This document shows, piece by piece, positions 1-64,000 of a stretch of 64,000 nucleotides of DNA. Source of the DNA: Blastococcus sp. URHD0036 (GTDB lineage Bacteria; Actinomycetota; Actinomycetes; Mycobacteriales; Geodermatophilaceae); NCBI RefSeq assembly GCF_000701365.1, contig NZ_JNIK01000013.1:124001-188000 (forward strand), in the 5' to 3' direction. Position numbers and translations under genes: made by a program. The notes below the pieces were generated by a model. That model ran no database searches. It worked only from the letters and a program-made list of their open reading frames with translations, and was not told the DNA's origin. Every line of letters begins with the position of its first letter. Position 1 is the first letter of the stretch.

Positions 1-273
1 CGTGATCCCGATGACCTCGTGCAGCAGGGCCAGCTTGAGCTGCCCGTACCCCTGGCCGCCCAGGTCCGGACCGAGTTGCGTCGCCCACAGCCCGTGGTCG
101 CGCACCTCCTGCTTCAACGGGTCGACGATCGCCTTGAGCTCGGGGCTCATCGGGCGCTTGAACTGCTCCTTCGGGAAGGCGTAGTCGAGGGGGACGACCT
201 TCTCCTTCACGAACGTCCGGGCCCAGTCGAGCTTCTCCTGGTACTCCGGGTCGGTACTGAAGTCCCACGCCAT
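1..273 (-). CDS. Acyl-CoA dehydrogenase, N-terminal part (cut by window edge)
   Basis: Reads leftward from ATG at 273; only about 91 residues are in the window. The visible protein (MAWDFSTDPEYQEKLDWART...) is the typical helical N-terminal domain of acyl-CoA dehydrogenases, which oxidise acyl-CoA thioesters with FAD in beta-oxidation-like pathways. A GGAGAGGAG ribosome site precedes the ATG. It is divergent from the SDR gene at 535, and the shared upstream region holds two copies of a 27-bp operator, so it probably belongs to the same regulon as the clusters at 9.6-20.4 kb. Substrate cannot be judged from this fragment. Confidence 0.85.
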   Translation of the reverse strand, partial: MAWDFSTDPEYQEKLDWARTFVKEKVVPLDYAFPKEQFKRPMSPELKAIVDPLKQEVRDHGLWATQLGPDLGGQGYGQLKLALLHEVIGIT

Positions 274-352
274 TGCGGGCTCCTCTCCTGGTGGCCGGGT
301 CCACCCGGCCACCATCGGTGGCGGCTCCCCGGCGTCCTGTCCAGCACAGTGG

Positions 353-379
353 CAGAACATCGTTCTGGAGGGCAAGAAC
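353..379 (-). promoter_or_regulatory. Three-half-site operator, copy A
   Basis: On the minus strand: half-site GTTCTT, six bases, then CAGAAC-N3-GTTCTG (palindromic 15-mer). The same layout and spacing recurs at 424-450, 13788-13814 and 17379-17405. It lies about 80 bp upstream of the acyl-CoA dehydrogenase start and 155 bp upstream of the SDR start. An IclR-type regulator is the inferred binder. Confidence 0.7.
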
Positions 380-423
380 AGAAATCGAGCCCAAGACGCC
401 CCGCGGCGAGCTCCCGCTCTTGT

Positions 424-450
424 CCGAACGCCGTTCTGGCCGCTAGGAAC
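424..450 (-). promoter_or_regulatory. Three-half-site operator, copy B
   Basis: On the minus strand: GTTCCT, six bases, CAGAAC-N3-GTTCGG. Same orientation as copy A and 71 bp from it. It is the copy nearer to the SDR start (535). More degenerate than copy A in the outer bases, but the GAAC-N3-GTTC core is perfect. The rest of the 274-534 gap shows no further clear signal. Confidence 0.6.
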
Positions 451-534
451 AGTGTGTCGCCGGCCCCGTGGCCGGCCGGGGAGCGTGGGAATGACGCACG
501 ACGGGCTCATCATCGACGGCGGGTCCGGCACCCG

Positions 535-1341
535 ATGACGATCGAGGGCGCGCGACGGGTCGCGTGGGTGACCGGGGCCAGCCGCGGGATGGGCGCGAAC
601 ACCGCCGTGGAGCTCGCCCGCGCCGGGTTCGACGTGGCCCTCACCTCGCGGGACCAGGGCCGGCTCGACGCGGTGGCCGAGCAGGTGCGCGCGGTCGGCG
701 GCGCCGCGCTGCCCCTCGCCGCCGATCTCACGGACCGGCGGGCCGTCGAGGCCTTCGCCCAGGCGGCCGCCGACCGGTTCGGCCGCTGCGACGTCCTGTG
801 CAACATCGGCGTCTACCAGGGTCCGGCGATGCGGACGGTCGTGCTCGAGACCTCGCTGGACGAGCTCGCCGCGAGCCTGGAGGCCGACGTCGTCGCCCCT
901 GCTCTCCTCTGCCGGCGGGCGGTGCCGCTGATGCTGGAACAGGGCGGCGGGACGGTCGTGAACATGAGCTCGAACGTGGTGGTGCTGGACCCGCGCGCCT
1001 CCGTGGCGACCACCGGGTGGAGCTTCGCCTACGCCGCCGGCAAGGCCGGGATCGACCGCCTGGCCCGGATCCTGGACGCGGAGCTGGGCGACCGGGGCAT
1101 CCGGGCCTTCACCGTCCAGCCCGGCATGGTCGCCTACGGGGAGAAGCTCGCCGAGTTCCTGGCCAAGTACGCCGGCGCCCCGGTGTCGCCCCCGGAGGCG
1201 ATCGGGCCGGGTGTCGTCTGGCTGGTCGAGTCCCCCGACGCCGACGCGCTCAGGACGACGCGGATCGACCTGCCGCGGTTGACCCACGAGCACGGGCTGC
1301 TTCCCGGCTGGGGCGGCCCCGGCTCCCCGCATCCCGCCTGA
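535..1341 (+). CDS. Short-chain dehydrogenase/reductase (SDR)
   Basis: 268-residue classical SDR, expected to use NAD(P)(H) to interconvert an alcohol and a ketone. The Rossmann motif TGASRGMG is at residues 11-18, an NMSS serine strand follows, and the catalytic Tyr-x-x-x-Lys is in YAAGK. The usual NNAG motif reads CNIGV, a mild deviation. ATG at 535 was chosen because the Rossmann start follows directly; the reading frame is open far upstream but that part is not protein-like. A 15-codon ORF (491-538) overlaps the start as ATGA. The 3' end overlaps the convergent arsR gene by 92 bp. Substrate unknown. Confidence 0.85.
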   Translation: MTIEGARRVAWVTGASRGMGANTAVELARAGFDVALTSRDQGRLDAVAEQVRAVGGAALPLAADLTDRRAVEAFAQAAADRFGRCDVLCNIGVYQGPAMRTVVLETSLDELAASLEADVVAPALLCRRAVPLMLEQGGGTVVNMSSNVVVLDPRASVATTGWSFAYAAGKAGIDRLARILDAELGDRGIRAFTVQPGMVAYGEKLAEFLAKYAGAPVSPPEAIGPGVVWLVESPDADALRTTRIDLPRLTHEHGLLPGWGGPGSPHPA

Positions 1342-1621
1342 CGAGCGCGATCGCGACGAGCTGGTCCTGCAGGTCGGCCAGGACGTCGCGCCGCAGCGCG
1401 TAGAAGGCGTTGCGCCCGCTGCGGCGCATCTGCACGACGTCGGCCGTGACGAGGATCTTGAGGTGGTAGCTGGCCGTGTCCGCCGGCAGGCCCATCGACT
1501 CCTCGAGCTCGCCGCGGGGCACTTCGTCGTGCCCGGCGATCAGCGTCAGCATGCGACAGCGCACGGGGTGGGCCAGCGCCCGGAACACCTCGACCGTCCG
1601 GTCCGCGTCCACGCCGGTCAC
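1250..1621 (-). CDS. ArsR-family winged-helix transcriptional regulator
   Basis: 123 residues from a GTG whose GTGA overlaps the stop of mhpC, so it is the last gene of the mhpA-mhpB-mhpC operon. The N-terminal 95 residues fit the ArsR/SmtB winged helix (FRALAHPVRCRMLTLI, then ADTASYHLKIL as recognition helix). I see no cysteine metal site, so it is probably a small-molecule sensor of the ArsR type. The last ~27 residues (DAGSRGRPS...) are a basic, low-complexity tail lying antisense to the SDR gene, a 92-bp convergent overlap. A role in controlling the mhp genes is inferred from position only. Confidence 0.75.
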   Translation of the reverse strand: MTGVDADRTVEVFRALAHPVRCRMLTLIAGHDEVPRGELEESMGLPADTASYHLKILVTADVVQMRRSGRNAFYALRRDVLADLQDQLVAIALVRRDAGSRGRPSREAARARGSTAAGRSASS

Positions 1622-2463
1622 CGGCTCGCGAGGAAGTCGACCATCAGCCGGTCGTAGGCCTCGGGCTGCTCCCACTGCGGCCAGTGCCCGGCGCCGGAGA
1701 TCAGCCGGAACTCCCCGGCCGGCAGCGTGTCCGCCATGGCCATCCCGGCGCCGGCGGGCCCCGACGGGTCGTCCGACGTCCAGATCACCAGGGCGGGCTG
1801 CGCGATCGACCGGAGCTCGTCGTCGGTGACCAGGTTGCGCGCCCGGATCTCGGGGTCCTGCAGGCACAGCAGGTGCCGCATCGAGTCGGCGAAACCCGGC
1901 TGCGAGTAGATGCCGCGCCGCACGTCGACCAGTTCGTCGGTCACCGACGACGGATCGGCCATCAGCCACTCCAGGCGGGCCCGGATGCGCTCGGGGGACG
2001 GGTCGTCCGCGGCCGCCTGGCTCAGCGAGCGGATCCGCTCCATGACCTCGGGGGTGGCCATGGTGCCGCCGGGGGTGTTCAGCACCAGCCGGTCGACGCG
2101 CTCCGGGTGGGCAGCGGCGAACTTGATCGCGACCCAGCCACCCAGGGACTCCCCGCACAGGTGCGCCGACGGGACGTCGAGCACGTCCAGCAGCTGCCGG
2201 AGGTGGTCGACGTAGTCGGCGATCTCCAGGTCCCGGTCCGCGTGGGTGGTGAAGCCGTGCCCGGGGAAGTCGTAGGCGATCACGCGGTGGTCGCGGGCGA
2301 GCGCCTCGAGGTTGCGGGTGAACGCCTCCACGTGCCCGCCGGTGCCGTGCATCAGCACGAGCGCCGGCCCCGCGCCGGTCTCCAGGACGCGGGTGCGCCA
2401 CTCCCCCACCTGGACGTAGCGCTGGGTCAGCGGGAGGTGGTTGATCGAGGTCCAGATGCTCAT
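1618..2463 (-). CDS. mhpC: 2-hydroxy-6-oxonona-2,4-dienedioate hydrolase (alpha/beta hydrolase)
   Basis: 281-residue alpha/beta hydrolase that would cleave the C-C bond of the ring-fission product made by MhpB, giving 2-hydroxypenta-2,4-dienoate plus a dicarboxylic acid. Visible: oxyanion HG in LMHGTGGH, nucleophile elbow GESLGG, acid residue around WTSDDPSG and catalytic His in GAGHWPQWEQPE, in the order of meta-cleavage product hydrolases. ATG at 2463 overlaps the mhpB stop (ATGA), and its own stop overlaps the arsR GTG. Assignment rests on motifs plus operon with mhpA and mhpB; the exact substrate chain is inferred. Confidence 0.85.
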   Translation of the reverse strand: MSIWTSINHLPLTQRYVQVGEWRTRVLETGAGPALVLMHGTGGHVEAFTRNLEALARDHRVIAYDFPGHGFTTHADRDLEIADYVDHLRQLLDVLDVPSAHLCGESLGGWVAIKFAAAHPERVDRLVLNTPGGTMATPEVMERIRSLSQAAADDPSPERIRARLEWLMADPSSVTDELVDVRRGIYSQPGFADSMRHLLCLQDPEIRARNLVTDDELRSIAQPALVIWTSDDPSGPAGAGMAMADTLPAGEFRLISGAGHWPQWEQPEAYDRLMVDFLASR

Positions 2464-3431
2464 CGGGCTGCCTGTCCGGAGAGGGCCGTGCTCGCCTGCG
2501 GCACGGCGGTGACGGTCGCGAAGCCGGCGATCCACTCCGGGATCGGTCGGTAGAACGAGGAGCGCACGGTGTACGGCCCCGCCGCGCCGAGCGTGGCGAA
2601 GGCCGCGATCCAGGTGCGGACCTCGTGGGCGGAGTGGCCGCCCTCGGCGACGAACCAGTCGTTGTCCTGCTCGTCGATGGCCGCGGAGTCACCGGCGGCC
2701 AGCGAGCGCAGCACCAGTGCGTCCCAGTCCGGGTTGAGGGGCCGGAGCCCGGTGCCGCCGCCGGCGAACTCGACGGCCGCCGCGAGCGTCCGGCCCTCGC
2801 GCTGGGCGCGCTGCTCCGGCGTGGGGTTGCGCCCGTGGGTGAGGCGCTGGGCGACCTCCGGCGGCGCCTCGGCCAGGCGCGGCACCGGCGGGTCGTGCGA
2901 GAGGCCGCCGGAGCCGATCACCAGCACCCGCCGGTCGAGCCCGGCGAGGGTCTGCCCGATCGCGTGGCCCAGGTGCCGCGCCCGGGAGGCGGGCCCCAGC
3001 GGCTCGGCGACGCAGTTGATGAAGACCGGGACGACGGGGACGCTGGTCAGCGAGTCGAAGAGGAACGTCAGCGGCTGCACGAACCCGTGGTCGACCTGCA
3101 TCGCCTCAGACAGGGCGAGGTCGACGCCGGCGTCCAGCGCTCCGCGGGCCAGCGCGTACGCCACGTCCCGGTCCACGTCCAGAGGCCCGGCCGGCAGCCC
3201 GTAGTCCCCCACGGCGGTCGCCGCGGCACCCACGCAGAACGGCGGCATCATGTCGTAGAGGAAGCCGTTGTAGTGGTCCGGCGCATAGAGGACGACGAGC
3301 TCGGGGTCGTAGTCGGCGACGAAGTCCCGCGCGGCGCCCAGGACCGAGTCCACCTCGGCCCGGACCTCGGGGGCCGGGTCGTTCCTCCCGATCAGGGGCG
3401 AGTGCGACGTCGCGACGAGGGCGAGAGGCAT
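2460..3431 (-). CDS. mhpB: 3-carboxyethylcatechol 2,3-dioxygenase (class III extradiol)
   Basis: 323 residues (E. coli MhpB 314). Fe(II)-dependent extradiol dioxygenase that opens 2,3-dihydroxyphenylpropionate next to the diol. The class III fold starts LALVATSHSPL, and the two histidines known to be essential in E. coli MhpB (His115, His179) fall at the same positions here (VDHGFVQP and SGGLSHDPP). Start ATG lies one base after the mhpA stop and the gene ends in an ATGA overlap with mhpC, so the three are translationally linked. Confidence 0.93.
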   Translation of the reverse strand: MPLALVATSHSPLIGRNDPAPEVRAEVDSVLGAARDFVADYDPELVVLYAPDHYNGFLYDMMPPFCVGAAATAVGDYGLPAGPLDVDRDVAYALARGALDAGVDLALSEAMQVDHGFVQPLTFLFDSLTSVPVVPVFINCVAEPLGPASRARHLGHAIGQTLAGLDRRVLVIGSGGLSHDPPVPRLAEAPPEVAQRLTHGRNPTPEQRAQREGRTLAAAVEFAGGGTGLRPLNPDWDALVLRSLAAGDSAAIDEQDNDWFVAEGGHSAHEVRTWIAAFATLGAAGPYTVRSSFYRPIPEWIAGFATVTAVPQASTALSGQAAR

Positions 3432-3432
3432 G

Positions 3433-5082
3433 TCAGGCCTCGACGGCCTCGAGCGAGTCGGCCGGCAGGACGGCCCCGGCGGCGGGGAGGGCCGGCGCCA
3501 GCCCGATCGCGTCGCTGACCGCCCGCACCATGGCCGAGGCCCGCTGCGCCGGGGACGCGCCCGCGACCACCCGGTCGGGCCGGACGAGCACCACGGTGTC
3601 GGGGCGGGTGTCGAACCACTCCTTGAGCCGCCCGGTGCGGTCGCCGACCACGGTCACGTCGTCGGCGTCCTGGTCGGGCCAGGAGAGCTGGCAGGCCGGG
3701 CGCAGCGCGACCAGGCGCCCGCCGAGGCGCCGGAACCGGTCCAGCGCGTCGTCGTCGAGCAGCGCCCGCGGGTCGTTGTTCCAGACCAGCAGCGCGAACC
3801 ACGGCCCCAGGACGTCGTCCAGGAGGACGTCGGCGCGCTCGCGGGTGTCGACCCGCGGCTGGGGGAACAGCCGGCCGACCGGGGAGGGCTGGGCGACCGA
3901 CTCGGCGAAGCTGAGCGCCCCGGCGGTGAAGGTCGGCATCGGCTTGAAGCGCATCTCCACCAGATAGCGCTTGGCCGAGGGGATCGCGGTGATGCCGCGG
4001 AAGAAGACGTCCCGAGCGCGGGCGACCAGCGTGTTCGTGGGCGAGATGACCCGTCCGACGAGCGTCGACAGGTCGATCATCGAGCGGGCGTGGCCGTGCC
4101 GCTCGGCGTCGTAGCTGGCGAGCAGCGAGGCGTCGCAGCGGCCCTGGAGGACGGCGGCGAGCTTCCACGCCAGGTTGCTCGCGTCGCGGATGCCGCTGTT
4201 GTAGCCCTGGCCCTGCCAGACCGGCATGAGGTGTGCCGCGTCGCCGGCCAGCAGCACCCGCCCGGCGCGGAAGTCGGAGACGATGCGCGAGTGGTGGGTG
4301 TAGACCCGCCGGCGCACGATGTCGACCCGCTCGGGATCGGGCACGAAGCCGTCCAGCAGTTCGGCGATGAAGCCGGGCTGCTCGACCATCTCCTCGGTCT
4401 CCCCGTCGAAGAGCATGAACTCGAAGCGGCGGATCCCGTGCGGGATGCTGATCGAGGCGTAGGGACGGCGCGGGTCGGCGCCGACGATCGCCCCGGGCTG
4501 GCCCAGCGGGTCGTTGCGCAGGTCGATGACGAGCCAGCGGGTGCTCGACGTCCTGCCCTCGAAGCCGATGCCGAGCGCGGTGCGGGTGGCACTGCGGCCG
4601 CCGTCGGCACCGACGACGTAGGACGCGGTCACCTCACCGGCGTGCGCACCCTCCAGGGTGAGCGTCACGCCGGCGTCGTCCTGGCGCAGGCCGGTCATCC
4701 GGGTGCTCCACAGCACCTCGACGTGCGGGTAGCGGTCGAGGCCCTCGAGCGACACCTGGTCGGCGAGCGGCTGGACGAACCCGTTGCGCCGGGGCCAGCC
4801 GTACTCGTCGGTGCGCGGCGCGATCTCCGCCAGGACCTTCTTGTCCCCGTTGAGGAAGATGAGCCGCTGGTTCGGCACGGTGTGCGGCAGCACGCGGTCG
4901 ACCAGCCCCGCGGTCTGGAACGTGCGCAGGCACTCGTCGTCCATGCCCACGCCGCGGGGGTAGTCGATGATCTCGGGCCGGTCCTCGACCAGCAGGACGC
5001 TGATCCCGTAGCCGCCGAGCAGGTTCGCCGTCATCAGACCGACGGGGCCGGCTCCGACGATCACCACGTCCCGATGCGTCAT
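3433..5082 (-). CDS. mhpA: 3-(3-hydroxyphenyl)propionate hydroxylase, FAD monooxygenase
   Basis: 549 residues (E. coli MhpA 554). NADH-dependent class A flavoprotein monooxygenase that ortho-hydroxylates 3-(3-hydroxyphenyl)propionate to the catechol used by MhpB. N-terminal GAGPVG nucleotide-binding loop (residues 10-15), mid-protein DG motif in [10 protein letters not shown], and the second FAD motif [17 protein letters not shown] at 5082 has a GAGGTGGC ribosome site; an upstream in-frame start adds 19 unlikely residues. First gene of the mhpABC-arsR operon and divergent from the IclR gene at 5147. Confidence 0.9.
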
Positions 5083-5095
5083 GCCACCTCGTTCG

Positions 5096-5120
5096 ATAGT
5101 TACAACTGAGGTTGAATTAT
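5096..5120. promoter_or_regulatory. Candidate operator in the mhpA/iclR divergent promoter
   Basis: Imperfect inverted repeat ATAGTTACAAC-TGAG-GTTGAATTAT in the only AT-rich patch of the 64-bp gap between mhpA and iclR. It sits 14 bp upstream of mhpA and 27 bp upstream of the regulator start, a usual place for an autoregulated divergent IclR operator. It does not match the three-half-site operator found elsewhere in the window. Confidence 0.5.
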
Positions 5121-5146
5121 CTGAGCCGGAACGTAACATCGGCTCG

Positions 5147-5881
5147 ATGGAGGGTCAAGGAACGCCGGAGCCGCCCCGGCCCCTCCCGGAACCCCGGCCG
5201 GACACCTCCGCTCCGGCGCGGACCTTCGGCAACCGGACGCTGGCGCGGGGCCTCGACGCGCTCATCGCGGTGGCCGCGGCACCGGACGGGATGACCGTGC
5301 AGCAACTGGCCGCCGTCCTCGGCGTCCACCGGTCCATCGCCTACCGGGTGGTGCAGACCCTGCTCGACGTCGGACTCGTCCGCACCGACGACGAGCGCAC
5401 ATACCGGCCCGGCTCCCGGCTCGCGACCATGGGGGCCGGCGGCTCCTCCGGCCTGCGGGCGGCCGCGCTCCCCCCGATGCGCCGGCTCTGCGACCGGCTC
5501 GGCGCGTCGGTGGTGCTCGTCGTCGTCCAGGGCGACTCGGCGGTCGCCGTCGACCTGGTCCGGCCGACCACCCCCGGACCGCACCTCGCGCTGCGGCAGG
5601 GACGGCGCACCCCGCTGGACGCCGGACCCACGGCCGACGCCCTGCGGTCGGCCGACGCCCCCCGGGACGGCGAACCCGTCGGGGTGCAGCAGGCGCGGGA
5701 GCTGGGATGGGCCGCCGGCGCGGGCGCGGACGGGAACGGCGTGCACGAGGTCGCCGCGGTCGTCCCGGGCACCGTGCCACGCGCCTGCCTCACGGTGGTG
5801 ACCCACCTGGCCGAGCGGGCGCGCGGGGCCGGGCCGGCCGTCGCCGCCGCGGCCCGGGAGGTGGCCGACCGCCTGCGCTGA
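5147..5881 (+). CDS. IclR-family regulator, likely control of mhpABC
   Basis: 244 residues. Helix-turn-helix within [20 protein letters not shown] (about residues 48-67) followed by an IclR effector domain with low-complexity Pro-rich N-terminus. It is divergent from mhpA with an AT-rich operator-like sequence between them. The ATG at 5147 was preferred over upstream in-frame starts that run into the mhpA promoter. It is clearly paralogous to the IclR at 9652-10338 (shared [27 protein letters not shown] patterns) and less similar to the IclR at 5904. Substrate-sensing of a phenylpropionate intermediate is inferred. Confidence 0.85.
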
Positions 5882-5903
5882 GCAGGACGTGACAGCAGAC
5901 CGA

Positions 5904-6683
5904 TCAGGGAGCCGCGCCGGGCAGGAGGCGCCCGCGGGCGATGGTGCTCGCCAGCCCCGCGGCGGCCGCGCGGACAGCGGCGACGTGCAGCTCGGGACGC
6001 AGCCGCGTGGTCGGGCCGGTGACGCTCACCGCGGCCACCGCCTCCGTCCCGCCGACCAGCACCGGCGCGGCGACGCAGGTGATCCCGACGGCGGACTCCT
6101 CGTGCTCGAACGCGACCCCGGCCTCGAGCACCTCCGCCAGTTGCCGGGCCAGGATGCCGGCCGCCACGACCGTGCGGGGCGTGCGCCGCTCCAGCGGACC
6201 GGACAGCACGCTCCGGCGCAGCTCCGGGTCGGCGTGGGCCAGCAGCACCTTGCCCAGGGCCGTGCAGTGGACCGGCATGCGCCCGCCGGTCCGGGACGGG
6301 ACGGCAGCCTGGCGGTGGCCGCCGATCTTGGCGACGTAGACGACCTCAGCGCTCTCCCGGACCCCCAGGTGCACCGTCTCGTGGGTGCGCTCGTACAGGT
6401 CCTGCAGGAAGGGCATCGCCAGCTCGAGCAGGCTGCGCTCCACCGACGCGAGCATCCCGAGCTCGAAGAGCCCGCCGCTGAGCCGGTAGCCGCCCTCCAC
6501 CCGGTCGAGCAGGCGGTTGGTCACGAGCTCGCCGACCAGCCGGTGCACCGTGGCCTTGTGCAGGCCGGTGCGACGCACCAGCTCGGCGAGCGCCACCGTC
6601 CGGTCGTCGGGGGTGAAGGCGCGCAGGATCGTCACCGCCTTGCCCAGGACGGTGTTGCGGTCCGCTTCCTCACCCACCGGCAC
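5904..6683 (-). CDS. IclR-family regulator, likely control of mhpDFE
   Basis: 259 residues from GTG at 6683. HTH region VALAELVRRTGLHKATVHRLVGEL at about residues 29-52, then a full effector domain with GKVLLAHADPELR and GITCVAAPV motifs typical of IclR proteins. Divergent from mhpD, 104 bp apart; the gap contains the small palindrome TCGCT-C-AGCGA at 6704-6714, a possible operator. Convergent with the upstream IclR gene, only 22 bp between stops. In E. coli the mhp regulator MhpR is also an IclR protein, which fits. Confidence 0.88.
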   Translation of the reverse strand: MPVGEEADRNTVLGKAVTILRAFTPDDRTVALAELVRRTGLHKATVHRLVGELVTNRLLDRVEGGYRLSGGLFELGMLASVERSLLELAMPFLQDLYERTHETVHLGVRESAEVVYVAKIGGHRQAAVPSRTGGRMPVHCTALGKVLLAHADPELRRSVLSGPLERRTPRTVVAAGILARQLAEVLEAGVAFEHEESAVGITCVAAPVLVGGTEAVAAVSVTGPTTRLRPELHVAAVRAAAAGLASTIARGRLLPGAAP

Positions 6684-6787
6684 GCCTCACGGCCGGGACC
6701 GTATCGCTCAGCGAGACGCAGCGCTGGGCCCCGGCACCCCCGCGCGAGGAGGGTGAGCGGCGCCACGTCGTCGTCCGGGAGCGGAGC
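6684..6787. promoter_or_regulatory. Divergent promoter region iclR/mhpD
   Basis: 104-bp gap between two divergent genes. It holds a perfect 5+1+5 palindrome TCGCTCAGCGA (6704-6714) close to the iclR start and a GGAGCGGAGC ribosome site before mhpD. No clear -10 hexamer stands out. Confidence 0.4.
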
Positions 6788-7645
6788 ATGAGCACCAGCC
6801 AGTACCAGGTCCCCGGTGGACCCGTCGCCGCGCCCACCACCACCGTCGCCCCGGAGTCCCTGACGGCCGCCGTCGACCGGCTCGTCACGGCGCACTTCTC
6901 CGGCGTCGCCTGCGCCCCGGTCCGCGACCTCATCGGCCGGGACGATGTCGCCGCCGCCTACGCGGTGCAGCAGGGGCTGAACGCGGCGAAGGTCGCGCGT
7001 GGCGCCCGCGTCGTCGGCCGCAAGATCGGCGCGACCTCGGAGGCCGTGCAGCGGCAGCTGGGGGTCGACCAGCCCGACTTCGGCGTGCTCTTCGAGGACA
7101 TGGCCTACGAGGAGGGTGCGGTCATCCCCCTCTCCCGGCTGATCCAGCCGAAGGCCGAGGCGGAGGTCGCCTTCGTCCTGGGGGCGGACCTCGCCGACGG
7201 CCCGCTGGACGCCGCCCAGGTCCGCGCCGCCGTCGCGTACGCCGTGGCGGCGCTGGAGATCGTCGACAGCCGGATCACCGACTGGGACATCTCCTTCGCC
7301 GACACCGTCGCCGACAACGCGTCGTCCGGGGTCTACGTGCTGGGCGACCAGCGCCGCACCCTCGCCGAGCTGGAGCCGGTCGACGTGACCATGTCGATGA
7401 GCATCGACGGCGAGGAGGTCTCGACCGGCACCGGTGCCGCCTGTCTCGGCGACCCGCTGGTCGCCGTCGCCTGGCTCGCCCACCAGGCCCGCACCTTCGG
7501 CGAGCCGCTGCGCGCCGGCCAGGTCGTGCTGTCCGGGGCCCTCGGCCCCATGCGCCCGATCCCCCCGGGCGCCACCGTCACCGCCGCGATCAGCGGCCTC
7601 GGCTCCGTCACCGCCCAGTTCAGCGTCCGGGAGGACCAGCCATGA
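6788..7645 (+). CDS. mhpD: 2-keto-4-pentenoate (2-hydroxypenta-2,4-dienoate) hydratase
   Basis: 285 residues (E. coli MhpD 269). Metal-dependent hydratase that adds water to 2-hydroxypentadienoate to give 4-hydroxy-2-oxovalerate. Family features: [19 protein letters not shown], then [13 protein letters not shown] with the acidic metal ligands, and [11 protein letters not shown]-terminal [16 protein letters not shown] matches the FAH-like hydratase core. Its TGA overlaps the mhpF ATG. The N-terminal ~20 residues ([11 protein letters not shown]) are extra and unstructured-looking. Confidence 0.93.
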
Positions 7646-8598
7646 CAGCGAAGAAGACGAAGGTCGCCATCATCGGGTCGGGCAACATCGGCACCGACCT
7701 GATGATCAAGGTCCTGCGCGGCTCCACCGGCCTGGAGATGGGCGCGATGGTCGGGATCGACGCGGACTCCGACGGCCTGCGCCGCGCCGCCCGCATGAAG
7801 GTGCCGACGACGCACGAGGGCGTCGAGGGCCTCATCGCCATGCCCGGCTTCGACGAGATCGAGATCGTCTTCGACGCCACCTCGGCCTCGGCGCACAAGG
7901 CCAACGCGGCCGCCCTGGCGCCGTACGGCAAGCGGCTGATCGACCTCACCCCCGCCGCGCTGGGCCCCTACGTCGTGCCCGCGGTCAACCTCGACGAGCA
8001 CCTCGACGCCGAGAACCTCAACATGGTCACCTGCGGCGGCCAGGCGACCATCCCGATCGTCGCCGCGATCTCCCGGATCGCCCCCACGCCCTACGCCGAG
8101 ATCGTCGCCTCGATCGCGTCGAGGTCCGCCGGCCCCGGTACGCGCGCCAACATCGACGAGTTCACCGAGACGACCTCGCAGGCGATCGTCAGCGTCGGCG
8201 GCGCCCGGCGCGGCAAGGCGATCATCATCCTGAACCCCGCCGAGCCGCCGCTGATCATGCGCGACACGGTCTTCTGCCTGGTCGAGGCGCCCGACGAGGC
8301 GCTGCACGACGAGATCCGGGCGTCGGTGGAGAAGATGGTCGGCGACGTCGCCGCCTACGTCCCCGGCTACCGGCTCAAGCAGCAGGTGCAGATCACCGCG
8401 ATCCCCGACGACCAGCCGGTGCACACCCTCCTCCCCGAGGGGACGACGACCCGGCCCACCCACCGGGTGTCGGTCTTCCTCGAGGTCGAGGGAGCCGCGC
8501 ACTACCTGCCGGCCTACGCCGGGAACCTCGACATCATGACCTCGGCCGGCCTGCAGGTCGCCGAGCGGATCGCGGCCGCGAAGGAGAACGCGCGATGA
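7642..8598 (+). CDS. mhpF: Acetaldehyde dehydrogenase (acylating)
   Basis: 318 residues, the family length. Converts acetaldehyde from MhpE to acetyl-CoA with NAD+ and CoA, normally in a complex with the aldolase that channels the aldehyde. Rossmann loop GSGNIGTD near residue 13 and the catalytic cysteine in [12 protein letters not shown] (about residue 132). Both ends overlap neighbours by ATGA (mhpD before, mhpE after), as expected for a tightly coupled pair. Confidence 0.95.
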
Positions 8599-9620
8599 GC
8601 GACGGCACGGGCACGCCCATCTTCGTCCAGGACGTCACCCTCCGGGACGGCATGCACGCCATCCGGCACCGGATCACCCCGGACGACGTCAGGCGCATCG
8701 TCACCGCGCTCGACGCCGCCGGGGTGGATGCCATCGAGGTCGCGCACGGCGACGGCCTGGCCGGCGGGTCGCTGAACTACGGCCCGGGCTCGCACACCGA
8801 CTGGGAGTGGATCGAGGCCGCCGCCGACGTCCTCCAGCGGGCCCGCCTGACCACCCTGCTGCTGCCGGGCGTGGGCACCGTCGAGGAGCTCAAGCACGCC
8901 TACAGCCGCGGCGTCCGGTCGGTGCGGATCGCCACCCACTGCACCGAGGCCGACGTCTCCGCCCAGCACATCTCCACCGCGCGTGAGATCGGGATGGACG
9001 TCTCCGGCTTCCTGATGATGAGCCACATGGCCCCGGCGGAGGAGCTGGCCCGGCAGGCGAAGCTCATGGAGTCCTACGGCGCGCACTGCGTCTACGTCAC
9101 CGACTCCGGCGGCCGGCTGACGCTGACCGGCGTGGCCGAGCGGGTGCGCGCCTACCGCGACGTGCTCGACGCCGGCACGGAGATCGGCATCCACGCCCAC
9201 GAGAACCTGTCCCTGTCGGTGGCCAACTCCGTGGTCGCGGTGGAGAACGGCGTGTACCGGGTCGACGCCTCGCTGGCCGGGCACGGCGCGGGCGCGGGGA
9301 ACTGCCCGATCGAGGCCTTCGTCGCCGTCGCCGACATCTACGGCTTCGACCACCGGTGCGACGTCTTCGCGCTGCAGGACGCCGCCGACGACATCGTCCG
9401 GCCGCTCCAGGACCGGCCGGTGCGCGTCGACCGCGAGACGCTGACGCTCGGCTACGCCGGTGTGTACTCGAGCTTCCTGCGGCACGCGGAGGTGGCGGCG
9501 GCGGACTACGAGCTCGACGTGCGCTCGATCCTGCTCGAGTGCGGCAAGCGGAAGCTGGTCGGCGGCCAGGAGGACATGATCACCGACATCGCCCTCGACC
9601 TGGTGGCGGCGAGGGCCTGA
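8595..9620 (+). CDS. mhpE: 4-hydroxy-2-oxovalerate aldolase
   Basis: 341 residues. Class II, Mn-dependent aldolase that splits 4-hydroxy-2-oxovalerate into pyruvate and acetaldehyde. [13 protein letters not shown] carries the metal-binding Asp and catalytic Arg/His; [12 protein letters not shown] carries the two metal-ligand histidines. Starts with an ATGA overlap on mhpF and is followed by a short terminator-like hairpin (9629-9648). The pathway from hydroxyphenylpropionate to acetyl-CoA and pyruvate is therefore complete in 1.6-9.6 kb. Confidence 0.95.
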
Positions 9621-9628
9621 TCCGCCTC

Positions 9629-9648
9629 CTCCGTCCCGCGGGGCGGAG
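9629..9648. terminator. Hairpin between mhpE and iclR
   Basis: Inverted repeat CTCCGTCCCG/CGGGGCGGAG with one G-T pair, in the 31-bp gap between two convergent genes. No U-tract, as usual in high-GC actinobacteria. Confidence 0.45.
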
Positions 9649-9651
9649 TGG

Positions 9652-10338
9652 TCAGGTCACCGCCGCGCTGAGCGAGTCGGCGGCCTTGACGACGCTCGCC
9701 GTGGCGTCGTGGGCCCGCTGCTCGACGTGCGTGATCAGCGCCAGGCAGGCCCGCGGGTGCACTCCGTGGATCGGCGCCGCGACCGCGTGCGCGCCGGCTT
9801 CGACCTCGCTCTGGCTGTAGGCGAAGCCGGCCTCGCGCACCTTGCGCACGGGCTCGGGGTCGTCCGGGCTCGGCGGTAGTGCGGAGCGCAGCGCGTAGGC
9901 CGCCGCCCCGCGGTCGAGCGGAGCCCGCTCGCCCTGCCGGAAGGCGATGTGGTGCCCGGCGGAGATCGGCACGGCCATCTCGACGGCCACGGCCGATTCG
10001 CCCTCGACGACGAAGAGCGCCACGGACGCCCCCACCCGGTCGGCGAGCTCCTGCATGACCGGGAGCGCCGTGGCGCGCAGGCCCGGCAGGTAGGAGTGCG
10101 ACAGCGCCGCGAGGCGGGCGCCGCCGTGGTAGCGGCCGTCGCGGCCGGCGTGCACGAAGCCGTAGTCGGCGAGCGTCTGCAGGATCCGGTAGGCGATCGA
10201 CCGGTGCACGTCCAGCACCCGCGCGAGCTCCTGCACGGTCATGCCGGTCGGGGACTCCACGACGGCCAGCAGCGCGTTGAGCCCGCGCGCGAGCGTCTGG
10301 GTCCCCGACTGCGGGGTTCGTTCCTGGGCCGGAGGCAC
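9652..10338 (-). CDS. IclR-family regulator, candidate master of the 27-bp operator regulon
   Basis: 228 residues. HTH in [20 protein letters not shown] and an IclR effector domain ending in LALITHVEQRAHD. The only in-frame start before the esterase stop is GTG at 10338. It is the last gene of the minus-strand series PPOX (13746), mycofactocin-type SDR, zinc ADH, esterase, IclR, with gaps of 44, 2, 52 and 52 bp, so probably one operon. The operon's promoter region carries the 27-bp operator, hence this protein is my best candidate for its binder. Paralogous to the IclR at 5147. Confidence 0.85.
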   Translation of the reverse strand: MPPAQERTPQSGTQTLARGLNALLAVVESPTGMTVQELARVLDVHRSIAYRILQTLADYGFVHAGRDGRYHGGARLAALSHSYLPGLRATALPVMQELADRVGASVALFVVEGESAVAVEMAVPISAGHHIAFRQGERAPLDRGAAAYALRSALPPSPDDPEPVRKVREAGFAYSQSEVEAGAHAVAAPIHGVHPRACLALITHVEQRAHDATASVVKAADSLSAAVT

Positions 10339-10390
10339 ACCGGCAGGGTACGGCGTGACCCGCTCCGGCCCGGCCCCGCGCGACCGGCCC

Positions 10391-11359
10391 TCACCCCTCC
10401 CGGGGGGCGAAGGCCGTGCGGAGGGCCTCGTGGATGTCGCGCAGGAACTGCGCCGTCCGGGGGGTGCGCGGCGGCGCACCGAACCCGCCGTGGATGACCC
10501 CCGGGTAGACGTGCAGCTCGGTCGGCACCCCCGCCCCGGACAGCCGGACGGCGTAGTCGACGTCCTCGTCGAGGTACGCGTCGACGTCCCCCACCCCCAC
10601 GAAGGCCGGCGCGAGCCCGCGCAGGTCTTCCGCGCGCGCCGGGGCCGCCGTCGGCGGGACGTCCCCGCCGGCCAGCGGGCCCAGGTAGGCCGCCCAGGCC
10701 AGCCGCTGGGCGCGGATGCTCCACAACCCGGGGTGGCCCGGGTCCTCGATCGCCCGGATCGACGCCGTCCGCTCCCGGTCGTCCAGCATCGGGTAGACGA
10801 GCAACTGCAGGGCCGGCTGCGGCCGGCCGACGTCCCGCAGCCGCAGGCACAGGGCGGCGGCCAGACCGGCGCCGGCGCTGGCCCCGCCCACGACCAGCCG
10901 CGCGGGGTCCAGTCCGAGCGGGGTCGCGTCCTCGACCACGCGGCTCCACACCGTCTCCGCGTCGTCCAGCCCGGCCGGGTAGGGGTGCTCGGGGGCGAGT
11001 CGCCAGTCCACCGAGACGACGGCGCAGCCCAGGTCGACCACCATCCGCTCCAGCCGGCCGTCGTTCTCGTCGAGGTTGCCCATGATGTAGCCACCACCGT
11101 GCAGCCAGACCAGGCAGGGCAGCGGGCCCTCACCCTGCGCCGGGCGGTACCAGCGCACCCGGACGTCGGGCCGCCCGTCCACCCCCGGGACCACGGCGTC
11201 GGTGCGCGTGACCCGCGGGTCCGCCGGCGCGGGCGGCGCCGCGGCTGCCGCGTAGGTGCGCCGGATCGTGTCGATGCTGGTGAAGTCCCAGCGCGGCAGG
11301 AGGGGGAAGATCTCGAGCGTCCCCGGCTCGACCCGGGCCTCGAGGTCGATGGGGGGCAT
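10391..11359 (-). CDS. HSL-family esterase/lipase (alpha/beta hydrolase fold-3)
   Basis: 322 residues. Hormone-sensitive-lipase-type carboxylesterase: oxyanion motif HGGGY, nucleophile in GGASAGAG, acid in DAYLDEDVDY and His in VIHGGF. I chose ATG at 11359 because GGAGG lies seven bases upstream; an upstream in-frame ATG at 11398 lacks such a site. Would hydrolyse an ester of the unknown substrate handled by the neighbouring dehydrogenases. No signal peptide, so cytosolic. Confidence 0.88.
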   Translation of the reverse strand: MPPIDLEARVEPGTLEIFPLLPRWDFTSIDTIRRTYAAAAAPPAPADPRVTRTDAVVPGVDGRPDVRVRWYRPAQGEGPLPCLVWLHGGGYIMGNLDENDGRLERMVVDLGCAVVSVDWRLAPEHPYPAGLDDAETVWSRVVEDATPLGLDPARLVVGGASAGAGLAAALCLRLRDVGRPQPALQLLVYPMLDDRERTASIRAIEDPGHPGLWSIRAQRLAWAAYLGPLAGGDVPPTAAPARAEDLRGLAPAFVGVGDVDAYLDEDVDYAVRLSGAGVPTELHVYPGVIHGGFGAPPRTPRTAQFLRDIHEALRTAFAPREG

Positions 11360-11411
11360 CGGTCGTCCTCCGTCGATCAGGTGGGTTGCGGCGGCCATCA
11401 GACCACGCCGG

Positions 11412-12359
11412 TCAGGCCGGGCCGATGTCGAGGACGACCTTGATCCCGCCCACGGTCCGGTCCGCCGCGACCCGGAACGCCTCGGCGGCGTCCTCCATCG
11501 GGAACCGGTGGGTGATCAGGGTGTCGGCGATCTCCGGCCTGGCGGCGAGCATCTCCGCCGCCTGCTGCATCTCCCGCCGGCCCTCGAACGACGAGTAGCC
11601 CAGCGAGGCCACCAACGTCACCTCCTTGCGCAGCATGGAGGTGTAGGGCACGTCGAGCCCGCCGTAGTGGACGCCGAGGACGGCGATCTTCCCGCCCGGC
11701 CGGACCCGGTCGACGGCGCTCTGCAGCGCGCTGGCCGAGCCGGCGGCCTCGATGACCACGTCGTAGAGGTCGCCGTCGGGCTCGGCGAAGCCCAGCCGCT
11801 CCCGCGCCGCATGCTGGTGCGGGTGTCGGGCCACGAGGGCGACGTGCGCGGCACCCTGCGCGGTGGCGGCCGCGGCGGCGAGCTGACCGACGCTGCCCCC
11901 GCCGATGACGACGACCCGCGCGCCGGGGCCCGCGCCGCCCATCCGCGCGCCGTGCCACGACACCGACGCCGGCTCCGCCAGGGAGGCGCTGGCGACGTCG
12001 AGCCCACGGGGCAGCGGGATCAGCTTGTGGGCGGGCACCTGGTACCGCTCGACCATCCCGCCGTCCTGCAGGATGCCCAGCGCCCGCTGCGTGGACATCG
12101 CGCAGAGGTTGTTGCGGCCCTCGCGGCAGTAGCCGCACTCCCCGCAGCCGAACATGCCCTCGACCATGACCGGCGTGCCGTCCGCCCGGACGCCGGCCAG
12201 CTCGTGACCGAGCACGCGGGTCGTGCCGGCCGCCAGGTACCCCAGGTCGGAGGCGCAGATGCCGGCCGCCCGCATGGTGATGACCTCACCCGCGTGCCCC
12301 GGCGGCTCGTCGACCTCGACGAGGACCGGCGCGCCCTCCTGCCCGCGGACCGCCCGCAT
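11412..12359 (-). CDS. Zinc-dependent alcohol dehydrogenase (MDR family)
   Basis: 315 residues, slightly short for MDR alcohol dehydrogenases (about 340). Catalytic zinc residues in AAGICASDLG and GHELAG, structural-zinc lobe CGECGYC-REGRNNLC, and NAD-binding GGGSVGQLAAA. Starts two bases after the SDR stop at 12362. Together with the SDR and the esterase it suggests stepwise ester cleavage and alcohol oxidation of an unidentified substrate. Confidence 0.88.
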   Translation of the reverse strand: MRAVRGQEGAPVLVEVDEPPGHAGEVITMRAAGICASDLGYLAAGTTRVLGHELAGVRADGTPVMVEGMFGCGECGYCREGRNNLCAMSTQRALGILQDGGMVERYQVPAHKLIPLPRGLDVASASLAEPASVSWHGARMGGAGPGARVVVIGGGSVGQLAAAAATAQGAAHVALVARHPHQHAARERLGFAEPDGDLYDVVIEAAGSASALQSAVDRVRPGGKIAVLGVHYGGLDVPYTSMLRKEVTLVASLGYSSFEGRREMQQAAEMLAARPEIADTLITHRFPMEDAAEAFRVAADRTVGGIKVVLDIGPA

Positions 12360-12361
12360 CC

Positions 12362-13228
12362 CTAGCCCACCGCTGCGGCGTGCTTGATGAGCGAGCCCGC
12401 GTCCACGCGGATCTGCTGACCGGTGATGTACCGGGACTCCTCGCTGGCCAGGAAGAGGACGAGGTTGGAGATGTCCACCGGCTCCACCCACGGGATCGGC
12501 ATGGCCTGCCAGGCGACGAAGGCGGGCTTCACGTCGTCCAGCTCCGGCTTCTCCAGGTCGGGCCGGAAGACCTTGTACAGCTCGTCGTTGTGCAGCAGGT
12601 GCGTGTTGACGTTGGTCGGGTGGATGGCATTGACCCGGATGAAGCGGGGCGCCAGGTGCAGGCACATCTGCTCGACGTAGGAGATGAGCGTGCGCTTGGC
12701 CCAGCTGTAGCCGGCGCCGCCGGGCCCGAACTCCGGGTTGTCCGCGGCGCCCTTGAGCATCCCCGCGGTGGAGCCGGTGACGACGATCGAGCCGCGGTCG
12801 CGCAGGTGCGGGATCGCCGCCGCGACGGCGTTCATGACACCGAGCAGGTCGACGTCGGAGGCGTCCACGAAGTCCATCGCGTCCGCGGCGTCGCCCTTGC
12901 GCATCGGCATGATCCCGGCGTTGGCCGCGACGATGTCCAGGCCACCCAGCTCGGCGACCCCGGCCTCGACGGCCTCGCGCAGCTGCGCCCGCTCGCGGAC
13001 GTCGGCCTGGCGGGTCACGATGCGCCGGTCCAGCGCCTCGACCTGCCGCGCGGTCTCGGCGAGGTCCTCCGGCCGCGACAGCGGGTACAGGTTGGACTCG
13101 ATGTCGGCGCAGATGTCGACGGCGATGATGTCGGCGCCCTCCTGCGCGAGGCGGACCGCGTGACTGCGGCCCTGGCCACGGGCCGCGCCGGTGATCAGCG
13201 CGACCTTGCCTTCCAGACGTCCTGGCAT
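12362..13228 (-). CDS. Mycofactocin-coupled type SDR oxidoreductase
   Basis: 288 residues. The start LEGKVALITGAARGQGRSHA plus the DIIAVDIC and the insert ESNLYPLSRPEDLAETARQV are hallmarks of the mycofactocin-coupled SDR family (TIGR03971 type), whose NAD(H) is bound tightly and recycled by the peptide-derived cofactor mycofactocin. Catalytic Ser in TGSTAG, Tyr-x-x-x-Lys in YSWAK. ATG at 13228 has GGAGG seven bases upstream. No mycofactocin biosynthesis genes are in the window; they would have to lie elsewhere. Confidence 0.87.
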   Translation of the reverse strand: MPGRLEGKVALITGAARGQGRSHAVRLAQEGADIIAVDICADIESNLYPLSRPEDLAETARQVEALDRRIVTRQADVRERAQLREAVEAGVAELGGLDIVAANAGIMPMRKGDAADAMDFVDASDVDLLGVMNAVAAAIPHLRDRGSIVVTGSTAGMLKGAADNPEFGPGGAGYSWAKRTLISYVEQMCLHLAPRFIRVNAIHPTNVNTHLLHNDELYKVFRPDLEKPELDDVKPAFVAWQAMPIPWVEPVDISNLVLFLASEESRYITGQQIRVDAGSLIKHAAAVG

Positions 13229-13272
13229 GGGGTACCTCCGTGGATCGGTGGGGGGATGGGGTGCGCCGCCGG

Positions 13273-13746
13273 TCAGGAGCCGGCGGGGACCGGGATCTTC
13301 GAGAAGTCCCAGCTGAGGACCTTCTCGGGGACGAGGCGCAGCCACGCGTGCCGGCCGTCGTAGGAGAAGCCCCGGCCGCCGGCGTACTTGTCGCTGAACA
13401 GCCGCTCCGGCGTCTCCAGCTCCGGGTGCGGGGCGTCGGTCCGCGGCACGTCGCCGACGACCTCGACGTCCCCGATCAGCTCGACGCCCGCGAGCTCCAG
13501 GAACTCGTGCCCCGAGTCCACGAGCACGCTGACGGCGGGCGAGCGCACGAGGTTGGCCCACCGCTGGCTGTTGGTGAGGGAGTTCAGCCACAGGGCGGAC
13601 CCGTCCCAGACGAACCAGAGCGCGGAGACGTGCGGCCGGCCGTCCGGGCCCACCGTCGCGACCCGGCACGTCCGCTGTTCCCGCAGGTAGCGGTCCCGCT
13701 CCTCGGGTGACAACGCGATCCGTCGACCTCGACGCTGCTCGGTCAT
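13273..13746 (-). CDS. PPOX-fold (pyridoxamine 5'-phosphate oxidase-like / FDOR) flavin protein
   Basis: 157 residues of the split-barrel flavin/F420-binding fold: RTCRVATVGPDGRPHVSALWF is the typical first strand pair, and NLVRSPAVSVLVDSG the next. Such actinobacterial proteins bind FMN or F420; which one cannot be told here. First gene of the minus-strand operon down to the IclR at 9652, with the 27-bp operator 42 bp upstream and the divergent CoA-transferase at 13906. Confidence 0.8.
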   Translation of the reverse strand: MTEQRRGRRIALSPEERDRYLREQRTCRVATVGPDGRPHVSALWFVWDGSALWLNSLTNSQRWANLVRSPAVSVLVDSGHEFLELAGVELIGDVEVVGDVPRTDAPHPELETPERLFSDKYAGGRGFSYDGRHAWLRLVPEKVLSWDFSKIPVPAGS

Positions 13747-13787
13747 GACCGCCCCTCCCGCGGCCCTCCGTTGGGCCTCGAGTCAGG

Positions 13788-13814
13788 ATTCTGCCCACAC
13801 AGAACAGTATTCTG
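13788..13814 (+). promoter_or_regulatory. Three-half-site operator, copy C
   Basis: ATTCTG, six bases, CAGAAC-N3-ATTCTG on the plus strand, in the 159-bp divergent region between the PPOX gene and the CoA-transferase. The following bases GCAAGCTGTC closely match those after the 17379-17405 copy (GCCAGCTGTC wording differs by one base), so similarity extends beyond the core. Confidence 0.75.
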
Positions 13815-13905
13815 GCAAGCTGTCGGTCGACGCGCGGCGGTGCGCGGGAGACGAGGGAGGGTCCATGGGCGTGCGCAGCCGAGGACGAGCCGGGCGGGTG
13901 GTCCG

Positions 13906-15132
13906 ATGACCGCCGTCATGTCCGGGGTGCGGATCCTGGAGGTCGCCGAGCACACGTTCACCCCGCTCGCGGCGGGCATCCTCGCGGACTGGGGTGCCAC
14001 CGTCATCAAGATCGAGCACGTCCAGCGGGGCGATGCGCAACGGGGCCTGGGCAACGTCGGTGGCCTGGACGTCGGCAGCGGTGGCGTCCACATGTTCATG
14101 GAGCACGCCAACCGGGGGAAGCAGAGCCTGGGCCTGGACCTGACAACCGATCGAGGGCGGGAGATCCTCTACGCCCTCGCCGCGACGTCCGACGTGTTCC
14201 TCACCAACAAGCTGCCCGCCGTCGCCCGCAAGCTGAAGGTCGACGTCGACGACATCCGCGCGGCCAACCCGGACATCGTCTACGCCCGCGGTACCGGGTA
14301 CGGGCCGCTGGGGCCGGACAAGGACCTGGGCGGCTACGACCTGCTGGGGTTCTGGGTGCGCGCCGGCATCGCCACGGCCATGCAGGTGTCCGGGTCCGAC
14401 CACCTGCCCGGCCCGCCGGGTGCGGCGTTCGGCGACTCCCTCGGCGCCATGGTCATCGCCGGCGGCATCTCCGCCGCGCTGTTCCACCGGGCGCGGACCG
14501 GCGAGGCCACCGTCGTCGACGTGTCCCTGCTGGCCACCGGCATGTGGGGGCTCGGCTCACCGATCGGGATGTCGCAGCTGACCGGTGTGCCGCAGTCCGC
14601 GGCCCCCCCGGAGGCCGCGGCGTCGCTCAACCCGCTGGTGGGCAACTACCGGACCGCCGACGGCCGCTTCATCTCGCTGTGCATGCTCCAGGGCTTCCAC
14701 TACTGGCCGGAGGTGGCGCGGGTCCTCGGCCACCCGGAGTGGACGACCGACGCGCGATTCACCTCCCACGAGAGCCTGCAGGAGAACTCGGGAGCGGCCC
14801 GCGACCTGCTGCGCGCGGCCTTCCTCGGCGACACCTTCGACAGCTGGAAGCTGCGGCTGCGTGACCTCAAGGGCCAGTGGGCACCGGCGCAGGACACGGT
14901 CAACATCGCCGACGACCCGATGGTGCGGGAGAACGGCTACCTGCTGGAGACGCGCAACGAGCAGGGCATCCCCTTCAGCCTGGTCAGCACCCCCGTCCAG
15001 TTCGACCTCGAGCAGCGCACACCCGGCCGCTCACCGGGCTTCAACGAGCACGGCGACCGGATCCTGGCCGACGAGCTCGGTCTCGACGAGGCCGCCGTCC
15101 TCCAGCTCAAGATCGACGGCGTGGTGGCGTAG
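13906..15132 (+). CDS. Class III (CaiB/BaiF-type) CoA-transferase
   Basis: 408 residues. Family III CoA-transferases move CoA between a donor thioester and a carboxylic acid through an aspartyl-CoA intermediate. N-terminal GVRILEVAEHTFTPLAAGILADWGATVIKIEH and the YARGTGYGPLG-DKDLGGYDL segment (with the likely catalytic Asp) are characteristic. ATG 13906 chosen; an ATG at 13918 is possible. Followed after 125 bp by the amidohydrolase gene. Probably activates the acid produced by the neighbouring oxidation genes. Confidence 0.88.
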   Translation: MTAVMSGVRILEVAEHTFTPLAAGILADWGATVIKIEHVQRGDAQRGLGNVGGLDVGSGGVHMFMEHANRGKQSLGLDLTTDRGREILYALAATSDVFLTNKLPAVARKLKVDVDDIRAANPDIVYARGTGYGPLGPDKDLGGYDLLGFWVRAGIATAMQVSGSDHLPGPPGAAFGDSLGAMVIAGGISAALFHRARTGEATVVDVSLLATGMWGLGSPIGMSQLTGVPQSAAPPEAAASLNPLVGNYRTADGRFISLCMLQGFHYWPEVARVLGHPEWTTDARFTSHESLQENSGAARDLLRAAFLGDTFDSWKLRLRDLKGQWAPAQDTVNIADDPMVRENGYLLETRNEQGIPFSLVSTPVQFDLEQRTPGRSPGFNEHGDRILADELGLDEAAVLQLKIDGVVA

Positions 15133-15257
15133 CCCGCCCCGCCCCGGTACACGTGCTGCACCGGAGGCTGCCGCCCACTCGACTCCCGGCCGCCGACGAC
15201 GGCCGGGCCCCCGCCGACCCCTGAGGCCGGCACCGGAACCCCACGGAGGAGCACCCC

Positions 15258-16520
15258 ATGAACGTCGAGGACATGCTGATGGTCAGCATCGACGACCACG
15301 TGATCGAGCCGCCCGACATGTACAGGAACCACCTGCCGGCGAAGTACATGGACCTCGCCCCGAAGTCCATCATCGACGAGAACGGCTTCGCGAAGTGGTG
15401 GTTCCAGGGGACCGCGCTGGGCTCGGTGGGGCTCAACGCCGTCGTCGGCTGGCCGAACGAGGAGTGGGGCCTGAACCCCTCCACGTTCGCCGAGATGCGC
15501 CCCGGTGCCTACGACATCCACGAGCGCGTCCGGGACATGAACCGCAACGGGATCCTCGCCTCGATGTGCTTCCCGTCCTACGCCGGGTTCAGCGCGCGGT
15601 ACTTCCAGCAGGCGGAAGACAAGGACCTGTCGCTGCTGATGCTGAAGGCCTACAACGACTGGCACATCGACGAGTGGTGCACGGCCTACCCGGGCCGGAT
15701 GATCCCGCTGGCGATCATCCCGGTCTGGGACCAGCCGGCCATGGTGGAGGAGCTCCGCCGGGTCGCGGCCAAGGGTGTCCGGGCCGTCACGATGCCGGAG
15801 CTGCCGCACGTCCAGGGCCTGCCCAGCTACCACGACCTGGAGTACTGGGGCCCCTTCTTCCAGGCCGCCTCGGAGCTGCAGGTCGTCATGTGCCTGCACA
15901 TCGGCCAGGGCTTCGGCGCCATCACGATGGCCCCCGACGCCCCGATCGACAACATGATCATCCTGTCCAACCAGGTGTCGTCGCTCGCGGCGCAGGACCT
16001 GCTCTGGGGTGGGGCGTTCCACAACTACCCGGAGCTGAAGGTCGCCTTCTCCGAGGGCGGCATCGGCTGGATCCCGTTCTACCTCGACCGCTGCGACCGG
16101 CACTACACCAACCAGCGCTGGCTGGGCCACGACTTCGGCGGCAAGCTGCCCAGCGACATCTTCCGCGAGCACTCGCTCGCCTGCTACGTCACCGACCCGA
16201 CGGCGCTCAAGGTCCGGCACGACATCGGGATCGACATCATCGCGTGGGAGTGCGACTACCCCCACTCCGACGCGATCTGGCCCAACGCCCCGGAGTGGGC
16301 GCACGCCGAGATGGGCGGCGCGGGCGTGCCGGACGAGGAGATGCACAAGATCCTCTGGCAGAACACCTGCCGGTTCTTCGGCTGGGACCCGTTCACGCAC
16401 ATCGCGAAGGAGGACGCCACGGTCGGCGCCCTCCGCGCCCTGTCCCCCGACGTCGACACCACGATCCGGTCCAAGCACGAGTGGCGCCGGCTCTACGACA
16501 AGCGCACGAGCTCCGTCTGA
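15258..16520 (+). CDS. Amidohydrolase-2 family metal hydrolase/decarboxylase
   Basis: 420 residues. TIM-barrel of the ACMSD/amidohydrolase-2 type, a family that includes decarboxylases and hydrolases of aromatic-pathway products. Metal-site candidates: DDHVIEPP near the N-terminus (in place of DxHxH), MCLHIGQG at mid-protein, and ECDYPHSD near residue 335. Strong GGAGGAG ribosome site. It is often found near CoA-transferases in actinobacterial catabolic islands. Reaction not assignable from sequence. Confidence 0.83.
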   Translation: MNVEDMLMVSIDDHVIEPPDMYRNHLPAKYMDLAPKSIIDENGFAKWWFQGTALGSVGLNAVVGWPNEEWGLNPSTFAEMRPGAYDIHERVRDMNRNGILASMCFPSYAGFSARYFQQAEDKDLSLLMLKAYNDWHIDEWCTAYPGRMIPLAIIPVWDQPAMVEELRRVAAKGVRAVTMPELPHVQGLPSYHDLEYWGPFFQAASELQVVMCLHIGQGFGAITMAPDAPIDNMIILSNQVSSLAAQDLLWGGAFHNYPELKVAFSEGGIGWIPFYLDRCDRHYTNQRWLGHDFGGKLPSDIFREHSLACYVTDPTALKVRHDIGIDIIAWECDYPHSDAIWPNAPEWAHAEMGGAGVPDEEMHKILWQNTCRFFGWDPFTHIAKEDATVGALRALSPDVDTTIRSKHEWRRLYDKRTSSV

Positions 16521-16524
16521 CCGC

Positions 16525-16565
16525 GCAGGGCCCGGGGCACCCTCGTCGGGCGCCCCGGGCCCTGC
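16525..16565. terminator. Bidirectional terminator
   Basis: Perfect 14-bp inverted repeat GCAGGGCCCGGGGC / GCCCCGGGCCCTGC with a 13-base loop between the convergent amidohydrolase and phosphatase genes. Confidence 0.8.
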
Positions 16566-16571
16566 TCGTGG

Positions 16572-17357
16572 TCAGCGCTCGACGAGGTCGTCGCGCAGGA
16601 CGGCGAGCTCGGCCTCGGTCACCCCGGCGCCCAGCAGGTACTCCCGCGGGGAGCCGTGGGTCCGGCGCAGACCGTCCAGGAAGCCCTGCATCACCCCGCC
16701 GTCGACGGTGTTGCGCTGCGGCTCCTGCAGGTGCACCCGGTCGGCGTAGAAGTCCAGCGACCGCAACTGCGCCATCATCCGGTCCAGCGACTCGTTGGTG
16801 CGCACGTAGTCGGCCACGACGGCGTCGTCCGGGACCCCCACGGTCGACAGCAGCAGCGCCGCCAGGATCCCGGTGCGGTCCTTGCCGGCGGCGCAGTGGA
16901 AGAGCGCCGGCATCCCGTCGTCCACGAGCAGGTGCACCGCCCGGGCGATGCGCTCGGCACTGAGCTCGACCATGCCGACGTAGAAGGGGCCCAGCACCTC
17001 GGAGATCTGCGCCGGGGCCTGCTCGGCGACAGGCGTGGAGAGGTCGGCCGGCTTCGGGACCCGGAAGGGGATGTTGACGACGGCGATGTCGCTGTCGGCC
17101 AGGAGTCCGCAGCCCTCGGCGGCGGACTCCTTGGCGAACCGCAGGTCGATGACCGTGCGCAGTCCGATGCGGGAGCGCAGCCACTCGAGGTCTCCCTCGG
17201 TCATGAGCTGCGGCGTCGCACTGCGGAACAGCCGGCCCCGCCGCACCCGGCCGCCGCCGACGACCGGGAGACCACCCAGATCCCGGAAGTTGAGCACGCC
17301 CTCGGGAACCCACCCGGGGTCCGTGGCATCCGTCTCCTGCACTCGGCGATCCGTCAT
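16572..17357 (-). CDS. PtpB-like tyrosine (dual) phosphatase
   Basis: 261 residues. NFRDLGG near the N-terminus and the P-loop HCAAGKDRTG (Cys nucleophile, Arg) place it in the Y_phosphatase3 / PtpB-like family; such enzymes dephosphorylate phosphotyrosine or phospholipids. ATG at 17357 chosen over longer in-frame starts because it has a GGAG upstream and the longer version would cover the operator. The 27-bp operator lies 22-48 bp upstream, so this phosphatase seems to share regulation with the catabolic genes. Confidence 0.85.
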   Translation of the reverse strand: MTDRRVQETDATDPGWVPEGVLNFRDLGGLPVVGGGRVRRGRLFRSATPQLMTEGDLEWLRSRIGLRTVIDLRFAKESAAEGCGLLADSDIAVVNIPFRVPKPADLSTPVAEQAPAQISEVLGPFYVGMVELSAERIARAVHLLVDDGMPALFHCAAGKDRTGILAALLLSTVGVPDDAVVADYVRTNESLDRMMAQLRSLDFYADRVHLQEPQRNTVDGGVMQGFLDGLRRTHGSPREYLLGAGVTEAELAVLRDDLVER

Positions 17358-17378
17358 GCCCCGACGCTCCAGCACAGA

Positions 17379-17405
17379 GTTCTGCTGGTCAAGAACTTCG
17401 TTCTG
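17379..17405 (+). promoter_or_regulatory. Three-half-site operator, copy D
   Basis: GTTCTG, six bases, AAGAAC-N3-GTTCTG, in the 311-bp gap between the phosphatase (minus) and the first solute-binding lipoprotein (plus). Core AGAAC-TTC-GTTCT is a perfect palindrome. Confidence 0.75.
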
Positions 17406-17442
17406 CCAGCTGTCGACCGGCGAGCCCATCTGTCTCTAGTTG

Positions 17443-17454
17443 GACCGATCGGTC
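17443..17454. promoter_or_regulatory. 12-bp palindrome GACCGATCGGTC
   Basis: Perfect palindrome in the 17358-17668 gap, 38 bp from the 27-bp operator. The core ACCGATCGGT recurs at 28704-28717. It looks like a TetR-type operator, but no TetR gene is adjacent. The remainder of the gap, including an AT-richer stretch near 17510-17550, shows no gene. Confidence 0.45.
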
Positions 17455-17668
17455 GTTACAAGACTGTGACCCCAGGCCGCCTCCGAGGCCTTGCCTGTCA
17501 GATGTGACTGCCGTTACGTTTCACATATCAGGACGTGTGATGCAGATAACGCACGTCAGCGACACGCAGCCGGGCGGCTCCCTGGCCCCGGTCGGCATCG
17601 CCCCCGGCGTGCGGCGCCCCACTCCCCCGATGCACCTCCCCCACTCGACCACGAGGAGACGACCGGAC

Positions 17669-18913
17669 ATGAGGACGACGACCCGGATTGCGGTGGGCGC
17701 GACCTGCGCTCTGCTGGCGCTGACCGCCTGCGGGAACGACGACGAGGAGGGTGGCGGGGACGCCGCTGCCACCAGCGGGGGCGGGGGCGGCGGCTCGCAG
17801 TCGATCAAGATCGGCGTCCTCACCCCCCTGAGCGGGCCTTCCGCCGCGACCTACGGGGACCTCGCCCGCAGCGGCGTCGAGGCGCGGATCGCGGCCTACG
17901 AGGACGAGGGCGGCCAGTGCGCCGACAACGACTTCGAGATCGTCGACGCCGACGACACCTCCTCCCCGGCCGGCGCGCTGGCGGCGACGCAGCGCCTGGT
18001 GCAGCAGGAGGGCGTGTACGCGGTCCTGTCGACGAGCTCCAACTTCTTCGGCGTGGCGCAGTTCGCCACCACGGGCGCCGCGGACACCGTGTTCATCGGT
18101 GACGCCTCCGACCAGAGCCCGGGGTGGCGCGAGCCGGGGAACAACCTGTTCCCGGCCCAGCCCGTCCCGGACCCCGAGGCGGTCTACCCGATCGTCGGCG
18201 AGTACATGGCGTCCCTCGGTGGCACCACGTTCGGCGGTGTCGCCTTCCCGGTCGCCGCCTCCCAGGGCGCCCTGAACGCGGCTGTCGAGTCCGCCACGGC
18301 AGCCGGACTGGACACCGGCTACGTCAACGACAGTTTCCCGATCGGCAGCAGCGACGTCGGCCCGATCGTCCTGGGCATCGAGGACTCCGGCACCGACGCC
18401 CTCTACCTGCCGATCACCTTCGACGGCGCACTGTCCATCGTGCAGGGGCTGGAGCAGAGCGGCGTCGAGACCGCCGGGATCCTGGCTGCCACCGGCTACG
18501 GCAACGACCTCCTGGCGTCCGCGCCCGCGGTCGAGGCCGCACAGGGCGTCAGCTTCTCGATCGGTTACGCCCCCGTGTCGTCGGGCACCGAGGCGACCGA
18601 CCGGCTCAAGGCCGCGGTGCAGGCCTCCGGCGTGGAGACCGGCATCCCGTCCTACGCGATGACCTCCGGCTGGTTCAACGCCGACCTCCTGCTGCACGGC
18701 CTGGAGCTCGCCGGCTGCGACGCCTCGCAGGAGGAGTTCATGACCGCGCTGAACGAGGACGACACGTACGACGGCAGCGGCCTGTTCCAGAACACGTACG
18801 ACTTCACGCTCCAGGACCAGCCCGAGTCGTGCCTGTTCTTCGTCACCCTCGAAGGCGAGGAGTTCGTGCCCGCCGGAGACGGCTCGGCGGTCTGCGGCGA
18901 GAAGCTCAACTGA
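17669..18913 (+). CDS. Branched-chain amino acid-type ABC solute-binding lipoprotein (copy 1)
   Basis: 414 residues. Lipoprotein signal MRTTTRIAVGATCALLALTAC with the lipobox cysteine at residue 21, an acidic/Gly-Ser linker, then a type I periplasmic-binding fold (IKIGVLTPLSGPSAATYG, LVQQEGVYAVLSTSSNFFGVAQ). Captures a small organic ligand outside the cell for an ABC importer of the Liv type. GAGGAG ribosome site. No permease or ATPase gene is adjacent. Closely similar to the next gene over its whole length. Confidence 0.9.
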   Translation: MRTTTRIAVGATCALLALTACGNDDEEGGGDAAATSGGGGGGSQSIKIGVLTPLSGPSAATYGDLARSGVEARIAAYEDEGGQCADNDFEIVDADDTSSPAGALAATQRLVQQEGVYAVLSTSSNFFGVAQFATTGAADTVFIGDASDQSPGWREPGNNLFPAQPVPDPEAVYPIVGEYMASLGGTTFGGVAFPVAASQGALNAAVESATAAGLDTGYVNDSFPIGSSDVGPIVLGIEDSGTDALYLPITFDGALSIVQGLEQSGVETAGILAATGYGNDLLASAPAVEAAQGVSFSIGYAPVSSGTEATDRLKAAVQASGVETGIPSYAMTSGWFNADLLLHGLELAGCDASQEEFMTALNEDDTYDGSGLFQNTYDFTLQDQPESCLFFVTLEGEEFVPAGDGSAVCGEKLN

Positions 18914-18936
18914 TCCAGCGCGACACCTGAGCCGGA

Positions 18937-18962
18937 CCGGCTCCCCCTGGCGGGGGAGCCGG
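18937..18962. terminator. Terminator hairpin after solute-binding gene 1
   Basis: Perfect 11-bp stem CCGGCTCCCCC / GGGGGAGCCGG with a four-base loop, 24 bp after the stop. The remaining 18963-19138 gap contains a plausible -10 (TACAGT, 19009-19014) for the second copy. Confidence 0.85.
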
Positions 18963-19138
18963 CCCGTTGCCTCAGGTCATCCGGCTGCCGCGACGAGTGT
19001 GATCTCTGCTACAGTCCCGCCGCTTTAAATCACCTGTTCGAATCCCGGCGGCGTCGATCCCTGCGGTCCTCGTGGGCCCGTCGCGCGCCCGGGTCCTGCT
19101 CTGCCCGCTTCACTCGACGACGAGGAGAACGACGGCAC

Positions 19139-20389
19139 ATGAGGACGACGAAGACCGTGGCCACGGCTGCCACGTGCGCGCTGCTGATCGCCATGGCCGC
19201 CTGCGGGAGCGACGACGAGGACCCCGGGAGCGGCGGTGACGACTCCGCCGCCGCCAGTGGCAGCGGCGGCTCGCAGACGATCAAGGTCGGCGTCATCACC
19301 CCCCTCAGCGGACCAGCGGCGGCGACCTACGGGCCGGCCGCGCGCAGCGGCGTCGAGGCACGCATCGCCGCGTACCAGGAGGAGGGCGGCGAGTGCGCCG
19401 ACAACGACTTCGAGATCGTCGACGCCGACGACGCCTCCAACCCGGCCGGAGCCCTCGCCGCGACCCAGCGGCTGGTCCAGCAGGAAGAGGTCTACGCGAT
19501 CCTGTCCAGCAGCTCCAACTTCTTCGGCGCCACCCAGTTCGTCACCACGCAGGGCGCGGGCACCCCGGTCCTCGGTGACGTCACCGACCAGAGCCCGGAG
19601 TGGCGCGAGGTCGGCAACAACATGTTCCCGGCCCAGCCCGTCCCGGATCCGGAAGCGGTGTACTCCAACACCGGCGAGTTCTTCGAGACCATCGGCGCCA
19701 CCACGTTCGGCGGGGTCGCCTTCTCCGTGCCGGCGTCGGCGGCCGCGCTGCAGTCGGCCGCCGACTCGGCCGAGGCGGCCGGGCTCGAGGTGGGTTACCT
19801 GAACCCGAACGTGCAGTTCGGCAGCACCGACGTCGGCCCGATCGTGCTCGGCATCAAGGACTCCGGCACCGATGGGGTCTACCTGCCGATCACCTTCGAC
19901 ACCGCCCTCGCCGTCGTCCAGGGGCTGGAGCAGGAAGGCGTCGAGACGAAGGGGATCCTGGCCGCCACCGGCTACGGCGCCGACCTGCTGGACAACCCGG
20001 TGGCGATCGAGGCCGCGCAGGGCGTGAGCTTCTCGATCGGCTACGCCCCCGTGTCGCTGGGCACCGAGGCGACCGAGCGGCTGGCCAACGCCGTCCGCGA
20101 CGAGGGCGTCGAGTCCGGGATCCCCGGCTACGCGATGTCCTCGGGCTGGCTGAACGCCGACCTGCTGCTGCACGGCCTCGAGGTCGCCGGCTGCGACGCC
20201 ACCCAGCAGGAGTTCATCGACGCCCTGAACCAGGACGACACCTTCGACGCCAGCGGGCTCTACGGACAGCCGATCGACTTCACCGTCGCCGACCAGGCAC
20301 AGTCGTGCCAGTACTACGTGACGCTGGAGGGCGAGGAGTTCGTGCCGGTCGAGGGCGCCTCGCCGGCCTGCGGCGAGCGCATCAACTGA
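19139..20389 (+). CDS. Branched-chain amino acid-type ABC solute-binding lipoprotein (copy 2)
   Basis: 416 residues, tandem paralogue of the preceding gene: same lipobox type (MAAC), same linker, same domain sequence IKVGVITPLSGPAAATYG and QEEVYAILSSSSNFFGATQF. Differences are scattered rather than clustered, so it is an old duplication with both copies intact. It has its own upstream region and GAGGAG ribosome site, so it may be expressed separately. Ligand unknown; no transport partners in the window. Confidence 0.9.
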   Translation: MRTTKTVATAATCALLIAMAACGSDDEDPGSGGDDSAAASGSGGSQTIKVGVITPLSGPAAATYGPAARSGVEARIAAYQEEGGECADNDFEIVDADDASNPAGALAATQRLVQQEEVYAILSSSSNFFGATQFVTTQGAGTPVLGDVTDQSPEWREVGNNMFPAQPVPDPEAVYSNTGEFFETIGATTFGGVAFSVPASAAALQSAADSAEAAGLEVGYLNPNVQFGSTDVGPIVLGIKDSGTDGVYLPITFDTALAVVQGLEQEGVETKGILAATGYGADLLDNPVAIEAAQGVSFSIGYAPVSLGTEATERLANAVRDEGVESGIPGYAMSSGWLNADLLLHGLEVAGCDATQQEFIDALNQDDTFDASGLYGQPIDFTVADQAQSCQYYVTLEGEEFVPVEGASPACGERIN

Positions 20390-20398
20390 TCTCCGCGA

Positions 20399-20436
20399 GT
20401 GCACCGGCCGGCCCCGCGCGGGGCCGGCCGGTGCAC
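20399..20436. terminator. 38-bp perfect palindrome, bidirectional terminator
   Basis: Two 19-bp arms (GTGCACCGGCCGGCCCCGC and its exact complement) meet without spacer between the convergent solute-binding and acyl-CoA dehydrogenase genes. Confidence 0.85.
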
Positions 20437-20441
20437 TGCCG

Positions 20442-21605
20442 TCAGGAGCGGGGCATGCCCGCCTCGCGCAGCAGCCCACCGCCGATGATCACGCGCTGCA
20501 CCTCGCTGGTGCCCTCGTACAGCCGGTAGAGGCGCGCGTCCCGGTAGAACCGCTCGACCGGCGTGGTGCGCAGATAGCCGAGGCCGCCGTGCACCTGCAC
20601 CGCGCGGTCGGTGGCGCGGCCGACCATCTCGCTGCAGTACAGCTTCGCCGCCGAGGGGCCGATCGCGGTGTCCTCGCCGCTGTCGTAGCGGACGGCGGCC
20701 TCGCGGACCATCGCCCGCCCGGCGACCAGCTCGGTGTACATGTCCGCGATCAGGCCCTGGACCAGCTGGAACCGGCCGATCGGTGCACCGCCCTGCTTGG
20801 CGGTGGCGGCGTAGGCGACCGACTCGTCCAGCACCCGCTGGGCCATGCCGACGCAGAGGGCGGCGATGTGCAGCCGGCCGCGGGAGAGCACGGTGAGCGC
20901 CTTCGAGTAGGCGCGGCCCTCCTCGCCGACCAGCGCGTCGCCCGGCACCCGGACGTCGTCGAAGAAGATCTCCGAGGTCCATGCCCCGGCCTGCCCCATC
21001 TTGCGGTCCTTCGGGCCGACGGTGACCCCGGGCGCCTTCGCGTCCACGACGAACGCCGAGATCCCGCGCCCCCCGGTCGCCTCGGCGTCGCTGCGCGCGA
21101 AGACGACGAAGAGATCGGCCCACGGGGCGTTGGTGATGTACCGCTTGTTGCCGTTGATCACCCAGCCGTCGCCGTCGCGGCGGGCGCTGGTGCGCAGCCC
21201 GGCGGGGTCGGAGCCGGCCTCGGCCTCGGTGAGCGCGAACGAGGCGATCAGCTCACCGGCCGCCAGCCGCGGCAGCCAGCGCTGCTTCTGCTCCTCGCTC
21301 CCCCACCGGGCGATGACCTGGCCGGCGATGCCGTTGTTCGTGCCGAACATGGAGCGGAACGCCGGGGTCGTGTACCCGAACTCCAGGGACAGCTCGACGT
21401 CCCCACGCATGTCGACGGCGAGGCCGCCGTACTCCTCGGGGAGGTTGTACCCGAACAGCCCCATCTCGGCCGCGGCCTTGCGGATCTCGTCCGGCACACG
21501 GTCCTCGAGGTCGATCTGCTCCTCGCGGGGGATGACCACGTCGTGCACGAGCTGGCGCACGGCGCTCTTGATCTGCTTGAGGTCCTCGGCGTCCATGGAG
21601 GACAT
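20442..21605 (-). CDS. Acyl-CoA dehydrogenase
   Basis: 387 residues, full length for the family. FAD/substrate motif FALTEAEAGSDP (about residues 123-134), the C-terminal helical bundle VQVHGGLGYLRTTPVERFYRDAR, and the catalytic-base region LYEGTSEVQR with the conserved Glu. Oxidises an acyl-CoA at alpha-beta. Two in-frame ATGs (21605, 21596) are possible; neither has a clear ribosome site. Single gene between a terminator palindrome and a long inverted repeat. Confidence 0.92.
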   Translation of the reverse strand: MSSMDAEDLKQIKSAVRQLVHDVVIPREEQIDLEDRVPDEIRKAAAEMGLFGYNLPEEYGGLAVDMRGDVELSLEFGYTTPAFRSMFGTNNGIAGQVIARWGSEEQKQRWLPRLAAGELIASFALTEAEAGSDPAGLRTSARRDGDGWVINGNKRYITNAPWADLFVVFARSDAEATGGRGISAFVVDAKAPGVTVGPKDRKMGQAGAWTSEIFFDDVRVPGDALVGEEGRAYSKALTVLSRGRLHIAALCVGMAQRVLDESVAYAATAKQGGAPIGRFQLVQGLIADMYTELVAGRAMVREAAVRYDSGEDTAIGPSAAKLYCSEMVGRATDRAVQVHGGLGYLRTTPVERFYRDARLYRLYEGTSEVQRVIIGGGLLREAGMPRS

Positions 21606-21662
21606 GGTGGACCAGACCAGAAACGACGTTCACCCGGGTGCCGGGTCGCCCCCGCTCCTCGA

Positions 21663-21719
21663 CGAGATCTGCACAGTCGTCGCCATCAGGAGCTGATCGT
21701 GACGACTGTGCAGATCTCG
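21663..21719. repeat. 19-bp inverted repeat with nested inner stem
   Basis: CGAGATCTGCACAGTCGTC (21663-21681) is exactly complementary to 21701-21719; the 19-base loop itself contains ATCAG-GAG-CTGAT. It lies between two minus-strand genes, downstream of the aldo/keto reductase stop and 58 bp upstream of the acyl-CoA dehydrogenase. It can terminate the former, but length and nesting resemble a dispersed REP-like element. Confidence 0.7.
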
Positions 21720-21724
21720 CGGCG

Positions 21725-22579
21725 TCAGGCGAGGGCGTCCAGGCGCTGCATGTCCTCGTCGGAGAGCGTGAGCCGGGCCGCACCGAGGTTCTCGGTGAGG
21801 TGGTCGACGGACTTCGTGCCCGGGATGGGGAGCGCCACCGGCGACTTCTGCAGCAGCCAGGCCAGCGCGACCTGGGACGGCGTCGCGTCCAGCTCGCGGG
21901 CGATGTCGGCGACCGGGCTGTCCGGGGCGGCGAGGTCGCCGGTGGCGATGGGGAACCACGGGATGAAGCCGATGCCCTCGGCGGTGGCGTGGTCCAGGAC
22001 GTCCTGCGACTGCCGGTTGGTCAGGTTGTAGAGGTTCTGCACGCTGACGATCTCGACGATCTCGCGCGCCGCCCGGAGCTCCTCCACCGACACCTCGGAG
22101 ACACCGATGTGCCGGACCTTGCCCTCCTCCTGCAGCTCCTTGAAGACGCCGAGCTGGTCGGCCAGCGGGACGTCGGGGTCGATGCGGTGCAGCTGGATGA
22201 GGTCGATCCGCTCGAGGCGGAGGTGGCGCAGGGAGAGCTCGACCTGCTGGCGGAGGTAGGCGGGCCGCCCGACCGGGGTCCAGATGCCGGGGCCCTGGCG
22301 GGTCAGGCCGGCCTTGGTCGCGATGACGAGGCCCTCGGGGTACGGGTGCAGCGCCTCGGCGATGATCAGCTCGCTGACGAAGGGGCCGTAGGAGTCGGCG
22401 GTGTCGATGAAGTCGACGCCCTGGTCGACGGCGGCGCGGACGACGCGCAGTGCGCCGTCGCGGTCGGCCGGCTCGCCCCACACGCCCGGGCCGGGGAGCT
22501 GCATGGCGCCGTAGCCGAGCCGGTGGACGGGCAGGTCCCCGCCGAGGGAGAAGGTGTCGCTGAGCTGTGCGGTGGTCAT
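21725..22579 (-). CDS. Aldo/keto reductase
   Basis: 284 residues. NADPH-dependent aldehyde/ketone reductase TIM barrel. All four catalytic residues are visible: Asp and Tyr in DTADSYGP, Lys in IATKAG and His in LIQLHRID. C-terminal IPGTKSVDHLTENLGA is the NADPH-binding end. ATG 22579 is the natural start; longer frames cross the divergent phosphatase. Compare the AKR at 62816, which lacks the catalytic His. Confidence 0.9.
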   Translation of the reverse strand: MTTAQLSDTFSLGGDLPVHRLGYGAMQLPGPGVWGEPADRDGALRVVRAAVDQGVDFIDTADSYGPFVSELIIAEALHPYPEGLVIATKAGLTRQGPGIWTPVGRPAYLRQQVELSLRHLRLERIDLIQLHRIDPDVPLADQLGVFKELQEEGKVRHIGVSEVSVEELRAAREIVEIVSVQNLYNLTNRQSQDVLDHATAEGIGFIPWFPIATGDLAAPDSPVADIARELDATPSQVALAWLLQKSPVALPIPGTKSVDHLTENLGAARLTLSDEDMQRLDALA

Positions 22580-22629
22580 GCCAGGTGCCAAGACCTTCCC
22601 CCGCGCGGGTGTTCCCGGCAGCGTGTTGC

Positions 22630-23217
22630 ATGGGCGGGGTGGGCGAGATCGTGGTGCTGCGGCACGGGCAGACCGAGTGGAGCCGCAACGGACAGCACAC
22701 GGGTCTGACCGACCTGCCGCTGCTCCCGGAGGGCGAGGACAAGGCGCGTGCACAGGCGCCGCACCTGGCCGGGCGCCGGTTCGTCGAGGTGCGGGTCAGC
22801 CCCATGCAGCGGGCGCGGCGGACGGCGGAGCTCGCCGGGCTGACCGCCACCGACGTCGACCCGGACCTGCTGGAGGTCGACTACGGCGGCTACGAGGGCC
22901 GGACCACAGCCGAGATCAGCGACGAGCTCGGCCACGAGTGGTCGGTCTGGCGCGACGGCGTGGTGCCGGGGGCGACCCCCGGCGAGACGCTCGCGCAGGT
23001 GGCCGAGCGGGTCGACCGGGTGCTGGCGCGGGCCCGGGCCCGGCTGGACGACGGCGACGTCGCGCTGGTCGCCCACGGCCACGTGCTGCGCATCCTCACC
23101 GCGCGCTGGTTGGGGCTGGGCCCGGAGTCCGGCGCCCTGTTCGCGCTGCCGGCCGGCGCCTTCGGCGTGCTCGGCCACGAGCACGCCCGGCCGGTGCTGA
23201 CCGGCTGGGGTCTCTAG
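22630..23217 (+). CDS. Histidine phosphatase (phosphoglycerate mutase-like)
   Basis: 195 residues. Catalytic RHG in VVLRHGQTEWSRNG, second histidine in LVAHGHVLRIL, acidic residue in LLEVDYGGYEGRT: the branch-1 histidine phosphatase layout (acid phosphatase / cobalamin-type CobC relatives). Substrate not predictable. No clear ribosome site for ATG 22630; a GTG at 22639 is an alternative. Its TAG stop shares the palindrome CTAG with the stop of the convergent EAL gene. Confidence 0.87.
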   Translation: MGGVGEIVVLRHGQTEWSRNGQHTGLTDLPLLPEGEDKARAQAPHLAGRRFVEVRVSPMQRARRTAELAGLTATDVDPDLLEVDYGGYEGRTTAEISDELGHEWSVWRDGVVPGATPGETLAQVAERVDRVLARARARLDDGDVALVAHGHVLRILTARWLGLGPESGALFALPAGAFGVLGHEHARPVLTGWGL

Positions 23218-24287
23218 ACCGTCGCGGACTCGGGCTCCAGCACCACGGGGCGGCCGAAGTACCAGCCCTGACCGAGGTCGGCACCCAGGCCGGTGACCTC
23301 CTCGGCGGTCCGCTCGTCCTCGACGCCCTCGGCGACCACCTGCGCGCCCACGCCGTGCGCGGCGTCGACCACCCAGCGGACCATCGTGCGGGCGCCCGGA
23401 TCGGGCAGGGCCTGGACCAGCCGCTTGCCGAGCTTGACGACGTCGGGGCGCACGGTCGCCAGCAGCTCGCGGCTGGCCCAGCCGGCGGAGACGTCGTCCA
23501 GCGCGACCCGCCAGCCCAGCTCCCGGTACCGCTCCAGCACCGACAGCAGGTGCCCGTGCTCGGTCACCGCCGGCGGCTCGGCGACCTCGATCACCAGCCG
23601 CCCCGGGTCCAGCCCGGCGTCGTCCATGAGCTGCCGGGTGCTCTCCAGGTCCGACTCGGGCCGGTGCACCGAAGTCGGGTGGGTGTTGACGAACAGGTCG
23701 GCGTCCCCGAGCCACGGGGCGGCGCCGGAGACGGCGCACTCCCGCCCGATGCGGTCCAGCCGGGGCAGCCAGTCGGCGGACTCGGCGACGAAGAAGAGGT
23801 CACCACCGCCGACCTCGCGGCCGTCGGCCAGGCCGCGCAGCAGGGCCTCGTGGGCGACGACGGCGCCGTCGGTCAGGGAGACGATCGGCTGGTAGACGCT
23901 CCACAGCTCGGCCTCGGCCAGGACGCCGACCTCCGCGGTGTTGCCGCGGCGGGCCAGCTCGACGGCGAGGGTGGGCGCGGTCAGCAGGCGGGTGACCAGG
24001 GCGGTGTACTCGCCGGGCGGGTCGGCGGCGACCCGCAGCACCTCGGCCTCGGCGGTGGTCAGCTCCCGGGAGAGCCGGTCGAACAGCCGCTCCACGCCGA
24101 CCCCGTCGCGGTCGTCGGTGATGTCGAGGAGGCCGCCGGAGCGGTAGACCGAGAGCCCGACGGACCGGGCGATCCCGGCCACCACGGGGAGCGCGCTCTC
24201 CACGGGACTGGCCAGCAGCAGGCGGGTCGCGACCTCCGGGAGGTCCCAGGTCTCCCGCCGCCGGTGCGTGCTGATGGTCCGGGGCAC
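23214..24287 (-). CDS. EAL-domain cyclic-di-GMP phosphodiesterase
   Basis: 357 residues from GTG 24287. The EAL domain covers about residues 115-355 and keeps the catalytic set: Glu in HEALLRG, Asn in LFVNTHP, Glu in VIEVAE, DD in VALDDVSAG, Lys in DVVKLG, Glu in VAEGVED and Gln in GQGWYFGRP. It should hydrolyse c-di-GMP. The N-terminal ~110 residues form an unrecognised domain without transmembrane segments, perhaps a sensor. No GGDEF domain. Convergent with the phosphatase, sharing CTAG. Confidence 0.9.
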   Translation of the reverse strand: MPRTISTHRRRETWDLPEVATRLLLASPVESALPVVAGIARSVGLSVYRSGGLLDITDDRDGVGVERLFDRLSRELTTAEAEVLRVAADPPGEYTALVTRLLTAPTLAVELARRGNTAEVGVLAEAELWSVYQPIVSLTDGAVVAHEALLRGLADGREVGGGDLFFVAESADWLPRLDRIGRECAVSGAAPWLGDADLFVNTHPTSVHRPESDLESTRQLMDDAGLDPGRLVIEVAEPPAVTEHGHLLSVLERYRELGWRVALDDVSAGWASRELLATVRPDVVKLGKRLVQALPDPGARTMVRWVVDAAHGVGAQVVAEGVEDERTAEEVTGLGADLGQGWYFGRPVVLEPESATV

Positions 24288-24402
24288 GTCAGCAGGATGA
24301 CCGAGGGGACGGGCGGGGACCGACAGGCGCGCGGAGGACCCGTCCGGGCGACTCGGCCACGAGCGGGAGGGCCGAGATCCGGAACTTCACAGCTTAAGTG
24401 TC

Positions 24403-24408
24403 TAAGGT
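24403..24408 (+). promoter_or_regulatory. Leaderless -10 element TAAGGT for tetR
   Basis: TAAGGT lies seven bases before ATG 24416, the spacing of a leaderless actinobacterial promoter. The region just before (CTTAAG-TGT-CTAAGG) could be an autoregulatory operator. Confidence 0.5.
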
Positions 24409-24415
24409 CAACTGC

Positions 24416-25033
24416 ATGGCAGTCGTCGCAACCACCGAGACAGTGCGCACGAGCCGCGGCGGGCGCCCGCGCGATCCCAGCCGGGACGGCGTGATCCGCG
24501 AGGCGATCCTGCATCTGCTGGGCGAGGTCGGCTACGGCGCCCTGACCATGGACGCGGTGGCCGCGGAGGCCGGCGTCGGCAAGGCCACCATCTACCGGCG
24601 CTGGCGCACCAAGCAGGACCTCGTCGTCGACACCATCGCGGTGATGAACAAGGCACTGGCCGCGCCGGTCGACACCGGTTCCCTCGAGGGCGACGTCCGC
24701 GCCGTCGTCCACCGGCTCGTCGACGTCGTCAACGGTCCCGTCGGGACCGCGATCCGGTCGCTGCTGCCGGCCATGAGCCACCAGCCCGCGCTGACCGAGG
24801 CGTTCCACAACGGTCCGCTGCAGGCGTGGCGGGACTCCTACGGGCAGATGTACACCCAGGCGGCCGAGCGCGGTGAGCTGAAAGCCGACGTCGACACATC
24901 GCTTCTGTCGGAGGCGAGCAGTGCACTGCTGGTGCAGCGGTGGCTGCTGACCGGCGATCCGGTCACCCACGACTACGCCGACCAGGTGCTGGACACGGTC
25001 GTCCTCCCGGGCCTGCGCAGCCTGCTCGGCTGA
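24416..25033 (+). CDS. TetR-family regulator (1)
   Basis: 205 residues. N-terminal HTH LTMDAVAAEAGVGKATIYRRW, then an all-helical TetR_C-type ligand domain. Probably translated from a leaderless mRNA (see -10 at 24403). Nearest divergent gene is the EAL protein, 128 bp away; the convergent neighbour is DUF427. Target unknown. Confidence 0.88.
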   Translation: MAVVATTETVRTSRGGRPRDPSRDGVIREAILHLLGEVGYGALTMDAVAAEAGVGKATIYRRWRTKQDLVVDTIAVMNKALAAPVDTGSLEGDVRAVVHRLVDVVNGPVGTAIRSLLPAMSHQPALTEAFHNGPLQAWRDSYGQMYTQAAERGELKADVDTSLLSEASSALLVQRWLLTGDPVTHDYADQVLDTVVLPGLRSLLG

Positions 25034-25042
25034 CGCGGCGGG

Positions 25043-25543
25043 TCACCAGCCGAGCGTGCCGGGCTCTCCCTTGAAGGGCCCGACCACCTCGGGGGTGATC
25101 CAGCCGCCGTAGAAGTCGCCGGCCTGGGCGCGGACCGCGACGCCGTCCACCCGGGCGGCGTCGACCCGGCTCGGGTAGAACGCGACGGCGCCGCGCAGGT
25201 GCTCGAAGCCGGGCGTCGGGTCCTCGTAGGACCAGCCGACCGCCGGCACGCGCCGCCCGTCGACGACGGCGTCCCAGTAGCTCGCCGCGCCCTTCCACTC
25301 GCACCACGACGTGCCGCCGCCGGGCGCGAGCGCACCGGGGACGACGTCGTCGGCGGGCACGTAGTAGACCGGCGGATGGCTGGTCTCGCAGACCCGGACA
25401 GCACGGGTCGTGCGGGCGACCACCCGGCCCCCGATCTCGACCTCGACCAGCCGGCCGGTGACCTCCGCCGACGGCGGCCGGGGGTAGTCCCAGACGGACT
25501 CCTGGCCGGGCCCGACCGGATCGCGGCGCGGAACGGGCGTCAG
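25043..25543 (-). CDS. DUF427 protein, apparent CTG start
   Basis: 166 residues if it begins at CTG 25543. The well-conserved DUF427 core is visible (ESVWDYPRPPSAEV, RVCETSHPPVYYVP, CEWKGAASYWD, AVAFYP). The first in-frame ATG/GTG is only at 25423 and would delete the conserved ESVWDYPRPP start. The CTG forms a CTGA overlap with the stop of the upstream DUF3618 gene, exactly like the ATGA overlaps elsewhere here, which argues for a real CTG start. Function of DUF427 is unknown. Confidence 0.75.
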   Translation of the reverse strand: MTPVPRRDPVGPGQESVWDYPRPPSAEVTGRLVEVEIGGRVVARTTRAVRVCETSHPPVYYVPADDVVPGALAPGGGTSWCEWKGAASYWDAVVDGRRVPAVGWSYEDPTPGFEHLRGAVAFYPSRVDAARVDGVAVRAQAGDFYGGWITPEVVGPFKGEPGTLGW

Positions 25544-25791
25544 CGCTTCCGCTTGCGGCCGCGGCTGCGGACCGAGTTGACGACGACGACGGTGACGAAC
25601 AGCCCCACCGCGCCGAGGGTCGCCTTGCCCGCCGGGCTCTGGAAGAAGTGGACGACGGCGTCGCGCCCCTTCGCCTTCAGCCGGGTGGGGCTGCTGCGGA
25701 AGGCCAGCTCGTCGAGAGTGGCCGCCAGCGACTCACGGGCGGCGTCGATCTCCAGCTGGATCTGTCGAGGGTCGCGAGGAGGCACGGCCAC
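25540..25791 (-). CDS. DUF3618 small membrane protein
   Basis: 83 residues from GTG 25791. IQLEIDAARESLAATLDEL is the DUF3618 signature; a single transmembrane stretch TLGAVGLFVTVVVVNSV precedes a basic KRKR end, so the C-terminus is probably cytosolic. Overlaps the DUF427 start by CTGA. Related proteins sit with membrane-stress or phage-shock-like genes in actinobacteria, but function is unknown. Confidence 0.82.
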   Translation of the reverse strand: MAVPPRDPRQIQLEIDAARESLAATLDELAFRSSPTRLKAKGRDAVVHFFQSPAGKATLGAVGLFVTVVVVNSVRSRGRKRKR

Positions 25792-25906
25792 AGCCTGCCA
25801 GAACGCGGCGGGAGCGGCGCGCGACCGCCGCGGGCAGCACCCGCACGGGCGACCCCGCCGAACTCGGTGGGCCGTCGACCACCCCGGTCGTAGACTCCGC
25901 AGCCGC

Positions 25907-25987
25907 GCGGGAGTGGTGTAACGGCAGCCACGCCAGACTTAGGATCTGGTGCCTTCGGGCGTGCGGGTTCGACTCCCGCCTCCCGCA
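25907..25987 (+). tRNA. tRNA-Leu (anticodon TAG)
   Basis: Acceptor GCGGGAG/CTCCCGC, anticodon stem CCAGA-CTTAGGA-TCTGG giving anticodon TAG, long class II variable arm with CTTCGGG, and T arm GCGGG-TTCGACT-CCCGC. The 3' CCA is not encoded. A -10-like TAGACT (25891-25896) is upstream. Ends six bases before the stop of the convergent DoxX gene. Confidence 0.97.
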
Positions 25988-25993
25988 CCGGCC

Positions 25994-26386
25994 TCAGTCG
26001 CGGCGGCGCAGCCAGCCCCCGCCGTAGAGGGCCCAGAGCACGAGCAGTGGCTGGAAGAACAGCCGGACGAGCCGCGCCCGGTCGGTGTCGAGGCCGAACG
26101 CGTCGGCGCCCTCGAGGTACTGGGCGACGTTGCCCGGGAAGACTGCGACGAAGAACGCCGCCAGCAGGGCCCCGAGCGTGCGCCGCCGGCGCGGGAGCGC
26201 GACGAACGCCGCGCCCAGCCCGATCTCGACCACGCCCGAGGCCAGCACCGTCAGGTCCTCGTCGACGGGGAACCAGCCGGGCACCTGGGCCTGGAACTCC
26301 GACCGCTGGAACGTCAGGTGCGCGACGCCGGCGAAGACCATCGCCCCGCCGAGCAGCAGCCGGGCGGTGGTTCGGGGAGCGCTCAT
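25994..26386 (-). CDS. DoxX-family small integral membrane protein
   Basis: 130 residues with four predicted membrane segments; TARLLLGGAMVFAGVAHLTF and VEIGLGAAFVALPRRRRTLGALLAAFF, NVAQYLEG are DoxX/DoxD-like. Function in actinobacteria is not settled (redox-linked membrane proteins). ATG 26386 chosen; an ATG at 26413 would place the CGAGTACTCG operator inside the message start. Divergent from TetR 26443, which may repress it. Confidence 0.8.
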   Translation of the reverse strand: MSAPRTTARLLLGGAMVFAGVAHLTFQRSEFQAQVPGWFPVDEDLTVLASGVVEIGLGAAFVALPRRRRTLGALLAAFFVAVFPGNVAQYLEGADAFGLDTDRARLVRLFFQPLLVLWALYGGGWLRRRD

Positions 26387-26415
26387 GCCGCGGACACTAG
26401 GCGTGATTGACATAC

Positions 26416-26425
26416 CGAGTACTCG
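26416..26425. promoter_or_regulatory. Palindrome CGAGTACTCG, likely TetR operator
   Basis: Perfect 10-bp palindrome centred in the 56-bp gap between divergent DoxX and tetR genes. It abuts the tetR -10 (TAACGT, 26431-26436), which is six bases before the GTG start, again a leaderless arrangement. Confidence 0.55.
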
Positions 26426-26442
26426 CTTTCTAACGTCGCGGC

Positions 26443-27027
26443 GTGCCGACCCAGGACCAGCGCCGTGCCACGACCCGCGCGGCCCTCCTCGACGCCGCGC
26501 TCGACTGCCTGGTCGACGGCGGCATCGCCGGCTGCACCACGGCTGCCGTCTGCGCTCGTGCCGGCGTCTCCTCGGGCGCACTGTTCAACCACTTCCCCAG
26601 CAAGGCGGCCCTGCTCGGCGCTGTCGCCGCCCGGGTGTTCGACGAGGCCGTCGCCGAGTACCTCGCCCGATTCGCCGAGGTGTCGGCACTCAGCGGCGAT
26701 CCGCTCGGCGACGCCGTCCGGCTGCTCTGGCAGACCCACGACGAGCCCCGCCTGGCCGCCGTCCTCGAGCTCACGGTCTGGGCGCGCACCGACCGCGAGC
26801 TGGCCGCGCAGCTGGAGCAGGTGAACGGACCGCACACCGCGCGGGTACTCGGTGTCGCCCGGGACCTGCTGCCCGCCCACGTGGACCACCCGCAGTTCGA
26901 GGCGGTCTTCGACCTCGCGGTGAGCGCCGTCTTCGGAGTGGCGCTCGGGGTCGTCGGCGACGCCGAGCGCAAGCACCGGATCGAGACGCTCGTCGCCGTC
27001 GTCCACTCCCAGCTGGACGACCGCTGA
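26443..27027 (+). CDS. TetR-family regulator (2)
   Basis: 194 residues. HTH in CTTAAVCARAGVSSGALFNHF followed by SKAALLGAV; the C-terminal helical domain is typical. GTG start, leaderless promoter. It precedes the sterol-desaturase gene by 20 bp and probably forms an operon with it, while facing DoxX. Ligand unknown. Confidence 0.88.
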   Translation: MPTQDQRRATTRAALLDAALDCLVDGGIAGCTTAAVCARAGVSSGALFNHFPSKAALLGAVAARVFDEAVAEYLARFAEVSALSGDPLGDAVRLLWQTHDEPRLAAVLELTVWARTDRELAAQLEQVNGPHTARVLGVARDLLPAHVDHPQFEAVFDLAVSAVFGVALGVVGDAERKHRIETLVAVVHSQLDDR

Positions 27028-27047
27028 CCCACCCAGGAGGAGAGCAC

Positions 27048-27959
27048 GTGGAACACCTGCGCGGCTCGCTGGCCGACATGGCCGAGGTCGACCTGATCCT
27101 CTACGCGGTCCCGGCCTTCGTGTTGCTGATGGTCGTCGAGGCCGTCGTGCTCGGCCGGGAGGCACGAACGGACGCCGGCGACCGCGCCGGCTACACCGTC
27201 GAGGACACGCTGGCCAGCCTCGGGATGGGGCTGGGCAGCCTCGTCGTCCCGGTCGCGATCACCACCGTGCTCGGCCTGGGCGGGTACGTGCTGCTGTGGA
27301 ACGCCACGCCGCTGGACCTGGGCACCGGCTGGCTCGCCTGGACCGTCGCGCTCCTCGGCAAGGACTTCCTCTTCTACTGGTACCACCGCGCCGAGCACGA
27401 GATCCGCCTGCTCTGGGCGTCCCACGTCGTCCACCACTCCAGCGAGCGCTACAACCTGTCGACGGCGCTGCGGCAGCCCTGGACGCCGCTGACCGAGTGG
27501 CCGTTCGGGGCGGTGCTGATCCTGCTGGGCGTGAACCCGGTGCTGTACGTGCTGGCGACGTCGATCAACCTGCTCTACCAGTTCTGGATCCACACCGAGC
27601 TCGTCGGGAAGCTGCCGCGACCGGTCGAGTACGTCTTCAACACCCCGAGCCAACACCGCGTGCACCACGGCCGGAACCCGCAGTACCTCGACAAGAACTA
27701 CGGCGGCGTCCTCATCCTGTTCGACCGGCTCTTCGGCACCTTCGAGCCCGAGGTCGAGCCGGTGCGCTACGGGATCACCAAGCCGGTCGCCAGCTTCAAC
27801 CCCCTGCGGATCGCCGCGGCCGAGTACGTCGCCATCGCCCGCGACGTGCGCGCGGACCGCCGGTGGTCGCACCGGCTGGCCCGCCTGGTCCGCGGCCCCG
27901 GCTGGTCGCCGGCGCAGGCCCCGTCCACTCTCGCCCAGCCCGCGACGGCCGCCGGCTGA
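27048..27959 (+). CDS. Sterol desaturase / fatty acid hydroxylase family protein
   Basis: 303 residues. Membrane-bound non-haem di-iron enzyme family. Three to four transmembrane spans and the histidine clusters WYHRAEHE, HVVHHSSE and HRVHHGRN (HxxxH/HxxHH pattern) for two irons. GTG 27048 has AGGAGGAG six to seven bases upstream. Would hydroxylate or desaturate a lipid or terpenoid; substrate unknown. Likely co-transcribed with tetR 26443. Confidence 0.88.
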   Translation: MEHLRGSLADMAEVDLILYAVPAFVLLMVVEAVVLGREARTDAGDRAGYTVEDTLASLGMGLGSLVVPVAITTVLGLGGYVLLWNATPLDLGTGWLAWTVALLGKDFLFYWYHRAEHEIRLLWASHVVHHSSERYNLSTALRQPWTPLTEWPFGAVLILLGVNPVLYVLATSINLLYQFWIHTELVGKLPRPVEYVFNTPSQHRVHHGRNPQYLDKNYGGVLILFDRLFGTFEPEVEPVRYGITKPVASFNPLRIAAAEYVAIARDVRADRRWSHRLARLVRGPGWSPAQAPSTLAQPATAAG

Positions 27960-28002
27960 GTGCGTTGCACCCGCGGCGCCGACCGGAGCAGGCTGCGGAG
28001 GC

Positions 28003-28614
28003 ATGGGGCTCTACAGCCGGTACGTCCGCCCGCGCCTGCTGGACGCGACCCTCGGAGAGAAGGCCACCGGCGCGATCCGCGACCGCGTGTGCGCCGGCCT
28101 GACCGGCGACGTGCTGGAGATCGGCTACGGGTCCGGCCGCAACCTCCCGCACCTCCCGCCCGCCGTCACCGGGGTGTGGGCGGTCGAGCCCTCGACCGGC
28201 GCCCTGCGGCTCGCCGCCGGACGGCGGGACAGCGCCGCCGTGCCCGTGACCGTCGCCGCGGCCGACGCGCGCGACCTGCCGTTCCCCGACGACCGCTTCG
28301 ACTCCGCCCTCTGCACCTGGGTCCTCTGCGGGGTGCCCGACGCCCACCTGGCCCTGGCCGAGGTGGCCCGCGTGCTCAAGCCGGGCGCGGCGCTGCACCT
28401 GGTGGAGCACGGCCTCTCCCCCGACGCCGGTGTCGCAGGGTGGCAGCGCCGCAGCAACCGACTCAATCTGGCGATCGCCGGCTGCCGGCTGGACACCGAC
28501 GTCGCACACCTCCTGGCCGCCTCGCCGTTGACCGTCTCCGCGCTGGACACCTACTACGAGCCGGGGTCACCGCGGCCGGCCGGCTTCATGTACGAGGGTC
28601 GCGCCACCGCCTGA
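28003..28614 (+). CDS. Class I SAM-dependent methyltransferase
   Basis: 203 residues. Motif I VLEIGYGSGRNLPHL, motif II/III DARDLPFPDDRFDSAL, motif IV LCGVPD and VLKPGAALHLVEHG match UbiE/Coq5-like small-molecule methyltransferases (methyltransf_11). Distance of 43 bp from the hydroxylase suggests the same transcript; a lipid-modifying pair is possible but unproven. Confidence 0.87.
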   Translation: MGLYSRYVRPRLLDATLGEKATGAIRDRVCAGLTGDVLEIGYGSGRNLPHLPPAVTGVWAVEPSTGALRLAAGRRDSAAVPVTVAAADARDLPFPDDRFDSALCTWVLCGVPDAHLALAEVARVLKPGAALHLVEHGLSPDAGVAGWQRRSNRLNLAIAGCRLDTDVAHLLAASPLTVSALDTYYEPGSPRPAGFMYEGRATA

Positions 28615-28703
28615 TCCGCCGTTTCGCCGCCTCCTGGGACCGGTGGGGTGGGTGGGGCGTGCCGAGTTGCGGATCGACACAGCTCAGGCGGGTCGACCTA
28701 CCG

Positions 28704-28717
28704 GAACCGATCGGTTC
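28704..28717. promoter_or_regulatory. 14-bp palindrome GAACCGATCGGTTC
   Basis: Perfect palindrome in the 158-bp gap before the gene at 28773. Shares the core ACCGATCGGT with 17443-17454, suggesting a common regulator. Confidence 0.45.
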
Positions 28718-28772
28718 TGCTCTTCTGTGCGCGCGTGGCGGGGGTCACGCGGGGCGGCAGGGAGTGGACGGC

Positions 28773-29582
28773 ATGACGGGGACGGCAGTAGCGGAGCGGC
28801 GCAGCTCGGAGTGGGCCTGCGGAGAGGCCCTCGAGGCAGCGGCCGGGTACGTGCAGGGCGTGCGCACCGCCGCCACACCCGCGGCCCGGGCCCGTGCCGC
28901 GGCCTCGCGCGACGGCCTCGCCGCCGTCCGCACGGTGCTGCGCGAGCTCCCCGACCACCCGCTGTCCTTCAGCGACGCCCCGGCCGGGCGGGAGCTCCGC
29001 GCCTGGTTCCGCCCGGACCGCCGGCTGCCGTTCAACCGGGCACCGATCGCGGTCCTGGAGCTCCCCGGGAGCTCCGCGGAGTACCTGCGCGGACGGCCCC
29101 GCCAGGCGCTGCGGACCAACGCGGCCCGCGCCGCGGCCGAGGGCGTGCGGTGCGTGCCCGTCCACGACGCCGGCGAGCTGCACCGGATCGCGGTCGGCCT
29201 CGCCGGCCGGCGCGGCGCCACCCCCGAGCACCTCGCCCCGGACCACCAGCGGCCCACCGACGACCGGCTGTGGTCGGTGGCCTACGACGCCGACGGGGAC
29301 CCGGTGGCGGTCGCGCAGACCGTCGTCGACGAGGGCCGGGCCGGTCTCATCGCCATGGTGAGCGCCTTCGGCCACCCCGCCGCCCGGGTCACCCGATACG
29401 CGCTGCAGGCGCACCTCGCCGACCGGCTCATCGACCGCGGGGTGACGACCCTCGCCGTCGGCGGGTCGATGCTCCTCACCAGCCCGGGGACGCGCTACTT
29501 CCAGCGCCGCACGGGCTTCGTCCCGGTGCACCTGCGGCCCGACGGCGGCCCGGTCCGCCGGCGGGGCCGGGTGCTCAGTTGA
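28773..29582 (+). CDS. Uncharacterised protein, GNAT/FemAB-like
   Basis: 269 residues, codon use normal for the window. I do not recognise the family with certainty. The C-terminal half (RLWSVAYDADGDPVAVAQTVVDEG, RVTRYALQAHLADRLIDRGVTTLAVGG, RYFQRRTGFVPVHLRP) reads like a GNAT-type acyltransferase fold; the N-terminal part has APIAVLELPGSSAEYLRG and no motif. ATG 28773 has GGAG nearby. The last 8 bp overlap the convergent CoA-transferase. Confidence 0.65.
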   Translation: MTGTAVAERRSSEWACGEALEAAAGYVQGVRTAATPAARARAAASRDGLAAVRTVLRELPDHPLSFSDAPAGRELRAWFRPDRRLPFNRAPIAVLELPGSSAEYLRGRPRQALRTNAARAAAEGVRCVPVHDAGELHRIAVGLAGRRGATPEHLAPDHQRPTDDRLWSVAYDADGDPVAVAQTVVDEGRAGLIAMVSAFGHPAARVTRYALQAHLADRLIDRGVTTLAVGGSMLLTSPGTRYFQRRTGFVPVHLRPDGGPVRRRGRVLS

Positions 29583-31971
29583 CGAACCGCTCGCGGTAGT
29601 CCTCCCGCGGCTCGTACGCCACTCCCGCGGCGACCAGCTCGTCGATCTCCCGCTGCGTGAGGCCGATGCCGTCGAGCAGCTCGCGGGTGTGCTGGCCGAC
29701 CAGCGGCGCGGGCCCGGCGATGCGGCCCGGGGTCTCGGAGAAGTCGATCAGGTGCCCGAACTGCCGGGTGCGGCCGTACAGCGGGTGGTCGTACTCGGCG
29801 ACCAGCCCGAGCCGCACGTTGTCCGCGTCGTACAGCGGGGCGACGCCGCCCTGGGTGTCCAGCGGGAGCTCGCACGGCACGCCGGCGGCGTCGAGCGTGC
29901 GCTTCCAGTTCCAGGACGTGCGGCCGGCGAACGCGGCCTCGAGCACCGGCTCCAGCTCCTCGCGCGGGTCCCCCCGCCGGCTCCCCAGCTCCCCGGCGCC
30001 GACGGCGGCACACAGCGCCGTCCACTGCGCGTCGGTGGTGGCGACGACCTGCAGGTACTGCTCGTCCTGGCAGCGGTAGAGCCGGTAGCCGGGGCCGATG
30101 CCGTGCAGCCCGGCGTCCAGGTGCGGCCGCTCCACCGGCACGCCGTCGACCAGCAGCGCGTCGGAGGCGAACACCGCACCCCCGTCGAGCAGCGAGGTCC
30201 AGAGCTCCTGCCCCTCCCCCGTGCGGTCGCGGTGGGCCAGCGCCAGCAGCACGCCGACCACCGAGAGCACCGCGTTCGCCTGGTCGGTGAAGCCGAACCG
30301 GACGTACAGCGGTCGCTGGCCCAGGTGCACCGCGCCCTGCTCGAACTCGATGCCGCTGCTGGCCTGGTACAGCGGGTCCAGCCCACCGGAGCGGCCGAGG
30401 GGGTCGGCCAGCCCGTAGGCGTAGGTGTTGCAGTAGATGACGGCCTCGTTCACCGCCCGGCAGTCGGCGTAGCCGATGCCGATCCGGTCGGCCACACCCC
30501 GGGTCATGTTGTGGTGGACGACGTCGGCGGTGCGCACGACCTCGAGGGCGAGCTCCCGGCCGCGCGGGTTCTTCAGGTCCAGCGCGAGGGACCGCTTGCC
30601 GCGCTGGCAGCCGTTGAAGGGCGCCTGCGCCATCCGCATGTTGTCGCCGGTGACCGGCTCGATCTTGACGACGTCCATGCCGAGGTCGCCGAGCAGCATC
30701 GGGCCGAACGGGCCGGCCAGGTACTGGCCGAAGTCGACCAGCCGCAGGCCGCCCAGCGCCGTGGGCTGCGCCGGGCCACCCGACGGCACGGGACCCATCC
30801 GCTCGGCACCCCACCCGGCGGCCCGGACGGCCGCGCCGTGCTCGTCGAGCCGGGGCCGCGGGGAGACGATCGCGCCGGGGGTGCCGAGCAGGTGGATCGG
30901 CACCCCCATCTGCGTGGTCTCACCCAGCTCGGGGTCGGTCACCTGCGCGACCATGTCGTTGGCGGCCAGCTGCGGGTGCGGCTCGGCCAGCGCCTGCTCG
31001 GCCGGGACGATCGGCTCGCAGGCGTGGTTGTTCTCCCGGAGGACGGCGGCCAGGTCGGCGACCTTCCAGGAGAGGAACGCGGCCGCGCGCTCGGCGTGCC
31101 ACGCCTCCCGCTGCTCCGCCGGCGCGGAGGCCTGCACGTAGGGGTGCGGCTGGTCGATGCCGAGGATGTCCTCGATCGACCGCTTGGGCGTGAGGCCGGA
31201 CAGCACCGAGAGGTGGATCCAGCCGTCGGCGGCCTGCCAGATCATCCCCTGGTGGATGCCCGGCGGGTACGTCTTCGCCATCACGTCGTGGAAGGCCGGC
31301 GCCCAGTGCTCGACGTCCTGCCAGATCTGCGTCGTGTACAGGAACAGCCCCTGCAGCAGCGACGTCCGCACGTGCTGCCCGCGGCCGGTCGTGGCGCGCT
31401 GGTGCAGCGCGGCGAGGATGCCCATCGGGGCGAGGAAGACCGCGCCCAGCGAGGGGGTCGGGGCGTGGTTGTAGACCGGGCCCGTCCGCCAGCCGGGCTG
31501 CTCGGTCTGCGCGCCGCCGGCGGCCTGGACGAGGGCGTCCCAGCCCGCGCGCTGCTCGTTGCGGTGCCCGACCGGCCAGGCGGACACCGAGCAGTAGACG
31601 AGTCCGGGGTGGCGGTCGTGCACGGCGTCGAAGCCGAAGCCGAGCCGGTCCATGACACCCGGCCGGAAGCCCTCGACCAGCACGTCCGCACCGGCGAGGA
31701 GGTCCTCGAACACCGCGGCGTCGGCGGCTTGGGTGAGGTCGAGCGCGATCGAGCGGCGGCTGCGGTGCCAGACCGCGCTGCCGGAGTAGCCGCGGAACGG
31801 GTCGCCGCCCGGCGGCTCGACCTTGACGACGTCGGCGCCGTGCTCGGCCAGCATCGTCACGCCCACCGAGGCACCCGGGCCCCAGGTGAGGTCGAGGATG
31901 CGGATGCCGTCCAGAGCGCTGCCCGAGGGGATCGTCACCGTCGCAGTGTGTCCACGGTCACGCGTCGACAC
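29575..31971 (-). CDS. Double-domain class III CoA-transferase
   Basis: 798 residues made of two consecutive CaiB/BaiF domains: the first starts at GIRILDLTWGPGASVGVTML (about residue 22), the second at LRLVDFGQYLAGPFGPMLLG (about residue 405). Single-domain members are about 400 residues, so this is a tandem fusion. GTG 31971 has GGAG eight bases upstream. Divergent from the enoyl-CoA hydratase operon at 32025; probably makes the CoA thioester that those enzymes process. Confidence 0.9.
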   Translation of the reverse strand: MSTRDRGHTATVTIPSGSALDGIRILDLTWGPGASVGVTMLAEHGADVVKVEPPGGDPFRGYSGSAVWHRSRRSIALDLTQAADAAVFEDLLAGADVLVEGFRPGVMDRLGFGFDAVHDRHPGLVYCSVSAWPVGHRNEQRAGWDALVQAAGGAQTEQPGWRTGPVYNHAPTPSLGAVFLAPMGILAALHQRATTGRGQHVRTSLLQGLFLYTTQIWQDVEHWAPAFHDVMAKTYPPGIHQGMIWQAADGWIHLSVLSGLTPKRSIEDILGIDQPHPYVQASAPAEQREAWHAERAAAFLSWKVADLAAVLRENNHACEPIVPAEQALAEPHPQLAANDMVAQVTDPELGETTQMGVPIHLLGTPGAIVSPRPRLDEHGAAVRAAGWGAERMGPVPSGGPAQPTALGGLRLVDFGQYLAGPFGPMLLGDLGMDVVKIEPVTGDNMRMAQAPFNGCQRGKRSLALDLKNPRGRELALEVVRTADVVHHNMTRGVADRIGIGYADCRAVNEAVIYCNTYAYGLADPLGRSGGLDPLYQASSGIEFEQGAVHLGQRPLYVRFGFTDQANAVLSVVGVLLALAHRDRTGEGQELWTSLLDGGAVFASDALLVDGVPVERPHLDAGLHGIGPGYRLYRCQDEQYLQVVATTDAQWTALCAAVGAGELGSRRGDPREELEPVLEAAFAGRTSWNWKRTLDAAGVPCELPLDTQGGVAPLYDADNVRLGLVAEYDHPLYGRTRQFGHLIDFSETPGRIAGPAPLVGQHTRELLDGIGLTQREIDELVAAGVAYEPREDYRERFVN

Positions 31972-32024
31972 AATGCTCGCTCCGTGGATACCGTCAGCCT
32001 TCCGATACAGACCGGAGGACGACG

Positions 32025-32858
32025 ATGTCCGCTCCCGCCGCTGCCTGGGCCGAGGCCGGCCTGGCGTTCCGCGTGGAGGACGGCGTCGCCTGGCTCGTCC
32101 TCGACCGGCCGCAGGTCCGCAACGCGATCCACCACCCCCTGCGCGATGCGTTGCTCGCCGCGATCGAGGAGGTCCGGGCCGATCCGGACATCCGTGCCGC
32201 CGTCGTCACCGGGAGCGGCACCGCCTTCTGCGCGGGGGCCGACCTCATGTCCCCGCCGCACATCGAGATCCCGCCCGAGCGGCAGCGCGGCGCCCTGGCC
32301 AACGTCGCCCGCGAGGACGGCCGGCGGTTCGGCTGGTGGCGGCTGGCCCGGGCCATCTGGGAGAACGAGAAGCCGTTCGTCGCCGCGGTGAACGGACCGG
32401 CCTACGGCGGCGGCTGCAACCTGGCGCTGGCCTGCGACCTCGTGGTCGCAGCCGAGTCGGCCCGGTTCAGCGAGGTGTTCGTCAACCGCGGCCTGCCCCT
32501 GGAGGGGGCGGGGGCGTTCCTGCTCACCCGGGCACTGAGCCCGGTGCGGGCCAAGGAGATGGCGCTCTTCGGCGAGCCCGTCGACGGGCGGACGGCGGCG
32601 GAGTGGGGGCTGGCCAACCGCTGCGTCCCCGACGACGAACTGCTGGCGTTCGCCGGCGACTGGGCACGGCGGCTGGCCGCGGGACCCACGATCGGGATCG
32701 GCCACGTGAAGGGCCAGATCAACGACGCGCTGGAGCAGACGATGGAGCAGGTCGCCAAGCAGGAGGTCACGCTGCTGGGCCTGGGCATCGGCTCCGACGC
32801 CAAGGAGGCCATGCAGGCGTTCGTCGAGCGCCGCGAGCCGCGGTTCACCGGCCGATGA
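32025..32858 (+). CDS. Enoyl-CoA hydratase/isomerase family protein (1)
   Basis: 277 residues of the crotonase fold. Oxyanion-hole segments FCAGADLM and NGPAYGGGCNLALACD are present. Likely hydrates, isomerises or cleaves an acyl-CoA. GGAGG ribosome site before ATG 32025. Ends in an ATGA overlap with the next crotonase, so the two are co-translated and may handle successive steps. Confidence 0.9.
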   Translation: MSAPAAAWAEAGLAFRVEDGVAWLVLDRPQVRNAIHHPLRDALLAAIEEVRADPDIRAAVVTGSGTAFCAGADLMSPPHIEIPPERQRGALANVAREDGRRFGWWRLARAIWENEKPFVAAVNGPAYGGGCNLALACDLVVAAESARFSEVFVNRGLPLEGAGAFLLTRALSPVRAKEMALFGEPVDGRTAAEWGLANRCVPDDELLAFAGDWARRLAAGPTIGIGHVKGQINDALEQTMEQVAKQEVTLLGLGIGSDAKEAMQAFVERREPRFTGR

Positions 32859-33640
32859 GCGACAAGGTGCTGGTCGAGCGGCGGGACCACGTGCTGCTGG
32901 TGACGATCAACCGGCCCGAGGTGCGCAACGCCGTCGACGGCGAGGTGCACATGACCGTCGGCCGGCTGCTCGACGAGGTCGACGCCGACCCCGACGTCCG
33001 CGTCGTCGTCATCACCGGCGCCGGGGACAAGGCGTTCTCCGCGGGGGCCGACCTCAAGGCCCAGGCCCGCGGGGAGACCGTGCTGCCGCCGGGCTTCGAG
33101 CACTGGGGGTTCGCCGGCTGGGTGCGGCACCCGATCAGCAAGCCGACCATCGCCGCGGTCAACGGCGCGGCCATGGGCGGAGGCGCCGAGCTGCTGATGT
33201 CCTGCGACCTCGCCGTGGCCGCCGAGCACGCCGTCATCGGCCTGCCGGAGGTCACCATCGGGATGATCGCCGCCGACGGCGGCGCCTTCCGTGCCCTGAC
33301 CCAGCTCCCCGAGCGGATCGGCATGGAGCTGGTGCTCACCGGCGACCCGATCACCGCCGCCCGCGCGCTGGAGCTGCACCTGGTGAACCGGGTCGTGCCC
33401 GCCGACCAGCTCGTCGACGCCGCGCTCGAGCTCGCCGGCCGGATCGCCCGGAACGCGCCCCTCGCGGTGCAGGCGAGCAAGCGGATCGCGCTCGGGCTGC
33501 GCGACGGCGCCCGGGCCGCCGAGCAGGTGCAGTGGGAGCTCACCCGAGAGCACGCCCACAGCACGTCCGGGTCCGCCGACGCGAAGGAGGGCGTGCGCGC
33601 CTTCCTGGAGAAGCGCCCGCCGGTCTGGACCGGGCGGTGA
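32855..33640 (+). CDS. Enoyl-CoA hydratase/isomerase family protein (2)
   Basis: 261 residues. Crotonase fold with FSAGADLKAQ, NGAAMGGGAELLMSCDLAV and LPEVTIGMIAADGG. The position of the first catalytic Glu (LPEVTIG) is conserved, the second is less clear. Overlaps the preceding gene by ATGA and the following LLM gene by GTGA. Confidence 0.9.
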   Translation: MSDKVLVERRDHVLLVTINRPEVRNAVDGEVHMTVGRLLDEVDADPDVRVVVITGAGDKAFSAGADLKAQARGETVLPPGFEHWGFAGWVRHPISKPTIAAVNGAAMGGGAELLMSCDLAVAAEHAVIGLPEVTIGMIAADGGAFRALTQLPERIGMELVLTGDPITAARALELHLVNRVVPADQLVDAALELAGRIARNAPLAVQASKRIALGLRDGARAAEQVQWELTREHAHSTSGSADAKEGVRAFLEKRPPVWTGR

Positions 33641-34698
33641 CCCGCATGCGGATCGGGATGCCGCTGTCCTACAGCGGGGGCTTCCGCGAGGCCGCCGCCG
33701 TCATCGGCGAGTACGAGGCCGCGGGCCTGGACATCGTCTTCGTGCCGGAGGCCTGGTCCTTCGACGCGGTCAGCCAGCTCGGCTACCTCGCCGCCCGGAC
33801 GACGACCCTGCAGCTGGCCGCCGGGATCCTGAACGTCTACTCCCGGACGCCGGCGCTGCTGGCGATGACCGCGGCCGGGCTGGACTCGGTCTCCGAGGGC
33901 CGGTTCACCCTCGGCCTCGGCGCCTCCGGCCCCCAGGTGGTCGAGGGCTTCCACGGCGTCCCGTACACCGCTCCCCTGGCCCGGACCCGGGAGGTCGTCG
34001 ACGTCTGCCGGCAGGTCTGGCGGCGGGAGCTGCTCGAGCACGACGGCCCGCACGTGCAGGTGCCGCTGACCCCCGAGCGCGGCGGCAGCGGGCTGGGCAA
34101 GCCGCTGAAGCTGGTCAACCACCCGGTCCGCGACCGCATCCCGCTGATGCTCGCGGCGCTCGGGCCGAAGAACGTGGCGCTGGCCGCCGAGCTGTTCGAG
34201 GCGTGGGAGCCGGTCTTCTACCTGCCGGAACGGGCGGCGGACGCGTTCGGCGGGCCGCTCGCCGAGGGCACCGCGCGCCGGGATCCCGCGCTCGGCCCGC
34301 TCGACGTCGTCGCCGACACCTCCCTCCTGGTCACCGAGGACGCCGACGAGGCGGAGCGGGCGCTGCGCCGCGTGCGCCAGCACCTCGCGCTGTACATCGG
34401 CGGCATGGGGGCCCGCGGGCGGAACTTCTACAACGACCTCGCCGTCCGGTACGGCTTCCCCGATGCCGCCGGGGAGGTGCAGGAGCTCTACCTCGGTGGG
34501 CGACAGCAGCAGGCGGCCGCGGCGCTGCCCGACGAGCTGGTCCGCGGGGTGTCCCTGGTCGGGCCCCGCGGGTTCGTCGCCGAGCGGGTCGCCGCCTTCG
34601 CCGAGGCCGGGGCGACGACGCTCAACGCCACCGCGCTCGGCGAGGACCACCCGACCCGCCTGGCCTCGCTCGCCGTCCTCCGGGACCTCACCGCCTGA
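33637..34698 (+). CDS. LLM-class F420-dependent oxidoreductase
   Basis: 353 residues. Luciferase-like TIM barrel: MRIGMPLSYSGGFREAAAVIGEYEAAGLD, IVFVPEAWSFDAVSQLGYLA and GRFTLGLGASGPQVVEGFHG are typical of F420-using members. GTG 33637 chosen because of the GTGA overlap with the crotonase stop; ATG 33646 is the alternative. Third gene of the acyl-CoA operon. Confidence 0.87.
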   Translation: MTRMRIGMPLSYSGGFREAAAVIGEYEAAGLDIVFVPEAWSFDAVSQLGYLAARTTTLQLAAGILNVYSRTPALLAMTAAGLDSVSEGRFTLGLGASGPQVVEGFHGVPYTAPLARTREVVDVCRQVWRRELLEHDGPHVQVPLTPERGGSGLGKPLKLVNHPVRDRIPLMLAALGPKNVALAAELFEAWEPVFYLPERAADAFGGPLAEGTARRDPALGPLDVVADTSLLVTEDADEAERALRRVRQHLALYIGGMGARGRNFYNDLAVRYGFPDAAGEVQELYLGGRQQQAAAALPDELVRGVSLVGPRGFVAERVAAFAEAGATTLNATALGEDHPTRLASLAVLRDLTA

Positions 34699-34709
34699 CA
34701 CCCCTCTCC

Positions 34710-35663
34710 TCAGCCCAGCCGCACCCGCAGCTCCAGCAGCGTCGAGGGCAGGGCGGGGTCGTCGTCGTCCACCACGGCGAGGAGCGTCACCACCTCGCCG
34801 TCCACCCCGCGCAGGGCCAGCCCCTCCACCTTGTGCACGCGACCGCCCGGCGTCGGCAGCGGCGTGACGTCGAGGAGCCGGTCGCCGTCGACCAGGGCCA
34901 GCGCGGTGGCGACCACCGGACCGTCGTCGACCGCGTTCGGCGTGTCCTCCGCCGCCGCGCTGAGCAGGGTCCGCCCGTCCGGCAGGGCGACGGCGTCGGT
35001 CACCGCCAGGCCGACGCCCGCGACCTCGCCCAGGTCGTAGCGGTGGACCGCGCCGACCGGTACCGACGCCGCACCCGTCCCGTCGAGCACGGCGCGGACC
35101 AGGGGCGCCAGGGGGAGGTCCACCCCCGCAGAGGGCACGCCGGCGGCCAGGTTGCCGCGCTGGAACCAGCGCACGGTGTCCCCGTGCCGGCTGGCGCCCT
35201 CGAGGTTCAGCCGGTCCGGCGGCACGCCGAGCGCCTGGGCGACCCGCTGGTACAGCGGGGTGAGGTCGGCGGCCACGGCGACCGGCACCCCACCGGCGAG
35301 GCGCACGAGCACGCCCCGCATGCGGCGGGGCGACGAACCGGAGCCCAGCGCGAGCACCGCCGGGGCGCCGTCGACCTCGACCGGGCAGGCGACCTCGAGG
35401 TCGGGCTTGAGGTGCTTGGTCCCCGCGCGCTCGCTGAAGTGGTCGAGCCCGTCGACCGGGGGGAGCAGCCGCACCGGGAGGACCGAGTCCGGCCGGAGCC
35501 AGGCGGCGGTCGTGGCGTCGTCCTGCACGACCAGCCAGCCGTCGCCGAGCGGGGCGATCCCGGAGGCGGCGGTCACCGGCGTCCCGTCGTCGAACCGCAG
35601 CTCGCGGACCGCCGCCACGTCGATGCGCACGGTTCCCGGATGCCCTCCCCCGGGCCGCGTCAC
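34710..35663 (-). CDS. Uncharacterised protein, probable beta-propeller
   Basis: 317 residues, no signal peptide in the chosen frame. Repeated short strands with Asp-Gly turns (IAPLGDGWLVVQDD, VLALGSGSSPRRMRGVLV, DAVALPDGRTLLSAAAED, KVEGLALRGVDGEVVTLLAVVDDDD) suggest a propeller of the DUF6929/esterase-like kind. No catalytic motif recognised. GTG start overlaps the stop of the small upstream ORF (GTGA). Confidence 0.65.
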   Translation of the reverse strand: MTRPGGGHPGTVRIDVAAVRELRFDDGTPVTAASGIAPLGDGWLVVQDDATTAAWLRPDSVLPVRLLPPVDGLDHFSERAGTKHLKPDLEVACPVEVDGAPAVLALGSGSSPRRMRGVLVRLAGGVPVAVAADLTPLYQRVAQALGVPPDRLNLEGASRHGDTVRWFQRGNLAAGVPSAGVDLPLAPLVRAVLDGTGAASVPVGAVHRYDLGEVAGVGLAVTDAVALPDGRTLLSAAAEDTPNAVDDGPVVATALALVDGDRLLDVTPLPTPGGRVHKVEGLALRGVDGEVVTLLAVVDDDDPALPSTLLELRVRLG

Positions 35664-35806
35664 TCCTGGACGGCGGGGCCCTCGACCGAGTGCGGGAAGG
35701 GGTCGGCGTCCGGGGAGAACGACCCGACCGACGCGACGAGGGGCAGCGCCGCCGCCGCGCCGACCACGGCGAGCGACGACAGCAGCTTCTGCAGGAGGGA
35801 CGGCAC
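35660..35806 (-). CDS. Small hydrophobic protein, hypothetical
   Basis: 48 residues if started at GTG 35806 (a TTG start at 35854 would give 64). One hydrophobic stretch LLSSLAVVGAAAALPLVASVG followed by an acidic tail, like a signal anchor. Coupled to the next gene by GTGA, which is the main argument that it is translated. Confidence 0.4.
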   Translation of the reverse strand: MPSLLQKLLSSLAVVGAAAALPLVASVGSFSPDADPFPHSVEGPAVQE

Positions 35807-35883
35807 CGGCTGATCCAAGGCGACGCCGTCCGCGCGCGGTACCCCCGCGGCCAATCTCCGCCCGATGCGGTTACGCCCCGCGG

Positions 35884-36975
35884 TCAGGAGCCGACCAGCG
35901 CCCGGTGCAGCACGGCGATGAGCTCGGTCCGCGTGATGATCCCGACCAGCCGTCCGTCGCCGTCGACCACGGGCAGGTTGCGCAGCCCGCGGTCGGTCAT
36001 CAGCTCGACCAGCTCGGCCACCGGCGTGTCCTCGGAGACGGTGGTGACCGGCGTCGTCATCACCTTCGACACCGGGTCGAACTCGACGACGTCGCGGTTG
36101 AACAGGTCGAACACCGTGATGATCCCGACGACCCGGTGCTCGGCGTCGACCACCGGCACCGCCTTGACGTGGTGCTGGTTGATCACCATCCGGGCCCGGT
36201 ACAGGGTGTCCCCCGGCAGGACGCTCTTCACGTCCCGCGCCATGAGGGCGCCCACCCGCAGTCGCCCGAGCCGGCGGTCCAGTGCGTGCGCCTCCGCATC
36301 ACGGACGAGCGCGACGACGTCGCCGGGCAGCACGTCCAGGCCGCGGTCGAGCCGGGCGATCGCCCGGGTGACGTCCTCGGTGGAGACGCCGACCCGCTCG
36401 CTGGGCGCGAGGTCGGTGCCCTGGCTCGGCGGCGGGGGCGGGGGCACGTGCGGATACGGCCGGCCGGTCAGGTTGTTGACCAGCGCGCCGACCGCCAGCA
36501 GGACGACGGTGTTCACGCCGACCGGCAGGACGGCGAAGGCGTATCCCTGCTCGGCCACCGCCGAGCCGCCGACCGCGGCGAACAGCGCGCACGCACCGCC
36601 CGGCGGGTGCACGCAGCGCAGCAGCATCATGACCACGATCGCGCAGCCCACGGCGACCGCGGCGGCCAGCGCCACGTCGTCGATCAGCTTCCCGGCGGTG
36701 ACCCCGACCAGCGTCGAGACGACGTTGCCGACCAGCACCGACCACGGCTGCGCCAGCGGGCTGGCCGGCGCGGCGAACAGCAGCACCGCGGTGGCGCCCA
36801 TCGGCGCCACGATGAAGGGCAGCGCCGCCGGTCCGCCCGGCAGCACCCGGGCCGCGAGCGCGGCGACGACGATGCCCACCAGCGCACCCAGGCCGCCGCG
36901 GGCGAGGTCGAGGGGCCGGTAACCGACCGGCCCGGGACGCAGGGAGGCCAGCCAGGCCCGGCGGTCGGCGTGCAC
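35884..36975 (-). CDS. HPP-family membrane protein fused to a CBS-domain pair
   Basis: 363 residues. Four to five membrane segments with the family motif VHPPGGA (about residue 125), then a Pro-rich linker (VPPPPPP) and two C-terminal CBS domains (LMARDVKSVLPGDTL..., VMTTPVTTVSEDTPVAELVELM...RTELIAVL), which usually bind adenine nucleotides. HPP proteins have been linked to nitrite or anion transport; here a ligand-gated transport role is inferred. GTG 36975 has GGGAGAGG upstream and skips an unlikely leader. Confidence 0.87.
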   Translation of the reverse strand: MHADRRAWLASLRPGPVGYRPLDLARGGLGALVGIVVAALAARVLPGGPAALPFIVAPMGATAVLLFAAPASPLAQPWSVLVGNVVSTLVGVTAGKLIDDVALAAAVAVGCAIVVMMLLRCVHPPGGACALFAAVGGSAVAEQGYAFAVLPVGVNTVVLLAVGALVNNLTGRPYPHVPPPPPPSQGTDLAPSERVGVSTEDVTRAIARLDRGLDVLPGDVVALVRDAEAHALDRRLGRLRVGALMARDVKSVLPGDTLYRARMVINQHHVKAVPVVDAEHRVVGIITVFDLFNRDVVEFDPVSKVMTTPVTTVSEDTPVAELVELMTDRGLRNLPVVDGDGRLVGIITRTELIAVLHRALVGS

Positions 36976-37127
36976 CCGGAGTCCTCTCCCGACGGCGCCG
37001 TCGCCGTCGACCGCGGCGACCCTAGCCGCGCCGTCGGCCCCGCGGCCGGCACGGCGCGTCACCCGATCGGGTCGGGTCGCCTCCGCCGTGACTGCGGGAC
37101 GACGGCGACCGTGCCGACGTCCGGAGC

Positions 37128-37304
37128 ATGACCGCTGTCCTCCCCCACGCTCCCGGCCGGCACCGCGCTCCCGAGACCGCCGACGAGCCCGGCTGGGCCT
37201 CGCCCGCCGACTTCCGCGCCGCGTGGATGCGCACCGGCCGCCACGCCGCTCCCGAGGCGGGCGACCCCTTCGACTGGCTGGGCTCCGCGCCGGCCGCCGG
37301 CTGA
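37128..37304 (+). CDS. Small protein, 58 residues, hypothetical
   Basis: ATG 37128 to TGA 37304, with GGAG six bases upstream and almost exclusive G/C at third codon positions, as in real genes here. Protein ends WMRTGRHAAPEAGDPFDWLG; two Trp-containing clusters, no membrane segment. Divergent from the HPP-CBS gene and convergent with rdgB (22 bp apart). Family not recognised. Confidence 0.55.
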   Translation: MTAVLPHAPGRHRAPETADEPGWASPADFRAAWMRTGRHAAPEAGDPFDWLGSAPAAG

Positions 37305-37326
37305 CCCGGCGTCCTCGTGCTGCGGT

Positions 37327-37938
37327 TCAGCGCTCCCCGAGCGCCTCGGCGACCACCGGGACCAGGGCCGCGAAGGCCTGGGCCCGGTGGCTCCTCGCGT
37401 CCTTCTCCCCGGGTGCGAGCTCGGCGGAGGTGAGCTCCAGCCCGTCGGGCACGAAGACGGGGTCGTAGCCGAAGCCGTTGGTCCCCCGCGGCTCGCGGAC
37501 CACCCGCCCGCGCCACTCGCGCTCGAGGACCCACTCCCCGCCGTCGGGGGTGACGAGGGCCGCGGCGCAGACGAACCCCGCGCCGCGCCGCTCGTCGGGC
37601 ACGTCGGCGATCTGCGCGAGCAGGAGGGCGGTGTTGGCGGCGTCGTCCCCGTGCCGGCCCGACCAGCGCGCCGACAGGATGCCGGGCATCCCGTTGAGCG
37701 CGTCGACGGTGATCCCCGAGTCGTCGGCCACCGCCGGCAGACCCGTGTACCGGACCGCCTCGCGGGCCTTGAGCAGCGCGTTCTCCGCAAACGTCGCACC
37801 GGTCTCCGGCGCCTCCTTGTACTCCGGCACGTCGCGCAGGCCGACGACGGTGACGCCCGGGACCGCGCCGGCCAGCAGCCGCTGCAGCTCGGCCAGCTTG
37901 CCCGCGTTCCGGGTCGCGAGGACCAGCCGGGTGCTCAT
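37327..37938 (-). CDS. rdgB: dITP/XTP pyrophosphatase (Ham1/RdgB)
   Basis: 203 residues. Removes inosine/xanthosine triphosphates from the nucleotide pool. N-terminal [45 protein letters not shown] and [13 protein letters not shown] are family motifs. ATG 37938 overlaps the rph stop as ATGA; the rph-rdgB pair is conserved in actinobacteria (Rv1340-Rv1341 in M. tuberculosis). Confidence 0.95.
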
Positions 37939-38675
37939 GCCGACAGGGCCCGCTGCTGGATCGCGGTCAATTCGGCGCAACCGGCGACGGCGAGGTCCAG
38001 CAGGGCGTCGAGGGTCGGCCGGTCGAACACCGCACCCTCCGCCGTCCCCTGCACCTCGACGAACCCGCCGTCGCCGGTGCAGACGACGTTCATGTCGGTG
38101 CCGGCGCGGACGTCCTCCTCGTAGGCGAGGTCCAGCCGCGGCTCGCCGTCGATCACGCCGACGCTGACCGCGGCCACCGACCGCGGCAGCGGCTGCGCCT
38201 TGCCCAGCTTCCCCCGCTCACCCAGCCAGGAGACGGCGTCGGCCAGCGCCACGTAGGCGCCGGTGATGGCCGCGGTCCGGGTCCCGCCGTCGGCCTGGAG
38301 GACGTCGCAGTCGAGGGCGATGCTGTTCTCGCCGAGCGCGGCCAGGTCGATCGAGGCGCGCAGCGAGCGGCCGATCAGCCGGCTGATCTCGTGCGTCCGT
38401 CCCCCGATGCGGCCCTTCACCGACTCGCGGTCGCCGCGGGTGTGCGTGGCGCGCGGCAGCATCGAGTACTCGGCGGTCACCCAGCCCAGGCCGGAGCCCT
38501 TGCGCCAGCGGGGCACGCCCTCGGTGACGCTGGCGGCGCAGAGCACCCGGGTGCGGCCGAACTCCACCAGCACCGAGCCCTCGGCGTGGTCGAGCCAGTT
38601 GCGGGTGATCGTGACCGGGCGCAGCTGGTCGGCCGCGCGGCCGTCGGGACGAGGGGTCTGCGGGGCGGGAGTCAC
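37935..38675 (-). CDS. rph: Ribonuclease PH
   Basis: 246 residues (E. coli 238). Phosphorolytic 3'-5' exoribonuclease trimming tRNA 3' ends. [64 protein letters not shown] and [21 protein letters not shown] are diagnostic. GTG 38675 lies eight bases from a TACTGT -10, consistent with a leaderless message. Confidence 0.95.
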
Positions 38676-38734
38676 GTGAGTCGACAGTAGTGCGCTGCTG
38701 TGGGCACACCCGGGCTGACCCGCGCTCCGGCGAC

Positions 38735-38811
38735 GATCAGGTGACCTGATCCCCGCGCGTCCTCCCCCACCGTCTGCGGTGAGGGAGGACGCGCTGCGGT
38801 GCGGGAGGACG
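38735..38811 (-). repeat. Composite palindromic element, copy 1
   Basis: Order on the plus strand: palindrome GATCAGGT-G-ACCTGATC (38735-38751), four bases, then an 18-bp stem (38755-38772 with 38777-38794, one mismatch), then a second copy of the right arm 20 bp later (38796-38811). The same parts occur at 57803-57885 in the opposite orientation. Located in the divergent region between rph and the YjbQ gene. Confidence 0.75.
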
Positions 38812-38841
38812 ACGGACCGGGGCTCCGGCAGGATCGGCGCC

Positions 38842-39246
38842 ATGCGATCCGAGCTCCGTGCCGTCCGGACCGGCGGTGCGCCCGCCGTCGTCGACCTGAC
38901 CGACGAGTGCGCCGCGTTCGTCGCCGCCGAGACCGACGGCCTGCTGCAGGTGTTCGTGCCGCACGCGACCGCCGGCATCGCGATCATCGAGACCGGGTCC
39001 GGCAGCGACCCCGACCTGCTGGCCCAGCTCGACGTCCTCCTGCCACCCGACGACCGCTGGCGGCACCGGCACGGCAGCCCGGGGCACGGCCGCGACCACG
39101 TGCTGCCGGCGTTCGTGCCGCCGCACGCCACCGTCCCGGTGCTGGAGGGCCGCATGCAGCTGGGCACCTGGCAGCGGATCTGCCTGGTCGATCCCAACGG
39201 GGACAACCCGCAGCGCCACGTCCGGCTGTCCTTCCTCCGGGGCTGA
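38842..39246 (+). CDS. YjbQ/UPF0047 family protein
   Basis: 134 residues. [43 protein letters not shown] and [20 protein letters not shown] match the secondary thiamine-phosphate synthase enzyme family (YjbQ). Biological role unclear; conserved His and Asp could bind metal. ATG 38842 with GGCAGGA upstream. Confidence 0.9.
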
Positions 39247-39305
39247 CCGGCCGGCCGCACCCTCCGGCGTGGATCCGGTCGGCCGAGCACGGCAGGATGC
39301 GCGGC

Positions 39306-39800
39306 ATGACCGACACCGCCTCCACGGACGCCGCCCCCGTCCGGCTCTCCCCCGGTGACCCGGCGCCGGACTTCACCCTCCCCGACGCCGACGGCAACCC
39401 CGTCGCGCTGTCGGAGCACCGCGGGCGCCGCGTGATCGTCTACGCCTACCCGGCCGCGCTCACCCCGGGCTGCACGACGCAGGCGGTGGACTTCACCGCC
39501 GCCGCCGGCGAGCTCGCCGAGGCCGGGCTGGACATCATCGGGATCTCGCCCGACCCGCCGGCCAAGCTGCTGCGCTTCCGCGACAAGGAGCAGCTGGGCA
39601 TCACGCTCGTCTCCGACGTCGACAAGGCGGTGCTGCGGGCCTACGGCGCCTTCGGGCCGAAGAAGCTCTACGGCAAGGAGGTCGTCGGGGTGATCCGGTC
39701 GACCTTCGTCATCGACGCCGACGGCCGGATCGAGAAGGCCGCCTACAACGTCAAGGCCACCGGCCACGTCGCCAAGCTCCGGCGCGACCTCGGTCTCTGA
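39306..39800 (+). CDS. bcp: Thioredoxin-dependent peroxiredoxin (BCP type)
   Basis: 164 residues. Reduces hydroperoxides. Catalytic Cys in LTPGCTTQA (about residue 56) with the BCP surroundings [19 protein letters not shown] and [33 protein letters not shown] is the usual C-terminal part. Followed by a perfect hairpin terminator at 39813-39848. Confidence 0.93.
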
Positions 39801-39812
39801 CCCGCTCGCCCC

Positions 39813-39848
39813 CGACGCCCCGCCCGGCCCCGGCCCGGCGGGGCGTCG
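39813..39848. terminator. Terminator after bcp
   Basis: Perfect 12-bp stem CGACGCCCCGCC / GGCGGGGCGTCG with a 12-base loop, 13 bp after the bcp stop. The remaining gap to 39982 shows no gene. Confidence 0.8.
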
Positions 39849-39982
39849 TGCGTGTGGGCTGCCCCCGCCGGCTGCGAGGGGTTGACCGCCGCGGAGCCGG
39901 GTGCTGGCACCCCCGCCGAGGGCCCCGGTCGGACCCGACGATCGATCCGTCGTCGTCCGTCCGCTCGAGAGGCCCGATCCCC

Positions 39983-40768
39983 ATGACCCGCAGCACCCAC
40001 CTCACCCGTGCCCTCGCGGGCGGCTCGCTCGCCACCGTGCTCCTGCTCGCCGGCTGCGGGTCCTCCGACGACGACGACACCGCCGAGGCGGCGTCGAGCG
40101 GTACGGCGAGCAGTTCCGCCGCGGCCGACGTGGACGACTTCTGCCAGGCGGTCATCACCATGGACGCCCTCCCCTCGCCCGAGAGCGACACCCCGAGCGC
40201 CGAGGAGTCGACCGCGTTCGGCGAGCAGCTGGCCGAGCCGGTCCAGACGATCGTCGACGCCGCGCCGGACGCGGCCGCCGACGCCGCGGCCGACCTCGCC
40301 GAGATCCAGCAGCGGCTGACGGACGGCGACGGCTCCGTCTTCGCCGATCCCGCGACCTTCGAGACCCTGAACACGATCGAGCAGGCTGTCGCCGACGAGT
40401 GCGGGTACACCAACGTCGCCGTGTCCGCCGTCGACTACAACTTCGAGGGCGTGCCGGCCACCCTCCCCGCCGGCGAGACGAACTTCCTCATGGCCAACAT
40501 GTCCGACCACGACCAGGAGCACGTGATGCTCGTGGCCCGGCCGACCGACGGGCAGGCGATCACACCCGTCGAGTTCATGGCCGACCCCGAGGGCAGCTTC
40601 GGTCGCCTGGAGATCGTCGGAGGCGCGTTCGCCCCGCCGCACACCCAGGGCGGCATCACCCTCGACCTCGAGCCGGGCAGCTACCTGCTCCTCTGCCCGA
40701 TCTCGGCCGACGAGACGTCTCCCCCGCACTTCGTGCTCGGCATGATCACGTCGCTGACCGTCGCCTGA
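39983..40768 (+). CDS. Cupredoxin-like lipoprotein (1)
   Basis: 261 residues. Lipobox LLAGC with the lipidated Cys at 25, an acidic linker, an all-alpha segment framed by Cys54 and Cys140 (possible disulfide), then a beta-rich C-terminal domain. In the latter His180 (QEHVML), Cys238 (LLLCPI), His249 (PPHF) and Met254 (LGM) have the order of type 1 copper ligands, but the Cys-His gap (10 residues) is longer than in plastocyanin. Tandem paralogue follows, then a multicopper oxidase. Electron or copper transfer to the oxidase is inferred. Confidence 0.7.
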
Positions 40769-40904
40769 CCGTGACCGCCGCCGCGCACGGGCCGAGGTCC
40801 CGGGACCGGTTCCCGGCGGATCGGGACGGCCGTCCCTCGTGCCCGGGTCACGCGCCGCGCGAGGGTCCGGTGGACGCGACCACCGACCCTCGGGGAGACC
40901 TCCC

Positions 40905-41699
40905 ATGTCCCGCACGACCACCTCGACCCGCCTGCTCGCCGCGGGCTGCCTCGCCGCGATGCTGGCGGCCGCCGGCTGCAGCACCGACGACGACGGCGGC
41001 GACACCCCGACGTCGGCCGCCGGCGACACGGCCGAGGTCACCCCGGCGGACACCGACGCCTTCTGCCAGGGCGTCGTCGACTACGACGCCACGCCCCGGC
41101 CGGAGGGCGGGGAGACCGGTGAGCCCAGCGCCGAGGACGTCGCCGCCTTCGGCGAGGCTCTGGCCGACCCGGTCGCGGCGATCGTCGCGAACGCCCCGGA
41201 CGCCGCCGCCGACGCCGCCGCGACGCTGCACCACGTGCAGCAGCAGCTGGCCGGCGGCGACTCGAGCGGGCTGTACGAGCCCGGCACCGCCGACGCGGTC
41301 GGCACCATCGAGAGCACGGTGGCCGACGAGTGCGGTCACACCGCCGTCACCGTCACCGCCGTCGACTACACGTTCGAGGGCGTCCCTGCCGTGCTCGACG
41401 CCGGCCTCACCACGTTCGTGATGCCCAACGAGACCGAGGCCGGGGAGGAGCACGTCATGCTCATCGCCGCCGTGGCCGAGGGCCAGACGCTGACACCGGA
41501 GGAGTTCGTCGCCGACCCGGAGGGCTCGTTCGCGGAGATCGAGCTGCTGGGCGAGACCTACGCCCCCGCGGGCGCGACCGGCGGGGTCACCCTCGACCTG
41601 CCGGCCGGCGACTACCTGCTGATCTGCCCGGTCAGCCACGACGAGGCCAGCCCGCCGCACTTCATGCTCGGCATGATCGCGGCCGTCACGGTCGCATGA
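40905..41699 (+). CDS. Cupredoxin-like lipoprotein (2)
   Basis: 264 residues, paralogue of the preceding gene with the same layout: lipobox AAAGC (Cys25), Cys54 and Cys143 framing a helical part, then putative copper residues His183, Cys241, His252, Met257. Conserved between both copies: EHVML, PEGSF, L-CP, PPHF-LGM. It ends in an ATGA overlap with the multicopper oxidase, so it is co-translated with it. GGGGAG ribosome site. Confidence 0.72.
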   Translation: MSRTTTSTRLLAAGCLAAMLAAAGCSTDDDGGDTPTSAAGDTAEVTPADTDAFCQGVVDYDATPRPEGGETGEPSAEDVAAFGEALADPVAAIVANAPDAAADAAATLHHVQQQLAGGDSSGLYEPGTADAVGTIESTVADECGHTAVTVTAVDYTFEGVPAVLDAGLTTFVMPNETEAGEEHVMLIAAVAEGQTLTPEEFVADPEGSFAEIELLGETYAPAGATGGVTLDLPAGDYLLICPVSHDEASPPHFMLGMIAAVTVA

Positions 41700-43234
41700 G
41701 CCGCGGTGCCGCCGGGAGGACCGGTCGCCCCGGCGCCCCCCGGCGGCCCCCGATCGGCGTGCTCAGCCGGCGGGCGCTGCTGGGCGGCGCACTCTCCGCG
41801 CTCTCCCTGCCCCTGCTGTGCGCCTGCACCGCCGACCCCGCCCGCTCCGCCGCTTCGTCGTCGCCCCGGCGCCCTTCCCCCGCGCTGGCCGACGACGGCA
41901 CCCCGATCGTCGCTGCCCCGCCGGCGGCGCCCTCCAGGGTCGACGCCGACGGGGTCCGGGTCTTCCGGCTGCGGGCGCAGGCCGGGACCGCGCAGTTCCG
42001 CGCCAGGACCGACACCCCCACCTGCGGCTACGAGGGCGCCTACCTCGGCCCGACGCTGCGGGCGCGGCGCGGGGAGACGGTGCGGGTGGAGGTGGTCAAC
42101 GAGCTGCTGGAGGAGACCACGCTGCACTGGCACGGCATGGAGCTGCCGGGCGCCGCCGACGGCGGCCCGCACGCCCCCGTCGCGCCCGGAGGCACCGTCT
42201 GGCCCAGCTGGACGGTCGCCCAGCCTGCGGCCACGCTCTGGTACCACCCGCACCCGCACGGGGCCACGACCGGTCAGGTGCTGCGCGGCCTGGCCGGCGT
42301 CTTCCTCGTGGACGACGACGACGCGCCACCCGGGCTCCCCTCCGAGTACGGGGTGGACGACGTCCCACTGCTGCTCTCCGACCCCCGGTTCACCACCGAC
42401 GGGCGGATCGACGAGGAGACGCGGACGGCGATCGGGCCGCTGGGCGACGCGGTCCTGGTCAACGGGGTGGCCGGCGGCTGCCTCCCGGTGACCTCCACCC
42501 GGGTGCGCCTCCGGGTGGTCAACGCCTCCCCGGCCCGGGTCTACGCGCTGGCCGCCGCCGACGGCCGGGAGCTCACGCTGGTCGGCACCGACGGCGGTCT
42601 GCTCGCGGCACCGCTGCCGGTGCGGTCGGTGCGGCTCTCCCCCGGCGAGCGCGCCGAGGTGGTGGTCGGGCTGGACCCCGGTGAGCGGATCGGCCTGGTG
42701 TCCCTGCCGCCGGACCTGGGCCTGCTCCCCCAGCTGGCCGAGACCTACGGTGCCGCGGAGCCGCTGCCGCTGCTCGAGCTGCGTGCGGCCGCAGAGCTCG
42801 CCCCGTCGCCGGAGCTCCCGGCCGCGCCGGCCGACGTCCCGGCCCCCGACCCGGCCACCGCGACCGGGGAGCAGACGTTCCAGCTGTCGGCCGGCCGGAT
42901 CAACGGGCAGGTCCACGACCCGGGGCGGATCGACCTGCGTGTCCCGCTGGGCGCCACCGAGGTGTGGACGGTCACCAGCGGGCACGAGCAGCCGCACAGC
43001 TTCCACCCGCACGGCGTCCGCTTCCGGGTGCTGTCGGTCGGCGGGGCACCTCCGCCGCCGGAGCTGGCCGGGTGGAAGGACACCGTCTACGTCCCGCCCC
43101 GCACCCCGCTCCAGCTGCTGGTGCACTTCGCCCAGCCGGCCGACGACCGGACGCCGTTCATGTACCACTGCCACGTCCTGTGGCACGAGGACCAGGGGAT
43201 GATGGGCCAGTACGTCGTCGACCCCGCCGGCTGA
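41696..43234 (+). CDS. Tat-exported multicopper oxidase (lipoprotein)
   Basis: 512 residues, three cupredoxin domains. N-terminus has a twin-arginine signal SRRALLGGALSALSLPL followed by the lipobox LCAC (Cys44), so it is exported folded and lipid-anchored. All four copper-site motifs are present: HWHG (144-147), HPHPHG (184-189), HPHG near the third domain, and HCHVLWHEDQGMM at the C-terminus. Oxidises a substrate (Cu(I), phenolics or an electron carrier) and reduces O2 to water. Translationally coupled to the cupredoxin-like lipoprotein. Confidence 0.93.
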   Translation: MSRGAAGRTGRPGAPRRPPIGVLSRRALLGGALSALSLPLLCACTADPARSAASSSPRRPSPALADDGTPIVAAPPAAPSRVDADGVRVFRLRAQAGTAQFRARTDTPTCGYEGAYLGPTLRARRGETVRVEVVNELLEETTLHWHGMELPGAADGGPHAPVAPGGTVWPSWTVAQPAATLWYHPHPHGATTGQVLRGLAGVFLVDDDDAPPGLPSEYGVDDVPLLLSDPRFTTDGRIDEETRTAIGPLGDAVLVNGVAGGCLPVTSTRVRLRVVNASPARVYALAAADGRELTLVGTDGGLLAAPLPVRSVRLSPGERAEVVVGLDPGERIGLVSLPPDLGLLPQLAETYGAAEPLPLLELRAAAELAPSPELPAAPADVPAPDPATATGEQTFQLSAGRINGQVHDPGRIDLRVPLGATEVWTVTSGHEQPHSFHPHGVRFRVLSVGGAPPPPELAGWKDTVYVPPRTPLQLLVHFAQPADDRTPFMYHCHVLWHEDQGMMGQYVVDPAG

Positions 43235-43241
43235 GCCGCGG

Positions 43242-43724
43242 TCAGGCACTCCACTCCCCCGGCCGGGCCTGGCCGCCGGGGGGCTCGGTGTAGCCGTCGT
43301 CCCACGGGAAGCGGCCCTCGGCGTCGGGCCAGGTCAGCTGGTGGGCGGGCACCGAGAACTCGTCCGGCCGGCGGTACCAGCGGTTCGCGCCGAACACGAC
43401 CTCGCCGGGGTTGGGGCACACCTCCACGACCAGCCGGCCGCCGGTCTCCCGGCTCAGCTCCTCGCCGGGGACGAGGTCGCGGCCGGCGATCACGAGCGCC
43501 GCGGCCCAGTTCAGCATGCCGCGGGCGACGGCGGGCCCGACCCCGCTGACGACGAGCTCGGGGTGCCCGAGGCCGAACAGCCCGATCGTGTAGGCGAAGG
43601 GCGGCTGGCCGGACTCCTCGCCGGGGCCGACCCACTGCACCGCCCAGCGGTGCTCGCGGAGGACGGCGGCGAGGTGGGCGTCCTCCTGGTCGAGGAAGGC
43701 GGTGATCTGCGGGTCGAGGGACAT
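43242..43724 (-). CDS. DUF4262 protein
   Basis: 160 residues. WAVQWVGPGEESGQPPFAYTIGLFGLGHPELVVSG is the DUF4262 core; the family has no established function. ATG 43724. Convergent with the multicopper oxidase (7 bp between stops). 43725-43824 upstream shows nothing but G/C-rich sequence. Confidence 0.85.
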   Translation of the reverse strand: MSLDPQITAFLDQEDAHLAAVLREHRWAVQWVGPGEESGQPPFAYTIGLFGLGHPELVVSGVGPAVARGMLNWAAALVIAGRDLVPGEELSRETGGRLVVEVCPNPGEVVFGANRWYRRPDEFSVPAHQLTWPDAEGRFPWDDGYTEPPGGQARPGEWSA

Positions 43725-43824
43725 GGGCGGAGCCTGTCCGGCGGGACCGACCTCCCGCTGGACGCCGCCGGGCGGACTGTGGACGGCGGCCGGCCTGTGG
43801 ACGGTGCCGCGGACCGTCGTACCC

Positions 43825-44709
43825 CTAGGTCTGCAGCGGGAGCAGCTCGGCGCAGAACTCGTCGACGAAGCGGTCCCACGAGGCGGGCGCCCCGGACGGG
43901 CGGACGACGAACTTGCTCACCCCGGCGTCCACGTGCGCCGAGACCACCCGGCGCAGCTCGTCCCACCCGTGCGGCACGAGCGCCCGGGGGTCGGTACCGG
44001 GGCGGCGCGCGGCCACGGCGGCGAGGGTCCGCTCGTCGGCGCCGTCGAGCGCGACCGGCAGGCTCATCCCGTAGTGGTCGTCGTCGATCGTGCGCCCGGC
44101 CTCGGCGGCGGCGGATCGGATCGTCCCGACGGCGTCCGCGGCCTCCGCCGGGGTGAGGAAGCTGCCCAGCCAGCCGTCGGCCAGCCGGCCCACCCGGCGC
44201 AGCCCGGCCGGGGCCGAGCCGCCCAGCCAGAGGTCCAGCGGACGCTCGAGCCGGAACCCGACGGATGCGTCCTCGACGGTGAAGAACTCCCCGGCGAACG
44301 TCACCCGGGGCTCGCTGAGCAGGCGCCGCACGAGCGTCAGGGACTCGTCGAGCACCGCGCCACGCCGGCCGGCCGGCACCGGGAAGTACGCCCGCTCGGC
44401 CTCGCGCGCCGGCTGCAGCCCGAACACCGGCAGGATCCGGCGTGGCGCCAGCCAGGCCAGCGACGCGAGCTCCTTGGCGACCAGCACCGGATGGCGGCCG
44501 GGCAGCACGCTGACCCCCGTGCCGAGCTTCAGCCGGCGGGTCCGCGACGCCGCGTACGCCAGGCCCACCACCGGGTCGACCAGCGGTGCGGCGACCTGCT
44601 CGGAGAACCACAGCGAGTCGACCCCGGCCTGCTCCAGCCGGTCGACGAGCGCGGTCGTGTCCTCCGCCGTCGCCGTCGGCCCCAGACCGATCCCGATGCG
44701 GACCTTCAC
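43825..44709 (-). CDS. LLM-class F420-dependent oxidoreductase
   Basis: 294 residues. RIGIGLGPTATAEDTTALVDRLEQAGVDSLWFSEQ, GTGVSVLPGRHPVLVAKELASL and DLWLGGSAPAGLRRVGRLADGWLGSF are typical of the F420-dependent LLM subfamily found in mycobacteria. GTG start overlaps the stop of the LigD-polymerase gene (GTGA). Substrate unknown. Confidence 0.88.
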   Translation of the reverse strand: MKVRIGIGLGPTATAEDTTALVDRLEQAGVDSLWFSEQVAAPLVDPVVGLAYAASRTRRLKLGTGVSVLPGRHPVLVAKELASLAWLAPRRILPVFGLQPAREAERAYFPVPAGRRGAVLDESLTLVRRLLSEPRVTFAGEFFTVEDASVGFRLERPLDLWLGGSAPAGLRRVGRLADGWLGSFLTPAEAADAVGTIRSAAAEAGRTIDDDHYGMSLPVALDGADERTLAAVAARRPGTDPRALVPHGWDELRRVVSAHVDAGVSKFVVRPSGAPASWDRFVDEFCAELLPLQT

Positions 44710-45662
44710 GAGCCCTCCTCCGCCGCTCGCTTCGCGCGGGCCCGGCGGCGGCCCTCGTGCATCGCCGCCACCCGGGCCACGGGGATGGTGTGCCCCTCCG
44801 CGACCAGCTCAGCGGGGAGCGCCTGCGGTTCCGGTAGTGCCGCCGCCCAGGGGTCCCCGGCACCGAGCAGCTCGCCCGCCGTCCGCACGGTGACCCGGCG
44901 CGGGTCGGCAGCGGCGAGCTCCGCCCAGTCCACCGGCGCCGACACCGGGAGACCGGGGCGCACGCGGGGGCTGTAGGCCGCGACGATCGTCGCCGTCCCC
45001 GACCGGGTGGAGTCGACGAAGACCAGGCCGTGCCGGTCCTCCTTGATGTAGGCGGTGGTGGCGACCTCCGGGTCCAGCGCCGCCGCCCGCGCGGCCAGCG
45101 CACGGGTGGCCGCGGCCGCGTCCACGGGGTCGGCGTCCCGGATCGGCACGACGACGTGCACGCCCTTGGAGCCGCTGGTCTTCACGGCCCCGGCGAGCCC
45201 CGCTCCGTCCAGTGCCCGCCGGACGAGGTCGGCCGCCGCCACCACGACGGAGAAGTCCGCGCCCTCGGGCGGGTCGAGGTCGAGCACCAGGCCCGTGGGC
45301 TGCGTCGCCCCGGCCGGCAGGAACGGCACGTGGAACTCCACTGCCCGCTGGTTGGCCAGCCAGAGCAGCGTCCGGCGGTCGTCGCAGAGCACCTGGTGGA
45401 TCTCCCGGGAGACCGACGCCGACCACGTCGCGACGGTGCGGACCCACTCCGGCGCGCCCTTGGGCACGTTGCGCTGCATGAACGGTGCCGCGCCGGGACG
45501 TACCCGCATCACCGACAGCGGCCGGCCGGCCAGCAGCGGCACCAGCCGGTCGGCGAACCCGTCGAGGTGGTCGACGAGGTCGCCCTTGGTCACCCCGAGC
45601 CCGTCCCCGAGCTCGGAGTCCAGCGAGGTCAGCCGGACGCCGTCCCTCTCGTCGTCGGCCAT
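44706..45662 (-). CDS. Stand-alone LigD polymerase/primase domain
   Basis: 318 residues. AEP-superfamily polymerase domain of the NHEJ ligase LigD: metal-binding DLDPPEG, KTSGSKGVHVVVPI and DSTRSGTATIVAAYSPR with the nucleotide-binding residues. Such domains fill gaps with ribonucleotides during end joining. Here it is separate: no ligase, nuclease or Ku gene is nearby. Operon: MBL hydrolase, this gene, LLM. Confidence 0.92.
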   Translation of the reverse strand: MADDERDGVRLTSLDSELGDGLGVTKGDLVDHLDGFADRLVPLLAGRPLSVMRVRPGAAPFMQRNVPKGAPEWVRTVATWSASVSREIHQVLCDDRRTLLWLANQRAVEFHVPFLPAGATQPTGLVLDLDPPEGADFSVVVAAADLVRRALDGAGLAGAVKTSGSKGVHVVVPIRDADPVDAAAATRALAARAAALDPEVATTAYIKEDRHGLVFVDSTRSGTATIVAAYSPRVRPGLPVSAPVDWAELAAADPRRVTVRTAGELLGAGDPWAAALPEPQALPAELVAEGHTIPVARVAAMHEGRRRARAKRAAEEGS

Positions 45663-45674
45663 GCCCGCCCTCTC

Positions 45675-46412
45675 CTAGATCTCGTAGCTCGCGCCGGTGC
45701 GGACGAGTTCGGCGGCGGGGAAGACCGCGCGGGCCCCGGCCAGCTGCGCGTCGGGGTCCACCCAGGCGGGGACGTGGGTGACCAGCAGCCGCCCCACGCG
45801 CGCCGTGGCCGCGAGCTCGCCGGCCTGCCGTCCGGTCAGGTGCAGCGCCGGCGGCAGGTCCGGGACGTCGGGGTGCGCGGCCTCGGCCAGGAGCACGTCG
45901 GCGCCCCGGGCGAGGTGTGCCACCCCGTCGCTGGGCCCGGTGTCACCGCTGTAGACCAGCGACGAGCCGTGCGCGGTGAGCCGGACGGCGTGGCACTCGA
46001 CGGGGTGCTCGGTCCGCGCCGTCTGCACGGCGAACGGGCCGAGCTCCGCGGTCACCGGGGTGACCCGGAAGTCGAAGACGTCGGTGAGCGGCTTGCCGCC
46101 CTCCTCGCAGATCACGGCCAGCCGCCGCTCGGCGCCCGCCGGGGCGATCAGCGGGATCCGCCGCCCCGAGCTGCGGCCCGACCAGCGGTGCCAGACCACG
46201 AACGGGGCGACGTCGAGGCAGTGGTCGGCGTGCAGGTGGGTGAGCAGCACCGCGTCGATCGAGTCGGGGTCGGCCACCGCCTGGAGCGGGCCGAACGCAC
46301 CGTTCCCCAGGTCCAGCAGCACCCGGAAGCCGTCGTGCTCGACGAGGTAGCAGGACGCCGCCGACGCCGGGCCCGGCCCGCTGCCCGAGCAGCCGACCAC
46401 CGTGAGCCTCAC
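45675..46412 (-). CDS. Metallo-beta-lactamase-fold hydrolase (Rv1339-like)
   Basis: 245 residues. Metal-binding THLHADHCLD, later GDTGPSD and THVPAWVD are in MBL order; RNase Z/cyclic-nucleotide phosphodiesterase subgroup. Position after cysM matches M. tuberculosis Rv1339, for which cAMP phosphodiesterase activity has been reported. GTG 46412 with GGGAG upstream; a TAGCCT -10 lies about 35 bp upstream. Confidence 0.88.
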   Translation of the reverse strand: MRLTVVGCSGSGPGPASAASCYLVEHDGFRVLLDLGNGAFGPLQAVADPDSIDAVLLTHLHADHCLDVAPFVVWHRWSGRSSGRRIPLIAPAGAERRLAVICEEGGKPLTDVFDFRVTPVTAELGPFAVQTARTEHPVECHAVRLTAHGSSLVYSGDTGPSDGVAHLARGADVLLAEAAHPDVPDLPPALHLTGRQAGELAATARVGRLLVTHVPAWVDPDAQLAGARAVFPAAELVRTGASYEI

Positions 46413-46490
46413 CGGTACTCCCGTCGCATCCCCATGGCGCGGGTCAGGCTAACCGGCGGCGGGACTCCGTGCGGGACGGGCGCCGGACCG

Positions 46491-47885
<1,395 letters not shown>

Positions 47886-48359
47886 CTAGTCGTAGACGAC
47901 GGTGGTCGGCGAGTGGCCGAACAGGTAGGACTCGACGACCTCGACGTCCTCCTCGGTGACCGAGCCATCGACGATCCGGAAGCTGCGGAACTCGACGTCG
48001 TCCCCGGCCAGGCCGGTCTGCCCCTCGTGGTGCCGGGTGGAGACCAGCACGTAGTGGGCGTTGGGCTCCGACGCGTACGAGATGTCCGTGCGCGAGGGGT
48101 ACGCCTCGGTGGCGGTGTGCGAGTGGTAGATCACCACCGGCTCCTCGTCCCGGTCGTCCATCTCCCGGTACAGCCGCAGCAGGTCGCCGGAGTCGAACTC
48201 GTAGAACGTGGGCGACCGCGCGGCGTTGAGCATCGGGATGAACCGCTCGGGCCGGTCGCTGCCCTCGGGACCGGCGACGACGCCACAGGCCTCGTCCGGG
48301 TGGTCCTCCCGGGCGTGGGCCACGATGGCGTCGTAGGTCGCGCGGTCGATGCGCAGCAC
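47886..48359 (-). CDS. mec: Mec: JAMM/MPN zinc peptidase releasing cysteine from CysO
   Basis: 157 residues from GTG 48359. JAMM metal motif HSHTATEAYPSRTD (H-x-H-x7-S-x2-D) and an upstream Glu in EACGVVAG. In mycobacteria Mec hydrolyses CysO-Cys to free cysteine. Here it could also remove the encoded C-terminal Cys of CysO. Lies 124 bp upstream of cysO; that gap shows no clear gene. Confidence 0.93.
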   Translation of the reverse strand: MLRIDRATYDAIVAHAREDHPDEACGVVAGPEGSDRPERFIPMLNAARSPTFYEFDSGDLLRLYREMDDRDEEPVVIYHSHTATEAYPSRTDISYASEPNAHYVLVSTRHHEGQTGLAGDDVEFRSFRIVDGSVTEEDVEVVESYLFGHSPTTVVYD

Positions 48360-48488
48360 GCCCGACAGTCTAGGCGCCCGGCATCCGGGCACTGCCGCCG
48401 TCCTCCGACCGGGGGACGGCGGGGACGTGGGCGACGCCGCATCCGTGGCGCCGGTCACGCCGAGCGCCAGGCGATACCGTTCCGTCCC

Positions 48489-48842
48489 GTGCTCGTCGAA
48501 CTCCTCCTGGCCGCGGTGGTCGCGCTGCTCGCCCTGCCGGCGCTCGTCCTCGGCGTCCGCGGGCTCCTGCGCCGCCGCAACGGGCTGAGCAGCGACCCGA
48601 GCGACCGCACGTCGCTGATCGTCGTCGTGGTGCTGCGCTTCCTGGCCCTCGTGCTGCTCCTCGGAGCGGCCGGCCTGACGCTCCTGTCGACCATCGCCGC
48701 CGCGATCCAGGACGTCGACCTGCACGGCTTCGTCTACGTGTTCTTCGCGCTCACGGTGCTGCTCGCGCTGCTGGTGCTCACGACCTTCGGCCGGCGCGAC
48801 CCGCGACGAGCGCGTCGACCAGCGACCCCTGCACGGCGGTGA
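48489..48842 (+). CDS. Small integral membrane protein, hypothetical
   Basis: 117 residues with three predicted hydrophobic segments ([56 protein letters not shown]) and a basic C-terminus. GTG 48489 follows a TACCGT -10-like hexamer by eight bases, perhaps leaderless. The last 65 bp overlap the convergent DUF2017 gene. It breaks into the otherwise minus-strand clpS-to-cysM block. Confidence 0.65.
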   Translation: MLVELLLAAVVALLALPALVLGVRGLLRRRNGLSSDPSDRTSLIVVVVLRFLALVLLLGAAGLTLLSTIAAAIQDVDLHGFVYVFFALTVLLALLVLTTFGRRDPRRARRPATPARR

Positions 48843-49278
48843 GCCAGTAGTAGACCGCCAGCTGCTGGTCGGCCTCGCTGGCCAGCTCCTCCGGGGGTTC
48901 GGTGTCGGCGCTGATGCCCAGCCGGGTGCCCAGGGCCAGCCGCAGGTCGTTGGTGGTGCGCAGCCACGCGGTGGCCTGGTCGGCGTCCAGGCGCAGCGCC
49001 CCGCCCTCGGCCGGCAGCGTCGCGCGCACCATCGCCAGGTCGTCGGCCTTGCCCGCCACGAGGCTGTCCCGGGTGAGCTCGCGGTAGTCCGCCGCCAGAG
49101 CCGGGTCGCCCCGGTGCCCCTCGGGCAGCAGCCGGGCCACGACCTCGTCGCCCTCGACGTCGTCCTCCTCGCCGGTGAGCAGCTGCTCGAGCTGGTCGAG
49201 AAGCAGGCCGACGATGCCGGCCTCGGCGGGGTCGAGTCGGGCGACGTACTCGTCGCCCTTCCGGCGGAACGGCTTCAT
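48778..49278 (-). CDS. DUF2017 protein (Rv1332-like)
   Basis: 166 residues. [32 protein letters not shown] and [11 protein letters not shown] match DUF2017, conserved directly downstream of clpS in actinobacteria and sometimes called a transcriptional regulator without strong proof. ATG overlaps the clpS stop (ATGA). Overlaps the convergent membrane-protein gene at its 3' end. Confidence 0.87.
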
Positions 49279-49571
49279 GAGTCCTTCTGGTAGCTGGCCC
49301 ACAGCCCGTAGGCGTGCAGCCGGCTGGTGTCGTGCTCCATCCGCTCCCGGGGGCCGGAGCTGACGATCGCCTTCCCCTCGTGGTGCACCTGGAGCATGAG
49401 CTCGGTCGCCTTCGCCTCGTCGTAGCCGAAGAGCTCCTGGAAGACGAAGGTCACGTAGGTCATGAGGTTCACCGGGTCGTCCCAGACGACGGTCACCCAG
49501 GGACGGTCGAGGTCGTTCTCCTCCTCGACGACGGTCTCCGGGGACCGTGTCGGCGCGAGCGGTCCGGCCAC
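49275..49571 (-). CDS. clpS: ClpS adaptor of the ClpAP/ClpCP protease
   Basis: 98 residues. [26 protein letters not shown] is the N-degron-binding core and [17 protein letters not shown] follows, as in ClpS. It hands N-end-rule substrates to the Clp unfoldase. GTG 49571 lies seven bases from TAAGCT, so the mRNA is probably leaderless. Divergent from pncB. Confidence 0.93.
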
Positions 49572-49637
49572 GTCGTAGAGCTTAGGACGACACCTCTCGG
49601 CAGGTCGGGGCGCGCCGTCCTGCCTAGGCTCGGACGC
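49572..49637. promoter_or_regulatory. Back-to-back leaderless promoters clpS/pncB
   Basis: 66-bp gap. TAAGCT (49579-49584, minus strand) is seven bases before the clpS GTG; TAGGCT (49625-49630, plus strand) is seven bases before the pncB ATG. No ribosome site for either gene. Confidence 0.65.
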
Positions 49638-50921
49638 ATGTCGACGGGAACGGCCCTGCTCACCGACCGGTACGAACTCACCATGGTCGCCGCCGCGCTG
49701 GCCGACGGCACCGCCGACCGCGACTGCGTCTTCGAGGTCTTCGCCCGCCGGCTGCCGCACGGCCGCCGCTACGGCGTCGTGGCCGGCACCGGCCGGCTGC
49801 TGGAGGCCCTGCCCGGCTTCCGCTTCGGGGACGACGAGCTCGCCACGCTGCGCGCGCAGGGGGTGACCGACCCCCGCCTGCTGGACTGGCTGGCCGACTT
49901 CCGCTTCAGCGGCGACGTCGACGGCTACGCCGAGGGCGAGTACTTCTTCCCGGGGTCGCCGGTGCTGACCGTGCGGGCCTCCTTCGCCGAGGGCGTCCTC
50001 CTGGAGACCCTGGTGCTGTCGGTGCTCAACCACGACAGCGCGATCGCGTCGGCCGCGGCCCGGATGGTCGGCGCCGCGTGCGACCGGCCGTGCATCGAGA
50101 TGGGCTCGCGGCGCACGCACGAGGCAGCCGCGGTGGCCGCCGCCCGCGCCGCCTCCCTGGTCGGCTTCGCCTCCAGCTCGAACCTCGAGGCGGGACGGCG
50201 CTACGGGGTGCCCACCACCGGGACCAGCGCGCACGCCTTCACGCTGCTGCACGACGACGAGGCCTCGGCCTTCCGCGCGCAGGTCGCCACGCTCGGCACC
50301 GGGACGACGCTGCTGGTGGACACCTACGACGTCGAGCAGGGCATCCGCACCGCCGTCGAGGTCGCCGGCCCGGAGCTCGGCGCGATCCGGCTGGACTCCG
50401 GTGACCTGCCGACGCTGGCCTCCCACGCCCGCGAGCTGCTGGACTCCCTGGGCGCCACCCGCACCCGGATCATCGTGACGAGCGACCTCGACGAGTACGC
50501 GATCGCCGGCCTCATGGCCGCCCCGGTCGACGGCTACGGCGTCGGTACCTCCCTGGTGACCGGCTCCGGCGCCCCCACCGCCGGCATGGTCTACAAGCTG
50601 GTCGAGCGGGACGGCGTCCCCGTCGCCAAGCGGTCCGAGGGCAAGAACTCGGTGGGGGGCCGCAAGCACGCCGTCCGCCGGCACGACGCGTCGGGCACGG
50701 CGACCACCGAGATCGTGTGCGCGCAGCCGATCGAGCCGCAGGACGGCGACCGCGAGCTGGTGGTCGAGCTGGTCCGCGACGGCCGCGTGTGCCGGGAGCT
50801 CTCCCCCGTCGACGCGCTGGCGGAAGCCCGCGAGCACCACCGGCGGGTCCGGGCGACGATGCCCCCCGAGGCGTTCGCCCTCTCCCGCGGCGACTGCGCC
50901 ATCGAGACCGTCCACGCCTGA
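49638..50921 (+). CDS. pncB: Nicotinate phosphoribosyltransferase
   Basis: 427 residues. Makes nicotinate mononucleotide from nicotinate and PRPP in NAD salvage. [13 protein letters not shown] at the N-terminus, [35 protein letters not shown] and LDSGDL are family motifs. Followed 11 bp later by pncA, so both salvage steps are in one operon. Position next to clpS matches Rv1330c-Rv1331. Confidence 0.95.
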
Positions 50922-50932
50922 GAGGAGTCCCC

Positions 50933-51502
50933 ATGACCCGCGCCCTGCTGGTGATCGACGTGCAGAACGACTTCTGCGAGGGCGGCAGCCTCGCCGTGGC
51001 CGGCGGTTCGGACGTCGCCGCCGCGATCGGTGAGCACGCCCGCTCCGGCGGCTACGCTCACGTGGTCGCCACGCGCGACCACCACGTCGACCCGGGCGGC
51101 CACTTCTCGCACTCCCCCGACTTCGTCGACAGCTGGCCGGCGCACTGCGTGGTCGGCACCGGCGGGGTGGAGCTGCACCCGCGGCTGGACCGCGAGCCGA
51201 TCGAGGCGGTCTTCGACAAGGGCGAGTACGCGGCCGCCTACTCCGGCTTCGAGGCGCGGTCCGACGGCGTCCCGCTGGCCGAGTGGCTGCGGTCGCGGGC
51301 GGTGGACTCCGTCGACGTCGTCGGCATCGCCACCGACCACTGCGTCCGCGCCACCGCCCTCGACGCGGTCGCGGAGGGGTTCTCGACCCGCGTCCTGCTG
51401 CCGCTCACCGCGGGCGTCGCCGAGGCGACCGTCGAGGCCGCGCTCGACCAGCTCCGCACCGCCGGCGTCCAGCTCGAGGGCACCGTCCACCGCCCGACGT
51501 GA
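50933..51502 (+). CDS. pncA: Nicotinamidase
   Basis: 189 residues. Hydrolyses nicotinamide to nicotinate, feeding PncB. Catalytic triad visible: Asp in VIDVQNDF, Lys in FDKGEY, Cys in ATDHCVRAT; metal-site [20 protein letters not shown] ribosome site. In M. tuberculosis pncA lies elsewhere; here it is in operon with pncB. Confidence 0.95.
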
Positions 51503-51507
51503 CCGCA

Positions 51508-51575
51508 CTCTTGCGGTGTTCCTCACGCTCCTGCGGCGCTGCAACACCGCAGAACCGCGGGAGACACCGCAAGAG
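51508..51575. terminator. Complex hairpin between pncA and serB
   Basis: CTCTTGCGGTGT (51508-51519) is exactly complementary to 51564-51575; the overlapping TGCGGTGTT (51512-51520) is also complementary to AACACCGCA (51543-51551), so two alternative folds exist. Bidirectional terminator between convergent genes, or a small REP-like repeat. Confidence 0.6.
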
Positions 51576-51580
51576 CCAGA

Positions 51581-52831
51581 TCACATCGCGTCGAGGACCT
51601 CGTCCCTCGTGAAGCCGAGCACCTGCAGGACGGCGTCGAGGTAGGGCTGGTTGAGCGCGGTGTGCGCCTGCTCGCGGACGACGGGCTTGGCGTTGAACGC
51701 GATGCCCAGGCCGGCGGCGTTGAGCATGTCGAGGTCGTTGGCGCCGTCGCCGACGGCCACGGTCTGCTCCAGCGGGATCCCGTACTGCCCGGCGAAGCGG
51801 GCCAGAGCCCGGGCCTTGCCGGCGCGGTCGACGATCTCGCCGACCAGCCCGCCGGTGAGCCGGCCGTCGGCCACCTCGAGGGTGTTGGCCGCGGCGAAGT
51901 CCAGGCCGAGGCTCTCGGCGAGCGGGTCGGTGATCTGCGTGAAGCCGCCGCTGACGATGCCGCAGCGGAAGCCGAGCCGCTGCAGCGTGCGGATGAGGGT
52001 GCGGGCGCCCGGGGTGAGCACCAGGGCCTCCCGCACCTCGTCCAGCACCTCGACGGGCAGCCCGGCCAGCGCGCCGACCCGGGCCCGGAGCGACTCGGCG
52101 AAGTCCAGCTCGCCGTTCATCGCGGCCGCGGTGATGCGCGCGACCTCCGCGGCGCGCCCGGCACGGGCGGCGAGCTCGTCGATGACCTCGCCCCGGACCA
52201 GCGTGGAGTCGACGTCGAGCACGATCAGCCGCTTGCTGCGGCGGGCGAGGCCCACCCGCTCGACCGCGATGTCCGTGCCCGTCTCGGCGGCCACGGCGGC
52301 GAGCACGGTGCGCAGTTCGGTGGCCTCGGCACCGGACACGGTGAGCTCGAAGCTGGTCACGGGGTAGTCCGACAGCCGTCGGATCGCGTCGATGTTCGCC
52401 CCGGCACCGGCGATGGCGCGGGCCGCTCCGGCGACGGCTCCGGGCAGCACGGGACGGCCGAGCAGGATCACGTGGTGCGGGCGGTCCCCGCCGGCTGCCG
52501 CGACGCCGTCGGCCGCGGCCTCGACCGCCACCTGCATGCCGGTGTCGGCGGCGACCCGCGACGCGAGCTCGGCCAGGCGGGCGACCAGCGCCGTCGTGCC
52601 CTCCCCGTCGGATCCCGGGGCGACGACGACGCCGAGCACGAGCTGCCCGTGCACCACCACCTGCTCGACGTCCAGCACCTCGACCGCAGGCACGCCGTCG
52701 TCGGGGGCCGCGAGTGCGGTGAACAGCCGGGCGGTGACGCCCGGACGGTCCGGGCCGCTGACGGTCAGGACCGCGCTGGGCCGGGAGGTGGGAGCCGGAC
52801 GGAGGGTGCGGGGGGCGGGGTCCAGCGACAC
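51581..52831 (-). CDS. serB: Phosphoserine phosphatase with N-terminal ACT domains
   Basis: 416 residues. Last step of serine synthesis. C-terminal HAD domain with nucleophile motif DVDSTLV (about residue 210), SGGFTQI and GDGANDLDM; N-terminal part has two ACT-like modules (VLTVSGPDRPGVTARLF; HHVILLGRPVLPGAVAGAARAIAGAGANIDAIRRL), as in mycobacterial SerB2. GTG 52831 is the best guess; a GTG at 52870 would add 13 residues. Confidence 0.92.
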   Translation of the reverse strand: MSLDPAPRTLRPAPTSRPSAVLTVSGPDRPGVTARLFTALAAPDDGVPAVEVLDVEQVVVHGQLVLGVVVAPGSDGEGTTALVARLAELASRVAADTGMQVAVEAAADGVAAAGGDRPHHVILLGRPVLPGAVAGAARAIAGAGANIDAIRRLSDYPVTSFELTVSGAEATELRTVLAAVAAETGTDIAVERVGLARRSKRLIVLDVDSTLVRGEVIDELAARAGRAAEVARITAAAMNGELDFAESLRARVGALAGLPVEVLDEVREALVLTPGARTLIRTLQRLGFRCGIVSGGFTQITDPLAESLGLDFAAANTLEVADGRLTGGLVGEIVDRAGKARALARFAGQYGIPLEQTVAVGDGANDLDMLNAAGLGIAFNAKPVVREQAHTALNQPYLDAVLQVLGFTRDEVLDAM

Positions 52832-52891
52832 GCGGTCATCGTGCCGCACCGCCGGGGACCGCCCGCTCACCGGCCCTTCCGGCGCGGAGAG

Positions 52892-52932
52892 CGCCGGAGG
52901 CCCGGGACCATGACGGTCCCGGGCCTCCGGCG
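52892..52932. terminator. Terminator of ctaD
   Basis: Perfect 18-bp stem CGCCGGAGGCCCGGGACC with complement 52915-52932 and a five-base loop, 14 bp beyond the ctaD stop in the direction of transcription. Confidence 0.85.
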
Positions 52933-52945
52933 GTCCAGCGGTCGA

Positions 52946-54697
52946 TCAGGTGGGGTCGGGGTCGTTCGGCCCCTGGCGGGGGCCGGCGGTGCCGCCGAGC
53001 TCCGCGGCGTACGGCTCGTGCCGCTTGCCGACGTGCGCCTCCGCGTGCAGCCGCTCGATGAGGTGCGGGTAGTGCGCCTCGAACGCCGGCCGCTCCGAAC
53101 GGATCTTCGGGATGGACGTGAAGTTGTGCCGTGGCGGCGGGGACGAGGTCGCCCACTCCAGCGAGTTGCCGTGGCCCCAGGGGTCGTCGCGCAGCGCGAG
53201 CTGGCCGTGCTTCCACGACTTGACCACGTTGTAGACGAACGGGATCAGGGAGGCACCGAGCACGAACGAGAACACCGTCGAGATGACGTTCAGCGTCGTG
53301 AAGCCGTCGATCTCCTGGTAGTTCACGTACCGGCGCGGCATGCCCTCACCGCCCAGCCAGTGCTGCACCAGGAACGTGCCGTGGAAGCCGATGAACGTCA
53401 GCCAGAACTGCAGCTTGCCCAGCCGCTCGTCCATCATCCGGCCCGACATCTTGGGGAACCAGAAGTAGACGCCGGCGTAGGCGGCGAACACCACGGTGCC
53501 GAAGACGACGTAGTGGAAGTGGGCGACGACGAAGTAGCTGTCGTTGAGGTGGAAGTCCAGCGGCGGGCTGGCCAGCAGCACACCGGTCAGGCCACCCAGG
53601 AGGAACGTGACCATGAAGCCCAGCGAGAACAGCATCGGCGTCTCGAAGGTCATCTGGCCGCGCCACATGGTGCCGATCCAGTTGAAGAACTTGATGCCGG
53701 TCGGCACGGCGATCAGGTAGGTCGTGAAGGCGAAGAACGGCAGCAGGACCGCGCCGGTGGCGTACATGTGGTGCGCCCACACGGCCACGGACAAGATCGC
53801 GATCAGCAGCGTCGCGCCGACCATGCCCTTGTAGCCGAACAGCGGTTTCCGGCTGAACACCGGGATGATCTCGGTGACGATGCCGAAGAACGGCAGCGCG
53901 ATGATGTAGACCTCGGGATGCCCGAAGAACCAGAACAGGTGCTGCCACAGCATCGCCCCGCCGTTCTCGCGGGAGAAGATCAGCGACCCGAGATTTCGAT
54001 CGGCCAGCATGCCCATGATCGCCGCGGTCAGGATCGGGAACGCGAAGAGGATCAGCAGGCTGGTGACCAGCGTGTTCCAGGTGAAGATCGGCATCCGGAA
54101 CATCGTCATGCCGGGGGCGCGCAGGCAGATGATCGTGGCGATGAAGTTGACGCCACCGAGGATCGTGCCCAGACCGCTGACCGCCAGGCCGGAGAACCAC
54201 AGCGTGGCGCCGGCGCCGGGCGAGTGCACGGCGTCCGACAGCGGGGCGTAGGCGTACCAGCCGAAGTCGGCGGCGCCGCTCGGGGTGAGGAACCCGGAGA
54301 CCGCCATGGTGGAGCCGAAGAGGAACAGCCAGTACGACAGCGCGTTCAGTCGCGGGAACGCGACGTCAGGGGCGCCGATCTGCAGCGGCATGATCAGGTT
54401 CGCGAACGCGAAGAACAGCGGCGTCGCGAACATCAGCAGCATGATCGTGCCGTGCATCGTGACCAGCTGGTTGTACTGCTCGGGTGAGAGGTACTGCAGG
54501 CCCGGCTGCGCGAGCTCTCCGCGCATCAGCATGGCCATCAGGCCGCCGATCGCGAAGAACACGAACGAGGTGACCAGGTACATCAAGCCGATGGTCTTGT
54601 GGTCGGTGGTCCGCAGCAGATTCGAGAGCCGCGAGCCCTTCTCGACCTCGCGAGCCGGGCTGGGCCGGCTCACGATCGGCGCCGGTGCGATCGTCAC
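52946..54697 (-). CDS. ctaD: Cytochrome c oxidase subunit I (aa3 type)
   Basis: 583 residues with about 12 membrane helices. Haem-copper site residues: MHGTIM (low-spin haem His), [11 protein letters not shown] (CuB His and cross-linked Tyr), WAHHMY (CuB His pair), VAHFHYV (haem a3 and a His). The C-terminal ~70 residues are a charged cytosolic tail as in actinobacteria. GTG 54697 lies six bases from TAAGCT: leaderless. Subunits II and III are not adjacent, as commonly seen in this phylum. Confidence 0.96.
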
Positions 54698-54765
54698 GGC
54701 GCGAGCTTAGACCGTGCTCCCGGCGGACTTCGCGCCGACGCCGGGCCCCGCGCGTCACGGTGCGG

Positions 54766-55629
54766 TCACACCGTGGGAGCCCAGCTGCTGATCTGCACCG
54801 AGACCGTCACCCGCACCGGTTCGGGGAGCCCGCCGACCGCAGCGGCGAGCTCGGCGGGGACCAGGTGGCGGGCGTGCGGACCCATCCCGACGAGGGTGCC
54901 CACGGCCGCGTGGGACAGCTCCAGCAGCTCGCGGTGGGCGGTCGTCGCGAGGGGCGCCAGGTGCGGCTCGAGCGCCCCCGACAGGCGGGCCTCCTTGTCC
55001 GGGTCCACCCGCAGCAGGTCCAGCGGGCCGACCAGCTCGGCGAGGTGGTCGCCGGCCGGGGTGACGACGACGAGCCGCCCACCGGGCCGCAGCACCCGGG
55101 CGGTCTCCGGTCCGTTGCGCGGCGCGAAGACCCCGAGGACCCGGTCCACCGCGGCGTCGCGGACCGGCAGGCGGGCCCAGGCGTCGGCGACCACCGCCAG
55201 CACCCGCGGGGAGACGGCGGCGGCGCGGCGGGCGGCGTAGCGGGAGGCGTCGAGGACGATCCCCGTGGCGTCCGGCAGTCGGTCCAGCACGGCCGCGAGG
55301 TGGTGGCCCGTACCGCCGCCCAGGTCGAGCAGCGTCGCCGGCGGTTCCTCCCCCACCAGCACGGCGTCGCCGAGCGCACGGCTGATGCCCGCGAAGGCGC
55401 CCGAGCCGAGGAAGGCCACCCGGTCGGCGACCATCTGCGCGGAGTCGCCGGTCGCCGGCGACCGCCCCGGCGGCAGCAGCGTGACGTGCCCCTGCCGGGC
55501 CCGGTCGAAGGCGTGGCCCGCCGTGCACCGCAGGCCGGCGTCCCCCGGCAGCGGCTCCAGCGGCGCCGCGCACACCGGGCAGGCGAGCAGGTCGACCGCG
55601 GCGGCGGGGAACGGCCGCCCCGGGCTCAC
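54766..55629 (-). CDS. Putative RNA methyltransferase (RlmA-like)
   Basis: 287 residues. N-terminal zinc finger CPVC-13-C-x3-H (LACPVCAAPLEPL, RCTAGHAFD) followed by SAM motif LLDLGGGTGHH. This combination fits 23S rRNA guanine-N1 methyltransferases of the RlmA/TlrB group, which can affect macrolide-type antibiotic binding. GTG 55629 overlaps the stop of the phosphoesterase gene. Confidence 0.88.
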   Translation of the reverse strand: MSPGRPFPAAAVDLLACPVCAAPLEPLPGDAGLRCTAGHAFDRARQGHVTLLPPGRSPATGDSAQMVADRVAFLGSGAFAGISRALGDAVLVGEEPPATLLDLGGGTGHHLAAVLDRLPDATGIVLDASRYAARRAAAVSPRVLAVVADAWARLPVRDAAVDRVLGVFAPRNGPETARVLRPGGRLVVVTPAGDHLAELVGPLDLLRVDPDKEARLSGALEPHLAPLATTAHRELLELSHAAVGTLVGMGPHARHLVPAELAAAVGGLPEPVRVTVSVQISSWAPTV

Positions 55630-56129
55630 CGGGGGACCGCGTGGAGCGTGACGTCGTGCAGCGCCCCGCCGGCCGCGACCGCGGTGAGGAAGGTGCCGTG
55701 CGGCTGGCGCCGGCGGTCGGTCGGCGAGCCGGGGTTGAGCAGCCGCAGGCCGGTGGGCGCGGTGGTGTCCCAGGGGATGTGGCTGTGGCCGAACACCAGG
55801 ACGTCGTCGTCGGGGAACCGGAGCGCGCACCGGGCCTCGCGGCCCTTGGCGTCGCCGGTCTCGTGGACGACGGCCAGCCGCACGCCCTCGACCTCGGCAC
55901 GGGCGACCTCCGGCAACCGCTCCCGCAGCGGCCCGTGGTCGTTGTTGCCGTAGACGGCCAGCAGCCGGCGGGAGCGCTTCTCGATCAGGTCGAGCAGGGC
56001 GGCGTCGACCCAGTCGCCGGCGTGCACCACGAGGTCGGCGGCCTCGATCGCCGTCCACAGGGCATGAGGTAGGTCACGCGACCGCTTGGGTACGTGCGTG
56101 TCGGCCGTCATGACCAGCGAAACGGGCAC
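55626..56129 (-). CDS. YfcE-like metallophosphoesterase
   Basis: 167 residues from GTG 56129 (ATG 56111 is possible). Calcineurin-like motifs: TADTHVP, HAGDWVD, GNNDHGPL, FGHSHIP and a C-terminal NPGSPTDRR, the YfcE/MJ0936 type acting on phosphodiesters. Coupled by GTGA to the methyltransferase; divergent from the MFS gene. Confidence 0.9.
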   Translation of the reverse strand: MPVSLVMTADTHVPKRSRDLPHALWTAIEAADLVVHAGDWVDAALLDLIEKRSRRLLAVYGNNDHGPLRERLPEVARAEVEGVRLAVVHETGDAKGREARCALRFPDDDVLVFGHSHIPWDTTAPTGLRLLNPGSPTDRRRQPHGTFLTAVAAGGALHDVTLHAVPR

Positions 56130-56211
56130 GACCCGATCGTCGCAGGCCGATAACTTCTCCGGTCGGTCGACGATCTCGGCCGCCTTCCCTGCCATCCCGA
56201 GGAACTCCCCC

Positions 56212-57789
56212 ATGTCTGAGCACACCTCCCCGCCGGCCGGCGCGGAGACCCTCCCCGACGAGCCCTACGAGCGGCGCTGGCTCGCTCTCGGCGTCATCGC
56301 CCTGACCGTCCTGCTGGTCATCCTCGACGCGACGATCGTCAACATCGCGCTGCCCGCGGTGTCGGCCGACCTCGACATCTCGTCGGCGTCCCAGCAGTGG
56401 ATCGTCACCGCCTACACCCTGACCTTCGGCGGCTTCCTGCTCCTGGGCGGCCGGATCGCCGACTTCTGGGGCCGCAAGCGCACCTACCTCGTCGGTGCCG
56501 CCGGGTTCGCCCTCGCCTCGGCGCTCGGGGGGCTCGCCCAGAACGAGGGCATGCTCTTCGCCGCCCGTGCCCTCCAGGGTGCCTTCGGTGCCCTGCTCGC
56601 CCCGGCGTCCCTGGCGCTGATCACGGTGCTGTTCACCGACGCCCGGGAGCGCGCCAAGGCCTTCGCCGTCTACGGCGCCATCGCCGGCGGCGGGTCGGCC
56701 GTCGGCCTGCTCCTCGGTGGCGTCCTGACCGAGTACGCCGACTGGCGCTGGTGCTTCTGGGTCAACCTGCCGGTGGCCGCCGTCGCCGTCGCCCTGGCGA
56801 TCCCCTTCGTGCCGGAGAGCCGGGCCCCGGGCGACACGAAGTACGACATCCCGGGCGCCGTCCTCATCACGCTCGGCCTGGCCTCGTTCGTGTACGGCTT
56901 CACCCGCGTCGCCGAGACGTCGCAGACCAACGCGGCCGAGGCGGCGGCGGCCAACGAGGCCGCGCAGGGCACCGGTGCCGCGATCGTCGTGCCCGACAGC
57001 GGCTGGACCGACGGCCTCGCCTGGCTGTTCATCGTCCTCGGCGTCGCGCTGGTCGTGGCGTTCGTGCTGTTCGAGCGCCGGGTCCGCAACCCGCTGATGC
57101 CGATCCGGCTGGTCGCCGACCGCAACCGCGGCGGGGCCTACCTGACCGCCGCGCTCCTGGGCGCCGGCCTGCTGGGGGCGTTCTTCTTCCTCAGCCTCTA
57201 CTTCCAGCAGGTGCTGGAGTACACGCCCGTGGAGGCGGGCCTGGCCTCGCTGCCGACCACGGTGGGGGTGCTGATCGCCGCCGGCGCCGCGAGCGCCCTG
57301 GTCGTGCGGACCGGGCCCAAGCCGCTCATGGTGGCCGGTGGCCTCCTGGCGGCAGCGGGCCTGTTCCTCCTCAGCCTCGTCGACCTCGACACCGGGTTCT
57401 GGGCCCTGCCGTTCCCGGCGCAGCTGCTGTTGGGCCTGGGGCTGGGCTTCACGATGGTGCCGCTGTCGAACCTGGCCCTGCTGGGCGCCGGGCAGCACGA
57501 CGCCGGCGCGGCCAGCGCCCTGCTCAACGCCACGCAGCAGGTCGGCGCCTCCGTCGGGACGGCACTGCTGGCCAGCCTCTCGGTGGGCGCGACCAGCACG
57601 GCCCTGGCCGACCTCGTGGCCGACGGGGACCCGCAGGCGCCCATCGCCGCGCAGGTGGAGGGCTACACGACCGCCTTCACCTGGGCCTCGGTGCTGCTCC
57701 TCGCGGGCGCCGTCGTCTCCGCCGTCCTGATCAAGGCGACGAAGGAGGACCTGCCCGCCGAGGGGGCGGCGCCGGTCCACGTCGGCTGA
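56212..57789 (+). CDS. MFS drug exporter, DHA2 (EmrB/QacA) family
   Basis: 525 residues, 14 membrane segments. Motif C-like and TM1 signature LDATIVNIALPAVSADLDIS, motif A RIADFWGRKRTYL. H+-coupled efflux of organic compounds. A longer extracellular loop rich in Ala/Glu sits near residues 235-265. GAGGAA ribosome site. Terminates at the composite palindromic element at 57803-57885. Confidence 0.92.
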   Translation: MSEHTSPPAGAETLPDEPYERRWLALGVIALTVLLVILDATIVNIALPAVSADLDISSASQQWIVTAYTLTFGGFLLLGGRIADFWGRKRTYLVGAAGFALASALGGLAQNEGMLFAARALQGAFGALLAPASLALITVLFTDARERAKAFAVYGAIAGGGSAVGLLLGGVLTEYADWRWCFWVNLPVAAVAVALAIPFVPESRAPGDTKYDIPGAVLITLGLASFVYGFTRVAETSQTNAAEAAAANEAAQGTGAAIVVPDSGWTDGLAWLFIVLGVALVVAFVLFERRVRNPLMPIRLVADRNRGGAYLTAALLGAGLLGAFFFLSLYFQQVLEYTPVEAGLASLPTTVGVLIAAGAASALVVRTGPKPLMVAGGLLAAAGLFLLSLVDLDTGFWALPFPAQLLLGLGLGFTMVPLSNLALLGAGQHDAGAASALLNATQQVGASVGTALLASLSVGATSTALADLVADGDPQAPIAAQVEGYTTAFTWASVLLLAGAVVSAVLIKATKEDLPAEGAAPVHVG

Positions 57790-57802
57790 GGTCGCTGCCC
57801 GG

Positions 57803-57885
57803 CGTCCTCCCCCACGGCAACGCGTCCTCCCCCACGGCAGACCGTGGGGGAGGACGCGCCGGGATCAGGTCACCTGATCCCGGCG
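57803..57885 (+). repeat. Composite palindromic element, copy 2
   Basis: Two copies of the arm GCGTCCTCCCCCACGG 20 bp apart (57803 and 57823), loop CAGA, the exact complementary arm (57842-57858), four bases, then palindrome GGATCAGGT-C-ACCTGATCC within a 14-bp-arm stem (57857-57885). It is the reverse complement in layout of 38735-38811. Between convergent MFS and ctaG genes, so it can also end transcription. Confidence 0.8.
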
Positions 57886-57892
57886 CGGCCGA

Positions 57893-58849
57893 TCAGCGGT
57901 TGTCGGCCAGCGCGCGCAGCCGGGCGTTGTAGGCCTCCAGCTCGGCGTCCTCGGTGCGGTCGGCGGCGCGGTCCAGGCGCCGGGCCCGGCGCTCCTCCGA
58001 GCGCATCCACGAGCCGAGGACGACGACGAGCACCAGCGCGGTCGGCAGCTCGCCGAACGACCAGGCGATGCCCCCGGCGACGCCCTGGTCGCGGAGCGCG
58101 TCGGTCCCCCAGCCGGCCGGCGGCTCGGCGAAGGTCTCGACCACCAGCGAGGTCGACAGCATCACCGCGACGCCGAAGAACGCGTGGAAGGGCACCGGCG
58201 CCATCAGCTCGAGGAGCCGCCCGCCGTGCCCGACCTGGCGGGGCCACGGGTCCTGGGCGAGGACGGGCCCGAAGAACAGCAGCCCGACGACGACGAAGTG
58301 GGTGAGCATGAACTGGTGTCCGACGGGCGAGGACATCAGCGCGTCGAACAGCGGGGTGAAGTAGATGCCGTAGAGGCTCGCGATGAACAGCGGGATGGTG
58401 AACGCCGGCGAGCAGATCGCCTGCGCGACCCGGCTGTGCAGCCCGTCGAGCAGCAGCGCCCGCGGCACCCCGGCCAGGTCCTTCCCGCGCGGCAGGGTGC
58501 GCAGGGCCAGCGTCACCGGGGCCGCGCAGAGCAGCAGCAGCGGGGTCAGCATCGACAGCACCATGTGCTGGGTCATGTGCAGGCTGAACAGCACCATGCT
58601 GTAGCCGTTGAACCAGGTGCCGGTGACCGCGAACAGCGAGACCGTGCCGGCCACCCAGGACGCCGTCCGCCACCAGGGCCAGCTCACCCCCGTCCGGCGC
58701 AGCCGCACGACGGCGACGAGGTAGAGGACCAGCCCCAGCACGCTGAGCACGGGCAGGACCGACCACGGCTCCAGGTGCGGCAGGAACAGCCGCCCCAGCG
58801 TCGGCGGTTCGCCGGGCACCCACATGCCCGAGTGGTGCCCGTGGTCCAC
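57893..58849 (-). CDS. ctaG: Cytochrome c oxidase assembly protein CtaG (Caa3_CtaG)
   Basis: 318 residues, about seven membrane helices. HMTQHMVLSMLTPLLLL, GRPL-like loops and THFVVVGLLFFGPVLAQDPWP are typical of the Caa3_CtaG family, which helps insert copper into cytochrome oxidase. GTG 58849 has GGAGG six bases upstream; the N-terminus DHGHHSGM is His/Met-rich and could bind copper. C-terminus is a charged tail. Confidence 0.9.
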   Translation of the reverse strand: MDHGHHSGMWVPGEPPTLGRLFLPHLEPWSVLPVLSVLGLVLYLVAVVRLRRTGVSWPWWRTASWVAGTVSLFAVTGTWFNGYSMVLFSLHMTQHMVLSMLTPLLLLCAAPVTLALRTLPRGKDLAGVPRALLLDGLHSRVAQAICSPAFTIPLFIASLYGIYFTPLFDALMSSPVGHQFMLTHFVVVGLLFFGPVLAQDPWPRQVGHGGRLLELMAPVPFHAFFGVAVMLSTSLVVETFAEPPAGWGTDALRDQGVAGGIAWSFGELPTALVLVVVLGSWMRSEERRARRLDRAADRTEDAELEAYNARLRALADNR

Positions 58850-58916
58850 CGATGTCCTCCAGCCCAGGCCGACGTCGCTCCCCACTGTCCCACCACGGGA
58901 ACGTGAGGGAGCGGCC

Positions 58917-59846
58917 TCAGTCGTGGACGGGGGCCTCGTGGGCGGCGTGCGTGGCCGCTTCGAGCTGGAAGGTGCAGTGCTCGACGTCGAAGCAGTCGCC
59001 GAGGCAGGCGCACAGCTCGTCGAGCACCCGCCCGCCGTGGCCGCCGTCCAGGGCCTCGTCGGTGACGACGACGTGCGCGGACAGCACCGGCAGCCCCGAG
59101 GTGATGGTCCACGCGTGCAGGTCGTGGACGGCGAGCACGCCGTCGACCTCGAGGATGTGGGTGCGGACCTCGTCGAGGTCGACGCCCCGCGGGGCGGCCT
59201 CGAGGAGCACGTCGAGCGCCTCGCGGAGCAGCGCCCACGCCCGCGGCAGCACCAGGCAGCCGATGAGCACCGACGCGACCGTGTCGGCCGGGGTCCAGCC
59301 GGTGAGCGCGATGACACCGGCCGCGACGAGCACGGCGACCGAGCCGAGGGCGTCGGAGAACACCTCGAGGTAGGCGCCCCGGACGTTGAGCGACTCGTCC
59401 CGGCCGCGGTGCAGGATCGCCATGCCGACGAGGTTGACCAGCAGGCCGGCGCCCGCGGCCAGCAGCATGATCCCGGCGTCGACGTCTGGCGGGTCGCCGA
59501 TCCGGCGGATCGCCTCGACCAGCACGAAGACCCCGACCGCGAGCAGCAGCCCGCCGTTGGCAAAGGCGGCGAGGATCTCCACCCGCTGGAAGCCGAAGGT
59601 CCGGCGGCCGGTGGGCGGCCGCTGGGCGAGCGACACCGCCGCCAGCGCCAGGCCGATCCCGAGGGCGTCGGTGGCCATGTGCCCGGCGTCGGCCACGAGC
59701 GCGAGCGATCCGGAGACGACGGCGCCGAGCACCTCGGCGGCGAGGACCGCGAGCGTCAGGCCCAGGACGACGGCCAGGCGCCGCCGGTGCCCCGCCGCGG
59801 CCGTGCCGTGGGAGTGGCCGTGCGAGTGGCCGTGGTCGTGCCCCAT
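58917..59846 (-). CDS. CDF-family cation (zinc) efflux transporter
   Basis: 309 residues. Six membrane segments, N-terminal His-rich stretch GHDHGHSHGHSHG, and metal sites ALVADAGHMATD and EVFSDALGSV (D/H-x3-D). C-terminal cytosolic domain with DLHAWTITSG as in CzcD/ZitB. Exports Zn2+ or related ions in exchange for protons. GGAGAG before ATG 59846. Confidence 0.93.
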   Translation of the reverse strand: MGHDHGHSHGHSHGTAAAGHRRRLAVVLGLTLAVLAAEVLGAVVSGSLALVADAGHMATDALGIGLALAAVSLAQRPPTGRRTFGFQRVEILAAFANGGLLLAVGVFVLVEAIRRIGDPPDVDAGIMLLAAGAGLLVNLVGMAILHRGRDESLNVRGAYLEVFSDALGSVAVLVAAGVIALTGWTPADTVASVLIGCLVLPRAWALLREALDVLLEAAPRGVDLDEVRTHILEVDGVLAVHDLHAWTITSGLPVLSAHVVVTDEALDGGHGGRVLDELCACLGDCFDVEHCTFQLEAATHAAHEAPVHD

Positions 59847-59912
59847 CAGCGACTCTCCCCTCCCGTCCGGCCTGCTCACCGAGTGTGCCCCACCTCGGCC
59901 CGCCCGTACGGA

Positions 59913-59951
59913 CGACGCCCCCCGACCGGGGGGACCGGGCGGGGGGCGTCG
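59913..59951. terminator. Terminator of the M23 peptidase gene
   Basis: CGACGCCCCCC / GGGGGGCGTCG, perfect 11-bp stem, loop of 17 bases (with an inner CCG-ACCGGG part), 20 bp beyond the peptidase stop. Confidence 0.75.
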
Positions 59952-59970
59952 AGGAGATGCGGCTCGCGGC

Positions 59971-61260
59971 TCAGATCTGGACGCCGCGCTCCCGCAGCCA
60001 CGGGAGGGGGTCGATCCTCGTGCCGTCGAGGCCACCCTGGTGCACCTCGAAGTGCAGGTGCGGGCCGGTGGACTGACCGCGGTTGCCCAGCAGGGCGATG
60101 GTGTCGCCGGCGCGCACGACCTGCCCCGGCTGGACCAGGATCTGGTCCATGTGGCCGTAGACGGTGACGTCGCCGTTGTCGTGCTGGATGTAGACCGCCA
60201 GGCCGAAGCCGCTGGCCGGTCCGGCCTCGAGGACGACGCCGTCCGCGGCGGCGTACTCGGGGGTGTCCATCGGCGCGGCCAGGTCGATGCCGGCGTGCAG
60301 GGTGCCCCAGCGGGCGCCGAAGGTGCTGGTGAGCCGCGCCCCCTGGACGGGCAGGACCGCCTTCGGCCGGGCCGCCTCGGCGGCCAGCGCCGCGTAGTAC
60401 GCGCTGACCCGCTGGTCGGCCTCGCTCTGCACCTGGGCGGCGGCGAACTGCTCGATGTCCCGGGTGGCGCGGCTGGACGCGAGCTCGGCGAGCCGGGCCG
60501 CGTCGTCGGCCACCGGAGCGGGCGCGGTGCCCTCGATGCCGAGGGCCCGGGCGACGCTCACCGACTCCTCCACCGCCGGCGAGGTGTCCGCCTGCGCCTC
60601 GGTGTCGCTCCCGGCCAGCACCCCTAGGCCGGTCCCGGCGACCAGCACGGCGGCGAGGACGAGGGCCGGACGGCGGCGCACCAGGGCGGCGCGGTGCCGG
60701 CCCCGGCCCGCGACGACGTGCGGCACGGTGCAGCGCTCGGGGCCGTCCTCGGCCTCGGGCGCCTCGGCGTCGGGGGCCTCGCCGTCGAGGGCCTCGCCGT
60801 CGAGGGCCTCGGCGGCGGGGGCCTCGGGCTCCGCGGGGGGCTCAGGGAGCTCCTGGACCTCGGGCAGTGCGGCGACCTCGCCGAGGCCGGCCAGCGCCGT
60901 CACCTCGGCCTGCTCCGCGAGCTCCGCCAGGTCCCCCGGACCGGCCAGGTGCGACTCCGGGACGGACGTCTCAACGTCGGGGCGCATCCGGCGCGCCGCC
61001 GCGGCGACCGCACGGACGCCGACGACCGAGCGGGCCCCGATCTCCACGCCCGCCCGACGGGCGCTGCGGGCCGCGGCCGCGGCGCGGGAGGCCGCGCTGC
61101 TGGGGGTGACGCCACGGGAGCTGGGGGTGGACGAGACCTCCGCCGGAGCCACAGCGGGGCGCCCGGAAGGCACCTCCCGCGGGCCGTCGAGGGGGGTGCC
61201 GGAGCCCGGAGCGGGCACCGCCGCCTCGTCGAGGTCGGGGTCGTGGTGGAGCTGGGACAT
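59971..61260 (-). CDS. M23 (LytM) peptidoglycan endopeptidase, membrane anchored
   Basis: 429 residues. About 200 N-terminal residues are low-complexity Ala/Glu/Pro-rich cytosolic sequence, including repeats of the type GEALD/GEAPD; then one membrane anchor (ALVLAAVLVAGTGLGVLAG, about residues 205-223) and a C-terminal LytM domain with zinc ligands in HAGIDLAAP and HLHFEVH. Cuts peptide cross-bridges. ATG 61260 has no strong ribosome site; the upstream gap carries a folded leader. Confidence 0.88.
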   Translation of the reverse strand: MSQLHHDPDLDEAAVPAPGSGTPLDGPREVPSGRPAVAPAEVSSTPSSRGVTPSSAASRAAAAARSARRAGVEIGARSVVGVRAVAAAARRMRPDVETSVPESHLAGPGDLAELAEQAEVTALAGLGEVAALPEVQELPEPPAEPEAPAAEALDGEALDGEAPDAEAPEAEDGPERCTVPHVVAGRGRHRAALVRRRPALVLAAVLVAGTGLGVLAGSDTEAQADTSPAVEESVSVARALGIEGTAPAPVADDAARLAELASSRATRDIEQFAAAQVQSEADQRVSAYYAALAAEAARPKAVLPVQGARLTSTFGARWGTLHAGIDLAAPMDTPEYAAADGVVLEAGPASGFGLAVYIQHDNGDVTVYGHMDQILVQPGQVVRAGDTIALLGNRGQSTGPHLHFEVHQGGLDGTRIDPLPWLRERGVQI

Positions 61261-61552
61261 GCACCTGTCTTCCGCAGGGGACAAGGACGTGTTGCGTGGG
61301 TGGTCCGGGGAAGGAACGGGAGCCATGTAAACACGGCGTGATCGGTTCGTGATCTGTGAGACGGGGTAGGTCCCATTGGTTGTGTGGCGTAGGCCACTGA
61401 CCTGCACGGATGTCATTAAGCACTCCGTCGATCCAGCATCACGCTGAGTGACAGGCACGCCGGTTGAACCCTGAACCAGGGGCGATGAGGCTCACGGCCG
61501 GGCAGAAGCCTCTGGTCGGACCCTCCCGACGACGACTAGAGGAGCTCCACGT
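61261..61552. promoter_or_regulatory. 292-bp divergent region with structured leader
   Basis: Between the M23 gene (minus) and the alcohol dehydrogenase (plus). On the minus strand a TAATGA -10-like hexamer (61413-61418) would give a ~150-nt 5' leader. It contains a nested fold: outer AGGTC/GGACCT (61399-61403 with 61368-61373) enclosing hairpin GTGGC-CTAC-GCCAC (61384-61397). I cannot match a known riboswitch. A GAGGAG ribosome site precedes the dehydrogenase ATG. Confidence 0.45.
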
Positions 61553-62734
61553 ATGCGCGCAGTGACCTGGCACGGCCGAGCCGACGTCCGGGTGGACACC
61601 GTCCCCGACCCGAGGATCGAGGAGCAGACCGACGTCGTCGTCGAGGTGACGTCCACCGGCATCTGCGGCTCGGATCTGCACCTCATCGAGGTCATGGCGC
61701 CGTTCATGAGCGTCGGCGACGTCATGGGTCACGAGCCCATGGGGATCGTCCGCGAGGTGGGCAAGGACGTGACCGCCGTCAAGCCCGGGGACCGAGTCGT
61801 CGTGCCGTTCAACATCTCCTGTGGCACCTGCTGGATGTGCTCGCAGGGGCTGCAGTCCCAGTGCGAGACGACGCAGAACCGCGACAAGGGCTTCGGCGCC
61901 TCGCTGTTCGGCTACACGAAGCTCTACGGCCAGGTGCCCGGCGGCCAGGCCGAGTACCTCCGGGTGCCCTTCGGCAACACGCTGCCGATCAAGGTGCCCG
62001 ACGGTCTGCCCGACGACCGCTGGGTCTACCTCTCCGACGTGCTGCCGACCGCCTGGCAGGCGGTGCAGTACGCCGCGGTCCCGCCGGGCGGCACGCTGCT
62101 GGTCCTCGGGCTCGGGCCGATCGGCGACATGTGCACCCGCATCGCCTCCCACCTCGGCATCGAGAAGGTGTGGGCGTCCGACGTCGTCCCGGAGCGGATC
62201 GCCCGGGCCACCGCGCGCGGCACCCAGGTCATCCGCTCCACCACGCAGGCCGACGTCGTCCAGGAGATCCGCGACGCCACCGACGGCCGCGGCCCGGACG
62301 CCGTCATCGACGCGGTCGGCATGGAGGCGCACGGCTCGCCGCTGGCCTCGCTGGCTCAGAAGGCCACCGCGATCGTCCCGGACGCGATCATGGAGAAGGT
62401 CATGCAGGTCGCCGGCGTCGACCGGCTGGCCGCGCTCAACACCGCGATCGAGGCGGTCCGCCGCGGCGGCACCATCTCGCTGTCCGGCGTCTACGGCGGG
62501 GCCACCGACCCGCTGCCGCTCATGCGGATGTTCGACAAGCAGATCCAGCTGCGCATGGGTCAGGCCAACGTGTGGCGCTGGGTGCCCGACATCCTGCCGA
62601 TCCTCGCCGAGGGCGACCCGCTGGGCGTCGACGACTTCGCGACCCACCACGTGCCGCTCGAGCAGGCTCCCGAGGCCTACGCGAACTTCCGGGAGAAGAA
62701 GGACGGCGCGGTGAAGGTGCTGCTCACCCCCTGA
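61553..62734 (+). CDS. Zinc-dependent alcohol dehydrogenase (formaldehyde dehydrogenase-like)
   Basis: 393 residues, class III-like MDR. Catalytic zinc ligands in STGICGSDLHL and MGHEPMG; structural zinc ISCGTCWMCSQGLQSQC; NAD loop GLGPIGDMCTR. Resembles glutathione-independent formaldehyde dehydrogenases / long MDR ADHs, often induced by stress. Followed by a perfect terminator. Confidence 0.9.
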   Translation: MRAVTWHGRADVRVDTVPDPRIEEQTDVVVEVTSTGICGSDLHLIEVMAPFMSVGDVMGHEPMGIVREVGKDVTAVKPGDRVVVPFNISCGTCWMCSQGLQSQCETTQNRDKGFGASLFGYTKLYGQVPGGQAEYLRVPFGNTLPIKVPDGLPDDRWVYLSDVLPTAWQAVQYAAVPPGGTLLVLGLGPIGDMCTRIASHLGIEKVWASDVVPERIARATARGTQVIRSTTQADVVQEIRDATDGRGPDAVIDAVGMEAHGSPLASLAQKATAIVPDAIMEKVMQVAGVDRLAALNTAIEAVRRGGTISLSGVYGGATDPLPLMRMFDKQIQLRMGQANVWRWVPDILPILAEGDPLGVDDFATHHVPLEQAPEAYANFREKKDGAVKVLLTP

Positions 62735-62741
62735 GCCGGCC

Positions 62742-62784
62742 GCGCGTGGGCGGGGTGCCGGCCAGCGGCGCCCCGCCCACGCGC
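62742..62784. terminator. Terminator after alcohol dehydrogenase
   Basis: Perfect 14-bp stem GCGCGTGGGCGGGG / CCCCGCCCACGCGC with a 15-base loop. Confidence 0.85.
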
Positions 62785-62815
62785 ATACCGGCGGCCGGGC
62801 GGGTAGGAGTCGGAC

Positions 62816-63703
62816 ATGACGATCGACGCGACGCGTTCCGGCCAGTTCCCCCTCGGCGACCGGCCGGTGTACCGCCTGGGCTACGGCGCCATGCAGCTGG
62901 CCGGCCCGCACGTGATGGGCCCGCCGGCCGACCGGGCGGCCGCGGTCGCCGTCCTCCGCCGGGCGGTCGAGCTGGGCGTCGACCACATCGACACCAGCGA
63001 CTACTACGGCCCGCACGTGACCAACGAGATCCTCCGCGAGGCGCTGCACCCCTACGACGGGCTCACCGTCGTGACGAAGGTCGGGGCCCGCCGCACCCCC
63101 GAGGGTGACTGGCCCGAGGCGTTGACCCCCGACGAGCTGCGCTCGGCGGTGCACGACAACCTGCGCAACCTCGGCGTGGACGTCCTCGACGTGGTCAACC
63201 TCCGGATGCCCGGGTACGAGGCCCCGATCGAGCGGTCGCTCGCCGAGCCGTTCGAGACCCTGGCCGAGCTGCAGCAGCAGGGCCTGATCCGGCACCTGGG
63301 CGTCAGCAACGTGACCACCCAGATGTTCGCCGAGGCCCGGGCCATCGCCCCGGTCGTCCAGGTGCAGAACCACTACAACCTGGTGCACCGCGACGACGAC
63401 CCGCTGGTCGACGCCCTGGCCCACGAGGGCATCGCGTTCGTGCCGTTCTTCCCGCTCGGCGGCTTCACGCCCATCCAGTCCGCGGCGCTGGACACCGTGG
63501 CGCGGCGGCTGGAGACGACGCCGATGCAGGTCGCGCTCGCCTGGTTGCTGGCCCGCAGCCCGAACATCCTGCTGATCCCCGGGACGTCGTCCGTGGCGCA
63601 CCTGGAGGAGAACCTGCAGGCCGGCGCGCGGGTGCTCGGACCGCTGGAGCTGGAGGAGCTGGACCGCATCGGCGGCACCGGCGAGCCCGACGTCGACCTC
63701 TAG
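62816..63703 (+). CDS. Aldo/keto reductase, catalytic His replaced
   Basis: 295 residues, related to the AKR at 21725-22579 (shared YRLGYGAMQL, GTSSVAHLEENL). Asp and Tyr in DTSDYYGP and Lys in VVTKVG are kept, but the strand that normally carries the catalytic His reads VVNLRMPG, so His is Arg. GGTAGGAG upstream of ATG 62816. The last bases share CTAG with the convergent MFS stop. Confidence 0.88.
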   Translation: MTIDATRSGQFPLGDRPVYRLGYGAMQLAGPHVMGPPADRAAAVAVLRRAVELGVDHIDTSDYYGPHVTNEILREALHPYDGLTVVTKVGARRTPEGDWPEALTPDELRSAVHDNLRNLGVDVLDVVNLRMPGYEAPIERSLAEPFETLAELQQQGLIRHLGVSNVTTQMFAEARAIAPVVQVQNHYNLVHRDDDPLVDALAHEGIAFVPFFPLGGFTPIQSAALDTVARRLETTPMQVALAWLLARSPNILLIPGTSSVAHLEENLQAGARVLGPLELEELDRIGGTGEPDVDL

Positions 63704-64000
63704 CGCACCGAGCGGATCCTCGTCACGGACACGGCGCCGAGCACGGTGCACAGGCCGGCCAGGGTGAAGAGCGCGCCGTAGCCGGACAGCCCGATCACTG
63801 CGCCGGCCAGCAGCGGGGCCAGCGCCTGGGGGGCGACCAGGGCCACGTTCATCACGCCGAGGTCGCCGGCCAGCGTGCGCGCGTCGGGCAGCACCTGGGT
63901 CACCAGCGCCTGGTCGACCGAGGTGTAGGCGCCGTACCCGGCACCGAGCAGCACCCCGGCTCCCAGCGCCGCCGGCCAGCTGGGCGCCACGACGAGCAGG
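63700..64000 (-). CDS. MFS transporter, C-terminal part (cut by window edge)
   Basis: About 100 C-terminal residues with three hydrophobic segments (GAGVLLGAGYGAYTSVDQAL, MNVALVAPQALAPLLAGAVI, ALFTLAGLCTVLGAVSV) typical of the last helices of a 12-TM MFS protein. Start lies beyond the window. Convergent with the AKR, stops overlap in CTAG. Confidence 0.75.
   Translation of the reverse strand, partial: LLVVAPSWPAALGAGVLLGAGYGAYTSVDQALVTQVLPDARTLAGDLGVMNVALVAPQALAPLLAGAVIGLSGYGALFTLAGLCTVLGAVSVTRIRSVR

Follow-up and report, generated by a model that had tools for sequence, protein, structure and literature searches.

Genes and operator sites in the window

The window, a 64,000-nucleotide stretch of the Blastococcus sp. 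URHD0036 genome, carries four copies of a 27-bp motif beside genes of one catabolic region. The original prediction took the motif for an operator of three half-sites, bound by a single IclR-type regulator encoded within the window. The genes beside the sites are as follows.

1..273, minus strand: start of acyl-CoA dehydrogenase 2, a gene that continues left beyond the window (Pfam Acyl-CoA_dh_N/M/1); predicted S4 target
535..1341, plus strand: short-chain dehydrogenase (SDR; Pfam adh_short); predicted S5 target
9652..10338, minus strand: IclR-family gene (Pfam HTH_IclR, IclR_C); possibly a downstream S6 target
13273..13746, minus strand: PPOX-type (PNPOx_N) protein (Pfam PNPOx_N); predicted S6 target
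13906..15132, plus strand: CoA-transferase of the CaiB/formyl-CoA transferase type (NCBIfam matches below curated cut-offs, formyl-CoA transferase 131.2 bits against 442); predicted S6 target
15258..16520, plus strand: amidohydrolase-like protein, named from the original prediction and by reading; follows the CoA-transferase
16572..17357, minus strand: tyrosine phosphatase family protein (Pfam Y_phosphatase3); predicted S7 target
17669..18913, plus strand: solute-binding lipoprotein (NCBIfam: branched-chain amino acid binding protein, a weak match at 32.5 bits against 477); possible S7 target

The amidohydrolase-like protein has no NCBIfam match, and its counterpart in the relative G109 is 96% identical. 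The PPOX-type gene heads a minus-strand gene run that begins at the 13788 site and ends in the IclR gene, which makes the latter a possible target of S6 as well. A second motif is present at 17440-17459, and the lipoprotein gene is a possible target of that motif too.

The four operator sites, scored with a covariance model described below, are these.

353..379, minus strand: S4, 80 bp upstream of the acyl-CoA dehydrogenase start (273); 30.2 bits; G109 ortholog C13:64725
424..450, minus strand: S5, 85 bp upstream of the SDR start (535); 23.6 bits; G109 ortholog C13:64802
13788..13814, plus strand: S6, between the PPOX-like gene (minus) and the CoA-transferase gene (plus); 24.7 bits; G109 ortholog C13:85382
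17379..17405, plus strand: S7, between the tyrosine phosphatase gene (minus) and the solute-binding protein gene (plus); 26.8 bits; G109 ortholog C13:90476 with one mismatch

Pattern search returns all four where they had been predicted, with the small correction that the copy at 13788 begins ATTC, not the GTTC claimed for every copy. At up to two mismatches the window holds six matches against 0.29 expected, namely the four sites and two overlapping readings on the opposite strand.

Distribution of the operator in the genome

The 5.18-Mb genome was scanned with the 27-mer pattern, written with R in the first place. The six exact matches all lie within 51 kb (C12:90568-141405), and the same island contains a seventh site with one mismatch at C12:119659, for a total of seven, of which four are in the window. 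Outside the island there are only two one-mismatch copies (C13:399542 and C18:27157); that level also yields two opposite-strand readings of known sites. Many copies are scattered across the rest of the genome at the two-mismatch level, with a total of 24 matches forward and 24 in reverse, where the reversed pattern used as control gives 3 and 3. The sites of three genomes were used to build a covariance model, which the seven sites match by construction; it gives them 19.0 to 31.3 bits, and elsewhere in the genome the score is at most 14.5 bits among the 150 scored of 1229 first-look candidates. The strong matches are thus not scattered.

The claim that the motif is confined to divergent promoter regions is true of six of the seven sites and fails for C12:94345, which is flanked by two genes in the same direction and is upstream of a TetR gene. 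Some sites are at a distance from the genes assigned to them: S3 is 163 and 365 bp from its genes, and S7 is 264 bp from the start of the solute-binding lipoprotein gene. That one regulator controls the entire set is too wide a statement, since the island also contains the meta-cleavage (mhp-like) genes, which lack a site.

Conservation in relatives

Each of the seven orthologous promoters in G109 carries a site; four of these are exact, and the other three depart from the pattern by one mismatch. Between the two genomes, 106 of 112 half-site positions are identical, versus 49 of 77 spacer positions and 110 of 210 ungapped flank positions. The best reading of S2 differs, being exact on the minus strand in the window's genome and on the plus strand with one mismatch in G109. 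Taken together, the genome scan and the orthologous G109 sites support one shared operator and, as far as sequence can indicate, a regulon restricted to one catabolic region.

The relative G110 is without the island, yet it keeps an acyl-CoA dehydrogenase gene, the operator and a TetR gene (73% identical) side by side. Across 112 genomes of the family, all three that have the TetR protein at 73% identity or more hold exact motif matches; among the other 109, exact matches are found in two, one in G003 and two on different contigs in G068. A tentative account, to which we give somewhat less than an even chance, is that the module seen alone in G110 captured the island of about 50 kb in two relatives, gaining operators at seven promoters including that of the IclR gene run, and that a TetR-to-IclR cascade resulted. 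The alternative to capture is loss of the island in G110. Either way, the window's genome and G109 with the island, and G110 lacking it, form a natural pair for studying the route by which a repressor of local reach comes to switch an entire catabolic island.

A TetR gene as the likely source of the binder

The TetR gene in question (C12:94393-95028, plus strand) is about 29 kb left of the window, and S2 is placed about 22 bp before its start codon. The product has the Pfam TetR_N helix-turn-helix (E = 3.4e-9, 36.8 bits versus a cut-off of 24), and a solved-structure search finds only distant TetR proteins, the best at E = 2.7e-9, with KstR among them.

Counting an operator as present at a score of at least 17 of 24 pattern positions, 65 of 79 usable loci of TetR relatives have it at the TetR promoter, compared with 6 of 790 control windows scored in the same way. 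Because the 24-position pattern was drawn up with the upstream regions already in view, its second palindrome is post hoc in part; the same pattern was applied to the controls. Omitting the four Blastococcus/Trujillonella loci leaves 61 of 75. Weaker TetR homologs have the operator in 0 of 27 cases. The promoter of a paralogous TetR gene in G109 (L090) just reaches 17, and those of two TetR genes at 39% identity, from G106 and G061, fall below it. Of the 14 loci scoring under 17, five have a site of at least 18 within 2.5 kb upstream; in seven of the remaining nine the palindromes are spaced by 22 bp.

The acyl-CoA dehydrogenase is part of the same association. A divergent acyl-CoA dehydrogenase start is found no more than 600 bp upstream of the TetR gene at 43 of 80 loci; in the window's genome and G109 the two genes are about 4 kb apart with one site each. 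Of 55 genes of the C12:90513 type (at least 55% identity), 51 carry the operator within 250 bp upstream, among them eight that are not beside the TetR gene. The operator is found beside TetR in 13 named actinobacterial genera. The sites, their restriction to the island, their conservation and this linkage to TetR and acyl-CoA dehydrogenase genes are established by computation. We predict, with a probability of roughly 90%, that the motif is the operator of the TetR-family repressor encoded at C12:94393-95028.

Other candidate binders

The original choice of binder was the IclR gene at 9652-10338. That it is an IclR-family gene is correct, it is inside the regulated region, and it is 91% conserved in G109. 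The sites do have three boxes of alternating direction, a geometry like that of PcaU, PobR and HmgR (PMC8222616). Three alternating boxes being described for IclR regulators, the guess was reasonable; the motif alone could not decide the matter, and three boxes are not enough for assigning an IclR regulator. It is nevertheless very unlikely that the motif is a PcaU/PobR-type operator bound by this protein or by the paralog at 5081-5881, which is 51% identical to it. G110 keeps the operator with no close ortholog, its best match to the IclR protein being at 29% identity (E = 1.3e-6), none of 19 loci around homologs 40 to 54% identical has the operator, and the promoters of the three IclR genes have no site; what the operator follows is TetR, in 65 of the 79 loci.

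Another regulator of the region has a still smaller chance, such as the second TetR gene (C12:104224-104919, TetR-type by Pfam) or the gene at 24398-25033 of the window, which is TetR-like by reading only and is kept in G109 and G110. Neither has a site at its own promoter or accounts for the linkage to the first TetR gene, and G110, in the stretch C48:50001-130000 where the operator persists, has no match to C12:104224. The C12:104224 gene may have a palindrome of its own, different from this one. Finally, several similar copies within one region could be a mobile or structural repeat that serves no regulator, which we consider scarcely credible given that conservation is seen in the half-sites and drift in the spacers and flanks, and that the copies are upstream of genes and are kept beside TetR across the named genera.

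Operator architecture and proposed mechanism

Three half-sites turn out to be an incomplete description. At the loci of TetR relatives there are four, arranged as two 15-bp palindromes CAGAAY-N3-RTTCTG that are usually 21 bp apart. Among the 79 upstream regions, AGAAY-N3-RTTCT is exact in 61, and every other spacer from 0 to 12 is exact in at most one. An exact RTTCT-N8-AGAAY is present in 39 regions and an exact RTTCT-N9-AGAAY in 5; we rejected GTTCT-N8-AGAAC as the basic palindrome, exact AGAAY-Nk-RTTCT occurring almost only at k = 3. If one mismatch is allowed, 20 of the 79 regions also show AGAAY-Nk-RTTCT at k = 0, mostly as readings that overlap the N3 site, for example AGAATATCCT. Judged by its sequence, the window's motif is a paired-palindrome operator with an outer half-site that appears worn: the inner unit is complete, and of its partner only the inner half-site is left, hence the look of three.

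In the predicted mechanism, one repressor dimer would bind each 15-bp palindrome, and since the units are 21 bp apart, two dimers would share one face of the DNA. The cooperative binding suggested originally would fit this two-dimer layout. The TetR repressor is expected to shut off its own gene together with two acyl-CoA dehydrogenase genes and the other site-bearing operons of the 51-kb island, and release would come from an inducer, for which an intermediate of the pathway, for instance an acyl-CoA thioester, is the probable candidate.

Comparison with known systems

The gene fadE34, which enters the comparison with KstR, is an acyl-CoA dehydrogenase gene. KstR (Rv3574/MSMEG_6042) is described as a mycobacterial TetR repressor of lipid (cholesterol) catabolism that is autoregulated and has its intergenic region in common with fadE34; its operator is TAGAAC-N2-GTTCTA, with 16 and 31 further intergenic instances and one intergenic region with two copies (PMC1995591). 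The system here resembles it in a TetR repressor predicted to be autoregulated, an acyl-CoA dehydrogenase partner, a nearly identical half-site and many predicted target sites. It differs in the spacer, N3 rather than N2 (the KstR-type N2 is exact in 0 of the 79 upstream regions, N3 in 61), in the pair of palindromes spaced by 21 bp where KstR as described puts one dimer on a single palindrome, and in the confinement of its sites to one island. The TetR protein scores 33.3 bits against the NCBIfam KstR model, which has a cut-off of 280, and is not a KstR ortholog.

BkaR (Rv2506/MSMEG_4718) is reported as an autoregulated TetR that represses the adjoining divergent operon; the promoter region common to both holds its operator twice (PMC3920632). 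The system here is predicted to share this plan, but the BkaR operator in that account is GTTA-N-T-N4-A-N-TAAC, with few sites. For the IclR family, PMC8222616 describes alternating three-box sites in the case of PcaU, PobR and HmgR and predicts them for 32 IclR groups; the predicted tandem sites are mainly 19 to 21 nt apart. The operator here has three alternating boxes like these, but a fourth is present at the loci of TetR relatives, and unlike them it follows a TetR gene and not IclR genes.

Literature searches with the palindrome string, for TetR operator pairs 21 bp apart and for these genera found no paired-palindrome operator of this TetR subfamily. The subfamily, whose operator occurs in 13 named actinobacterial genera, gains a precise operator and a candidate regulator. 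Autoregulated catabolic control of the KstR sort is a known kind, and this pair of operator and TetR is new to it.

Operator sites and their conservation

The four sites of the window, which spans C12:124001-188000, are present where the original prediction placed them. A scan of the 5.18-Mb Blastococcus sp. URHD0036 genome (19 contigs) with RTTCY-N9-GAAC-N3-RTTCKG bears out their assignment to one catabolic region for exact copies, all 6 of which lie in C12:90568-141405, a 51-kb catabolic island; one mismatch adds a seventh site, at C12:119659, plus 2 copies elsewhere in the genome. Allowing up to 2 mismatches raises the count to 24 on the forward and 24 on the reverse strand, many of them beyond the island, versus 3 and 3 for a reversed control pattern. 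The seven sites are as follows.

S1, C12:90568, between acyl-CoA dehydrogenase (-) and solute-binding protein (+)
S2, C12:94345, between thioesterase-like gene (+) and TetR gene (+)
S3, C12:119659, between amidohydrolase (-) and cytochrome P450 (+)
S4 and S5, C12:124353 and 124424 (window 353 and 424), between a second acyl-CoA dehydrogenase (-) and SDR (+)
S6, C12:137788 (window 13788), between PPOX-like protein (-) and CoA-transferase (+)
S7, C12:141379 (window 17379), between tyrosine phosphatase (-) and solute-binding protein (+)

A covariance model using sequence alone was trained on 15 sites from three genomes, S1-S7 among them. It gives these seven 19.0 to 31.3 bits; elsewhere in the genome, with 150 of 1229 first-look candidates scored, nothing exceeds 14.5 bits except S1-S7 read on the opposite strand.

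The motif is also kept at orthologous promoters. Trujillonella endophytica DSM 45413 has the island with a site at all seven promoters, 4 exact and 3 with one mismatch. The best readings of S2 fall on opposite strands in the two genomes; in the reading common to both, S2 has two mismatches in URHD0036 and one in Trujillonella. With S2 compared in that shared orientation, half-site positions are identical at 106/112, spacers at 49/77, and ungapped flanks at 110/210.

The regulator

The original prediction named the IclR protein of window 9652-10338 as the binder, a choice that the IclR three-box operators described in PMC8222616 would explain. The window has three IclR genes:

window 5081-5881
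window 5904-6683
window 9652-10338

None of their promoters has the operator (0/3), nor do any of 19 IclR-homolog loci (40-54% identical, own locus excluded), searched over the whole ~3.6 kb of each. The gene at C12:94393-95028 encodes a protein with a TetR_N domain, and its GTG start is ~22 bp past the end of S2. Blastococcus sp. TF02A-26, a relative without the island, retains only a remnant of the stretch: an acyl-CoA dehydrogenase gene (79170-80534), the operator (80551-80577), and a TetR gene from 80591 whose product is 73% identical to that protein, with the match of C12:144442-145605, a gene on the island's right side, to its right. The best match of the IclR protein of 9652-10338 in that whole genome has 29% identity (E = 1.3e-6). 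The IclR assignment is not supported.

A scan of public genomes using six aligned TetR proteins gave 229 relatives. The best 80 loci (36-84% identical) were kept and 79 tested, L140 being left out as it starts at the gene. Around 310 bp at the TetR start was scored against the 24 positions of CAGAAY-N3-RTTCTG-N6-CAGAAY-N3-RTTCTG with a threshold of 17, which was reached at 65/79 loci versus 6/790 same-locus windows, and at 61/75 without the four Blastococcus/Trujillonella loci. Among the 14 loci below 17, 5 have a site of at least 18 within 2.5 kb upstream, and 7 of the remaining 9 have palindromes 22 bp apart. Operator-bearing loci among these best 80 of 229 span 13 named genera; 0/27 of the family's weaker TetR homologs (27-39% identical) reach the operator score. 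The regulon is real, local, and conserved, it is most likely run by a TetR protein, and its regulator was misassigned in the original prediction.

Operator geometry

AGAAY-N3-RTTCT is exact in 61/79 upstream regions, and any other spacer from 0 to 12 is exact in at most 1/79. Paired palindromes lie 21 bp apart in 59/79 loci and 22 bp apart in eight, six of them Frankia. Because of this spacer and these pair spacings, the operator unit is most likely a compact 15-bp palindrome, and the window motif would most likely be a palindrome pair with a worn outer half-site. Two loci have 39%-identical TetR proteins: L049 has a single CGGAAC-AAC-GTTCTG before the gene, yet stays under 17 against the paired pattern, and at L048 no operator was seen by eye.

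The probable acyl-CoA dehydrogenase target

The operator lies no more than 250 bp upstream of 51/55 genes for S1-type acyl-CoA dehydrogenases of at least 55% identity, versus 1/10 below 55%. Eight of the 51 do not neighbor the TetR gene, for example the Frankia/Pseudofrankia loci L104, L107, L109, and L125. The operator accompanies both the TetR regulator and this dehydrogenase.

Island content and neighboring observations

Further island genes encode an acyl-CoA ligase, E1 dehydrogenase components, a second P450, flavoproteins, and an enoyl-CoA hydratase, along with a meta-cleavage set of LigB dioxygenase, FAA hydrolase, and acetaldehyde dehydrogenase. The substrate would be a hydrophobic ring compound degraded via CoA thioesters.

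A second palindrome, TTGGACCGATCGGTC, is found at window 17440-17459 and, outside the window, at C12:108773-108792 and C12:106190-106209. At up to 2 mismatches there are 3 copies in the genome, all in the island, 2 in Trujillonella, and none in TF02A-26; looser copies lie at C12:102319 and 103185. It is possibly the operator of a second TetR gene, C12:104224-104919, at whose own promoter no copy was seen.

The IclR gene at 5081-5881 is a 51%-identical paralog of 9652-10338, and its best match in the Trujillonella stretch is the ortholog of the latter. A conserved block at window 5091-5137, from GTTCGATAGTTACAAC onward, at the promoter of an FAD monooxygenase (mhpA-like) gene, is mostly retained in Trujillonella and is a candidate site of one IclR regulator.

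Trujillonella contig C34 carries a paralogous second TetR gene (57%, from 12309; locus L085) with two weaker operator-like sites, 6131-6162 and 8644-8675, at 18.6 and 15.6 bits, possibly a daughter regulon.

Comparison with known systems

No paper describing a CAGAAY-N3-RTTCTG-type operator was found in the open-access literature searched. A TetR regulator most probably controls a divergent neighbor lying under 200 bp away (PMC3511530). BkaR, as PMC3920632 describes it, is alike in plan to the TetR system here, with another operator. The closest working model is mycobacterial KstR, likewise a TetR protein with a fadE34 neighbor and many sites, its operator being TAGAAC-N2-GTTCTA (PMC1995591).
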